Below are positions 1 to 64,000 of a stretch of DNA of 64,000 bases, one piece after another. The DNA lies in the NCBI GenBank assembly GCA_017506865.1, contig JAFCMP010000312.1, forward strand, positions 620,001 through 684,000. Direction: 5' to 3'. The number at the start of each line of letters is the position of its first letter. The stretch's first letter is position 1. This DNA is from Tribonema minus (lineage: Eukaryota > Sar > Xanthophyceae > Tribonematales > Tribonemataceae). The notes beneath the pieces are model-generated. The model was given only the letters and a program-made list of their open reading frames with translations, ran no database searches and had not been told where the DNA came from. Made by a program: the position numbers and the translations under genes.

Positions 1-61
1 ACCCTCGTGATAAACCGATGCCCCCCCCCCCCCTCCCTGTGTCATCAACCATCTTACACAG

Positions 62-3000
62 GCACATCCTGTCAGACGAGGAGAGTGACAGCGAGGCGGA
101 GGATGACTACGTAGACGATGTGCAGCTCAAGCCCAGCCTGAGCTCGACGGTCGTGGGCGGGCGCCGCGTGTCCGTGTGCGCGGAGCTCGTGGACCCCAAC
201 GCCGTAAGTTACTAGCGTGTTGAATAGAAAGTTGAAGTTGCCCAACCTTTCTTGACCTTTTCCTGAATTATTTGAAGCATTAAAAAAAGTTCGAAGGAGC
301 ACGCGCCGCGTGTTCGTGTGCGCGGACTTGTGGACCCCAACGCCGTAAGTTGAACTAGGAATTGGAAGTTTTCCTTATGAAGAACTCAGAGGAGAGAGTG
401 CGCTGCCTTGAGCATAGGCAGAAGTTTCAGGCGTATGAAGGCCATGACCATTTGATAGTGGGCGGGCGCCGTGTATCCGTGTGCGCGGAGCTCGTGGACC
501 CCAACGCTGTAAGTTAGCAGCGTTGTAGATATGAAGTTGAAGTTTTCCTGACTTTCTTGGCCTTTTACTGGAGTAATGTCGAGTATTTCAAACAGTTCGA
601 AGTAGCACGACCGATGTGTCCATGTGTTCAGAGGTCATGGACCTCGAACGCCGAAAGTGTGTTGAATCAAAACTTGAAGTGCGCTTGAGTCATTTGAAGC
701 ATCGCAAATTACACATGCAGTGCGTGACGCGCGTTTGTGTGCGCGGAGCTGCTCGACCCTAATCCCGTGAACCTGTTGCTGTTGGTTGTTCGATTAAAAA
801 TTAAAGTCTGCCTATTGAAGTATGAAGAAATTGAAGGGTTAGGGTTAGAGTTAGGTTTAGGGTTAGGGTTGGGGTTAGGGTTAGAGTGCGCTGCCGTACG
901 CAGAGGTGAAATTCTGCGGCACATGAAGGGGCAATGACTGCTTAGGCTAGCGGGCGCGCGCCGCGTGCCGGTGTGCGCAGAGCTTGTTGCTGGGAACGCC
1001 GTAAGTTGAAATAGAAATTGAAGTTTGAATTTAAAAATTGAAGTTGCGCCGAGTGTCCGCGCCATTTGCCTGTGCGCCCGGAGCTTGTGCACCTCCACTG
1101 CCATGAATGTGCGAGAGGAAGTTGACTTTTTACTGAATTTTTTAAGTATCAAAGAGGCGCGTGCCGTATGTTAGGGTTAGGGTTAGGTTCGTCGACCCCT
1201 ACGCCGTGTGTGTGTTTGAGCCCATCCCGCCCGCGAGCACAGGTAAAAGGTGTGCTCCTGACGGCTCAAGCCCCTCGAGCCAAAAGACAGAAGCAGCACA
1301 TGCCATTACTTATCCCTGACCCCCCGCCCATTTCCCCCCAAAATTGAACTCCAGAAGCAGGCTAGGTACGTGTGCTCTCACCATTCATCAAGCATCTCAA
1401 GTCAAACATGGCGATCCACCATTCCTGACCACTTTAAGCAGTACTACTGTAAATCACCCTCATCTCTTGCCCTCTTGCCCCCCCCCCCCCCCCCCTGCCC
1501 ATTACCCCACGTATTAGATCTCCAGAAGCAGGCCGAGCCGAGCAAGTACTCCAAGTCAAACATGGCGAACCACCATTCGCGACTAAAACTGTAAATCACC
1601 GTCATCTCTTGCCCCCCTTCCCCCCCCCGCCCCGCATGTGAACTCCAGAAGCAGGCCGAGCCGAGCAAGTACCCCAAGAGCAAGCAGGAGGCCAACAGGA
1701 TCTTGGACATACTGTCTGAGAATCTGTGAGTGACGTGGACGCTGCATGAGTAACTCAATGCTTTGGCACCACCTATCGGCAACGTGGCTGCTACACGAGT
1801 AACTCAAGATTTGGAATTACGTAACCGCTTTGTGATGGATGATGATGACGCTGCACGGCCTGAGGTCATAATTACGTAACTTCTGCCTTCCAGAATCAGT
1901 GTCGCTTATTTACAAGAGTTCATATGGTGGCTACACGTCATTGCGGAGGTCAGGGAGGCACGGTTTACATGTATTCCTTGAAAAAGATACTCCAAAGTCG
2001 CATATTGCTTTGGGTAAGGATGAGCGTCAGTGACTAACTGGGCAACGAAACTCGACTTGAGCACTTGTCACAAAGTAGCATTTCTGGTCCCTAGATCAGT
2101 GCTATTTGCAAGTTCCCGTGCTTCTGCATACCTTTCATGCGGAGGTGCTTGAGATTGGTGCCGTCCGTTCAGCATGAGAGCACACGCCATATGCAACGCT
2201 GATCCCACTCGCGCTGCAGAAGCTCTGCTTCACGTACGTGAGAGTCACACATGTTCAAGCTCTTGCACCCTGGATAAACAAGTGATGCAGAAGTAAACTT
2301 CAACTTGAAGTTCAGAGCGCAGCTGATCATATTTTGCTGAATGCGCTGTGTTGTGTGCACGGCAGCATGTTCAAGCACCTGGACCCTGGATCTACGGAGC
2401 GCGTAATGGAGGCCATGTTCAACGTGCGCAAGGAGCCGGGCGACTGCATCATCAAAGAGGGTATGTATGTACATTCAGTGGGCATGCATGCCGACAGCCG
2501 TTGAAACAGCTTGAGCATGTAAACAGTGCTGTTGAGGAGTCGAAGTTGATCAGTTGGAGTAGCAACCTCCACTAAAGTTAAAGAGAACTGGAAGGACAGT
2601 CACAAAGGGTGGCTTCAATGCGAAGCAAGTCTTCTTGGTGCCTGAGGGAGCATTGACACGCGGCATACGTGCTTGGCGAGGGCTAGGCTAGTCAAGGCTC
2701 AAGCTGTTCTCCACCACAGAGGTTGGTTAGGGTCAGGGTTAGGGTTCGGTTAGCGTTAGGGTTTTGCTGCTGATCTTCCAGGAGGCGGCGTTCCATGCAC
2801 ACGTGAGGGTAACCGCTTCGAGTCAACATGAGTGTGGGGCTGTGAGATTGGTTATTGGTGTAGCATGGAGGCTAGTGGATGCGAGCCATCGTATGCAACA
2901 TATGTTATTTGTACGTACACGCGTGTACACAGGACCTAGCCTCATATCACCGTTGCGGCTCGCTGCTGCAGGGGAGGAGGGCGACACCTTCTACCGTAAG

Positions 3001-6000
3001 TTGTGTGTGATTTACGTGCTGTGGTGCACATGGGTATGTAACGTGTACATGTGTATACCTACCCCTTGTACATGCCCATACACATACCCACAACCTCGTA
3101 TCACCGTTGCGGCTCGCTGCCGCAGGGGAGGAGGGCGACAACTTCTACGTCTATGCGTAACTGAAGTGTTTATGCAGGGTATGTGCAGACAAATGCGTAT
3201 GCCTACCCCTTGTACGTGCCTATACGTACCCTAACCGCCGCTGCTCGCTGCCACAGGGGAGGAGGGCGACAACTTCTACGTGATCGATGAGGGCACCATC
3301 GTGTATACCTACCCTTTGTACATGGTTATACATACCCTAACCTCGTACCCCCATCGCTGCTCGATGCTGCAGGGGAGGAGGGCGACAACTTCTACGTGAT
3401 CGACGAGGGCACGATCGACGTCTACATCAAGAAGGAGGGGAAGGAAATCAAGGTGCGCAAGATTAAAGTGGCAGAGGGGCAACAACCCTAACCTCAAGCC
3501 TAACCCTAACCCTTCTGTGTAATCTGAAGTGTGCCTCAGCAGCATTCAGTCTGCACACGCGTTGTGCACAGGCTTTACTCCGTCTACATCGAGAAGGACG
3601 GAAGGAAATCAACTCTGAAAGCTGCAGGGGCATCAACATCCATGTCAGCTGTGAGCCTTGCCCCTACAGTCGCATGAGTCAGCAGCTCTCAGGCTGGTAC
3701 TCATATGGCGCACAGGCGTCGCTCCAGAGGTGCGGCGCTGCCTGCTGTTTGATCATTCAATCCTGGCGCTTGGGGTTGCAGAGCCACAATATATGAGCAT
3801 ATGCTTTTACGCTTCGACCGCTAGTTAAACCCGTCGCCTGAAGTGTAGCAACAGGTGGCCAGATCTGCCATGTACAGTTAGCCCTGAGGCAAATAACGGA
3901 CAAGGAGAAAACAAATTGTCAATGTCCGGGCCACGTAGTTTACATAAAGTCTGGCTTGCGGCGCGTGGAAACTGACCACACGACTCCATGCGGGCTGCGT
4001 CCATGCTGAGCACTGCCAGCCAAACTTCAAAGCTTCAACCTCAAGCCTCGATGTGCCACAGCCACATCCCCTTTGCTGCAGGTTGAGAGCATTGGGGGGG
4101 GGGGGGGGGGGAATGAGACGTTTGAATCGGCCTGCATGCACAGTGCGTTGCGGCACTGCCGCCTAAACTGCCAAGCAGTAGCCTCAACTGTCTGCCCCGT
4201 GCACTGTGCTAGCTTAACCTTGACAACCTTGATAGCATGCAATTCAACAGTCAACACTCCTCTCTGCTCCAGGTGAAGAGCATGGGCTTCGGTGAGTCAT
4301 GTGGCGAGCACTGCCATCTAAACTTCAGCGCTACTTCATTTGACACCAGCCTCAACGGTCGACGCTCCTCTCTGCCGCAGGTGAAGAGCATGGGCGTCGG
4401 CGAGTCCTTTTGGCGATTGCCACTTGAACTTCAATGTTTTGTTGACACTGACTTCAACAGTTTGAAACTCCGCTTTGGTCCAGGTGAACTTCAATACTTC
4501 ATTGACACTAACTTCAACAGTCAACACTCCTCTCTGCCTCAGGTGAAGAGCATGGGCGTCGGCGAGTCCTTTGGCGAGCTAGCCCTCATGTACAGCACGC
4601 CGCGCACTGCGACGTGCAAGGCTGCGACCTCGCTGCGCCTGTGGGCGCTGGACAGGATCTCCTTCAAGGTGCGACTCTCCTCAACCCTAGCCCTAGGCCT
4701 AAACTTCAATGAACTTAGATTATGCTGCACCTGTAGGCGCTGGACAGAATCTCCTTCCAGGTGCGACTTTTCTGAATATCAGCCCTAACCAAAACTTCAC
4801 TATGAACTGTAACGTGCAAGGCCGCGACCGAGCTGCGCCTACAACGCTTTGCACTGTAATGCACAAGGTGTGCACCTGAGAGCGCTGGACAAAATCTCTT
4901 TGAAAGTGATATCTCCAGATCTGCCCCGAAATTCAGACCCTAACCCGCTCTGTGACAATCATGGCTTCCACGGCGCTGCACCTGTGAGCGCCGGCGGGTG
5001 TGAACTGCCGCTACCCAACTACCCGTTTCTCGATACGTACTGCTTGTTCCCCTCTGCCCAGTGTGAAATGCTGCTACCTACCCATTTCCCAGTACGTACC
5101 CCTTGTTCCCCTCGCCGAGTGTGAAATGCCACTACCCATTTGGCAGTATGTACCGCTGCCCCCCTCAGCCCAGTGTGAAATGCCGCTACCTGCTGACCAT
5201 TTTCGTTAGGGTTAGATGCTGCTACCTACCCCATTTTCTAACACGCACCCCCTGTTCCCATTGTTCTCGCGCAGCTCATCCTGATGCAGACGATGACTTC
5301 TGCCCGGTGTGAGATTGCTACCTACCCCATTTTTCAATACCCACCCCATGTCCTCGTCTTTCTCGCGCAGCTCATTCTGATGATTGCGGCGTGTGTTGGT
5401 TCACAGTACGCGCACATTGCCCAGTGTGAATTTTTGCTACATACCTACCCGTTTCTCAATACATACCCCTCGTCCCGGTCTATCTCGCGCAGCTCATCCT
5501 GATGCAGACGACCACCTCGCGCCGCAAGCAGTACAAGACCTTCCTCGACCGCGTCCCTATTCTGCACGAACTGACGGAGTACGAGGTCAGTTATGGTTGT
5601 TGCTTGAAGTATTTTTTGGAAGTGTCTTTAAGAAGAGCGCCAGCTTATTTCTTTGCAATTACTGCGCGCGGCAAGTAATACGGGTCCTTCCTGGACCGCG
5701 TCCCGAGGTCAGTTGAAGTATCAAGTTGAAGTTTTAAAAAATCAATCTTTTGAAGAACAGCGCGATTTCGCACGAATTGATGAAATATGAGGTCAGTTGA
5801 AGTTGTCAGTCGACGTATTCATCAGCGCCACGTTACGCGAGCTGACGGAGTACTAGGTCAGTTGAAGTTTTCAGATGACGTATTCTTTGGAAGTTTCAAA
5901 TAGCACCTCGCACAGCTGACGGAGCACGATGTCAGTTTGAGTGCTCAGTTGAAGTGCTCAGTTGGAGCATTCATCAGAAGCATCAGACAGCGCAACTTCG

Positions 6001-9000
6001 CACGAGCTGACGGAGTTGCAGTGTTCAGTTGAAGTATGCGGGTAAGGTGTTCTCAAAATCTTTTTAGTGTTTATCATCTGAGGTGGTGTGAGGGCTCATC
6101 GTCATTTAACGCAGGCCTGGCGATGCTTGTGATAGTCACTGCGCATTTTGGTTGCCATGGACTTTGCGCTCGGGTGAGGTGTGCTGCGTGCCATGAGTAA
6201 CGGTCATGTAACTGCCTGCGTGCTGTCGGAAATGAGGATCGCGGCAGGCACGATGCACAGGAAGAGAAGCCGCGTGTTGCGGGTGGAGCGAGAGTGATAA
6301 GCTGTGTAGGTCGCAAACCTGAAGAAGGAAGGCGAAAAAGTGCCAAAAGGAAAGTTCTGGAGAGACCAGAAATGTGCGATACACCCTGAACTGACGAGTC
6401 ATTTGCTGTGCCCCCCGTACTGTATAACTGTGACCAGTCATGACCCTGCATGGCTAATGTACTGCAGACCTTATGTGAGGCTGCTATTGCGACACCTGCA
6501 ACTGCCATGTTCTGTGCACAGGTCCTCACCGTCGCCGACTGGTGGAGGAGGTAGTGGAGGATGGTCACATGAATGTAACTGTCATGTAACTGCCGTGTCT
6601 GTGTACAGGTCCTCACCGTCGCCGACTCCCTGGTGGAGGAGGTGGTGGAGGACGGCCACGTGATCTGCGAGCAGGGGGACGTCGGAGAGGCCTTCTACAT
6701 CATCAAGGATGTGAGGAACTTGAGTTTCAGAATGTATAATTCAATATACTTTCACAAGTACTTGTTGAAGTATGCGTTGGTGTACATAACATTACATGAA
6801 CAAATCTGTACACACAGAAGTGCAAAATGCGAGCAGGGGGACGTCGGGGAGGCATTCTCATCATCAAAGATGTGAGCAACGTACACATAAACCTCAAGCA
6901 CTTGTTGAAGTACGTGTTTGTGGACATATTAAACTGTGACAACTGTTGCCATAGCGAAAGTTGGTCACGTGATCTGCGAGCAGGGGATGCTGGAGAGGCG
7001 TTCTACATCATCTACGACATGATAAACATGAATGCACACATGTGTAACACATTAGCAAAGATGTTAGGGAGGTGTATTCTGCAGAGTGACGAAGTACAAC
7101 ATTCAAAATATATCTATCATCATGATTGTAGGTCGTGAATGTAGGCGATGCCTGAACCTTGTCTGATCTGCTGCATGCACTTGGAAGTTTTTTTGCGTGC
7201 TGCCTTACTGTAAGGGCTCAGCAGAGATCATGAGCCTGCCACTGCCCTGCATACATTCTGTAGAGCATTGCGTCAAGTTGAGAGTACACCCAATGACCAA
7301 AATGCTAGCGGCAGTTTACAAGTTTTGTCATTTTCAACAAGTCTATGACAGCAACACTTGCATATGGTTTACTTTAAAGTATGGTACTGTGGTTTTGAAA
7401 AGACGCGTGTGGTTTGCACACAGTGCCACTCCCTGCGCCAATTCTAGTTTTTGATCCTGCACGGCACCCTAACTTCACCTCTGCTTCAGGGCACCGTCAT
7501 CCATCACCTAACTTCTTATCTAACCTCAACTCTCTGCTTGCCCCAAACCCTAGCGCACCATCGTCTGTCATCGAATGGACGCCACCAGTGAGGTGGTAAA
7601 CCTAACCCTACCCCCATTTCCAGCCCTGAACCTTAGTCTCAAGCTGAGTCTGGCTTCATCCTGAATGTTACACGTGAACTTACACCGCTGCTGCAGGGCA
7701 CCGTCGTGTGCCGGCAAACGGACGCTACCGGGGAGGTGGTGGAGGTCGCACGCCTGGGCGAGGGGCACTACTTTGGCGAGGTAAGCAGCAGCGCTCACCT
7801 TCAATTAAAATAGGGTTAGGGTTAGGGTTACGGTTAGGATTAGCCCCAGCGCTCAGCTTCGGGCTGGGGTGAGGGGCACTCCTTTGGCGAGGTGAGCAGC
7901 AGCGCTCCACTTGAATCGAACGGTTTAGGGTTAGAGTTAGGATTAACATAGGGTTAGCCCCAGCGCTCAGGTTCAGGCTGGGCGAGGGGCACTACCTCGG
8001 CGAGGTAAGCAGCAGCTCTCGGCTTCCATTGTTAGGGTTAGAGTTGGGGTTAGGGTTAGGGTTGGGGGGCTAGCCTCAGCGCTCAACTTCAGGCTGGGCA
8101 AGGGGGCGCTAGTTGGCGAGGTAAGCAGCAGTTAGGGTCAGATTCAGCACAACGCTCAGCTTCAGGGCCGTGCGTCTGGGCGAGGGGCAGTGCTCAACTT
8201 GACCCCACAAGCCACCGCCTTGACCCTGATGTGAAGCTGTGTGAGAGCTGGTGCGCAAGAGTTACAGCGGCGGCAGAGCCCTGAAAGTGGGTCAGGGCTA
8301 GAGTTAGGTTTTGGGATAGGGCTAGATGCCTGTACTTTGTTCTGGTCTTGGCGACAGCAGCTTAGAATAAGGCGTTAATGTTAGGGCAAGGGTAAGGGTT
8401 ACCGGCCGGACTGCACCCCTCTGCTGGATTTTAACTTCGCTTCTCATGATTCCAACTTCAATTCTCCTGGTTTGCTGTTGCTGCAGCTGGCGCTGATGAC
8501 CAGCAAGGCGCGGCAGGCGACGGTTACGGCAGTTGGGCAAACGACGCTGCTGTCGATGGACCGCAAGACCTTCAAGCGCATACTCGGTGAGCCAATGAAA
8601 GCTGAAGTTTTAAAGTACTTGAAGTATCTGCCCTCGCAGTGTTTGCACTTCATGTATTCCCACTTGGTGTTATGCTTAGATTAAGGGTCAATGCACCGCA
8701 AGGCCTTCAAGCACGTACTAGATGAGCCAATCCCAGCGGCTGAGCATCCGCTGCCCTGATCTCATATTCTCTGAGCTTGCGGAAGTCCTTTGAGTAGTAT
8801 GACAGGTGCTTCATTTCTCGCTGGTGTGAAATACCTTCAAGCGCATGGGCGAGAGGCATGGATCTCAAGGTCGTACCTCTCAGGGCCCAGCAAACGCCGC
8901 GTGCGCTTGTGCAGTAACTTCCCATGTCTAAGTCTACATGGCTACAGAATTGAGGGAACATTTCGCGCTACACACAGCACAACCTCAACACACCACCACA

Positions 9001-9414
9001 CCCCACTATTCAACTTTGGCAAGCTCCTCTGAGGGCCCAGCAAGCGCCGCGTGCGCTTGTGCAGTGACCTCGCATGAAGGTCCACACGGCTACAGTATGT
9101 ATGGAGCATTTTGCGCTACACTGAGCACAACTTCAACACCCTTGCACCCAATCTTCAACAGCCCCAGCCCCATTGTGGTCCGCTTGCTACGTAAGCTCTC
9201 ATGAAACATGAGTAGTTCAGGGACACTTCTTGACACATGACTAGTTCAGAGACACTTCATCTCGGCGTTGAGCATAACCTCAACACCTTTAACAACCCCA
9301 TTGTAATCCTGACCCCTGCCCCCCCTTCCCTGTCTGTGCGTGCCAGGGCGCATGGAGGATATCCTTCAGCGCAACATGGAGAGCTATCGCAAGATACAGG
9401 CGCAAGCGATATAG
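62..9414 (+). CDS. cAMP-dependent protein kinase type II regulatory subunit (5' partial)
   Basis: This is the regulatory subunit that holds the PKA catalytic subunit inactive until cAMP binds; it acts in the cytosol. Exons read as 62-203, 1649-1725, 2366-2460, 3373-3452, 4543-4668, 5493-5585, 6609-6710, 7697-7780, 8487-8586 and 9347-9414 (stop TAG); all phases agree and give 321 complete residues. In order they show an acidic stretch, the inhibitor site [16 protein letters not shown] (serine at the phospho-acceptor position, hence type II, close to animal [11 protein letters not shown]), a first cyclic-nucleotide domain with [16 protein letters not shown], and a second with [17 protein letters not shown]. 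Both keep the Glu and Arg that bind cAMP ribose and phosphate. The protein ends in [20 protein letters not shown]. About 80 N-terminal residues, including any docking/dimerization domain, lie before the window. Assignment is firm; exon edges are hand-called. Confidence 0.94.
301..1210 (+). repeat. Ladder of decayed copies of PKA-R inhibitor-site exon end
   Basis: The intron after the exon ending at 203 holds repeated copies of the exon's last ~45 bases plus donor. They start near 302, 466, 607, 728, 960, 1055 and 1165. The copy at 458-513 still encodes [17 protein letters not shown] followed by GTAAGT; others have decayed ([14 protein letters not shown] at 305). Several units include a run of TTAGGG-type repeats (839-893). 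Confidence 0.85.
2970..3610 (+). repeat. Exon-edge copies around PKA-R exon 3373-3452
   Basis: Acceptor-side copies of the exon start (GEEGDNFYV) lie at about 2970-2999, 3122-3155 and 3254-3302, each preceded by a CAG acceptor. A decayed copy of the exon end ([11 protein letters not shown]) lies at 3575-3610, past the true donor. Confidence 0.8.
4271..4905 (+). repeat. Exon-edge copies around PKA-R exon 4543-4668
   Basis: Copies of the exon start ([10 protein letters not shown]) lie at 4271-4308 and 4380-4412, and a weaker one near 4077 runs into a G tract. Copies of the exon end (ALDRISFK plus donor) lie at 4735-4765 and 4875-4910. Confidence 0.8.
5040..6030 (+). repeat. Exon-edge copies around PKA-R exon 5493-5585
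   Basis: Units of about 95 bases before the exon carry copies of its acceptor and start (LILMQT), best at 5273-5300 and 5367-5390. After it, the exon end HELTEYE with donor GTCAGTTGAAGT recurs at about 5690-5715, 5770-5800, 5835-5870, 5915-5945 and 6000-6030. Confidence 0.8.
6522..7025 (+). repeat. Exon-edge copies around PKA-R exon 6609-6710
   Basis: A near-identical copy of the exon start (VLTVAD...EEVVEDGH) lies at 6522-6567 behind its own CAG. Copies of the exon end ([14 protein letters not shown]) lie at 6826-6872 and 6965-7020, the first still followed by GTGAGC. Confidence 0.85.
7480..8195 (+). repeat. Exon-edge copies around PKA-R exon 7697-7780
   Basis: Decayed copies of the exon start lie at 7485-7510 and 7553-7595. 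Copies of the exon end GEGHYFGE plus GTAAGCAGCAG lie at 7867-7905, 7976-8015, 8093-8130 and 8165-8195. TTAGGG-like runs separate them (7814-7840, 8031-8062). Confidence 0.85.
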
Positions 9415-10932
9415 ACGTCCTGAAATATGGAGCTTTGAGTGAACAAGGGGGGGTGGGGGGGGAGGGGGGGGAGGGGTCTGTTGCATCGCACTACCAGCAA
9501 GCGGGTCTGTTGTATCGCACCACCAATCAAGCGCTTCATGATGTTCTTCAAGGCACAGGGGGCACGCTACTGCTGCTGCAAATCGTTGCTGTAGATCGTT
9601 ATCCGACGAAGGTGCGGGGGTGGCTCCAAAAACTTCAAGTTGAAGTGCAGAGTCTGCGACCCCGTAGTCAAGAGCGCTTCCTCGGGCTTCAACAGTGCGG
9701 CGATGCAGGCGCTGCTGATGCTGCGCTGACGATGCACCATAATGCAAGCAAGGCCCATACATATGCTGAATATCCATGGCTCCTACTGCTTCTCAGCTCT
9801 GCTTTGTGAACTGCTGCTGAACTGCTGTGGGAGGTTCGTGCATGGCCCGTGCCATGCACACTAGGGTCAAAATTGGGTTCGAGTTTGTAACTTAACCTAA
9901 CCTGAACCCTAATTTCAAAGGCTGTGGGTTGTGATCATTGTTGCCGTTGACATCATCGGCCGCAATTTGAAGATGCCTATGTGTATTATGTACAACGCGT
10001 CTTGGTGCTGGCAACAGAGCAGATGAAAAAAATGTTGAAGTTGACTTGCGGCGCTACACGACAAAGACCGGCAGAGCAAGTTAACGCAATGAGCCGGCGC
10101 ATGTGGGAATCACTTTGCCTGACAGTTGAGCCACTTGTCAGCGGCACGCGGCCACGGCGCTTTGCCATACGGACCATGCGACTGAACGCATGTCGATTAT
10201 CGTGTGCACTGTCGCCCAAATGGTTTGCATATTTTTGAGAGGTTCGAGAATGCTCACTGCGTGCACTTCTGTAGAAGAAGCAGTGTTGCGTTGTGTGGAT
10301 GATAAATACCACAATGCAGCAGAGGGGTGCGCACAGTCTGCGTATGTAAAAAAAATCGCAGTATCATTGTGTGTCATTTTTTAAAATCCGCTCTCACAAA
10401 GTGAATACAGTATTGAAATCTTCTTGAAGTATCGCGTACGCAGGCTAAGAGCGATGCGCCAAACCCCTCTTTTGCGCGCATTCTTGCGGAGCCGTGCGCT
10501 CGCGTGTTGCTTGAGTACAAGCATGTGTATATCAAGAAAATGTCAACAGCTTTGGTTGGTGGGCGCAGGCTGAATGTCAACAGCTTTGGTCCGTACATGC
10601 AGGCTGGCTTGTGCACTTCAATCAAGCACGCAATGCAGCTACAGCAGCGCTCAGCACCACCAGCACCGCTGCCACTACGCTCTCTGCCGCTTCATTCCCC
10701 CTGTACAACCATCAACAGCGCACGTCGAAGGCGATCGCCGCAGCAGCTGCAGCAGCTCTGCGCTACTGCTGCAGCAGCACCACCATCACCCCAACTGAGG
10801 GTGGGGGTTAGGGATAGGCTGCTGCGGCAAGACCGCCGTCGCCGCCGCCGCTGCGAAACCGAGTCGCTGACTTCATCTCAAACATCAACAGCACAGTTGG
10901 TCACCACAGCAGCTGCAGCAGCTCTACGTCCT
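9415..10932. other. Tail-to-tail intergenic region
   Basis: This lies between the stop codons of the PKA regulatory subunit and the carrier gene, so both 3' UTRs must fall here. I see a G-rich tract at 9447-9475, a short direct duplication around 9477-9530, and CAG/CAC-rich sequence from about 10630. No further gene is recognisable. Confidence 0.6.
10738..10793 (-). repeat. Copy of the carrier gene's 3' terminal region, past its stop
   Basis: This matches 10906-10957, which spans the end of the carrier's last exon and its stop codon, with few changes. It lies downstream of the stop, in presumed 3' UTR or flanking DNA. It shows that ladder copying is not restricted to introns. Confidence 0.65.
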
Positions 10933-13900
10933 CTACTGCAGCAGCACCGCCGTCGCCGCTGCCACGGAACCCGCCGCAAACTTAGTCTCGAAAAACTTCC
11001 ACAGCACGGAGAACAGCGCTCCCTGAAGGCCGTTGGCCACCAATCGCGTCTGAAGCCCCCTGCCAAAGAGCCCTGGCACACCCCCTTCATCCAGTACGGA
11101 CTTGAGCGCTTGCGTGTAGGTGATCTGCTCCGGGGACGTCTGCTTGGCCGTCTTGATCACCTGCGCGTGGGGGAAGTCGCGCAATCGCAGTTCGTAAGGT
11201 GTACTTTGCAGCTCACAGGGTGTACGCCGAAGTTCACAATGTTGAGTTTGCAATCGCAGTTCATAAGGTGTACATCCACCACGGATTTCAGCGCTTGCGT
11301 GTAGGTGATCTGCTCCGGCGACGTCTGCTTGGCCGTCTTGATCACCTGCGCTCGGGGGAAGTTGCGCAATAGCAGTTCACACGGTGTACTCCACAGTTCA
11401 CAAGGGGTACACCGGAGTTTGCGGTATTGACAGTGTGACTTGCAGCTCACAAGGCATACAGGGAAGCATCTGGAATTGAATGTGAACGTTGTGAAGCACA
11501 CGACACGTCAAGACGCACGTCGTAATTTGTGGCAGCATTGTCGACAAGCCTGCCTGCGCGCGTTGCAACGCTGGTGGCGTGCCTATGCCTGGGGGCGATA
11601 GGTCATATGACGCGAGGGGAAAACACCAACAAGTATGGCAAGGGTGTCAGGTTCAGTGCTTGCGTAGGTCGTGTTTTACTTTCTTGCAGGACGTCTGCTT
11701 GGCTGTTTTTGAAGAAAGTACATGTGGCACCATGGTTGTGCAGAACTCTAGCATTGGCAAGTGCATGTTCCCTACACCGACGATTTTTTTTCCACATTGA
11801 GCACAACGCTTGCTGCTGTGACTCTGTACTCGCGACTGCCACTATGACAGATGCATGTGACAACACCAGAGGCTCGCAACAAGTATACGCGCTCGTGAAG
11901 CATCTCATGCGAGTGAGTCAGCAAGACAGTAGATCATGTACGCCAAGGGAGAGAGTGCAGAATGCTGTTGGCACACGCAATCAATAGCGCAGCCTCACAC
12001 GACGCTGTGTAAAGCGGTCGGGCTGCCGGAGCGCTGCCACTGCAAGTGAGTGAGTGAGTCAGTGAGTCACGTTGCAAGTACGACACTCACTGACTCGACT
12101 CGACCACCTGCGTGACTCAGAGCATGGCGATAAGCGTGCTACTGTGCCGAATTGCGTTGTGAGGCAGCAGCTCAGACACCACCGGTGCAGCTCTGGGACT
12201 GAAAGTGAATGAGTGAGTGAATGAGTCACTCTCTCTGATGGACTTGCTGCAGCAGTCGGACACGCTGCTCACGCCTGCATGTGCGCCGCCTGGCGACACT
12301 ACGAGACTGCAAGTGAGTGAGTGGGTGAGTGGGCGAGTGAGTGAGTGAGTGAGTCAGCCACGCTGCCACTGCCCCGCGCACACGGCCGTGAGCGCCGCTC
12401 TGCCGAGACTCTGAGTGAGTGAGTGAGTGAGTGAGTGAGTGAATGAGTGAATGAACGAGTGAGTCAGTCGGACACGCTGCTCGCACAGACCCCATGAGCG
12501 CCGCCCTGCCAAGAGTATTTTAAGTGAGTGAGTGAGTGAGAGAGTGAGTCACTCACCCTGATGGAGTTGCTGCAGCAGTCGGACACGCTGCTCGCACACA
12601 CGCCCATCAGCGCTGCCCTGCCGAGCCGCAGCAGTTCATCTCCCGCTGGCGCCATGGGCAGCCACTCCCCTAGCGCGTTGTACGTGAGATACCACGGGTA
12701 GTGCCCCACCTGCGCAGAAGGGGTAGGTATGGGGGAGAGTCACACTTGCAGTACGGTGGTGGTCAGCGCGCGCCGTGCTGCCTTATTGGAGTGGTTGCAC
12801 GAATGCATGGAGATACCTGACGGTGTAAATGTATGCGTCAACGTTTACGAAGTGGTATGTTGTCAACGTCTACAAAGTGCCACTTCAAAGTATGTTGTTT
12901 GAGGCGTCGCAGGCTTCCACCCTGTTTTAGGTTTCCACCTCACTTCAGTGACCAGCGTTTGGCGGCAAGTGATGAGGGAGAGTCACATGCAGATAAAATT
13001 TGCCCGCTTCACGTGCATGCTCAGAGCCACGCGACGGCGTGAGCACATGAGCAAGTTTCAAGCTTCACTTTGAAGGTTAGGTTCCCGTTCCCTGCTTGGC
13101 AAAAGTTCACATCTGAGGTCGAATTTCAAGGGCTCCCACTGCTTCTTTTGTGCAAAGCTTCCGACAGCGAGCAGGGCTGGGTACCAGGGTACACACGCAC
13201 CGGCAAGCACAAATGTGTACTAAATCTTGCTTTGGCCCCAGAATTGACTTCTTGAGAGCCGTGCATGACTCTAGCTCTGATGCTAGCCGTGAAGTCGGCA
13301 GCGCTCCGCACCGCTTCGTTGCTTGCAGTTGCGGGATGGCGCATGCCCGTTTGAGGCCTCAGGGGCTAGCCCTAACCCTAACCCTACTTCGGTTCTCAAG
13401 GAGAGATGAAGGCAATGAGCTTGGACTGGGCAGGAGGTTCCTACACATCAGCAAACGAAGCATGGTGCCGCGCTGCCATGCGATGTGTGTGAGTCCAGAT
13501 TCTCACAGTGGTGCTGAATCCAGGCCCAACACACGGCACCACTCGCTGCTGCCGGCCAAAGGTGATGGAGGCAGTGGCGCAGCAACCTAAACTTCAACAA
13601 GCATTGCACTTGATGGCACAGCGAGAGAAGTGTAGAGAGTCGATGCTCAAACGAAATGTCTGAGAGAAATGGGCAGGCAAATGCTGTAGGCTACCAAGCC
13701 CTGAACAAACCTTGACGGAACCACTGAGCAGGCAGTCAAAAGCTTACCATTGTCGCTGAACTCGTTTGCAGCGCCACATTGAGTCCGCGACACCAAAATG
13801 GGCGGGGGAATCAGGCGGTTGATTGAATGACCTTAACAATAACCTCGACAATATTCCTGAATCCCACAAGCAGGCAGTGAGAAACTCACCATTGTGGCCA

Positions 13901-16900
13901 CGGACGTAGCTACGGCCCCCTGAAATAGCGCGCTTGGTCCCTCCGCTTGCAGCCGCTTCAACACGACCTCCCCTCCGCCCTCCCCCACCACCTGCAAGCG
14001 AAGAGCACAGGGGTATCAGTACATTGGTGCACGCGACCGATCATTGCGGCTCTCTGCCCACCGTCATACGTTCTACAGAGCTTCCACCCTGGCAGAGAAG
14101 GTACACACATTACATTACATTCACAACGACATGGCGCCCCAACCCTACCATATGAGCTTAGGCCGAACGCTGCGTGGTCACAACAGTCCTGACCCTAACC
14201 CTGCCCCTAATTACCGACCGTAACCCTAAACCTAATCCCACAACAGCTCGCGCCCAGGCACACATCAATGCCAGCAGTGCCCCTTAGTGTCAGCGATTAC
14301 AGTTGGTGCCCCCCCGAGCTTCGAGCGTGAACTGACACACACACCGGAACGTACCTGCCCTCACATAACGTACATACGTACCCTGGCCTGCGTTAGGGTT
14401 GGCCCTAGCCCTCATTCCAGCCCTAAACTTTACCCTAACCCTTACCTCGACCCTCGCCCTACGAATGCGCCTAGTCAACATGCACACGTGCAGCGAACTC
14501 TTGACGATGTTGATGGGCGCCACAGCCGCGCCGCGCGATGCTGCCGCTCGCAGACTTCAATCTTGAACTTAAACCACCGCTCCAGACTCCCCTCACGCGC
14601 CTGCAGCGTGGTCTTGATCACGTCAATCGGCGTCAGCGCGGTGCGCCACAGCCCCGCTCCCGCGCAAACCTCAAACTTGAACTTACACAAGCCACAACAT
14701 CACATTCAATAACGCACCTGCAGCGTCATCTTAATGGTGTCAATGGGCGTCAGCGCGATGCGCCACAGACCCGCTGCGACGCGCTCCCTTTCAAACTTCA
14801 AACATGAACTTACCACCATCTAACTCAAACGCCGCACCTGCAGCGTCGTCTTGATGGTGTCAATCGGCGTCAGCGCGATGCGCCACAGCCCAGCCGCAAT
14901 GCTGCGCTGCCGCCCGCAGATTCAAGTTTGAACTTCAAGTTTGTGCCATCAGCCCTTATCCCACACAAACTTCAAACTTGAGGAGCCACCGCACACTCAT
15001 TAACGCACCTGCAGCGTTGTCTTGATGGTGTCAATCGGCGTCAGCGCGATTCGCCACAGCCCCGCCGCGATGCTGCCGCCCGCGGACTTGAGCGGCAGTG
15101 GCAGCGCCTGCGTCGCTGGCAGCGCGTCTAGAAGCGCTATGACGCCGGCATTCGCGGCCGTGTCACCGAATCTGCTGAGGGGGCCCTGTAGGAGCGCAAA
15201 GGGGAGCCCCCGGTATAGGCGAGGCACGCCCCCCTCTGCGTATAGCGTCGTTAGGGCGTCGACTGTTGAGCCTCCGTTTCTGCAGCAGGGGGGCAGGGGG
15301 GGGCGGGGGGCAGCGTGCGTGCATCTCGTTGTGGAATCGTGGCGATGGGTCTGGTATTTGCGCATGTCGGTAGAAGGCGCAGGTGTGATCGACTTGAGAT
15401 GGTGTTCGATGACAGCTCTGGGTCTTTGAGCGGTCGACATCTTGTCAAACGACTGCTGCGCTGTACAAAGTGTGGTCTGTGCGTGCGCCGCTTCCCCTCT
15501 ACCATCATGACATGGCCTTTCATCCTTGTGAAGAAAGGTGACCATAGTCGTGCTTCAGGCCGCAGCGCCAATACTGCCTTAGCTACCCCAACCCTAACTT
15601 TACTTCTAACCCTAACCGAAAGCGGCTAGGCCTGAGTATCATTCTACCCTCCCCCTAACACTCCCTGTGTGCACAGAGCCTGCGCACCCATGCAGTGAGG
15701 TATCATGTGCGTTGCCATACCTTTCGATTGGTACGTGGGCACTGTGTCATACTCTCTGCAGTGTCACATGTGGTCCTCTCACCTATACAGATAGTTCATG
15801 GTAGTCCTGAGCCTCATGAGGCGAAGCAAAGTTGCAGCGTTTGGTGAGTCGCATCTGTTGGCTGGTGTGTTTATTTGGCGCAGCGTGTGGTGTGCATTAC
15901 TCGAGTGAAGTAAATCAACGGAGTCACACCTGATCCACTCACCTATATACTGATAGTTCATGGTGGCCCAGAGCCACATGAGGCTGAGCAAGGTTGCCGC
16001 ATTTGTCATGATGTAGCACTTCAATATCTCACCTGTACTGATAATTCATGGTAGTGCTGAGCCAACAACAGTGCAGCATTTGGTATGCAACACTTCATCA
16101 TCTCACGTGTACCGAGCAAAATTGCAGCATTTGGTATGCAGCACTGCATTATCTCACCTGTACTGATAGTTCATGGTCGTCCTGAGCCACATAAGGCTGA
16201 GAACCTGCACGCCCGCAGCAGCGGCGCCACTTGCTCCTCCCCCCAACGCCCGCTTTGCAGATTTTGACAAGATCTGGGCAGAATATAAAAGAAAAAATGA
16301 CAGAAAAAACGACACAAGGCATCAAATATGTCGTTTTGTCACACTCTGCAGCGAAGAACAGCGGGTTTGCGAAATACACTTGAACTTGCATACGTGCACC
16401 GATGAGTGTGCGAATATATATAGATGTGCAAATATATATAGCAGCAGCGGCGCCACTGGCCCCTCCCCCCAACGCCCGCTTTGCAGATTTCGACAAGATC
16501 TGGGCAGATTACCGGGGAAAAAAAATGACAGAAGGCGTCATTTATGTCGCTGTATCGTATCTAATGTAAAAGCAGCAGGCAATGCCAAGCACACGTGACC
16601 TTGCACACATGCACGCATGGTGTGCAAATATATATAGACGTGGTCAAGCATTGGTTGCGTACGGGCGTAGCACTCAGTCATCACCTTTCCTTCAAATGGC
16701 TGCCAAGCCCTAACCTAGACGTAACCCTAACCCTGTTAAACGCGCCAATGCACAATGTCGACGAGCAACATGTACTTGAAGTACCTTTACTTAAACCTCT
16801 TGAATGAACCCCTGTTTTGGGTAATTCAGCTGCAGCTGTGAGTATTCCAAAAGTCTTGAAGAGCACGCAAAACCGACCTTTAGGACAATGAGCATTGAAT

Positions 16901-17461
16901 GCTAGCGGCCGAGGATTGTATGGCAGCTCATTGCACAGAGCACTTGCAAATAGTCATGCTGAAGGCCACGCGCGAGGAACGTCCCAGAGGTATCATGCAC
17001 TTACTCCCAAATGTATTTTCAAACACACTGCAGCACACTAAGAAAGTGGGCCACTTAAGCATTGGCTGAAGTAGTTGTGCGGTCCGCAACAAATATATCA
17101 GTGGAGCAGGGCTCAGCCCTTGTTGAGGTTGGTCCTCCGCCATACATACTTCAAGCATACTAAACAAATGTCACATGTGAATTCATAAATCAAAAAGCGC
17201 AATGCTTTGCGGCAGATTTCAAACTGTGCTCCTGCTGTACACTTCTCAATGCAGACCTTCTTGAAGTCATACATACATGGGTTCTTGTTACACTACATTG
17301 TTATACATACATACCGTCTTGAAGTCATACTTGAAGTACATGCATACCTTCTTGATGTCCACGGGCGGCGCTTCGGCGCCAGCAGCTGCCATGGGCATCG
17401 TTCCCTCCGGTGCTCCTCCCTGAGATCCGACCGATGTGCGCTGAGTAAGAGGACGCTCCAT
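10933..17461 (-). CDS. Mitochondrial carrier family (SLC25-type) transporter
   Basis: A membrane solute carrier built from three ~100-residue repeats of two helices each; the substrate cannot be told. Exons in transcript order are 17461-17348, 16273-16158, 15279-15009, 13991-13890, 12709-12557 and 11160-10933 (stop TAG). They sum to 984 bases, 327 residues, the usual family length, with phases closing throughout. The second repeat has the family signature LTPIDTIKTTLQ (residues about 156-167). Repeats 1 and 3 have SLMWLR and SIRVIK where PxDxxK is expected, so their salt-bridge residues are changed. Other recognisable segments are RTTMNYQYR, YRGLPFALLQGPLSRF, VGHYPWYLTYN and LFGRGLQTRLVANGLQGALF; I recall similar ones in plant members of this family. 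The start is ATG at 17461 in context acaATGG; the frame stays open upstream, so an extra 5' exon is possible. Mitochondrial or plastid membrane location is open. Confidence 0.92.
11277..11420 (-). repeat. Copies of carrier last-exon start
   Basis: On the minus strand, 11277-11345 repeats the start of the true exon (VIKTAKQTSPEQITYTQALKS) nearly unchanged, with its acceptor. A more decayed trace lies at about 11650-11710. Confidence 0.85.
12045..12555 (-). repeat. Exon-end copies with (GAGT)n microsatellites in carrier intron
   Basis: The intron after exon 12709-12557 alternates decayed copies of the exon end (VSDCCSNSIR; about 12235-12290, 12375-12410, 12465-12510, weaker 12125-12185) with GAGT tetranucleotide runs at 12048-12066, 12205-12225, 12312-12355, 12411-12460 and 12520-12552. 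Confidence 0.8.
14465..14905 (-). repeat. Four copies of the carrier signature exon end
   Basis: The end of exon 15279-15009, GLWRIALTPIDTIKTTLQ plus donor, recurs at about 14468-14535, 14600-14665, 14718-14780 and 14836-14905, spaced 115-135 bases. The copies still encode variants such as GLWRTALTPIDVIKTTLQ. Confidence 0.9.
15780..16510 (-). repeat. Copies flanking carrier exon 16273-16158
   Basis: Exon-end copies (LSLMWLRTTMNYQY plus donor) lie at 15780-15835, 15950-16005 and in a weaker form around 16028-16060. An exon-start copy with its acceptor lies at 16440-16510. Confidence 0.85.
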
Positions 17462-17589
17462 TGTTTGAGTCAGGCAAGCAGAGCACGCATTGCAGCGCTG
17501 CAGAATGCATTATTCTTGAGTTGAGCACTGCTGTTGAGCTCTGAGCACCGCTGTTGACATGCTGAGTCAGCGCTCAGCACTTTGTCAGA

Positions 17590-18180
17590 GGACGCTCCAT
17601 CGTTTGTGACGAAACTAAACACCGCGGCAGAGTAGGACACCCAAGGTGGACCCAATGCAAAGTGTAGAACAGCACTAGACCAGGGCAGGCTGGATTGCAA
17701 GAAGTGATAAGAGTGTAGGTGCTTGTGCAAGTGGAAAAACAGTCCTGACGCAGAATCGGAATAGTACTGAACTGGTGCTGGCCCAGTCCATGGTGGACTA
17801 ACATGAGTAACTCCCAGAATGGAGAAACCTGTGTAGGTATGCATGCACATGCAAGTAGGGTATGTAGGTATCGTACTTCGTCAGTTGAGTCCAGCGAGCA
17901 GAGAGCGCATTGCAGCGCTGCAGAATGCATTATTTTCAAGTTGAGCACTGCTGTTGAGCACTGCTGTCGACGCGCTGAGTCAGCGCTCAGCACGTGGTCG
18001 CTTCATTAATCGAGTCCGGCGAGCAGACCGCTTATTGCAGCGCAACAGAATGCACTTTTGAAGTTGAACTGCTGTTGAGCGCTGCTGTGATGCTGAATCA
18101 GCGCTCAGCACTTTGTCGCTTCATTGTTTGAGTCCGGCGAGCAGAGCACTTATTGTAGCGCAACAAAACGCAGTTTGCAA
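17590..18180 (-). repeat. Copies of the carrier start-codon region
   Basis: The leader and start of the carrier (CAAACAATGGAGCG and ~60 bases upstream) recur at about 17575-17605, 17880-18005, 18005-18075 and 18115-18180. Several copies keep the ATG with an Arg codon soon after. The ladder therefore extends over 5' leader sequence. Confidence 0.75.
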
Positions 18181-18221
18181 TTTGAGCACTGCTGCAGAGC
18201 ACTGCGGTTGACACGCACCGA

Positions 18222-18455
18222 ATGCATCGGCGCGGCCTCCATTTGTCGCACGTCGGCGGCGCAGTTCACGACGAGCACTTCAAATTGAGCACTGCTGTTG
18301 TTGGCACGACTGGCTGAAGGCATGCCTATGTGCGCGGTTTCCATGTGGCGCAGGCTTGCAGCGTGCACATTCAGGCTGAGCACTGCTGCCTGACACGACT
18401 GACTACAGGCATGCCTGTGGGCGTAACCTCTATTTGATGTAGGTCGGCGGCACTG
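18222..18455 (-). repeat. Three-unit ladder of an unassigned exon-like segment
   Basis: On the minus strand, 18290-18222 reads VLVVNCAADVRQMEAAPMHS followed by GTGCGT, and decayed copies lie at 18325-18385 and 18395-18455. By analogy with the other ladders it may mark a real exon end, of either an upstream carrier exon or the gene at 19196-19528. I could not fit its phase to either. Confidence 0.45.
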
Positions 18456-19195
18456 TTCAAAAATCACTATCGAAGCGACCTCTGACCAACACCCACTCTT
18501 GCTGCGCTGGTCAAACACCCCCATTTTTGTAGTTCTGAAGTACGTCGCGGAATGCTGTGAAGTATATACACGTGCTGGGGTAAGTAAGCGACTGGCATTT
18601 TCCTGAAACATGTAAGCAGCGTAGGCTTGGCGATAAACACAATCACGGTCGCCAAGCGTCTGTATGGGCTTTTCGGCATCCCACTACATCTTGCAGTGAG
18701 TGATGAACCTTCCTGACATTGTTGTGAGCACTGTCATGTGTGCGCCCGCATACGCGCACTTCAGTGTGTGTGTGGTACTGGCACTCTATGCAAACAACAG
18801 GCGGTACTGCAAGCGTTGTGTCACGATCACCAGCTGCGGCATCAAACAATAACGTTTTCACGACCCCCCACTCGTGATCCACTCTAGCGGGGCAGACTTT
18901 GTCGACAGCTGATGTCGCAACTGATTTCATATCAAGAAGGGCACGTAAAGGAAATGACTCCAACAGTTTTTTGTTGTACAAATTTTCTTTCAGAGGAGAT
19001 GCATTTTTTCTATGCCTTTTGTGAAAACAAGATCTTCATTCGAGCATTTGGCCTCGTCACCACTTCAAAAGTTGAGATCTTCACCAATTCCTGTTTTGAA
19101 TCACTTTTGATGGTTGCCTGCTGAAGCTTGCCAATACGATAGCTCAGATATAAATGGTAGGCCAATGTGACATCACGCAAAACTACTACTGCGAT
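18456..19195. other. Stretch with no recognised gene
   Basis: More AT-rich than its surroundings, notably 18960-19160. Open frames exist on both strands (minus 18643-18981, plus 18912-19124) but neither matches a family I know nor shows ladder structure. It could hold UTR or a decayed element. Confidence 0.4.
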
Positions 19196-19528
19196 TCAAA
19201 TAAACGATGCCTCTGTCGTCACCTGCTTGACAACAGCTGCCTCTGGATCGCGCCCCTCAGCGGCACCAGCAGTGCCAGGCTCCAACGCCGCCACTGCTAC
19301 GGCCAGCAAGCCACCAGCCGCTAGAGTCGTTGCCCCGCTATCCAGCCATTGTCTTCTTGTCAGCACCCTTGGCTTTGCTACGTCACATGTTGACTGACAG
19401 CTGGGCCGCGTCGCGGGTGTAGGAAAGCGCTGTTGCTGTGAAACTCGAATGCAACTGGCATTCGAAATCAGCAGCAGCGGCAGCAGAAGCAGCAGCACAG
19501 CAGCTGCTTGTCGCCGTTGCCCAGGCAT
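19196..19528 (-). CDS. Putative thylakoid-lumen-targeted small protein (or first exon of one)
   Basis: The 110-residue frame begins [20 protein letters not shown], a clear signal peptide (residues 1-25). A Ser/Thr/Arg-rich stretch follows. Then comes LTRRQWLDSGATTLAAGG, a twin-arginine motif before a hydrophobic segment ending LEPGTAGAAEG (cleavage about residue 90). Signal peptide plus transit region plus Tat-type lumen signal is what a nuclear gene for a lumen protein needs in an alga with a secondary plastid. Only ~20 residues remain before the stop, so either the mature peptide is very small or the frame is spliced; a usable donor GTGACG follows codon KQ near 19225. No family is recognised. 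An alternative is that it belongs to a longer carrier transcript. Confidence 0.5.
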   Translation of the reverse strand: MPGQRRQAAAVLLLLLPLLLISNASCIRVSQQQRFPTPATRPSCQSTCDVAKPRVLTRRQWLDSGATTLAAGGLLAVAVAALEPGTAGAAEGRDPEAAVVKQVTTEASFI

Positions 19529-20759
19529 AGCGCTTGTGATTTCTTCACCTTCAAGTTCAAGTGTAACTTGAAGTGTAGCTTGAAGCTAAGCGAAGTTGAA
19601 AATTCATGGAGCAGATTGACATGTACTGTTTTTTTGTACCATCGCAGTGCGGTCTATCTCGCACCGAGAGCTCGACCGTTTCATGTACGTGAGTCATCAA
19701 TTTGCCACACGAGCGCATTGACCTCCACTGGGGCAATCAGCATGTGCCAAGTGAACAACTGCAGCAGCAGGCATACATGCAGACGGCAGTTGCAATGAAG
19801 ATCTCGCCGCGGCAACAACATCATCTTCAACTCGTATTGTAAGTATCGTGCACCGCAGCACATGCGGTAAAGTAGGCCGCCGCACACCGGGGGGAGGCCT
19901 TCAGGGGGCCGGGGGGTATGTATGTACACCTGAGCGCTGCCACAACTTCCGAACACTGCGCTTCGGTGAGCACTGGCGTCTGCTGAGCAGCGCTGCTGAT
20001 ATGAAGCTTGCTGGGCGCTGATGCGTGTGCAGTGCACGGTGTTCTGCGTCTCGCAGCGCGGCACTGCTGCCGTGCACCGACGTGTTGTCGATGCGACACA
20101 TCTCGGTACGTGTACTGATACAACGCATTCCGATACCTTTCCGATACCTTCACGAGCTACCGAGGTGCACTGTATCAGCAACACTTGTACAGGTACCGAG
20201 ATGCGCTGTATCGACGAAACCTGGGCGCACGCTTCCGTATGTGAACGCCGAGCGGTGCCATCTGCTGTGCTTGTTGAGCGCTGCTGTATGTGCCCTCTGT
20301 GGCGCGCGTCGCGCCGCGCCCGCTGCAGACACGCGAAGCGACAAAAAGGATGGCGTGTGAGCCTTTAAAGGCAGTTGTGGTGAGGTGGCTGAGTGAGTTC
20401 ACGTCAGGTTTAGGACTAGGGTTTGACTGTGCTGCGGGTCAACGGCTATGATCACGAGCCTTTTCATCGTTCGGCAAAGGCATCGTATGGATGATTGGCA
20501 AATCGACTCAGCGGCGCGTCTGGAGTGCATGAGCTTGCGCCTCGACGATAGCAAAGTCAGTGAGTGTCAATCTGTGACGTTAATCAAATCAGCATTGAAT
20601 GGTTCGAGCAAGTGCTTCTGAGAGTGTGCTGCGTCAACTTCTTGTCCCCGCGCCAACTGTCGTTGCGTGCACACATGCCACCGCCACTGCCCTGACAGAG
20701 CGCGCATTGCAGGTGTTCAGGCCAGTGCATCTCGCCACCTGCTCATCAGTACACACCTG
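19529..20759. other. Intergenic region between lumen-protein candidate and PH-protein gene
   Basis: Expected to hold the 3' UTR of the PH-protein gene and the promoter of the candidate at 19528. Around 20095-20220 there are direct repeats of a GATAC/CTGTATC-containing word, resembling other decayed ladders. No gene is recognised. Confidence 0.45.
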
Positions 20760-22348
20760 CTATCGTGTACCCGCCATGAACCCATCATGAACCCCTTCGT
20801 CGCCGCTGTCGCCGTCGCCGTAAATTCCCGGGCTGTTGCACCCCCCCCGCTCTTCCCCCAAATCCCCTGGCTCTTCCCCCAGGCCAAAGGCGCTCTTGAG
20901 GCTGGAGCCAAAGTCCGTCACAGCGTCGAGCGCTGCTGGTAACTTCAAGTTGAACTCCGGCGTCCCCTCGTCGCTGGCGGTGCCGCACTCGTCGCCAATG
21001 TAGCGGCTGTAGCCATTGCCATTTCCGCCATTGGCGGCGGTTCTGCCATTGCCACTGGCGTAATCGGCGGCGGTGGCGGAGCGGTGACCGCTGGCGCTGC
21101 GACTACTGCCGTTGAAGTTTGTGGAGTTGAAGTTGAGTGGCGCGCCGCTGTGGTGACGCACGGTGGACGCGGCGGTGTCCTCGCCGCTTTCGTAACCGCC
21201 GGCGGTTACACGGGGGGATGGGGGTACACGCAGGGGCGAGAGCGGTGCAGCAGCCGCTTCCTCTGCGGCGCAAGAGAAGGGAGTGGGGGGTCGGGGCAGT
21301 ATCACAATTAGCCGGAGGTCTCAAATCACTGTAGGTAGTGAACGCACGTGAGAGCAGCAAGCAGGGCATATATATACGAGGGCTTGCATGTATGACGGAT
21401 TGAGTGCTGACAATGGCGGCAAGCTGAGCGGTGATGTTTATCTGTCCCACACCAAGCGCGGCACAAGGGTAGCTGAAGTGCTCGCGCCGAGTGCAGAACA
21501 ACGGCACTAGCACGCAAGGCGATATAAAGCACTTGCAGCATCCTATCTTCACACCCTACGACAACATGTGGTTTGCCTCTCTTCAGTAAAAAGTGCCGGT
21601 GCCATCGACCGTACCTGCCTGATATTGGCACACGCCGCCAAAGAAATACTTCAGAAGTAGATCTGTGGCCAGGGTTAGATAAGTTTGAACAGTGAGAAGA
21701 GCTTTCGAAAGCTCTTCTCAATGTTCAAGTGCCTCTCATTTTTTCCAATTGTGAAAGTGCCTCTCACTTTTTTCAATTGTGAAGCGCTTTGAAGCCTTCG
21801 AGCACTTGATAAGATATGAAAAGATGTCCTTGCCTTTCCGCACTGAAGTGCCAGTGCCATCGACCGTACCTGCCGGATGCTGTGCGAAGGAGATGTGGCA
21901 CACGCCGCCGTCGGTGAGCGTTGCGCAGTACGGGAGCATACATGTTGTATACGACTGGTGCAGATTAGGGTTTCCGCCAATCAAACGAAAGCAAATATAG
22001 TAATATGAAGTACTTCTCGAAGTACTTTATTGATTTATAGATCCAGTACCTGCCGGATGCTGCGCAAAGGAGATGTGACACACGCCGCCCAAACAGCAGA
22101 TCTATGGCCAGGGTAGGAGGTTAGTTCTCAATAGCCCTTCCCACTTTTCAAGTGCCTCTCACTTGTTTCAATTGCAAAGCGGTTTGAAGCCTTGGACCAC
22201 TTGACATGATGCGATGAGATGCCATTGCCTCTCTCCCCTGTTGTGCCAACACAAGCAACCGTACCTGCCAGATGCTGTGCGAAGGAGATGTGACACACTC
22301 CGCCGTCAGTGAGCGTTGCGCAGTACGGCTCTCTGCCGCCGCAAGCGC

Positions 22349-22379
<31 letters not shown>

Positions 22380-25300
22380 GCGGCTGTCCCGGGGTATGAT
22401 GAACGTCTGCGCACATGCAAGGTACGTTCACATTTTTTTTGGTGTTGAGCGACAACGAATGAATCGGCCCATGGCAGCGTCTGCACGTCGTGACGTTGTG
22501 GTGGTTAGGAGTGTGCAAGAGAGAAGGCGCTGCTGCGGACACGCACGGCGAAGTCGGATTGGTTAGTTTTCATCGAGCGATGGCGAATGAATTGGCCTAT
22601 GGCAGTGACTCCGTCCGTGCTCAGGATAGTTCGTTTATTAGGCGCGCGCGAGAGAATAGGTGCCGCCGCGGCCGCAGCAAACAAGGTATCGCACATACCT
22701 ATGTGCTTGTGTACGATGCAACTTCAGCTCTGTCCATGCGAGTGCACACGCGATACGGCTAGGAACCTCTTGCAGCGAGCAAGTGCAATACTGCTGAGGC
22801 ACGGGCATCAAGTACTTGAAGTGCTCTTAAGTACGAGCGTGATCAGGCAGCTTTGAGGTGCTAATTCATGGCCGTGAATCACGAGCACAAGACCAGGCAT
22901 GCGCCCATTTGCACGTGGTGGCATGGTGTCCTGACAACCCCCAACCCTAAGCTCACCATAGCCTGAACCCAGCTAAACTGACACTGATACGGCAGTTGGC
23001 GCCTCACTAGCAATACGCCCAAGCCTGGTCCCCTAGATCGCATCCCTAGTTCTAATCCTATCCACAACCCTTACCCTACCGCCCACCCTAACGTTGACCC
23101 TACTCTACCCCCACTTAAACCCAATTACCATGACTTGCTGCAGAAGGCTAAGCAAAGTCGACGCTGCACGCAGCAAGCTGCAGCATACAGTATACGTACA
23201 TACCTGCTCAAAGGACCCCGTGATGGTGGAGTAGTTGTCGAAGTTGTCCTGCAGGGGATGGGGAGAGTCACAGCATGAACAAACACGAATTGCGTCAGGA
23301 AAGGGCATGCGCTGGCATTTGCTCAATCTCCATGCCAGCCGCTTGCTGAGCATCACTGCACTGTGTTCTCCATGTGAACGAGGTGCAGTCCGCACGCGCT
23401 GACCGCAGACGCTGACATGTGCGCAGGCAGCTTGAAGTATGTGCTTTTCCACGTCAAGCCGGAGGTGCGAACCAAATGGTGATCCACACGGGGTGCCCAG
23501 GTGTTGAGCTCCCGAGTGTGCCATGAAGCCACTTTCACAAAGTCAAACGCACAAGCTCTCGCTGCCCTTCACGCCACGTGATACACGTCACAGCAAAGCA
23601 TGCACATCACGTGCACTTCAACATTGAAGTTATGTGCTCCCCCCCCCCCCCCCCCCTTGTGAATCAACAACACGAGCTTGTAGCGTGTGCTAACAAGCCA
23701 TTCACACGCGCGCGCACACACACACACACTTACACAACACACAACACGCTAACCATGTTTCAAGAAAAAGCTAGCACATTACCTACCTAGACTTCAACAT
23801 CGAAGGTGTATGTGCCACCTGCGGACCGCTGGGCATGAGCTTTGTGTCTCACGTGCCGAATTCACAAAAAAAAAATGGACGTGCACGCTGCCTAGACTTC
23901 AACATTGAAGTTATGTGGCCTCCACCTGCGGACCGCTGGGCACGAGCTTTGTATCACATGCCACAGAGTCACTCACACACTCCCACACAAGTTCACAAAA
24001 AAAAGGAGTTACCCTCACCCTAACCTCACCAAGGCATCAACATTTTTAAAGTTGCAACATTTGACATGCCCCACCTGCGGATCGCTGGGCACGAGCTTGT
24101 AGCGCGTGCGCGCCACGCACTTGATCTGTATGTGCGGGGTCGACAGGGCGGCGCTCAGGGTCTGCCCGCGCGCGCTGGGGAAGCAGGGCTGAGCGCTGCT
24201 GTCCCTTCGTTCAGCGGCACCCTGCGAGGGGGGGGCGGGGGGGGTCTGGTGCATTAGGCAGAACTTTAACCGCTCTGCAAACATCAGCATTGTAGCGCGC
24301 GTGAGCGCCTTGCGTGGTGAGTGATACTTGAAGCGTGACCGGGAGCAGGGCGGAGCACTTGCTGTTCCTCCACTCAGCAGTGTGTCCTGCAGGGGGGGAG
24401 GGGGGGAGCAGAAAGCTGGCACATTGGCACAACCGCAAGAGCAGTGCAGACTGCGACAACGAGACATACACACATTTGTCCAGCAAAGGGGTTGTTCCCA
24501 TTTCTTGGTCCACACTAGCTCAGCGCTGTTCTTGCAACGAGTCAGGATTCAACACAGCGTGTGTAACCTCAAACAACGACTCTCTGGTCAGTTATTCTGT
24601 ACCTGAGCACTGCTGCCAGCGGGTTCCCCGGCGAAGAACGGTCCGTTCTTCTGGCGCGGCGACCGTGGCGTCGGCGGCTTGCTGAGCGCTGCTGCCTGTG
24701 GCGAGGGCACCTTGCCCTCTGTCGCGCGCCGCACCTGAGCAATCAGTACAGCGTAGTACAGTACGTTGAACTTGGGGATATCTGTAAAAGCGAGGTTAGG
24801 CATTGACTCAGCTGTGTGACCAGAGAAACAGCATCGCTGACAGCGAGGGCACCTTGCCCTCTGTCGCGTGCCGTACCTGAGCGATAAGTACAGGTAAACA
24901 GAGCTTGGCGACTTGATAAGCACTTCGAATTAACTTCAAGTGGTGCACTTGGCAGCACTTAGGGGTAGCGAGCGCACCTTGCCCTCTCTCGCGCGCCGTC
25001 GCTCAATGTACGATGAAGTCAAGTATACTTCAACCTAAAGTTGGTGCTCACCTGGGCTGAGGTGGCGGCGGCATTGGCAATCGCCGCCGCGTTGGGAGCG
25101 CATGACTCGCTCAGTATGCGCCTGTGCGATCGCGACGCGTTCTTGTCCAGCGACGACGAGTGGAGCAAGCTGTTGCGCATGGCGCCGGGGGACTCCAGCC
25201 GCCTGCCGAGCATAAAACAGTTGAAGTGTAGTGTTGACGTTGAGCATTTGGATTACTTGGGGGACTCCAACCAGCTGCCGAGCATGAACAGTTGAGGTAT

Positions 25301-28300
25301 GGTGCTGAAGTTGAAGTTGGACAATTAGACTACTTCAGAGGTCGCTCAATGGGTTTAGCAGAAGTTTGGAATAGACGCTTAGCAGTCGAAGCAAGGAGCA
25401 GGCTGTTGCGCGAGGAATCCAGCCGCGTGCCGAGCAATGAAGGTTGAAGTTGAAGTTTTTAGGAAAAGACCTCAAGCATTGAAGTGAGACAACCATCTGC
25501 CAAATGGTAAGAGTTGAGGCCTGTGGCACCCGGGGACCCCAGCCGCCGTCACATCAGGAGGTGGTGCTGATGGCAAATGCAAAACCATGTATAAATAATA
25601 AATACAGTTGGGACATGGATTCGTCGAAAGCGCCCCGTTCGGGCAGCTCGTCAAAAGTGCAATTTGAGAGACATGCAACAGCAACTTAACGCGTCTGGCC
25701 TAAACAGCATGCAACTTCTTGAACGTGCTGCACCATCAGATCGGGCCTGCATACGCATGTACCGGACACACTGCCCGATTTGCCCAATCACCAAGAGGTA
25801 GCCAGCACACTCACAATGGGCTGGACGATAACAAAACTGCGGCACGAGAGCTATGCAGATGGCATGCTTGCCAGACTCCGCCCTTGCTTGCTCAAGCCTA
25901 ACCACACCTCAGCCCTTACCTCAGCCCTAACCCTGGCTCGACACATAGGGTTATCGCGGCCGCCCAGAGATGCACATGCACACAGAGAGCATGCAATCAG
26001 CGGCAAGCAGTCGCCCAACTTCACTGATAATTTCACTTCCACTTTGAGCTTGTTAACCAGCATTTTGAGCGTACTCACCGCCATGGACCCCCAAGCCCCC
26101 CCCCTCTCGGCTTGCTCACGCCAAACAGCGTTTTGGGGCTGGCCCCGCCCGCAGAAGGGCTGCTGGTGGAGTCAGAGTCACCTGTCGCATGACGAGTAGA
26201 AAGGGTGAGTCACAGTCAGATTCATGACATGATTTGAAGGGCTGCTGGTGGAGTCAGAGTCGCCTGCCGCAGGATGGGTCAAACATGAGTAAGAGCTGCT
26301 GGTTGAGTCAGGCTCGTCTGTTGCAGGACGAGACAAAAAAGCGAGTCAGAGTGGGAGTCACGGCTGGGGCTCAGAGGTGAGTAGGCGGTCCCAGCAACAG
26401 AAAGTGACGGCTGAGGATGTTGCCCATTTCTGTGCAAGCAGCGCATGAAGCCAGCCCTTCTTTGGATGACAGAAGTACGACAGAAGCATGTGTAGGGCAA
26501 CGCATATCCTACGAGCGCCTGTCGTGTGCTCGCTCACAGAAGCCTGAAAATTAGGGTTACGGTTAGGGTTAGGGTGAGGGTAGGCTCACGAGCACGACCG
26601 CTATTTAGTACTCCCTGAAGAAGCCAAACCTGATGCTGATGCTCGTGCATCTGCAGGCTGCCCCTGGGCAGTGCTCAGCAGCCACTCACATATACCTTAC
26701 TAGCATTCATAGTTGTTGTCTACATGAAATAGTACCTGAGGCTGATGCGCGCGCGTCCGCAGGTTGCCCTTCAGCAATCCTCAGCAGGCCGCTATTTGAA
26801 ACACTATTATTTGATTACTATGACCCTTGTTGAAACTATAGTACCTGAGGCTACGTGCGTGCGTCCGCAGGTAGCCCCTCGGCAGTGCTCAGCAGCATCT
26901 CATATTCCCATCATTAGTAGTATTCGTGAGAGTTAATTACGGAGTTAGTACCTGAGGCTGATGTGCGCGTGTCCGCAGGTTGCCCCTCAGCAGTGCTCAG
27001 CAGCCCCCTGGGCGACGGCGCGACCTGCGACGGCGACGGCGCATCCGAGGGGACCAGCTGCTCCAGGCTGCGGGGAAGCAGGGTGGTGATGCTCAGTGAT
27101 GCGCTCCGCCAATGGAGGTTAGGGTTAGGGTTGGGGCTGCAGTGAGCGTGTGCTACAGTAGATGCTCAACGGCAAGCAGACCCGGAGTCTGACTCATTCG
27201 ATCAAAATCTGCGGGGAGCAGTTGCCCCACACTGTGGGGAGAGAGGGCGCCGGAGGTTGGGGATGCTCAATATGAAAGCGGTGCGCTGATGGGTGAAGAT
27301 GGGGGTTAACGTTAGAGTGAGGGTCGCAGTGAGCGGGTACTACAGCAGATGCTCAGTTGCAAGTAGACTCGGCCCTCTGGCTTGTTCGATCGCAAGCAGC
27401 AAGTGTCTAGGCCAGCTATACTGCTGCTCGTAGGCGCTCGCATCAACTGCGACTCAAGATGCAGCTCACAAGTGGTACCTTCAAGCACAGTAATCAGGTT
27501 CTGCTTTTTCAGCAGTTGAGGGGGAAGTATTGCTTCCTCTGTCGATCAAGACTCGCTTCGGACTTCATTGACGTGGAAACTACGCAAGCGGCCCATCGTC
27601 TCGGGAGGGTAGCTTCTCCGAGAAACAAATAGCACTCAGCTCGCTGACAAAGGGCACTCATCTCAGTACAAAACTTTAAACTCTCACAATTCAAAGCACT
27701 TGGAGTAATGATATCAATGCCACTTTCTATATCGTACGATATAGAAAGTGGCGTATGTGCAGCTAACCTGGGTTTTCGCTTGGCGGTGAGGGCGGTGAGC
27801 TCCATGAGCCGTGCACGCGCGCTCTGCAGCTGCAGCAGCTGCGCCCGCGGCGTTGGCGGCCCCTGCCGCGGCGCCGCTGCCGCCGGCTGCTGCTGCTGCT
27901 GCTGCTGCCGCGGCGTGAGGACCGGTGATGCTTGACCGGTCTCTCTGATGGATGCTGGTGTTGCGGTTGCGGTTGACACTCCGCCGTTGTCGCTCTGCGA
28001 ATCAAGGCATATGCATATGCATACTTCAAAGTACATACATCACTTCGAGGGGGGAGCGATGCCATTTGGCGATGTCGTGTAGTTGTTGTTGGCAATGCGC
28101 GTTGAAACACTTTCAAGGCGTTCACAAGACACATGTAGATTCTGATTGCAATCTGGACATCCTCCATCTGGGCGTTTTTGCGCCGCAAGCGAGAATCAAT
28201 GAAAGTACATCACTTTGTGTCTGTATTTGCCCTCATCGGAGGGTGCGGGTGGGTAGTGTGGCATACATGCAGCTGTACTGTAATAGGGCAGGGATGCACA

Positions 28301-31300
28301 TGCTGCCATTCAGGGGCAAGGAGACTAAGCGGCTGCGATACTCGTCCCTGCATCGCACCCCCTTGTACTGTACCAGATCTGGCTCTGGTCACGCATGGTG
28401 CATGGGCGTCAGAAACACTTTAAGTTGAAATAAATTCTTGAATGCGCCCGCGCTGCAACGCACTGGATATCAGCCTTTTCACGCCTCTCTCCCCGGCGTT
28501 GCTGCCACCCATGCACATCGACATCTGCACTAGATGCAACTCGTCTTTAACACGGTGCAACGAGCATCTATAACTTGAAGTTGATGTATACGTATGCCTC
28601 AGGCTAGTACAGGCGGCCAAACCGCAGTGCTCACAACAAACCAACCGTGCGCTGGGCAGATTTGAAAGGCGACCTCACAGTGATCAGGGCCGGCGCACTC
28701 CCCAATAGCACCCGTGCAGAGAACTGCAATCGATAGTCACTTCATCTTGCTTAACTTTAAAAGAAACGCACCGATGTACGCATCTCAGCACCCGCGACGG
28801 AGTGCGCGCGCAGCGTCCGCAGCGTCACCTCAACAGCATCTTCAAGTGTGCCATGCCATGCATTGCACATGGGCACGCTCCTCAGCGCTTGCAACAGAGT
28901 GTGCGCGCGGCATCCGTGGCGTCACTTCAACTTTAACTTCAAGTGTGACATGCCACACATTTATCACACGCACGCACCTCAGCGCTCGCAACAGAGTGTG
29001 CGCGCGGCGTTCGCGGCGTCAGTACGCCTGCCCGCGTTGCGACTGGCGGCGGCGGCGGTTCCACGAGCGCAACTGTAATGTTCAACGGCTCGGCAATCCT
29101 GTCGGCCGGCGTGAGCACCACAAGGCCGTGGTTGCGGCACAGGTTATCCACAACCTGACAGAAAGGGGGGGAGGGGAGGGGGAGGGGGGGTAGAGAGGGG
29201 AAGAAGAGAAAGAGGGGGCTGAGGCGCTTGGATGCGCTCTTGCACAGGGTTTGGGTTTGGGTTAGGGTTAGGGTCAGGCCGATTTACCGGTCTCTGGCAG
29301 CCTGAGGGATAGGGTTAGGGTGTAGAGAAAGAGAGAGCTGAGGTGCCAAGGGGCGGCATAGGTTTGCCTCGACTTTGTGATGCACTGGTAGACATGCTGG
29401 GAGCTGCCACTTAGGGTTAGCCTAACCGTGACCCTGACCCTATGCTGCCACACTTACGCCACTCAGCCCGAGCTCTACTGTAAGTCTGAGGACTTCGATA
29501 ACGCATATGGTTGTCGTCTAGCTGTTGGTTGTGGGCAGACACTCTCGCAAGCGGTGCCGTTCAGCTGGGTTTTGGCTTAGAAGCCACCACATGCAAGTCA
29601 GCAGCATATGCAGAGGGCGAGCTGAGCTTGAGGCTGAGGGCCTCAGGCAACAGATTGGTGCGCTGAGAGTTGAACAAGAGTTCACCGTTGAAGCGGCTTG
29701 ACAACAACAGGTCATTTACAACCTCGAGGTGACATAAAGGACACGCAGGCGTGCTATGCCGCATGGGAGCTGTGAACTGTCAAGATGGCACTTGGCACTG
29801 AACGCGAAGTCGTGTGTACAATACTGCAAGTGAAGGTTGCGCATAAAGGCAGCGCTCAACAGTACCTGATATGTGTCCCCCAACACGCCGGCCTGTTGCA
29901 TGTGGACATCATTTCAGATTTCAACTCCTCAAATGGCAACGGAAGTGAGTGTTTCCGCGGACACAGTCCTGTCCACGCCACCGTCCTGTTGCACGCCAAC
30001 TTAAGCACAAACTGCAACTCCTCAAATGGCAGCGTTCCACCAGTACCTGATATGTGTCCCCTGCGGACGTCGTCCTGTTGCACGCCAGCAGCACGTCGCG
30101 CGCGGCCAGCAGGCTCTGAGCCTCGCTGAGCTTGAGTCGCACGCCGCCGTGACCGGCGCTCCCCTACAGCACAACACATGTATGTAGGACAAAAACATCA
30201 GGTAGAGCTAGGGCTAGGGATACAGTAGGTTCAGCCATTTGAGCCTTGCTGAGCTTGAGTTGCACACCGCCGTGACTGGCGCTCCCCTGCGGCACAAAGC
30301 GAACAGGAAGGACGACAGCATGAGGCAGGGCTAGGGATGAAGTGACAGTAGGGCTTAGGGCTGGTGTCAGCCCTCTGAGCCTTGCTGAGCTTGATTCGCA
30401 CGCCGCCGTGACCGGCGCTCCCCTGCGCAGGGAAACGGCACAAGGCATACAGATAGCACCAGGGCATGAGTTTGAGATAGCGGTAGGGTCGTGGTGGGGG
30501 TTGGGGCTGATGTCCGCCCTCTGAGCCCCCCAGGCGCATAGGTGGGGCCAGGGCATAGGTCAGAGATAGGGGCAGGGTTACAGCAGGTTCAAAAGCTGGT
30601 GTTGGCCCTCTGAGCCTCATTGAGCTCCAGGCCACGCAGCCATGCCCCTGCGCAGGGCAGCAGCACAGGCGCAACATCAGGACCCGAACTCTTGGTTGAC
30701 CCTTCAGGGGTATAATCAGGGTTAGGTTTAAGGGTAGGATTACAGCGCTCTGAGCTTCGCTGAGCTTCATTGCGTGAATGCAACTCGGGCGTACTGTCAC
30801 ACTCTGGGGCTATTGTTTGGGGTGACAGTCTGGTTTAGGGTCAGCACTGATGTGGTCAGGGCTACATGATGTCATTGCTGCCGTGGCAGCAGCGCTCAGC
30901 ACACGGCCCCAGCAGCAGCCGCCGCTCAGCGCAGCACGCCTGTGCAAACTCTCATCGCACGCAGCAGTTGAGAGCTGCGTCGCATGCTCTGTGACACTAT
31001 TGCTGTAACTGTGTGCTGCATCAACACCACGCAGGCCTGGCCTTGAGCGCCATGTGTTTGAGCGCTGCTGCTGCGGCCTGGCGCTGAGAGCGGCGCCGCA
31101 TTCCCGCTGCTTCTGTCACTGTTGCTTTTATTATGCACTGCATTGAGGGCCCGGCTTAGGCGCCTCGCATGCTGAGCACTGCTGCTGCGGCCTCGCAGGC
31201 ACCGAACGTTGCTGCTGCGGCAGCCTCCTGCTGAGCTGGGAGCTGCGCCGCATCCCCATCGCCTCTGACACTGTTGGCGTATGCGTGCACTGCGTTGAAG

Positions 31301-34300
31301 GCCTGCTTAGAGTTAGGGTTAGATGGTGAAGCTAGGGTTGGGGCTAGGGTTAGTTTTCACCTGCGGCATCCACGGCGGAGCCCGCGCGCGTGTTGTCTGC
31401 ACAAGAATGCAGCGCGCGAGCATGCCCACGATGGCCTCCTTAGGGTTGGTGGAATTGAAGTTATTGGGTAGAGTTGAAGGTATAAGGATTCTCACCTGTG
31501 GCATCCAGGGTGGTGCCCACGCGCGCGTCGTCTGAGCGAGTATGCAGCGCGTGAGTGCGCCGACGATGGCCTCCATGCCCTGCTCGCCCTGCAGCACGCG
31601 CGCGTTGACGCACACGGCGTCGCGCTGCATGTCCTTCCTGCAACGCACGCCAGATGTGGGAAACAAATTGCTTCAATATATGCTTCAACGTAAAACTGAA
31701 ATTGATACGCAAGCTTCAAATCTGTGCGTTTGACGCACGCAGTGGGCAGCAAAATCACTTCAACATGTACTTCAACATAGAATTGAAGTTTGTGGACGCA
31801 CGATGGCCTCCATGCCGTGCTCGCCCTGCAGCACGCGCGCGTTCACGCCCACAGCGTCGCGCTGCATGTCCTTTCTGCGGCGCACAAAGAATATAACAAA
31901 CAATTTCACTTCAACATATACTGGCAGTTTGATTTGAAAACTTCGAAATCTGTGCGTTTGACGCACACGGCGTCGCGCTGCATGTCCTTCCTGCAACGCA
32001 CGCCATATGTGGGGAACAATCCTTTCAATATGTATTCATTGCAATCTGTGCGTTGACGCACACTGCGTCCCGCTGCATGTCCTTCCTGCAATGCACGCCA
32101 GACAGGGTGGGAAACGACGCACGCGGTACCGCGCTGCATGTCAGCGAGTGCAACGACAGAAGCCAAAACCTCTAACACGCACTTCATGATTGCGTTGACG
32201 CACACGGCGTCGCGCTGCATGTCCTCTCTGCGTGCAAGGCATCCGACACTGCCATCTCAGCAGCAAATAACTTCAATATGTACTTCAACATTGCGTTGAC
32301 GCGCACGGCATTGCGCTGCATGTCCATCCTGCGGCGTAGCGGGGCACACAGGGGGGCGGGGGCATGAATCGGCAAGAGCGCCAGCAACAGGCGCGATCGC
32401 AGATGTGCCGGGGCCCAGACGGGAGCAGTGGCACTATGGCGGCCTCTACATTGCCGTAACATTCATATGAGAAGAGGCATTGTGTGGAGTATCAGAGGAA
32501 CTTTGTTGCGTGCCAGGCAGGTCCAACATGCTTACCTACAATAGCTGTGCCAGCTTGGACTTCTACTGCGGCTGCGTGCTGCAATGCTGAGTGTGTGTAC
32601 GTCGAGCCATGACACATGCCATGGACTTCGGGGTATGCATGCCTGGGTCACGATGCCTACCATAGCTGAGCTCTGGATTCCTCAAGCTACTACGGTCTGC
32701 GCCCGTGGCTAAGGAGCGTGTATACTATGAGATACAAGGAGTCTTGGCACGGTGCAAAACGGCCTGTTGCAGCATAAGGCAGGGCCTTGAAACCATTCAC
32801 TTCAAGTGTTTGTTTATAATGATTAATCTGCTGAAGTATAGCACTGAATGCAAGCGAAAGGGGGGGCAGATGGGCAAGGACTTCGAGGGGGGGGGGGGAT
32901 GCCATATGGCGATGCCGTTCAGGAGTGGTCGGCAATGCGCATTGAGGCACTTTCAAGGTGTTCACAAAGACGCATGTGGATTCTGATTGCAAGCTGGGCA
33001 TCCATCATCTGGGCTTTTTCGCGACCTGAGCGAGAATTAGCAAAAAAGCTCAAAATGCTTACCATAGCTGTGCCAGCTCAGACTTGCCACGGCCGCCGCG
33101 CGTTGCACCTGCGGATAAGGAGTACGCCCGCTCGCGCCCTGGCAATTGCTGCTTCACCCAGCTGCCATTAGACGCGGGCAGGGGGAAATCGGGCAGAAGA
33201 GGGGGGCCGTCAGTAAGTCAACCGGCAAACAGGGAGTGCAGCTATGTGCTATTTGCAAAAGAGAGGGCCGGTTTTGTGAGCAACCATAGCCCGATGAAGG
33301 TGTGCACAGCATGTAGAAACTGCTCCAACATTGTGTACTGCTGCGAGCCCCACAAGGGTGGGCACAGCATGCTAACCTAGCCCTAACCCAGACCCTAAAT
33401 CGCTCCAACGCGGCGTACTACGGCAGTGCAGGAGCGAGTCAATTGAGGCTGTGATGGTGAGCAAACGTAGGGCTAGGGTTCGGTATGAGACCCCAGGCCA
33501 GGGTTTGACCAGCTTATTATGGGTACATGCTCTGCAAGACCTAGGATTAGGGTTGGGTGACCCTCACCTCACGGGTACAGCAGCACTTTGCTGGACCTAG
33601 GGCTAATGTTGCACTTTCACGGTCCGGGCACAACAAAAGGCTGCAAGACCCAGGGGTAGGGGTTTAACCCGCATATTACGGTACAGCAATGCTCTGCAAG
33701 CCCAGGGCTAGCAGTTTGACATGCACATTACGGAGACAGCAATGCCCTGCAAGACCTGAGGGCAGGTTTGGGGGACCCTCACCTGACAGGTACAGCAACG
33801 CTCCGCGAAGGCCACTGCTGCACAAGCTTCAGCCCCTCCAGGTACGACGCCAGGTCTTCTGATGCTCGCAGCGCCTGCGTGGCGGCAGCAGCAAAGAACA
33901 CTAATATCAGGACGTGTAGTGCAGTTTGCTGCTGTAACATGAGCGCCGCAGCAACATGTGATCAACTGGTAAACCTCATGAATAGGTGTAGGAAAATATG
34001 GGTGCCTGCGCAGCGGCGGAAAAGGATGACAGTGGAAGGCGTCTGGAGCCGGAGTGCAAACAGCTGCTGTAACATGAGCCTGAAAGCTGCGAGAACACTG
34101 CACAAACTATTACAAAGTGCGTAATTATTATGTATATGAAAATGGCATACAATGGCAGCAGCAGCACAGAGGCCAGAGTCAGGGCGTGTCTTCAGCTGCA
34201 GTGCAGATTACGGCTGTGTTGCATGAACCTGAGCGCTGCAGCAACATATCACACATGTATCATGATGCGGTATGTGTATGACAGTATCGGTGCGTACGCT

Positions 34301-37300
34301 CGAATCCTTGAGTCCTGGCAGTTGCTGTGCGTTCATGGTCCCAACCATAGCTGCCCTGAGCGGGTCTTTTGCCCCTCTCCCCATGCCCTCAAACCAGTCC
34401 TAGCTTTGACCTACCCCAACAGGGTCCTAGGCCTAACCCCTAGGCTGCGTCGCCGGCTTTCCATGCCCCTCTCTCACCCTGCCCCAACACTCATGCCTGC
34501 CCCGTGCTCCGAATTTTACCCTAGCCCTAGCAGCTGCATCGCCGTAACCCTAGCGGCTGCGCAAGCCCCTCGTGGCACACCACGCTAGGCTGGTGACGCT
34601 CCCCTTTAGCCCTAACCCTACCTTTACTAGGTCATAACCCTAACCCTAGTAGCATCAGCGGCTCACGCACACGCCTCCCTGATCCTAACCCTGGCCCTAA
34701 CCCTACCCCAGCAGGGTCACAACCCTAACCCTAGTAGCATGCCGCGCGCACCTCTCTAGCCTTCATATACCGTTCCATGTCCTGCCGGTGCGGAGAGCTC
34801 TCAGGAATCTGCGCACAGGCAGCGCATCGCAAGAGTCACGGAGAGTGAGCACAGCGCAGAACTTCAAGTCGCACCTCAATTCACGCTCTGCAGAATCTGC
34901 TCACAGGCGGCGCAACGCGGAATGCACGTGCAGGGATGGGGACAACACTGAACTCTAACTTGTACTTCAACTGTCCTACCGGTGCGGCAAGCTCTCCGGA
35001 ATGTGCTTGCAGGCGGCGCAGAGCAAGAAACGCGGATATTGTCAACGGGTGCAGCTCAGAACTTCAAGTTAAACTTCAATGAACTGAACCGGGAACCGTC
35101 GACCGCGCCGTCGCAGATACCTGTCTGAGACCTATGCCGTAACTTGACAATCACCATCATTTTTAAAATGCAACAGTCTGACACCGACACACTCAGGGGT
35201 TCAAACCATCAGTGCTGCTATGCTGGCTGCCAAGGTGCTCACCTTCGGATACTGAAATTCAATATTTATGAACAGGTCAACCCCGCGTAGTGCAAAGAGC
35301 TGTCCAAGAACAGGGAACAGTAACCCTCGCAATTTAATACATCTATAATAAAATGCAACTTCATGGCAACGACACACTTGCAGGTCTCAAATGAGTTCTG
35401 CTATGCTGACTGCCAAGGTGCTTACCTCCGGCAGTTGTGATGCCTCGGTCTCGTCCGGGTCAATGGGCTTGTCTATCATGGCGGCGTTGATGGCGTGCAC
35501 CCATCGCTTGCAGCCGTCTCTGTGAGCAAAGCACAGAAACACCTTAAATTGAAAGGGGCACGACTATTGATTGAAGCACTTCATTTTATAAGTCTCGACA
35601 TTTACTTGTGAAAAGAAATGTACACAGGGTATGCAGGTTTGTTGTATGACGCGCGCCCAGCGCTTGCAGTCGTCTCTGCGAGCGAAGCACAGCAGCAGCG
35701 TTGTTTTTAGATAAGCACGCTTTCGAAGGACTGAATTTCACAAAAATCCAGACATGTAGTCTACGCTTATAGAAACATGTATCAAGGGCATGCAGGTGTG
35801 TTTGATGGCATGCACCCAGTGCTTGCAGTCGTCTCTGTGAGCAGAGCAAACAGCGAGTTGTTTTAAGGGCAAATGACTGCTGAATGAAGCACCTCATAAC
35901 ACTCAGATTATATGCTCATGTACTCGTGAAAAAATGTATACCCTTAAGTTACATGTAGGGCATTTGCCTGATGGCGTGCACCCAGCGCTTGCAGCCATCT
36001 CTGTGACAAAGCAGAGCAGCGATTGCATTTGGAGGTATGCACAACTGCTGTTTGCAGCGCTCCATTTCATGACAGCGCTCAGAGCATATGTGCTTCAGTA
36101 CATGTACGTGTGAGGAAATGTATACATCAAAGAATACATGCAGGGCATGCAGGTGTGTGTTGATGGCGTGCACCCATCGCTTGCAGTCGTCTCTGCGAGC
36201 AAGGCACGGCAGCAATTTGTTGATGAGAGATGCACAGCAACAATTGGTGGTTGAGGTATGCACGACTGCTCTTCGCAGCACTCCATTTCATGACAGTCAG
36301 AGCATGCATAGATGTACTTGTGAAAATTGTATGAAGGGCATGCAAGTTTGTTTGATGGCATGCATCGAGCGCTGGCAGCCCGACCCTAACCCTAGCCTCA
36401 ACCCTATGGCAGCACACTGCATGGAGGAAACGAAGCTGCTCATTGAAGTACAATATACTTCATTTTCCGTTTTTTGGATACGCCTGACTATCTTGGGTTG
36501 CGCAACCATGCTGCAGCCGACGCCTGCCTGCCAACAGTGCAGATGACTGTTTCAAGAAAAGTGCAATTCCAGGTACATCCATAGTAAAGTTGTGTCAGGA
36601 CGGATGTAGCGTTGTAAAGCTAGGTGCAGATGACTGACACCTGCTGGCGGCCGACCAGAATCACTTCATCAAGCCCCTGCGACGCCTATCTACTACCCTA
36701 ACCCTAGCCCTAATTCCACACACGGACCCTGAATGAGCACTGGCACCTGCCGGCGCCGCCTTAGGTCCCCTGCAACGTCAGTCTACTACCCTGACCCGAA
36801 CCCTCAATCCAAATCCCAACCCTAACTGAGCACTGATACCTGCTAGCAGCCGACCAGTACCACCGCACCCCCCCTGCGACGCTGATTCACTACCCTAACC
36901 CTAACCCTGGTACCAAACCCTGACCCAAACTGAGCACTGATACCTGCTAGTGGCCGACCAATACCGCCGCACCCCCCCTGCGACGCTGATTCACTACCCT
37001 AACCCTAACTCTAACACCAAACCCTAACCCAAACTAAGCACTGATACCTGCTGGCGGCCGACCAGTATCGCCGCACCCCCCCTGCAACGCCCATTACCCT
37101 AACCCTAACCCTAACCCTATTACCATACCCTGACCGAAACTGAGCACTGATACCTGCTAGTTGCCGACCAATACCGCCGCACCCCCCCTGCGACGCTGAT
37201 CTCGAACATGTGCCCGCCGGTGGTGTTGACGTTGCTGACGCTGGGGCTTCGCGTCAGGGGCAAGCTGCCCCTGAGGCCAGTCCTGCCACTGGGGGTGGGG

Positions 37301-40300
37301 GGCTCTCGCGAGGGCTCGGGGGACCCCCCAATATCCCCTGCGCCTGGCAACTGTGAGGAAGAAAATAATGGGATCGGCAAGAAGGGGGGGGGGGGGGGGA
37401 CGAGGGGGGGGGCGGGTGTGAGATCAGTTGGAAGTATGTTGTCATTGAGACACTTTCAGATCGTCACATGACACGTGGATTTGTGCTATAAGCTTTGTAT
37501 CAGCCATCTGGGCTTTTCGGGCCCTGAGCGAGAATCAAGAAAAAGCGATTTGTCATGGAGACACTTTCAGATCGTCACGTGACGCGTAGATTTGTGCTAT
37601 ACGCTTTGTGTCAATCATCTGGGCTTCTTGGCCCCCTGAGTGAGAATTTATAAAATGTGCGTTCAGTTACACCGAGATGTTGGTTGAGTGCCACTGCAGC
37701 TGAGAGCAATGGCACACGTGCAAGGGGTCGGGCTGCCTGTGGCCCGGCTGTTGCTGGTAGGGGGGGTGATGAGCATGTGTTTACGTGTGTGAATGGCATA
37801 CCTACATACCCTGCAATATGTTGGCATACCTGCATACCAGAAAATGCATAAGTGTCATACCTAATACCCCGTGACATGGTATGTGTGATTGCCTACTACC
37901 CTGTACGTGCGTAGTGGCGCTGTTCTGCTGTTGCAGTCAGGAAATGCGCGCGAGGCGGTGCATGTGCGTGACGCTGAGTGTGACTCTAAGTGTGACTCGT
38001 GACCCATTTGCGACAGATATACCTACGTGCCCAGTGCTTGACTTTGTTTGGCTGTTGAAGTAATGTACTTGAAGTTCATGACTGCCAATAGTGCTCAGCA
38101 CGCACATATGACTGTATTTTACGAATTTAAACTATATGTAGAAGTTGCCAGCATAGCGCTGCTTACCTGGCTGACAGCGCTGCAGCTGCAGAAGCCGCGA
38201 TGCAGCAGTATGATCTTGCTGCTGCGGCCGAGCACCAGGGACTGGTCTGCGTATGTGAAGAGGCCCTTGCGCAGCTCCACTGCCTTGCTCTTCCACGTGA
38301 CGGTGGCAATGCCGCCGAGCGCCCTGTCACGATTCATGAATGATAAGTGAATTTCGTGATCAGTGGCTTATGATGAGTAAATTCACCGCCTTGCTCTTCC
38401 ACGTGACGGTGGCGATGCCGTTGAGCGCCCTGTTGCGATTCATAAATGATGAGTGAATTCATGAATGGTGAGCGAGAGCACCAGGGACTGTTGAAGAGGC
38501 CCTTGCGCAGCTCCACCGCCTTGCTCTTCCATGTGATGGTGGCGATGCCGCCGAGCGCCCTGTCGCGATTCATGAATGGTGAGTGAATTCGTGAATGGTG
38601 AGGGCATTCATGATGAGTGGATTTGACAAATGACTTCACCACCTTGCCCTTCCACGTGACGGTGGCAATGCCGTCGAGCGCCCTGTTACAATTCATAAAT
38701 GATGAGTAAATTCATAAATGGAGAGTGGATTCATGATGAGTGGCGTGACGAAGGACTTCACCGACTTGCTCTTCCACATGACGGTGGCGATGCCGCCGAG
38801 CGCCCTGTTGTGATTTGTGAATGATAATTCATGACCAGTGGCTTATAAATTATTGAATACACCGCCTTGCTCTTCCACGTGACGGTGGCAATGTCGCCGA
38901 GCGCCATGTTACAATTCATGAATAATGATGAACTTCATGATGAAAGGATTATGATCTATGAGTGCACCGCCTTGCTCTTCCATATGACGTTGGCAGCTGA
39001 GTTGTTGCGTGCCTTCTTTGACCATGTCAGATAGCAGCTGCGGGGTGTCATTTCAAGTCTGTGTACGGTTCAAGTTGATGTAGGGTCACAAATTATCATC
39101 TGACCTGTTGTGCGCATTCTTATGAGCACGCCCAATAGCAGTGGCAGAGTGTCATTTTGAAGTTTGTAATGAAATTGAAGCTGATTGGGTTGCTAACCCT
39201 AGCAGCTGACCTGTTGTGCGCCTTTTCAGATATGCCCAACAGCAGGGGCGAGGCGCCGTTTGACGGTCATTTGGGGCTGAAGTTGCCTAGCCCTTAGCAG
39301 CTGACCTGCTGTGCGCCTTCTTGAGCACGCCCGACAGCAGCGGCGGAGCATAACTTAAAGTCTATGTAGGGTTGAAGTTCATCTAGCATTACCACACGCG
39401 CTAGTACCTTACCTGTTGTGCGCCTTCTTGAGCACGCCCGATGGCAGCGGCAGAGCGTCATTTGAGGGTTGTTGAGGATTAAAGTTGACAAGGTTTGCTA
39501 GCCCTAGCACCTGACCTGTTGTGCGCCTTCTTGAGCACGCCCGATGGCAGCGGCAGAGCGTCATTTGAAAGTTGTTGAGGATTGAAGTTGACAAGGGTTG
39601 CTAGCCCTAGCACCTGACCTGTTGTGCGCCTTCCTGAGCACGCCCGATAGCAGCGGCGGGGCGTCTGAGCCGCTGCACGATGGCGCCATGGCCAGCTGCA
39701 TGCTCCACTCACGCTCCTCCAGAAGCTGAAACGCAGCCTGATATAAGGGGTTGCGAACACCGCATGAACATTGAAAACATGGAATGAACTTCCATCATAT
39801 TGCTATATTGCGGGTGTTTTATGAGGAAAGAAAGTCCAGCGCCAGCTGCATGCTGCTCCATTGCCTGCTCCTCGAGGAGCTGTAACGCAGCCCAACAAGA
39901 GGGTTCGCGAATACCACATGCACATTGTGGTGAGCGATAGGTGCCGTTGTTGTTGCACTGAAGAATGACCAGTCACCCAGTCACTTCAACTGAGGAAAGT
40001 CAAATGCCAGCTGCATGCTCCACTCACGCTCTTCGAGAAGCTGAAATGCAGCCTGCAGACAGAGAATGATGAGATCAGATGCGATGAAATCGAGTGCATG
40101 AACATGATGAGCTCCCCTTCTCCGTTGTGGAGCAAAGCGCTTCAGATCACGATTGTGCGCATCAGCATGACTGATTGCAAATGCCAACTGCATGCTCCAC
40201 TCTCCCTCTTCGAGGATTAGGGGTAGGACTAGGATTAGGGTTAGGGTTAGGGTTAGGGTTGTCATATCCGCATCAGAACGGAATGGACTTCCATCATGTT

Positions 40301-43300
40301 GTTATACTCTGGGTTTTCAAACAGGTAAGAAGTCAATTGCCAGCTGCATGCTCCATCCCCACCCTTCCAAAAGCTGAAACGCAGCCTGATAAAAGGGGTT
40401 ACGAACACCACATGCACATCATGGTGAGCATAGGTACCCCTGTTGTTGAACTGAAGTATGATCATTCACTTCAACATATAGAAGGCCAAACGCCAGCTGC
40501 ATGCTCTCCACACACCCCTCTCTATGAGTTGAAGTGCAGGTGCAGGTGCTAATACCATGATGCGCGTCAACCCCAAAGACCGCCATTCACTTCAGCAGCA
40601 TGCATCTCTTGCTGAGCCTCAAAGTATGATTGTGTGCACCAACATAAAGGAAGCAACCGTCAGCTGCATGCTGCACTCTCCCGTGTCCAAGGTTAGAGTC
40701 ACGGCTAACCGTAAACCTAACTCCAAGCTGCAGCCCGCAGGACCAGGGGTGTCACTAGTTCAAGCGTATGCACAAGAGCCACTTCAAGGAATTGCAGGAT
40801 TATTTCTTGCCTCTGCACCAGTGCACGAAACAGCACACCCAATCAATGCAAAAAGTACGATGATGTGTCCATGCCTTATTTTGTTAGATCAAACCACACT
40901 CAACCTACTTTGATGTACCCTGTGTGTTGTCGTTCATCGAGGAGTCTTTCACAAGCACAGGTGCGCGGTAGCATGGCATTGCAGTGGTGACGTCAGCGTA
41001 ATCTTTTGAACCTTCAGAAAAACTATAGTATGTTCTGCTGTACCTTGAGGAAAATTCTCTGCTCCAGCCGCAGCAACATCCGGCTTCTCCGTGCCAAAAC
41101 CCCCGGACACTGTGACAGTATTGAGCATTTCCCGCTGTGCCTCGAGGAAAATTCTCTGCTCTAGCACTTTCTGCTGTACCTTGAGGAGCATTATCTGCTG
41201 TACCTTGAGAAAAATTCTCTGCTCCAGGCGCAGCACCTCCGGCTTCTCCGCGGAGCTGCACTTGTCGTGCAGGAGGCGCTTGTCAAACTCCCCTGCGGCT
41301 CCGTCCTCGCCGGATAGCATGGAGTTGCCACGGCTCAACATACTCGGCCTATGAGCGAGAAAAAACGTCATATAAAAGGATGTTAGTCACTGAGAAATGC
41401 CAGGTGCCAACTTTTTGTTATTGTGAAGTGTCTGTACATATGCGTGTCACTAATACACTTGTGGGTTAGGGTTAGGGTTAGGGTTAGGGTTAGGGTTAGG
41501 GTTAGGGATTTGCCACACGTCAGCGTGGTCGGCCTGACAGCGAAGATCAACACCATGATGTGCCGTTGCCATGCAGTGCCACGTCCCTCTGTTTGCGTTT
41601 TCTGCATGTATGTGTATATGGGTGTCTGACAGTGCTCAATCTGGCACCTCTGCAGCTCTGTTCTTGCCGGATAGCATGGAGTTGCCACGGCTGAGCATAC
41701 TTGGCCTGAGAGAACAAAAAAGCAGCGATACTTATTCACAAGTCATTGTAAATGACAGGTGCGTACTTTCAAATTGGTGTCTGTGAGGTGTGTATATATA
41801 CGGCTGTGTATGCGGCTCAACTTACTTGGTCTGAGAGTGAGAAGAACACAATGCTACGATGTCAGTCATTAGGTGCCTACTTCACTGTCATTGAGGTGTG
41901 TGTATATACGTAATGCTAACACATATTTGTGTTTGCCACAGGTCAGCATGATCGGCCCAAGAGCAAGTGTTACCACCATGCTATAACATCACCATGCAGT
42001 GACGCGTTTGTATGTTTGTGGCCCTAGCGTATGTGAACGTGAGTGTTTGATGGTGTTCCTAGTGCACTCCTGCAGCGCTGCCCTTGCTAACCAGCTTTTA
42101 AGACAGGGGCACTCTCAACTGTACCAAAAGGTATCCGCACTATCTGGTCAGATTAACTGGCCAGTTACCCTCACAAGCACCTCTCCCTCACACAGCATAT
42201 AGGTGTCTCGGCTCAACATGCTCGGCTTGCAAGACGAACATCACGCCACTATAATCATGCAATGACACTTGTCTACTTGAAACAAGTGCCCTGCTGCGTG
42301 CTTGTGTACGCGGCCAGGTACACTTGCACGTGACAGCATTGAGTTGCCACAGCTCAGCATGCTTAGGATGGGCGTGATAATGAACACCACGCGATGACAT
42401 CGGGTCATTACACAATGATGTGTGGCGTACTTCACTTCAGCCGATGTCCTCAAGGTCCATGTATACATGTGTTCTTATAACCAACAAGTTGTGTGCATGA
42501 CAGCATGTTAACCTAAACCCTAACCCTTATACTTACCACGACATAGCGTGCTTGGCCTGAGGGCAATCATACACATCGTGCTGCACTGACAACTTCGCTT
42601 ACAATCGATCCATTTCCATATATCAAAGCCAATGTTTTCCAAAATACTGTACCGCCATAGAGCAGCGGAAATCGACAGGGCGTATGCGCGTGCTACTGCT
42701 TGTGCGCGACTCTGACGCGATGATGCTCAGCACTACACATCACCGTGATGATCATCACCACATATCACAGTGACGGCGCAGTGCTACATGCATATCACAA
42801 TGATGCTCAGCACCACGCATCGCGATGATGCTCAGCACCACACAACATTGTGATGATCATCACCACAGAGCACAGTGATGGCGCAGCACTACATACATAC
42901 CACAATGATGCTCAGCACCACGCGCCGCAGTAATGCTCAACACTAGGGACAGACCGCCTTCATGCATGCGTGTAGCATCAATTCTGGCTGCTTGAGATGG
43001 GCAGCTGCATGGCTGCCAGAGATCAACTACGGGATCGATAGAGAGCTCAGGAACTTTGCAGTACTCCACGTCAGAAGTACTATAGCACGATAAGTAGGAC
43101 TAGGGTAAGGGCTTAGGGGTTAGTTGCCACCGTTAGCACTACAAGGGGCACTCACACCCTCTGCGTCCGCAACCCTTTGAAGAACTTGCGCTACTTGAAG
43201 TTTGAAAAAAGGTGGTGCGCGCACACGCACCGCATCTTGATGTGCCCCGCCGCTGCCCCCCCTCCGATGCTGGGATTATAATAAGGATTGGGTTAGGATA

Positions 43301-45522
43301 ACGGGTTAGTGGACACCGGCTCGGACACTCACCCACCCACCTGCGTCCATGACACCATGAAGCAGTTGCTCTGCTTGAGGTACTTCAAAGTCTGTACTTC
43401 AGGTTCGGGCTAAAGAAGGGTTGTTAGAATTGTTACGCACCGCATAGTAAGCATTGCCCAGCTTCAAGTGTGTGAAACGATAGCGTGCACACGCACCGCA
43501 TCTTGATATGCCCCGCCGCCGCTCCCTCCGACCAGTTAGGGGACACGCCATCCCCCAAAACCCCCAACCGATCCCCCCCTGCCCCCTCATCACCATCAGT
43601 GTGCCCCCCTTCCCCTTCCCCCTCCCCCCCGCCTGCTCCCCCCCCTTCCCCCTCGCTATTCTCCTCGTAACCATAGTCGCTCTCGCCGGACCACTCGTTG
43701 TCGCTGTTGCTGTCAGGGCACGCCGCCGCCTGCGCCGCCAGCGCCGCCAGCGCCGCCTGGTGCCTCTGCTGCTCTGCAAAATACGTCTGCGCACAAGGCA
43801 GGTGTGCATTCGTACATGTCAATGGGCTTGCAGAGGCAGCGAGACAGCGAGTGTGCTATCTTGAGGTGGCTTGGTAGTGGACGAGAAGGGGTGAGTTGAA
43901 GTTGTGTGTCGATGTGTGCGCTAGATTTACAGTGGCGGTGGCGCGCCGCAATATTGCAGATCGCAGTGCAAGCATTGTGCCTCTGCTGCTCCGCAAAGTA
44001 CGTCTGTGTGCGCGCAAGTGCAACGAGAAGGCGTGTGGGCACGCCATGCGAGCAACGGTGTATTTACATACTTTGCAGTACACAGTTTGCGTCAACGGGC
44101 GTGCTGGATTTGCTGTGGCGTTGACACTTCGTACAATCACAGATGGTATTGCAGACACGGTGCCTCTGCTGCTCCGCACAGTACTCTGCGTGCGCGCGAG
44201 TGCAACAAGAAATGATGAGCTGAAGTTTGCATCAACCGTGCTGGATTTCCAATGGCAGTGGCGCACCGCAATGTCACAGATGGCAGTGCAGGCACTGTGC
44301 CTCTGCGACTCTGCAAAGCACGTATGCGCCGTGCAAGTGCAACACGCGTGAGGGGCGAGTTGAAGGTACTGCGCACAGGGTGCAGGTGTGCAGTCATGAC
44401 GCATGTCAACGGGCTTGCAGAGGCTGACACACATTTGAAGTTGGGTGTCAGCTCGCGCACGCTAGGTTGCAGTGGCGGTGGGCGCAACGCAACGTCAAAT
44501 ATGAGAGTGCAAGCACCGTGCCCCTGCTGCTCCGCAATGTACGTCTGCACACACAAGGTGCAGGTGTGCTTTCGTCACGCATGTCAAATGGGCTTGCAGA
44601 GGCAGCGAGTGTTCTATCTTTAGGTGGCTGAGCAGTGGACGAGGAGGGACAAGTTGAAGTTGTGCGTCGACGCGCAGAGTTGAAGAGGCGGTGGCGCACC
44701 ACAAAATTACCGGTGTCATAAAGTCATTGCGTCTCTGCGGCTCTGCAACAGTACGTCTGCGCAGAAGGTGGCAAGCGTGCATTCATGAGGCATGTCATAT
44801 GTCATAGGGTTTGCCATCATAGGGTTCGCCACATCAGCTGCAATCACTGCCGGTGTTGAAAGTTGTGTGCTTTTCTTGAACAAGAATGACACATGATAGC
44901 AGAATGCGACTGCAGTGCGCGTCTCAATGAGAAATCCATCATCACACTGACCCACACTGACCCCTGAGGAGCGGTGCACAAGGGGGCAGCCTGTGCACTT
45001 CATGTTTGCTCATCGCAAGCAGTTTGTCATGCCGTCGCCGAAGAAGCGCTGCAGCAAGCTATGCTGTGTGCGACCTATAAATGCATTGTCTGGTCCGCTG
45101 ACTCACAGAGGTGTGTCGTCTGTTGAAAGCTACAGATAACCAGGCATGTTCCTACCGGGTAGCTAAATAGTTTGCGACATACCCGAACTTTTTTGAGCGT
45201 GCTGCTGGGTTCCGCAAGCTTGAGACAGAAGAGTCGCTGGCTGAAGGTGTCAGCTGAAGCAGCAATGGACTAGGCAACATCCTTATGCGCGCTCAACAGC
45301 AATAAGCTGCTGTTGTTCGCTGAAAGCGACAGAACTCTATCGTCACAATCAAGTTTTTAACTCGATCCTTCCTGCAGCTCAAGGGACATGACAGATGTCG
45401 GCCTACTCGCAGCTTACCTTGTTCAATCGCAGCAGCTCAGGATGACCTGTTCCATTCCGCTCCAGCTCCTGTACCCGCCTGACATGAGATGGGCTAGGAC
45501 TCGCAGACCTCACTCTCTCCAT
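20760..45522 (-). CDS. Large PH-domain protein, function unknown
   Basis: Exons in transcript order: 45522-45418, 43786-43497, 43396-43337 (tentative), 41348-41204, 39725-39619, 38323-38167, 37350-37154, 35519-35426, 34808-34752, 33874-33783, 31637-31496, 30163-30047, 29154-28978, 27994-27768, 27067-26952, 26181-26079, 25202-25052, 24734-24603, 24221-24075, 23248-23204, 22406-22265 and 21262-20760 (stop TAG). Phases close throughout, giving about 1,101 residues. A PH domain spans three exons, about residues 240-380: ATVTWKSKAVELRKGLFTYA, then HMFEISVAGGVRRYWSATSR, then DGCKRWVHAINAAM, with a Pro/Ser-rich insert between; it predicts phosphoinositide or protein binding at membranes. The N-terminal part is acidic and Gly/Glu-rich (43497-43786). 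The rest mixes unrecognised ordered segments (LSEAQSLLAARDVLLACNRT; CVARTRYKLVPSDPQ) with low-complexity linkers, a Gln-7 run and a Gly run. The start at 45522 is a choice; an in-frame ATG also lies at 45822. Two adjacent genes are possible. Confidence 0.78.
21613..22095 (-). repeat. Copies of PH-protein exon 22406-22265 end
   Basis: The exon end YCATLTDGGVCHISFAQHLAG plus GTACGG recurs at 21867-21935 (almost intact, with HPAG) and 22047-22095, with a trace at 21613-21645. A linked 40-base word (AAGTGCCTCTCACTT...CAATTG) recurs at 21728-21800 and 22150-22190. Confidence 0.8.
21685..21728. repeat. 44-bp near-perfect palindrome
   Basis: A perfect 28-bp inverted repeat (21693-21720, centre GCTTTCGAAAGC) extends to 22-base arms with one mismatched pair. 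It lies in the intron before the last exon of the PH-protein gene and could form a strong hairpin in either strand. Confidence 0.85.
26625..26905 (-). repeat. Copies of PH-protein exon 27067-26952 end
   Basis: Three copies of the exon end (LLSTAEGQPADTRTSAS plus GTAC donor) lie at about 26625-26685, 26728-26795 and 26842-26905, spaced ~110 bases. One of them still reads close to the true exon. Confidence 0.85.
27719..27752. repeat. Perfect 34-bp palindrome beside a splice donor
   Basis: The sequence centred on ATATCGTACGATAT is identical to its reverse complement over 34 bases, with no spacer. It begins 15 bases inside the intron after exon 27994-27768 on the minus strand. Confidence 0.95.
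28043..28204 (+). mobile_element. SINE/MITE-like interspersed repeat, copy 1
   Basis: Shares with five other copies a head CTTCGAGGGGGG...GATGCCATTTGGCGATG, a middle with CACTTTCAAGGCGTTCACA, and a tail ATCTGGGC...GCGAGAATCAA. It lies in an intron of the PH-protein gene, opposite to that gene's direction. No coding capacity. Confidence 0.7.
28785..28935 (-). repeat. Copies of PH-protein exon 29154-28978 end
   Basis: The exon end (RTPRAHSVASAE plus GTGCG donor) recurs at about 28788-28830 and 28880-28930 in decayed form. Confidence 0.75.
29863..30785 (-). repeat. Copies flanking PH-protein exon 30163-30047
   Basis: Exon-end copies (LACNRT..AGDTYQ plus GTAC) lie at 29863-29905 and 29970-30003. 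Exon-start copies (GSAGHGGVRLKLSEAQ) lie at 30235-30300, 30365-30430, about 30515-30560, 30600-30660 and 30735-30780. Confidence 0.85.
31345..32340 (-). repeat. Copies flanking PH-protein exon 31637-31496
   Basis: An exon-end copy lies at 31355-31440. Exon-start copies (KDMQRDAVCVNARVLQGE) lie at about 31795-31880, 31955-32000, 32050-32095, 32105-32145, 32190-32230 and 32290-32335. The first of them preserves ~75 bases. Confidence 0.9.
32878..33048 (+). mobile_element. SINE/MITE-like interspersed repeat, copy 2
   Basis: Full-length-looking member: G-rich head, GATGCCATATGGCGATG, GCGCATTGAGGCACTTTCAA, and tail ATCTGGGCTTTTTCGCG...GCGAGAATTAG followed by A-rich sequence. In an intron of the PH-protein gene. 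Confidence 0.72.
35640..36390 (-). repeat. Copies of PH-domain last-helix exon start
   Basis: The start of exon 35519-35426 (RDGCKRWVHAIN) with its acceptor recurs at about 35643-35695, 35803-35850, 35969-36010, 36160-36205 and 36352-36385, spacing 160-190. The copies read RDDCKRWVHAINT, RDGCKRWVHAIRQ and similar. Confidence 0.92.
36640..37125 (-). repeat. Copies of PH-domain exon end fused to telomere-like repeats
   Basis: The end of exon 37350-37154 (VAGGVRRYWSATSR plus GTATCAG) recurs in ~105-base units at about 36640-36690, 36745-36785, 36838-36885, 36945-36990 and 37040-37090. Every unit is followed on the plus strand by two to four CCCTAA-type repeats, which are thus part of the duplicated unit. 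Confidence 0.92.
37435..37547 (+). mobile_element. SINE/MITE-like interspersed repeat, copy 3
   Basis: Lacks the GATGCCATTTGGCG head but keeps a preceding G tract, TTGTCATTGAGACACTTTCAGATCGTCAC and the tail CATCTGGGCTTTTCGGGCCCTGAGCGAGAATCAAGAAAAA. It is immediately followed by copy 4, as a ~115-base tandem. Confidence 0.7.
37551..37655 (+). mobile_element. SINE/MITE-like interspersed repeat, copy 4
   Basis: Tandem partner of copy 3, from TGTCATGGAGACACTTTCAG to GAGTGAGAATTTATAAAA. The two differ at scattered positions, so this is an old local duplication or two insertions. Confidence 0.7.
38378..39005 (-). repeat. Copies of PH-domain first exon start
   Basis: The start of exon 38323-38167 (RALGGIATVTWKSKAVELRKG) recurs at about 38380-38445, 38500-38580, 38635-38695, 38755-38815, 38865-38925 and 38965-39005. 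Spacing is ~125 bases, with ATTCATGAATGATGAGT-type linkers. Confidence 0.92.
39100..40700 (-). repeat. Copies on both sides of PH-protein exon 39725-39619
   Basis: Exon-end copies (SGVLRKAHNR plus GTCAG) lie at about 39105-39150, 39205-39255, 39300-39350, 39410-39460 and 39510-39560. Exon-start copies (LLEEREWSMQLA) lie at 39835-39890, 40005-40055, 40180-40215, 40335-40385, 40490-40535 and 40660-40695. Confidence 0.92.
41040..42390 (-). repeat. Copies on both sides of PH-protein exon 41348-41204
   Basis: Exon-end copies (LEQRIFLK plus GTACAGCAG) lie at 41040-41070 and 41130-41200, so the frame stays open well past the donor. Exon-start copies (PSMLSRGNSML) lie at 41665-41710, 41810-41840, 42195-42225 and 42330-42370. 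Confidence 0.85.
41464..41509 (+). repeat. Interstitial telomere-like array
   Basis: About seven and a half perfect TTAGGG units, the longest uninterrupted run in the window. It sits in a PH-protein intron. Shorter or degenerate runs in both orientations are scattered through introns (e.g. 839-893, 7814-7840, 14395-14460, 34600-34740, 40220-40260, 57420-57450, 62435-62455). Confidence 0.95.
42718..42945. repeat. Minisatellite with TGATCATCACC units
   Basis: Two ~105-base repeats (from about 42747 and 42853), each made of smaller units such as ACAATGATGCTCAGCACCAC. It lies in the intron between PH-protein exons 43396-43337 and 41348-41204. Confidence 0.85.
43980..44765 (-). repeat. Copies of PH-protein exon 43786-43497 start
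   Basis: The exon start (TYFAEQQRHQAAL) with its acceptor recurs at about 43975-44010, 44155-44190, 44300-44330, 44515-44550 and 44735-44765, reading YFAEQQRHNACT, CFAESQRHSACT and so on. A copy of the exon end (GHIKM plus GTGCGT) lies at 43225-43262. Confidence 0.88.
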
Positions 45523-46536
45523 AGTTGGTGCTCTGCTCTCTCTCACACCCTGCGGTCGGCGGCGGCCAGACTGCTGTGGTGAGCAGGACTGCAGCGCGCT
45601 GACATCCTGCTTGGCGAAGGTGTCTCGGCGCAACGTCACACCTCCACTCTTGTCCGTTGCATGAACCCAGCAGGTGTTGGTCGCTTTCACACCTTTGCCG
45701 ACGGTTACACGACCCCCCCTCAAAAAAAGAGGGGATCGCCCCCCTGAGGGCGGGGGATGATGGAGCCCCGGGATGAAGGAGCCCCGGGGGGGGATGAGAG
45801 CGCCCCCTGCGTCCCCCTCCATTTAATGAACCCCCTCCCCGCCCCCTCACCTGATTAACCCCCACTGCACCTCCCCCCTTTACGATGTTGAAGGAGCCCC
45901 ACTAAACAGGCCCTTTGGGCCGAGAGACGATACATGGGAGGGAGGGCTCCTGAGGGTCAACAGTATGCGGGCAATCTTCTGGGCATGCATCCACCAGAAG
46001 GTCCAAGGACAGTCTCAGAAGTTTTCGACACAAGAAGCAGATTAAATGAGCCAAAAACTTCCGAGAGAGAAAGAGAGAGCTGGCGCGGGGGGGGGGGCGG
46101 GGGAAGGGGGAGGGGCGGCGAGCGGCCGGTAGCCGTCAACAGCCCTGTGCAAACTCAGTCGGAACATGTTTGTTACAAATGCAACATAGTAGTTGTGCCA
46201 CAATTATATCATGGCGCTTTGAAGACAATTGTCGCAAGCAATGCGGAGAACTGGCAATCAGCACTGTCCTACGCCACAAACGCTGCGATTGTGGCAAACA
46301 CAGGGTGGTTGATTGCGGGCAAGATGGCTCACGCCGCGCCCTTGTAGTGTCTGTGCATCAAACACAGGGCCACATCAACGCTTCAACTGCTTTTGCGAGC
46401 GGATACTTGAGGCAGTGCTTTTTATTGCTGCTCGCGTAGGGGCGCGAAAATGCCCAGATGCCACAGTGTAGAGGTCCAGCTACTGCACTAGAATCTACAT
46501 GTGCCTTGTTAAGGAAGCCTTACTGAGTACGTGCGC
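45523..46536. other. Region between Mis18-like stop and PH-protein start
   Basis: This should hold the Mis18-like 3' UTR and the PH-protein promoter or upstream exon. It contains a CCCCGGGATGAAGGAG direct repeat (45760-45795), G-rich and GA-rich tracts (46065-46125), and an unremarkable plus-strand open frame at 45934-46347. I recognise no gene. Confidence 0.5.
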
Positions 46537-46813
46537 TCACTTTTTGGCCTTGGCCTTCTTAGCAGGCGGCAGCGTATCTGCCGCAGCCGCAATGTCCGCA
46601 ATACCGCGGCTGCCGCCGCTCGGTCCCTTTGCGCCGCCGTGCACATCTCTTGCTCCACCACCGCCATCAATACCACTACTGCTGCCGTCGCTGCCACTAT
46701 AACTACTGCCGCCACTGCTACTAGCAGCAGCGCTGCCGCCTGCGCTGCGCCCATCGCGGCGCGCTGACATGTGAGCACCGCCCTGCTGCTGAGCACGAAC
46801 TTCAACTCCTGCT

Positions 46814-46844
<31 letters not shown>

Positions 46845-49800
46845 GCGCTGCCGCCGCTGCGACGGCCACCGCCTCCGCCGCTGCGACTTCCGCGAGCACC
46901 TGCGCCATCGTCGCCGCCTGCCCTGAAGTTGAAGTTGGCGGCAAAACGGCCTGTTGCCGCAGGAGGCTCGCCGGGCTTCCGACGGTCCGCGCTACCGGCG
47001 TCTTGAGCGACTGCTTCATGCCGAGGCCAGGGGGCGGCGGCGGAGCGGATGACAGGCGTGCTTCGATCGCGGCGACCCTCACGCTGAGCGCTGCTGCGGA
47101 GGCGTCGAGCGTTGCCGTGGAGGCGTTGAGCGCTGCTTTGGAGGCGCTGAGCCCTGCCTCGAGCGCGCGCAGGCCGTCGTCGAACTTCTCCTCCAGCAAC
47201 AGGCACGTCGCCTTGATCTGCGCGCACGCACGCAAGGACGCACGCGTGGCGCGCGCGAGGTTTCATGTTTGAAGGCGGCGCCCGCGCCCTATGTTGTCAA
47301 AACACGAGACCATTTGGGCCTTCCTGATGCTGTCCGGCATGGCCACGAGCTGAGTGCACCGTTCAGGCCTCAGCTTGTGTGCAGCAACGCTCAGTGAATG
47401 CAGCAGTGCTCACCATCTCGAGGTGGAGCCACACGCACGACTGTCAGGCCTCAGCTTGCGTGCATGCAGCCCGATGATCACATGCAACACCACTCATTCA
47501 AAATTTCGTTGTCTCTTGTTCAATTTTCCACATTGCCTCATGTGATCGCATGCAGCAGTGCTCACCATCTCGATGTGGTGCCGCACGCAAGTCTCGCACG
47601 CCTCCACTTGTGTGCAGCAATGCTCATCACATGCAGCAGTGCTCACCGTCTCGAGGCGGTGCCGCACGCACGACTGGCACGCCTCAGCTTGCGTGCAGCA
47701 ACGCTCATCACATGCAGACTGTCAGGCCTCAGCTTGTGTGCAGCAACGCTCAGTGAATGCAGCAGTGCTCACCATCTCGATGTGGTGCCACACGCACGTC
47801 TCGCACGCCTCCGCTTGTGTGCAGCAACACTCATCAAATGCAGCAGTGCTCACCATCTCGTGTGTGCAGCAACGCTCAGTGAATGCAGCAGTGCTCACCA
47901 TCTCGATGTGGTGCCACACGCACGTCTCGCACGCCTGCGCGCCCGCAGCCGCCGCAGGCTCGGCGCCGCCCGGCTCCGTCTGCGCAGTTGAAGTCGACCC
48001 GCGGGGCACAGTTGAATTTTACTACAGGGGGCACAGATGAAGTTTGCCACAGGGGCACGGTTGAAGTTATTTTTCCCCGCAAGGGCACAGTTGAAGTGAG
48101 GAGCGTCGCCGCATGCTGGCGATGGGCAAGCGCCACGGCAGCGGCTAGGCGGACAATGCGTTTCACATCGTACGGAGATCCAGGCAAAACTGCATCATTT
48201 TTGGATGTAGAGCAGAGTCACCACTGGCATACCTTGACAACGGCATCCACCGGTGGCTGCAGCGGCGGCTACAGGGGCGGCGACGAGCATACATCACTTA
48301 GCATGTTCCAATTACAATTCAACCACTATACGTAGAACAAGAAAACCCCAAACACCAGGAGAATACTCCACAGTCTAACTTGACCTTTGCACAAATCATT
48401 ACTACAAATACAGAAATTAAATCCTGACTCAAGGCCGATCCTCCAGGCCAAATATCGAAGCATTTATTCAAGTGCTTTGTACATACCTACATACATACAT
48501 GATGCATGTTATATATGACGTAGAGGACAGTCACCACTTGCATACCTTGACAACAGCATCCAATCGGTGGCTGCTGTTGAGGCAACAGTGGCGGCGACGC
48601 GCCATCCTCCAGGCCAAACGTCGAACAGCTTCCACGTACTCTGTGCACGCGATTGTATCACTTGACATAGAGGAGAGTCACCACTAGTGCACCTTGACAA
48701 CAGCATCCATTGGTGGCCGCGGTGATGGCGATGGCGGCGCGGCGTCCTCCTACACAAATGTCGAAAAGCTTTCAAGTACACTTTACATACCTACATGCAT
48801 CTTGGATACAAATTGTATGATTGAATGTAGTGAAGAGTCTTCACTAGCGTACCTTGACGACAGCGTCCACCGGTGGCTGCGGCGGAGGCAGCGGCGGCAC
48901 GTCATCCTTCAGAACAAACATCAAATAACGTGAAGTACTTAATGCGTTCGTCATTTCTGGATGTAGCGGAGAGTCACCACTATTTTACATTTCATTTCTG
49001 GACGTAGCGGTGAGTCAAAACTAGCGCACCTTGACAACAGCGTCCACCGGTGGCTGCGGTGGAGGCTAAAGTATGTAACGGCGACACGTCATCCCTCCAG
49101 GCCAAACGTCAAAGAACTTCAAGTACTTTGCAAATGCGATTGTGTCATTTCTGGATGCAGTGGAGAGTCACCACCAGCGCCCCTTGACGGGTGCATCCAT
49201 CGGCGGCCAGACATCGAAGGACTTCAAATACCTTGTACATGCGACTTGCATCACGTGATGTAGAGGAGAGTCACCACTAGCGTACCTTGACAACGGCATC
49301 CACCGGCGGCTGCGGCACACGTGGAGGCGGCGGCAGCGCGTCGTCCTCCAGAACAAATGTCGATATGGCGGCGGCGTGCAGCGTGAACGCGCCGCGCATG
49401 TGATCCTGGTGGCAGAAACGAGGAGTGGCAGCAGTGCTCAGTGCCCGCCGGCGCCACACAGCTGGCATCGCGGATTGGTAGTTGACAGCGCACAATGGCT
49501 GCCATTGAGCAGCGGCAGCGGCGCAGTTGTGAAGCAGCGGCGCGCTTGTGATCCTGTCGCAGCGGCACTAAAGGCACGACAGCAGTGCTCAGTACCCTCC
49601 AGCGCCACACACACGGACCCCTGAATGAGTAGTTGAAGTTCTGCAGTTGAAGTTGTGCATCAGCGGCGACCGAGGTGTCGCAGCGGTGCAGTTTTTGACG
49701 GGAGACGGCGGCAATCACACCGCGCGCGCACACGCGTGAATACACTTCGCCTGAGACCCCCCCAACCGCCAAGTGGATGTATTGTGACTGTACTGTAAAT

Positions 49801-51101
49801 GTACTGCGCAAAGAGTGTAGAGCATACACGCTGCGCACATGCGCGCGCATGAAGAACCTGAGATCAGTAACCTATATTCAACCACCTTCAATGTATGGTC
49901 AGGCGTTAGTCAAAGTTCACCTTTGAGGTGTGTGGCGTGCAGGTATGCACGTATGGACGTGCATGCTCTACGCTGTGGACAGGCGAGAGCAGGATCTGCG
50001 CAGCGCTGCAGATTTGAAACCTTGCAGGACGATGCTACCTCTGGTGCCATGTGAGAACTTCAGAGTCCACCTGCGTAGTACGAGTCAGAGTATGACTTGC
50101 AGGCGCAACCCTCAAGGCCCCCCTTCTTTCGAGCACACGTCGTCAGGCAAAGTTTCATGGCAAGGAATGAGCGACACGCCGCCGCTAATACGCAGCTACC
50201 TGCGTTCCGCCGCACCGCATCGTTCTCCGCCTTCGCAGCAGCGCTCACCACTTTTTGTAGCGCGTGGTAGCAATGAGAGTACCACATGGCATCGTTCTAC
50301 AACATCGCACCAGTGCTCACCAGATTTGCGCTCGTGGTGGCGTACGTGCGGCCCACCACTGCACCGCATCATTTAACGCCTTCGCAGCAGTGCTCATCAG
50401 TTGTATTTTCAGTGCGTGGTGGCCAGTGCGTGGTGGGAACAAGCGTACCAACCCACATCGTTATACGCCATCGCAGCAGCGCTCACCAGGTTTGGGTTTG
50501 TGGAGGCGTACGTACGGCCCACCACCGCGTTGCAGTGCGCGCACTCCAGCCGCCGGTAGGTGCTGTCCACATCGAACGCCTCCGTACTCGTCACGAGCTG
50601 CGGATGCACGCGCGCGCCAACGGCAGCTGCAGAGGAGTGTGTGACGCATGCACGGCACACAGCGTGTCACAAGCAGCGCAGCGGTGCACTGATACAGTAG
50701 TGGCACAATGTACGGGTTCCGTGTGTCGGCGACTGTGCTTGCAAGTACTGCGCGGCTGCAGACTACAGGTGGTGCTGTGCAGAGGATAGCGATGGTTGAC
50801 AGCACGCACTGCCCAGGTGATGACGATTGCAACCTTGTGACTTCTAGCTTGCTTGCTTCCATGCAATTCATTCGGGGCAGCATACGCAGCTGGATGTTGA
50901 CCTTCACCAAACATTGCTGGCAAGATGACTGTTACCTCTCAGGGTGATGAACTGGTTGCCTTCGTCGCCGCATAAGAAGGACCTACTGTGCCCCACGATC
51001 CTGTAGCACTCCACGCACTGGAACACCATGGGGCCCTCCACAGTGTACGTCTCCTCCCTAGTCTTGCCTTTCCCTTCCTTCAGCTTTCGCTTTGTCCCCA
51101 T
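46537..51101 (-). CDS. Mis18/Yippee-domain zinc-binding protein with long Ala/Gly-rich tail
   Basis: Mis18 proteins prime centromeres for CENP-A loading in the nucleus; that role here is inferred from the family. Exons in transcript order are 51101-50936, 50626-50487, 49405-49286, 47979-47899, 47349-47311 and 47217-46537 (stop TGA). They sum to 1,227 bases, 408 residues, with all phases closing. The N-terminus is basic (MGTKRKLKEGKGK). The domain has paired zinc ligands: C29/C32 in VFQCVECYRIVG and C84/C87 in LECAHCNAVVGRTYAST, then RGAFTLHAAAISTFVLED. A coiled-coil-like segment (IKATCLLLEEKFDDGLRALE...) follows. The last ~150 residues are Ala/Gly/Ser-rich with a Gly-9 run and end PPAKKAKAKK, a possible nuclear signal. 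The 39-base exon uses a weak donor (GTCTCG) and is the least certain part. The gene diverges from glutamate decarboxylase. Confidence 0.9.
47400..47897 (-). repeat. Copies of Mis18-like exon 47979-47899 end
   Basis: The exon end (ACETCVWHHIEM plus GTGAGCACTGCTGC) recurs at about 47405-47450, 47560-47610, 47640-47690, 47765-47815 and 47850-47880. Several copies are nearly identical to the exon, so this ladder is among the youngest. Confidence 0.92.
48225..49260 (-). repeat. Copies of Mis18-like exon 49405-49286 end
   Basis: The exon end (PPQPPVDAVVK plus GTATGC or GTGCGC) recurs at about 48225-48275, 48535-48600, 48685-48740, 48850-48905, 49025-49070 and 49175-49215. Units of 110-310 bases also contain GAGAGTCACCACT and GTACTTGAAGT words. 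Confidence 0.9.
50215..50430 (-). repeat. Copies of Mis18-like zinc-finger exon end
   Basis: The end of exon 50626-50487 (GRTYASTNPNL plus GTGAGCGCTGCTG) recurs at 50300-50362, still reading AVVGRTYATTSANL, and in decayed form at 50215-50260 and 50380-50430. Confidence 0.85.
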
Positions 51102-53166
51102 GATGTGAAGGTCAACAGATTCTAATAGAGGTTGGCAAAGTTGATAATTTAACAGAGATCGGCACAGCTGGTATCTGCGGGCTGCTGCGTGTGGCTGGCT
51201 GGCGCAGTGCTTCTAACTTTTTTACTTCCACACGTCTTCAAGTGGGGGAGAGTCACGCGCTGGACGTGAAAGCTTGATCAAGACCACTGAGGAATCCGCA
51301 CAGCACATACAGGACGGGCTGGACGCTACTCTTTCAGGCCTCAGCAGAAGGAGGACGAGGGCTTGAAGGATATCACTGATTTCTCTGGCGTTGACATCTC
51401 TTGCAGGTGAGCAGAAAAGCGTGTGTTCTGAGTTATGGGAATCTTCTGCGTTGGTGTTGGCGGTAGAGTCGCAGCCCAGGCACGGGCGCAAAGCAAGGCT
51501 GGCTAGTTGCGTGCACTACCCATTCCCAGTAGCGCGTTATTTGCTTTCCTGGCGGTACCCTTGTTCTCGCTGAGGGATCGGGACTGACAGCCATCATCTG
51601 TGAGCTGTCGAGTGGTGCTCTCATTGCACGGCTAAGCTTGGTCAGATGGGCAACTTTCATCAACAAAAAACCACGCAAATGATCCGGAGGTGTCTCAGAG
51701 TTGACATGGTTGCTGTAATAAAAATTCAGGAAGGCCCGGTCGGCGCCCGCTGTCAACGCGCATTGCGTGGCACGTGGTTTAGTTGGCTCAAGGCAGTGCT
51801 AATCAAAAGAATAGCTCCTGTGTTCATTGACGATTTTGATAATATTGAACTCAGGTCACAGGACACATATTCTGCATAAGGATTCATGTACCTATTCTGA
51901 CATCAGCAACTCGTGGATGAACGCAGCAGGGCGCACTTTGTTGTAGCAGCTGCCTCGCCATGACAACAAGTGCACGACAATGCAGGCCTGCTTGTGCGCC
52001 CACACCTTTGACTCTTTTTGGATAGGTGTCGCACTTGCTTGTAAGGAATTTGCATCTTCTGATACTGACACTTGAAGATTTGCTGGCGCAGCCATGCAAA
52101 AGATCTCCAATATGTTGAACCATCTGCTGCGTTGTGGTACTGAAGTCGAAGCAGCACATTCGGGTGCTTGCAAGGTGCTGCAAATGCGCTCAAGCCACAC
52201 CCCAAACAACGTGCTGTCACGCATCAGACTGTAACGTGTAGTTTGTTGCGCAGATGTTGAAGAAGTCTAAAGGGGCACGTCACCTCAATGTCACTGTTGC
52301 GCTTGCACCGCGGCCATCTACACGGTCCGCATGCACTTTCTTGCAATTCAGTGCCGTGCTGTCTGCCAAAGCTGCAGCCTATGATATTTATTAACTTCTG
52401 ACTTGCTTTCAGGATGCATGACCTTCAGGTCATCGAGTGTAGTGTATGCTCTGCCCTGAGTCTCTGCTGACCGGCGCAGCATGGCCCATGGCGCATCTCG
52501 CCTTGGTGATGCAGAGTTTAATACTACTGCTGCGCTTGTTCAATCAGGACGCACTTCAAGAGACGCACAGATTCGCACAGTACAGCTTTCAAGAATTCAT
52601 TTGCACAGAATCGCACAGATTTACCGCGTACCTGATGCTGGAATACATGTCGACCCTGCACAGTGACGGCAAAAACCACAGCTCAGCAGAACGCTGACCA
52701 CAGCTACAGCCAGTGCGGGCCAAACGGGTTTTTTGCACACTGCGCATACATGCACCTTCGAAGTACACTTGTACACTTCAAAGTACAACCTTGTTGAAAC
52801 CAAGTGTCTGTAGGCAGAATCCCTCTCGTTGCTGACATACATCGCCAACTCATGTTATGTTGCAAAGGAACGCGGCTCAGGAAAACACTGACGATGGCCA
52901 CAGTCATACCCACTGCCCCCAGTACATGCATGTACAACTCTATTGTTTCTTTGAAGTTTCTATAGGCATTCCTGTTGATTGCTGGAAATACATGACCAAT
53001 TCTTGTTGCGCAGAAAATATGGCTCAGGAGAACCGACAATGGCTACAGCCAGCGCATACATGCACCTACTGACCCAGATACTTTCATCATCACCTTGAAG
53101 TTTCTACAGGTAGCCATCCCTATGAGTGCTGAACATACATCACCCAACCCTTGTTGCGCAGACAAT
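51102..53166. other. Divergent intergenic region (Mis18-like / glutamate decarboxylase)
   Basis: About 2 kb between two start codons, so it must carry both promoters; I see no clear TATA box. Minus-strand open frames at 51433-51756 and 51884-52224 look protein-like but match no family I know. From 52665 on, decayed copies of the decarboxylase first-exon start appear (about 52665-52700, 52855-52905, 53005-53055). They suggest an intron in the 5' leader ending at 53159. Confidence 0.5.
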
Positions 53167-56100
53167 ATGGCTCAGGAGAACACCGACAATGGCTACAGCC
53201 AGCGTGGCTCGGACATCAATCTCGGCAGCCTGCCAGTGCCGCCGCTGGCGACGAAGCCTCCTGTGCCAGACTACTACTCTGCAAGTCCTGCAATGAGGCG
53301 CGATGCTGCGCGCTACGATATACCGCTGGACCCGCTGCCATCCAGCGTGGTTGAGGACATCATCAGAGGTGACGCTCCACTTCAGCTGCTAGTACTTGAA
53401 GTTTTTGTTTCTTCAACTGCTAGTCTTGGGTTATTTTGCAGGCTAACGTTATTAGAAGTGTGCGGTATGACATAGCGCTGGACCCCGCTGCCGCCCAGCG
53501 TGGTTGAGGACTTCAACTTTCAGGACTTGAAGTATTTGTAGCCTACAGTAGCCTTGCAGAACTTGAAGTATTTGTGACCAAAGTATCAGAAGGTAAGGTG
53601 GCACTTCACTTCAACTTCTAGTTCTTGAAGTATATGTTGGCTGAAGCTATCAGAAGTGTGCGGTATGACGTACCACTGGACCCGCTGCTGTCCAGCGTGG
53701 TTGAGGACATCGTCAGAGGTGACGCTCCCCTTCCACTGCTGTATTTGAAGTACCTGTTGGGTAAAGAAGTCGAAGTGTGCGGCTAGTACTTCAAGTATAT
53801 GTTGGCTAAACTTGTCACAAGTGTGCGGTACGAATTATTGCTGGATTCGTTGTTGTTCAGCGTGGTTTAGGACATCATCACAGGTGACGCTCCGCTTCGA
53901 CTTCTACCACGAAGTACTTGTAGCCTAAAGTATCAGAAGGTGGCGGTGCACTTCAACTGCCAGTACTTGGGGCATTTGCAGGCTAACGTTATCAGAAGTG
54001 CGCGGTATGACATAGCGCTGGACCCGCTGCCGCCCAGCGTGGTCAATGGAACAACAGCTGAGTCCTGCAGTAGCAGCGCTCTTTCCATGCTTCATGCGCT
54101 TTTGAAGTTCACAGAACCGGGACCACTTGCTTCAGATTACTGTCCTCTTGTGGTTCCTTCATTAGTTCTTTACTTTTCCCGGATTCACACAATCTGTTGC
54201 ATCATTGTGCGCACCCTTGAGGCACCCGCAGCTGGCAGAACGCAGGCCACCAACTAATCACCAGCAGTAACCTTCAGAGCCTGTACCACAGTTCTGACAC
54301 TCAAACTGCAAAAGGCGAGATGGCGTTGGATAGAGAAAACCAACAGATCCTCAGCAGCAGCCACCATCCCAGTGTTGACTCGGTGTCATCGGCTGTATTT
54401 GTCTTGTAATTTGCAAATAAGATGGCACTGGGTGCACGCATCATCATTGGCTGTGTGTTTTCTGCAACTTGCTACACTTGTGACAGATGAGATGCCATGG
54501 GACACACTCATCATCACTGACTTTGTTTTCTTGTAACTTACACAACTTGTGACAGACGAGATGGCATTGGACGGGAGGCCACGCCTCAATCTGGCGTCGT
54601 TCGTGACCACCAAAATGGAGCGCGCAGCGGAAAACCTCATGACGGTGCGTATGTTCAAGGCTGGAAGTGCGCGTCTCTGCGTATCTGCGCCTTCAAGTAG
54701 AAACTTCAATATTGATGACTGGAGGACAGCAACCGGGACAGCCCTTGTGAACTTGCACTGAGACAGCCTTTCTGAGAGGGTACAGTTGAAGTTACACAAG
54801 CTTGTGCTCATGACCCCCATGCACTCAATCAACATGACTGTGCCCACAGCAGGTGTGTCTATTGCTTGACACTGACAGACAGGTGATGCATCACAGCGTG
54901 GGAGGGTTGCATGTTGCACTTGCAAGGCTCATGAGCGCTGCTCTTATAGAAGTGCTGATGGTCAAAGTGTGTTCCGGGGCACGTATGCAGCACAGCAGCT
55001 ACATGCGTACTTCAAATTGAAGTCCAAGGTGTCAGCAAATGCATCAATCATTCGCGAATGCATCATTAGGACATGACACGGCACACAGTTGCCAAAAAGC
55101 TGAGCCAAAGCTGAGGTACACGCATCTGTGTTCTGTGCTGCAAACAGCAAGGAGCTGTAGCTCCATCAAGCTCTTCTTTATACTGCTCCTGCATGTGAGC
55201 AGCGGACGTGCAGTACTCCATTGAAAGTCACTGGTCATTCGTGCTTTGTGCGAGTCATCACTCTCAGAACATAGTGCGCTGTCAGCACGTTGAAGCTGGC
55301 CTATGCCTTGTATGCGATGGTCCCGTTATGGACATTCTTGGTTGGAAATCTGACCCAAGCCCTACCTTGAGAATTAATGTATTAATTGCAATTAATTGAA
55401 TAAAAATTAATTGTGCCTCATGTCTCGCGTCTCGCAGGAAGCGAGCACCAAGAATGCCATCGACCTGGACGAGTACCCGCAGACCACAGCTATGCAGCAG
55501 CGCTGGTGAGGATGGATACATGCGCCGCGCGCATGCGGCTATAACTTCAAGTCACTTGCAGCTGTAACTTCAAGTCATGCGTAGTTTATGCGCGATAAGC
55601 GATACCCCAGTCACTTTTCGTACACACCGGGTAGGCGCATCCCCTCAGGCTGCGCCCTGTTGCTGTGCGGGAGCACAGCGCCTGGGGTCCACGTGTACCA
55701 TAATAGCTGTGGTTGTGGTCAACCGCAACATTCCCTCAAGTGCGCTGTGCTTGCGTCGTCAAGACGGAGATTGTCGTAACCCTCATCCTAGCCCCCGCCC
55801 CCTCATGAGTCAATGTGTCCACAATTTGGGCACCATCCCTACCCCCGAGTTCACGACAACACATTATGCTTGCTAGCATGCAATACTATGTGAACGCGAG
55901 GGAGTTGTGTACATTGGGGTTTGCAGAGTAGTGCAGCCAGTGTGTGGTCATCAGAGGCACGACAGGGTATGTAGGTATCTGCATATCTGAAGTAGTTTTC
56001 GGCTGCCTGCCTGTGTCGGGCGGTGGTGATCTGCACAGAGTGCCACAGACGCCGCTACCGCAGTGTCTACGCATGTGTCTCTCTTCAGCAAGAAATCTGG

Positions 56101-59100
56101 TGCATGTGATGCTGTGCTTTGAAAGAGCTTTTGCAGTAGCGTTACGCGCTCACTTCAGGACACATGTACGCTTCTTGTTTCGAAATGTCAGTGCTCTAGC
56201 CAAGCCTCATGGTCTATTGAGGAGTTGCAGATGCATCAGTTGGGTTGACAAGACGTTCGAGTACTGGATCTTGTTGCAGGATATGACATGCCAGCTTACC
56301 ACGCAGCAACTAGCACGGGCTCGGACTGGTCAACATGATGCAATGCCAACCGGGCAAAGCTGTGCTGCAGAGACGCAAAAGCTTTTAAAAGAGAGAGCGT
56401 GTGTTGTGGGGGAAATCAAACCATCCCCATGGGGAACCTTGAACACGTACATGAAAGTGGTCCATCTAACATGATTATTGGTGGGAGGCACTTGCGGCCA
56501 ACCATCCCTTGTCAACTAGAGCTCTACGATCTGTTGATTCGTTTTCATAATCCATCTGCTGCCTTTGCTGTTACTTCTCCGATGTACACGCAGCGTGAAC
56601 ATGCTGGCCAGGCTGTTCCATGCGCCTCTGGACGCCTGCGAAGACGGCACCGGAACAGCGTGTGTCGGCTCAAGTGAGGCCATCATGCTGGTAAGCCTTT
56701 TGCGCAGCAATTGCGCCGATGGTGATTGGCTTTGCTGATTCAAGTTCATGCACTTGACCATAGCGCTGTGCATGAAGCACATAGGAGTACATGTGTATAC
56801 ATTAGGTGTGGTCATGGCACAGGCCGGCTCCAGCGAAGCCATCATGCTGGTAAGTCTGTTATTCAGTGGTTGAAGTAGTGGTTACAGGCATTGCCTGTTC
56901 AAGCGCCATACAGAGGCGTTGTGCATGAAGTACATGCATGCGCAGCCATGAGGTGTGGCCATGACAACGGCACGGCCTGCGTCGGTCTGAGTGAGGCCAT
57001 CATGCTGGTAAGCCTTTTACACAGCGAGAGAGTCAGTGGCGACTTGCTGTGCCTCATCTCAACAAGCCACTTGCTGCAACGGCGGTGCTCATGACGTATC
57101 GACATAGCCTGTGAAGCTTCATGCACTAGCACTGTTCATGCACTAGCACTGTTCGAGCGGTGCATGCATATGCATACATGAGGTGTGGTTGTGGCACAGG
57201 CACGGCCTGCGTTGGCTCCAGCGAAGCCAGCATGCTGGTAAGCTCTTTGCGAAGTGATTGGGCCTAAAGTGGTTGGCTTTGCCAGTTCATGTGCTACACC
57301 GTAAGTGGTTCATGAAGTGTGCTCGTGCACTGATATGTCTGCGTCGGCTCCAGCGAACCTATCATGCTGGCAAGCCGTTCGCAACGTTAGAGTCGTGGGT
57401 ATGCTTGTGAGACATCGGTTAGGGTTAGGTTTAGGGTTAGGGTTAGCCTGTTCATGCACAGCGCAGTTAACTATATGGAGGGGGGGAGGGGGGGGGGCGA
57501 TGGACGAGGACGTAGCGTGGTGGGGGGGGGGGGGGTGCCACTTGGTTTATCTCGTCTAGAAGTGATTGTCAGTGCGCATTGAGACGCTTTCAAGGCAAAC
57601 CCTTCCTTCTGATGTCCCCTGTGGTGAAATATACCCCAGCCGTTCTGGTCATGAAATATCTGTCAGATTAGACAAATAGAGAAGAGTGCCTGGCTCTACA
57701 CTAAATGCCAAGCTTAGTAAACGCATGCTGACAATGTAGTGCTGAAGGTGCTACGACAACATGCGACTTGATAGAGAGCACTCAATCCGACGGCAGGACA
57801 ATTCTGCCGTGTCAACTACAGTCAAAAGTAGTGATGCATACCTAGAGTCGGGTGTGGGGCACATGGAGGAGGACGTAGGGGAGGATCCTGAGATGCCATT
57901 TGGCGGCGGCAGCGTTTGAGTGGTTGTCGTTGAGACACTTTCAGACTATCACACGACATGTAGATTCCGTACAGCAAGCTTTAAGTTAGATTGCATTCAT
58001 CTGGGCTTTTTCGCGCCCTGAGCGAGAATTAATATAAAGTACAGTGGGGCAAGCCCCATATAAGGGCAAGCCCTTAGAGAAGGATGCATTTAGGTTCTTG
58101 AGACAAGTGCTCGCTATTCATCCTTTTCTCCTTGCAACTGTAGGCAACGCTGGCCATGAAGTGGGCGTGGAAGGAGAGGCGCACCAAGAAGGGTCTAGAC
58201 GTTTCCAAGCCCAACATTGTCTTTGGCTCCAACATACAGGTGAGCGCAGTTGAAGCCTTTTTTGCTTCTTGAAATACTGCTTTGAAGTACTGCTTCGATG
58301 TACATTGAAGTAAGAGCCCGCGCCTTGCACAGTGCATGTATTGCATGTGTGGATGGGCACATGCATATACGTATCATAGGATGTGCACATAGTGCCTCGA
58401 ACGCTAAAAAGCTTGCACACAGAAGTCCTTTTGCCTACTGTGGACGTGGTGGACTCGTGGCCAATGACTGCAGCAGCGGCGACCACAGTTATTGGTAGAA
58501 GGCACTTGCGGCTAACCATCCCTTGTCACCTAGAGCTCAACGATCTTTTGATTCGTTTCTCATAGTGTGGAGCAGCTGTTTGGCGTGTTTAAAAGCGTAA
58601 CGACCAGGGCATCCGCGCACTGCATGTCTGCGTCGTGCAAGACATAAACGGGGGCTTGTGGCAGATGGAGTGCATGCATGCCCCATCATATCTTTCCATG
58701 TACGTGCGTCCCTGGTAATTTGTACGCATGGATGTGGCCATGGGCTTAGAGACATAGTTAGGGCTAGGGTTAGGGCTAGGGTTAGAAGACCCCAAAGGGA
58801 TGCTGGCCATCCGGTGTGCGCCTGTAGCCAGGCCCCACACAGCAGTGTGACCTGCACTGCACCCCCAATACGCTCATAGTCTTGCGCGACAATACAGTAT
58901 TTTGCGTGCTCGTTAACTCACTTTGGGGTTGCAGAGCGCTTGCGTCAGCGTCTCAGGGGCGGGTCCCGCGTAGTGCCATGGCAGGGTGCGGAAGCGCTCA
59001 GCAAACAGCACTGTGCGGATTGTGACTCACCGCACATGAGCACTGGCTGCGAGAGGTGTATCGCTCACGACAGACCCGTTTTGGATAGGCAGAGTGCTTG

Positions 59101-62100
59101 CGTCAGTACCCCAGAGCTGTGTCCTGCACGTTTCTGTGGCAGGATGCGGAAGCGCTCAGTAGATGACATTGTGTGGAGTGTGACTGGCCGCACGCGCACA
59201 CCGGCGACTGCACCCTATGCCCCTGTATCAAGCTTAGAGTAGGGTTACAGTAGGGTTAGCCTATTTATTGAGCAGTAGTATTTTCCAACCTGAAGAGTTG
59301 TAGGGTCTCCCTCGCATGACGACAGTGGGCAAGCCGGAGTTGAAGTGATAGTCCCGGAGTTGAACTGATACTTTTCAGTCCTCGCCTCACCCCTCGAGAA
59401 TTGCATGCTGTATCAGAGTTGAAGTGGTAGTCCCGGAGTTGAAGTGGTACTTCAATTTCAGTCCTCGCCTCACCCCTCTGCTGCTGCTGCTGCCGCTGCT
59501 ACTGTTGCTGCAGGTCGTCTGGCACAAGGCGTGCAAGTGAGTGCGCAGCTACCTACTGATTTGTTTTGCACCGTTACATGAAATAAATCTGCCTAACAAG
59601 TGGTTGAACACATTGGTCGCGCTTTGCACTCTGAGTCGCCCCCTCCCCCCTGGCATTTGCTTTAGACGAACATCATGAGTGCAGCCCAACACGTCAACCA
59701 GCTTAGGGTTGCTGACTGCTGCATATGTCCCAGAGACCCCGCCGCGTGTGGTCGCTACCTACCTGACACTGTTAGATGAAGAAATTGCCCAACAAGTGGT
59801 AGGACACATCGCTGCTGTATGCTTTACACTCTGACCTGCAAACGTAGCATGCAATGATACGCACCCAATGTATGCGTACATGGCAACAGAAGGTCTTAAG
59901 AAGGCCCTACACACCGCCACATAGCACCTGCTGATGCCTTACACATGTTCATGTTGCCGCTCGACATCTCATATGCGTCTGTACGGGCCAAATGCACCCT
60001 TCACCCCAGGAAGCACATGTGCAAAGCAAAAAATACATGCCAGAGTTTCTCCTGACTGGATGTGACCGTTGCGTTTTCACAATCATGGACAGATTTATAC
60101 ATTTAAAGTCGGCATGTGAACTCTGAACCACAAAGTGTATGTGTTCGTGGGTGGCCAGGTACTTTGAGGTGGAGTCAGTCGCGTGAGGCAAACGTCTCTC
60201 CCGACTGCCTGGTGCTCGCTGCTTGGTGCAAAGCCTACTGGCTGATTGCTCAAACACCATCGACGTCTCGGTGACCCTTACTTGTTCACAACCACATATC
60301 GAGATGTACGGTTCAATTCAGTATGCAAAATGTGAATAAAACAGTGGATGTTGTATGTGTATGGCCAGGTACTTTGTGACGTGGAGTCCCGAGAGGCAAA
60401 CGTCTCCCCCGACTGCCTGGTGCTGACCGCAGAGCGCACTCAGCCGCTGGTCAACAAAAATACCATTAATGGCATTTTTTGTTACCATTGGCATGTGCGC
60501 TATGCTTGTTCCTGGCTTTTGGCTTCATTCCGTGCCAAGTTGCCGAAACCTTTATGATTTGATATATGTTGGATGTGGGTGGCCAGGTACTTTGAGGTGG
60601 AGTCAATCGCGTGAGGCAATAGTCTCTCCCACCTGCCTGGTGCTCACTGTCGAATGCGCCAAGCTCCTACGCAGTTGAGAAAGGCCCAATGGCGAGTGTG
60701 CTTGTTCCTGGTTCTTGGCTCTATTTCTTTCCAAGAATGCCAAAGCTTCAATTCTTTAAATAAACGTGGGCATTGTGTGTGGGTGCAGGTACTTTGAGGT
60801 GGAGTCCCGTGAGGCAAATGTCTCCCCCGACTGCCTGGTGCTCACTGCGGAGCGCGCAAAGCCGCTGGTGGACGAGAACACCATAGGCGTGTGCGCCATG
60901 CTGGGCTCAACGTACAATGGCGAGTACGAGGACGTCAAGGGCATACACGACATGCTGGTGAGCTTGTGCATACATGCATGCTGAAATAGTACCCATTAAT
61001 ATACTTGTATATCAAGGTGTGATGCTCGGCAATCAGGAGGGTGTTGAGGGCACACACGACATTCTGGTGAGTGAGCTAAATGTATTCAGCAGATGACACC
61101 AGGTAGCTAACCTCAACCCTAATCCTACCCCTAATTCTACCCCTAAACCCCTTCTTGGTGCATGGTATTGTTCGCCTTCATTAATACCAGTCTATGAGTG
61201 CCTAACATGTACGCTTGATGTAATGCAAAACAGTGGTAAAGCATTTTTGACATGCTGGTGGAAGGTGACCTGCATGTGCGTACATGCAGACTCATGTACG
61301 TGCATACATGCAGACTCATGTACCCAAAAGGCTGCTGATGATGAGCTCTTTTATTGAAATGCGATCCTTGGCAACTACCAAGCGATCAAGGGCATACATG
61401 GCATGACATGCATGTCCTCACCCTAAGAGGAACTGCGCATTATGCTACCCCCATATGCCTCTGCAGACCTCCTGCGGATGATAGTCAGCATGAATAACAA
61501 GAACTGTGACAAGAAAACTGTGTTTTGAAATGCTCAAGTTCTTTGAAGTGCTGAAGTAAACTTCAAGCTTGAAGTGAACTTTAATTTGTTGTAGCCGCAT
61601 CCGCACTCGCGCACCAGCTTCAGGTCGCGCCCAGCAAAGAGAAGGGATGGGACGTGCCGTCACACGTGGACGCACCCTCGGGAACTGTGACAACAAACTG
61701 TACTTCGAAGTGTACTTGAAGTAAACCTCAATCTTTAAGTAAACTTCAATCTTGAACTAGGCTTCAACCGTCTGTGGCCGCATTCATGCTCGTACCAACT
61801 TCAGGTGGCGCTCAACAAGGAGAAGGGGTGGGAAGTGCCACTGCACGTAGACGCAGCCTCCGGAGGCTTTGTCGCGCCCTTCCTGCACGACAAACTGGTG
61901 TGGGATTTCCAGCTGCCCAATGTCAAGAGCATCAACGTGTCGGGCCACAAGTTCGGCCTGGTCTACGCGGGGATAGGGTGGCTAGTGTTCAGGTGTGTAC
62001 TGCTGGTTGAACTGCTGTACTGCTTTGAACCGTTGCCAGCCACGCTGGGTAAGCCGTGGCAATGCGCCTCGCTGAACAGTTTGATGGAGTTGACGCATCA

Positions 62101-63481
62101 TCGACGGCTTGTCTGCTCATCACCTGCATTTTGTGGGACGGCAAGGAGCCCAAATTCAAATACTGTACTGCTTGAGCTGTCCGAGACATGGCGACTTGCG
62201 GCAATTTGGGTTAAGGCGGGGGTCGGGGCTTGGGTCATGGTGAGGGCGAGGTTCGGGGTCAGGGTTAGGATTACGGTTACGGCTGGCTGCTGCTCATGTG
62301 CGGTACACAGCTTGACAAGCTGCGTAAACATCCAGGATGGCTTCAGACATCTGTTGCTTTAGGGGTGGGTTTGAGTTAGGCCGCACATCATGCACGGCTT
62401 ACGCCGCTGTGCGCGCACTCTGACCGTACACGCTAACCCTAACCCTAACCCAAATTGCCGCCTCGTCAGATGCACGCCAAATGCGTCTTGGGGACAGATT
62501 TATCGCTCTGGTGGGCGGTGTCCTCACGCCCAAGTCCAGGAACACTCGCCGTCCTGTTGTAGACGGATCCACCCAAACTCAAAGCATGGCGCTCACTCCT
62601 TGCCATGCCTACCAGCCAACGCTCTGCTGCAGCGGTGCGCCAGTAACCCTAACCCTAACCCTGGCCTGCGCCTCTCGACCGGCAAAGGGCATCGCTGCTG
62701 CAGGATTCGCGCCCGGATTCTCTCCGCACGATCTTAGTGGTAGGATTGGGGTTAGGCCTTCAATCTATACTATGCAGCGCCTATTCCCCTCTCGCAGGGC
62801 GAAGCGCAGCCTGCACCCCAACTCGGTCTTTCACGTGAACTACCAATAACCTGTAACGCCTGTTTCCCTTTCACGCGGAGAAGCATCACCTGCGCGCCCA
62901 GACCTGTTCAACTACCACTAACTTTGAAGACCATTTTTCTTTCACACAGGGAGAAGCAATAAATTCAAGCTCCTGTCCCCCCTCGCAGGGAGACGCACCA
63001 ACTACTTTGCACCAACAACTTGAATCACCTTTTTTTCCCACGCGGGAGAAGCAATGACTTCAAACACTGGTTCTTGTCCTGCAGGAAGAAGCACAACCTG
63101 CACCTGTCATTGGCATCCACGTGAACCACCAAAGACTTCAAACACCTTTTTCTTTACTGCCAAGAACAGCAATAACTTCAAACTCCTGTCTCTTTCTTGC
63201 AGGGACAAGCACAAACTGCACCCTGACCTGGTCTTTCACGAGAGCCTAAGATGATTGTTGAAAACAACAACGCATTATTTGTCGCAGAGAAAAGCATCAA
63301 ATTAAAATTTTTGCTCCTTTCTCGCAGGGAAAAGCACAACCTGCACCCCGATTTGGTGTTCCACGTGAACTACCTGGGGGGGGATCAGTCCAGCTTCACG
63401 CTCAACTTCAGCAAGGGCGCGGGGACCATAGTGGGCCAGTACTACAACCTGCTGCGGCTAGGGAGGACCGGCTACACGCAG
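53167..63481 (+). CDS. Glutamate decarboxylase (3' partial)
   Basis: PLP-dependent enzyme turning L-glutamate into GABA and CO2, usually cytosolic. Exons are 53167-53368, 54556-54644, 55438-55505, 56594-56690, 58144-58239, 59514-59536, 60789-60957, 61805-61992 and 63328-63481; phases agree and give 362 residues. The order matches plant and bacterial [124 protein letters not shown] and [21 protein letters not shown]. The PLP lysine is Lys297 (61949-61951) and the cofactor-pairing Asp is in HVDAASGG. One exon is only 23 bases. ATG 53167 sits just behind a good acceptor, so a leader intron is likely. The last ~100-140 residues, including any calmodulin-binding tail, lie beyond the window. Confidence 0.97.
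53450..54060 (+). repeat. Copies of glutamate decarboxylase first-exon end
   Basis: The exon end ([18 protein letters not shown] plus GTGACGCTCC) recurs at about 53460-53510, 53654-53725, 53820-53890 and 53995-54045. The second copy reads [20 protein letters not shown] with both splice sites intact but is 65 bases long, so adding it would shift the frame. Traces of the exon 2 start recur at 54313-54500. Confidence 0.9.
56475..56549 (+). repeat. Dispersed 75-base repeat, copy 1
   Basis: TTATTGGTGGGAGGCACTTG... through GATTCGTTTTCATA matches 58489-58564 with about nine differences. It is unrelated to any exon, and lies just before exon 56594-56690. Confidence 0.85.
56820..57375 (+). repeat. 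Copies of glutamate decarboxylase exon 56594-56690 end
   Basis: The exon end ([12 protein letters not shown] plus GTAAGCC) recurs at 56815-56850, 56950-57007, 57195-57238 and 57338-57372, spaced 135-230 bases. The copy at 56950 spans ~60 bases and keeps [11 protein letters not shown] and its donor. Confidence 0.92.
57497..57600 (+). mobile_element. SINE/MITE-like interspersed repeat, copy 5 (truncated)
   Basis: G-rich head with GATGGACGAGGACGTAG, then GTGCCACTTGG and TGCGCATTGAGACGCTTTCAAGG. The tail with ATCTGGGCTTTTTCGCG is missing. In a glutamate decarboxylase intron. Confidence 0.65.
57860..58037 (+). mobile_element. SINE/MITE-like interspersed repeat, copy 6
   Basis: Head CACATGGAGGAGGACGTAGG, GATGCCATTTGGCGG, TTGTCGTTGAGACACTTTCAG, and the intact tail CATCTGGGCTTTTTCGCGCC plus GAGCGAGAATTAATATAAA. 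It ends ~105 bases before exon 58144-58239. Confidence 0.72.
58489..58564 (+). repeat. Dispersed 75-base repeat, copy 2
   Basis: Partner of 56475-56549 in a different glutamate decarboxylase intron. It has the same orientation, is about 88% alike by eye, and has no exon counterpart. Confidence 0.85.
60155..61265 (+). repeat. Copies on both sides of glutamate decarboxylase exon 60789-60957
   Basis: Exon-start copies ([21 protein letters not shown]) lie at 60159-60262, 60366-60465 and 60583-60670; the first two cover ~100 of the 169 exon bases. Exon-end copies (KGIHDML plus GTGAG) lie at 61035-61070 and, weakly, 61235-61265. Confidence 0.93.
61595..61690 (+). repeat. Copy of glutamate decarboxylase exon 61805-61992 start
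   Basis: Reads as a diverged version of the exon's first ~60 bases ([16 protein letters not shown]) behind its own CAG acceptor. It lies ~190 bases before the true exon. Confidence 0.85.
62790..63260 (+). repeat. Copies of glutamate decarboxylase exon 63328-63481 start
   Basis: The exon start ([16 protein letters not shown]) with CTCGCAG or TTGCAG acceptor recurs at 62795-62850, 62868-62925, 62945-63000, 63040-63130 and 63200-63252, spaced 70-125 bases. The copy at 63203 reads [15 protein letters not shown]. Confidence 0.93.
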
Positions 63482-64000
63482 GTGATTTGCTGATGCTCAG
63501 CAGCTGTTGACACCGTTGGCAGGCACTTGCTGATGCTCAGCAGCTAAGTTGAGCGTCAACTCCGGCTACTATGGTTCATCAAATGCTGCAGCTTGCCTCG
63601 AGCGGGGAGGATCAAGCACACGCAGGTGGTTGCTGATGCTCAGCAGCTCTAGTGATGACACCCTTTGCATGGACAGTACTTGCTGATGCTCAGCGGCCAG
63701 CTTAGCTGCCTCCAACAACATCTACAGCTGAGCAACGCTACAATCTGCCTAGGCTGGGGCTCATACGTGCGCAAACTTCACCACTTCAACTTCATGTGCA
63801 CATGTGCACCCGTGCGCGTGAATGCCACGGCGTACACTCCATGAGTGCTTAACCCTAACCCTAATCCTAACCCTGACCTTGTTGCAGCCTCTCCATCACA
63901 GCACGTCTTAGTGCAAAAGGAACACACCAATCTGCGCATGCTCGCAGTGACGTGCAGCGTATCCTGGCTTGCACTTCTTCACGTTCGGGGCGGTGCCTAA
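63482..64000 (+). other. Start of the next glutamate decarboxylase intron
   Basis: No coding exon is visible. A copy of the preceding exon's end and donor (ACACGCAGGTGGTTGCTGATG) lies at 63595-63640, and the word TTGCTGATGCTCAGCAGC recurs at 63488, 63527, 63629 and 63679. CCCTAA-type repeats lie at 63850-63875. Confidence 0.7.

Follow-up and report, generated by a model that had tools for sequence, protein, structure and literature searches.

Ladders of exon-edge copies in the introns of three Tribonema minus genes: probable junction-spanning tandem duplications

The window analysed here, a stretch of 64,000 nucleotides from Tribonema minus, is eukaryotic DNA with GT-AG introns and holds three genes whose models, comprising 24 exons, were built by homology and independently of the repeats described below (Table 1). 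The product of the first gene matches the PKA regulatory subunit (PKAR), both in PDB entry 4din_B (6.8e-52, covering the central 157 residues) and in the Pfam family cNMP_binding (2.5e-42); a comparison of this protein with viral contigs found no relative. The second is a mitochondrial carrier, as indicated by three stretches matching Pfam Mito_carr (1.4e-21). A putative first coding exon of this gene near 17.35 kb, spotted by eye, was left out of the analysis. The third encodes a glutamate decarboxylase (GAD) and matches PDB entry 3hbx_A (1.6e-122) in an alignment that is continuous through all eight exon joins. One of its exons, 59514-59536, is a microexon of 23 nt, which the continuous protein alignment confirms. 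Among solved structures, those nearest to this protein are what we take to be plant and bacterial GADs. All 46 modelled splice sites read GT or AG, and the protein alignments together with these dinucleotides indicate that the homology-defined exons use the sites joined to them. Searches of the window for tRNA genes and Rfam families gave no match.

Table 1. Coordinates of the modelled genes and of the exon-edge copies in their introns
Feature	Position	Strand	Remarks
PKA regulatory subunit gene (PKAR)	62-9414	+	10 exons in window; hand model
PKAR exons	62-203, 1649-1725, 2366-2460, 3373-3452, 4543-4668, 5493-5585, 6609-6710, 7697-7780, 8487-8586, 9347-9414	+	
Mitochondrial carrier gene	10933-16273	-	Exons 16158-16273, 15009-15279, 13890-13991, 12557-12709, 10933-11160
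Glutamate decarboxylase gene (GAD)	53162-63481	+	9 exons in window
GAD exons	53162-53368, 54556-54644, 55438-55505, 56594-56690, 58144-58239, 59514-59536, 60789-60957, 61805-61992, 63328-63481	+	
PKAR exon 1 donor-edge ladder	303-1102	+	6 copies
PKAR exon 2 acceptor-edge copy	1526-1562	+	
PKAR exon 3 acceptor-edge copy	2250-2275	+	
PKAR exon 4 acceptor-edge ladder	2972-3301	+	3 copies
PKAR exon 4 donor-edge copy	3581-3612	+	
PKAR exon 5 acceptor-edge ladder	4273-4416	+	2 copies
PKAR exon 5 donor-edge ladder	4724-4994	+	3 copies
PKAR exon 6 acceptor-edge copy	5275-5306	+	
PKAR exon 6 donor-edge ladder	5688-6016	+	4 short copies
PKAR exon 7 acceptor-edge copy	6522-6561	+	Spacing 87
PKAR exon 7 donor-edge ladder	6828-7017	+	2 copies
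PKAR exon 8 acceptor-edge copy	7555-7597	+	
PKAR exon 8 donor-edge ladder	7867-8194	+	4 copies
PKAR exon 9 donor-edge ladder	8687-8846	+	2 copies
Carrier exon 16158-16273 donor-edge ladder	15783-16064	-	3 copies
Carrier exon 15009-15279 donor-edge ladder	14489-14882	-	4 copies
Carrier exon 12557-12709 donor-edge ladder	12235-12490	-	2 copies
Carrier last exon acceptor-edge ladder	11301-11709	-	2 copies
GAD exon 53162-53368 donor-edge ladder	53476-54062	+	4 copies; exon image 62 nt in each
Period-69 array at start of GAD exon 54556-54644	54435-54572	+	Outside the 25 edges; junction query matches intron part only
GAD exon 56594-56690 donor-edge ladder	56825-57369	+	4 copies
GAD exon 60789-60957 acceptor-edge ladder	60159-60635	+	3 copies
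GAD exon 60789-60957 donor-edge ladder	61028-61405	+	2 copies
GAD exon 61805-61992 acceptor-edge copy	61624-61667	+	
GAD exon 63328-63481 acceptor-edge ladder	62802-63243	+	3 scored copies; more seen by eye
GAD exon 63328-63481 donor-edge copy	63586-63625	+	Threshold score

Between the carrier and GAD genes, at 17.5-53.1 kb, no gene model was verified by codon scoring or by Pfam searches of 8 + 7 partly identical stretches in or beside the region, so that it contributes to no edge count. The best Pfam match there was FANCAA (E 0.083), far below the family cut-off, and there was no other. The density of local repeats in this region (0.397) is close to that in the three gene spans (0.408). We note an open reading frame at 19199-19585 on the minus strand. 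Judged by eye, its start has the look of a signal peptide with transit and twin-arginine-like signals behind it, which would hint at an alga carrying a secondary plastid; the frame has no Pfam match.

Self-comparison of the window with BLASTN (E<1e-6) gave 161 direct and no inverted pairs. A sensitive local scan yielded 300 deduplicated direct repeat pairs, which fill 39.5% of the window; before deduplication there were 544 local pairs, and the controls gave 45.5 (reversed sequence), 18 (reverse complement) and 0 (one shuffle). Repeats occupy 40.6% of the introns of the three genes compared with 7.8% of the 1.5-kb spacer between two of them, and at the level of the local scan only three of 22 introns lack any repeat.

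Several other repeats were observed. The introns of the three genes contain, on the sense strand, 41 occurrences of the heptamer TTGAAGT (1.8 expected) and 24 of ACTTCAA (1.7 expected), with both absent from the exons of these genes; each belongs to an odd palindrome, ACTT(G/C)AAGT. As a terminal inverted repeat or an introner this motif was rejected, with 139 occurrences window-wide on both strands and loose offsets from the junctions. Short TTAGGG-type arrays lie in introns and elsewhere (835-884, 2725-2763, 7811-7843, 8031-8067, 40213-40260, 41463-41507 and 57417-57446), and AGTG/TGAG tetranucleotide arrays at 12312-12468 fall within the donor-edge ladder of carrier exon 12557-12709. PKAR intron 9 contains a 116-bp duplication (8876-8991 and 9026-9139) tied to no present exon edge. 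A 70-bp pair, 91% identical and 2 kb apart (56475-56544 and 58489-58558), is unlike the local ladders; GAD exons 56594-56690 and 58144-58239 lie between its copies.

In the edge test, each exon edge was represented by its outermost 45 bases as the query, and the threshold was the maximum of 132 shuffled searches. The test covered three of the five genes claimed in the original prediction. Copies were found in the adjacent intron for 25 of 43 edges (61 copies), compared with none of 43 in the opposite-side control, which agrees with the prediction that copies of an exon's start lie upstream of it and copies of its end downstream. Both 5' and 3' boundaries are affected (11 of 21 acceptor and 14 of 22 donor edges). 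Searches of other introns matched in 18 of 970 tests and mid-exon queries in one of 13. The copies are therefore real and one-sided, but the statement that nearly every exon has them was too strong, as 18 of the 24 exons are involved. With queries spanning the junction the number of positive edges is 29 of 43, three of these through the intron part only, and the remaining 14 edges show nothing. By score the ladders hold one to six copies, where two to seven had been stated, and at least two in 17 of 25. In the seven introns with ladders from both sides the donor-edge copies always precede the acceptor-edge copies (7/7), so that the two face each other as predicted.

The spacing of the copies has a median of 143 bases, with quartiles of 115 and 165 and a 10th-90th percentile range of 101-218; more than a quarter of the spacings exceed 160, some of which are perhaps gaps that hide an unseen unit. 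In 43 of 61 copies the homology crosses the splice junction with a score above the best of 20 shuffles (in 37, the score is at least 8). Judged from the sequence, each unit is a head-to-tail duplication that spans the splice site. Exon images measure 43 nt at the median and 108 nt at most, and none of the 61 reaches the far end of the exon (extension limit 150 nt). Duplication of whole, mutually exclusive exons was rejected on this count and on the empty opposite-edge tests. Within ladders the exon-side ends of the images agree closely: the sum of squares is 4022 compared with 14688 on permutation, and none of 10,000 permutations was as low (17 ladders, 53 copies). In the ladder of GAD exon 53162-53368, for example, the common end lies at 62 nt in all four copies. 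Periods are weakly shared within ladders (p 0.045, or 0.014 without long gaps), and unit lengths vary inside them.

Comparison of exons with their copies gives mismatch rates of 0.090, 0.082 and 0.205 at codon positions 1, 2 and 3. When multi-copy ladders are used to polarise the differences, copy-side changes number 40/462, 34/491 and 43/400 at the three positions (p 0.13), although these raw counts are not independent because one exon change may be counted in several copies. The sites at which the exon alone differs number 1, 1 and 10. Even in a base-matched test, third positions are favoured among copy-side changes (odds ratio 1.9, p 0.008). In general the exons have changed mostly at third positions, and the copies decay in a nearly even manner. 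Decay had been predicted to increase with distance from the exon; the trend is present (rho -0.32, p 0.012) but moderate: of 17 ladders, 11 have a nearest copy that is better than the farthest one (p 0.03 when judged by identity, 0.055 by score). Third-position patterns were nested in 22 cases, reversed in 12 and mixed in 17.

Mutations common to different copies are few. At codon positions 1 and 2 there are nine, against 6.9 expected under a generous rule and 4.6 under a strict rule, and the shared-mutation fraction of the real data is 0.12. We compared this fraction with forward simulations that used the same detection as the real data, with fixed 110-nt exons, a few settings and neither gene conversion nor long deletions. 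Growth at the base, in which the functional junction is re-duplicated, gave mean shared fractions of 0.09 and 0.08. In the base-growth and junction-only simulations 71-81% of edges acquired copies compared with 57% observed, and real ladders are therefore spread more unevenly than modelled. Junction-only duplication also places 62-76% of repeat pairs in contact with a functional exon, compared with an observed 52%. Taken by themselves, the observed pair classes (direct 0.52, image 0.35, intron-only 0.13) are matched better by an equal mixture of junction and random duplication, with values of 0.45, 0.38 and 0.17, but this mixture fails on shared mutations (0.30 versus 0.12); its opposite-edge matches, in 6 of 112 tests, do not discriminate from the 0 of 29 in the real data. 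The predicted growth by local tandem duplication centred on junctions is supported, and in a more specific form: simulations that lack a preference for the junction, or in which copies are made from copies, fail, and the shared-mutation measure agrees with repeated duplication of the functional junction.

In our view, the ladders are probably junction-spanning tandem duplications that grow at their base. The sequence shows a segment made up of an exon's tail, its donor and the first part of the intron, or of the intron's last part, the acceptor and the start of the exon, repeated several times head to tail about 140 bp apart; the copy joined to the exon is coding and the rest are intron. On balance, the sharing test and the simulations suggest that most rungs had the working edge as their template and not an older copy. 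For the mutational cause of the ladders, and likewise for a homology-driven step within it, we infer the following course. Purifying selection would remove duplications within exons or across whole exons, so that only junction-spanning and intron-internal duplications survive. A fresh copy and the functional edge that adjoins it would form the best-matched local repeat pair, and repeated rounds of unequal exchange, or of slippage during replication, between these two could add copies at the base that keep a nearly identical exon-side end. If further copies are made anew from the functional edge in this way, older ones would be pushed away from the exon to decay near-neutrally. Introns would lengthen stepwise, each preserving in layers how its exon edges once read. 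Whether this extends to a standing process that duplicates the active exon-intron junction in roughly nucleosome-sized steps, so that introns grow from both edges with fossil copies in order of age and most intron length of the lineage is supplied in this way, is more doubtful; we hold this wider reading to be possible but rather less than even in its chances.

Two explanations would dispense with copying from the working edge. Ordinary intronic minisatellites, in which an array begun across the junction turns over unit by unit with any unit copied, as in one amphioxus mirage, would account for tandem, direct and local arrays with common exon-side ends and partly common periods, and the unit size resembles that described for the BflGb6 mirages (150-160 bp; PMC3087553). 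Simulated turnover of arrays at junctions, however, gave mean shared fractions of 0.32 and 0.31, and none of 60 replicates was as low as the real data in either setting, which makes this explanation unlikely. Random tandem duplication throughout the genes, followed by selection, needs no special process. The junction anchoring would then be the surviving remainder, recognisable since the exon is conserved; geometry by itself accounts for the side on which copies lie, and repeats confined to introns do exist (18 of 119 pairs). However, when such duplication was simulated with selection against exon damage, only 22-24% of pairs touched the functional exon (17-25% in the first simulation), half the real proportion, and opposite-edge matches arose in 20-83 of 112 tests compared with none of 29 in the real data. 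Too many mutations were shared as well (mean fractions 0.37 and 0.34), with none of 60 replicates as low as the real data in each of the two settings. We therefore regard this explanation, already disfavoured, as improbable, and somewhat more so than the minisatellite one.

A process coupled to splicing or transcription, such as one in which R-loops or nascent transcripts at exon-intron junctions give rise to breaks or copying, might instead duplicate the active junction time and again. The copies do seem to derive from the functional junction. Only 10 of 61 images extend past the middle of the exon, and longer exons have longer images (rho 0.69, 25 ladders), which random breakpoints do not predict; such coupling could explain why the images lie mostly within the near half of the exon. 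The common exon-side ends within ladders, however, are more simply explained by homology-driven repetition, so that we give coupling a small chance, hardly above that of array turnover. The least probable proposal, and in our view a very improbable one, is that the copies have a function, for instance in splicing, where they might act as decoys or alternative sites, or in supplying portions of alternative exons. Of the 61 copies, 48 can be aligned to the junction within one base; 23 of the 31 donor copies among them retain GT and 15 of the 17 acceptor copies retain AG, and the nonsynonymous/synonymous ratio between exons and copies is 0.32, a value that is unpolarised. The donor positions +3 to +6 of the copies, however, agree in 102 of 124 cases, which means that the GT is preserved at a rate similar to that of adjacent positions; no image includes the far exon edge, and the polarised copy-side changes are nearly even across codon positions. 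Coding function of the copies was rejected, as the third-position excess, once polarised, lies mostly on the exon side. Junction-spanning duplication with growth at the base remains the reading that we prefer.

The lengthening of introns is usually ascribed to transposons and small indels. If introns of conserved genes consist in part of datable exon-edge copies, they would hold a countable record of their own growth, with the exon as reference, and the copying and displacement of junctions would, if true, offer a simple route to longer introns. The question also arises of how the spliceosome copes with many copies that still bear GT or AG (38 of 48).

Introners are copies of one element across many genes. 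They resemble the ladders in shaping introns across many genes within a single genome (PMC9860276), but each ladder appears to be built from an edge of its own gene, as indicated by the few matches to other introns within the window. Intron gain by tandem genomic duplication of exon segments bearing AGGT has been described (PMC3443670), with cases in Drosophila (PMC2891723), and like the ladders it involves local tandem duplication with exon sequence and splice sites (PMC3443670, PMC2891723). That process, however, gives rise to a new intron with ends that duplicate flanking exon sequence (PMC3443670), whereas here existing introns lengthen. Such gain was rejected for these genes: in none of 21 introns does the intron tail match the upstream exon tail and the intron head the downstream exon head (best scores 9, threshold 14). 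In human paralogs, internal tandem repeats at exon-intron boundaries alter gene structure, and the likeness lies in these boundary repeats; they are recent, copy-number-variable and in recently duplicated genes, unlike those found here (PMC2812944).

The closest counterparts are the mirage minisatellites of amphioxus, known in Adh3 and in the globin genes BflGb6 and BflGb9 (PMC3087553). Our literature search, mostly outside subscription journals and confined to the accessible parts of the reports, found comparable ladders only in the amphioxus and human cases named here. Mirages are likewise tandem repeats across intron-exon boundaries, both 5' and 3', with splice signals kept in many copies, and their units of 150-160 bp in the globins and 10-72 bp in Adh3 may be compared with the median spacing found here (PMC3087553). 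They show length polymorphism and somatic instability, and regular splicing is undisturbed (PMC3087553). They differ in being described at few loci, whereas here the junction-spanning queries detect copies at more than half of the edges of three neighbouring genes, and in age, the BflGb6 units being 81-100% identical and the copies here older (PMC3087553). The BflGb6 mirage also shows concerted evolution within its cluster, in contrast to the little sharing of mutations among the copies here, as seen in one haplotype (PMC3087553). If our reading is true, what amphioxus shows as mirages at a few loci might, in an unrelated lineage, be a major contributor to intron sequence. The ladders are of a known kind, mirage-like junction duplications, and what is new here is their density, their age and their probable growth from the base.
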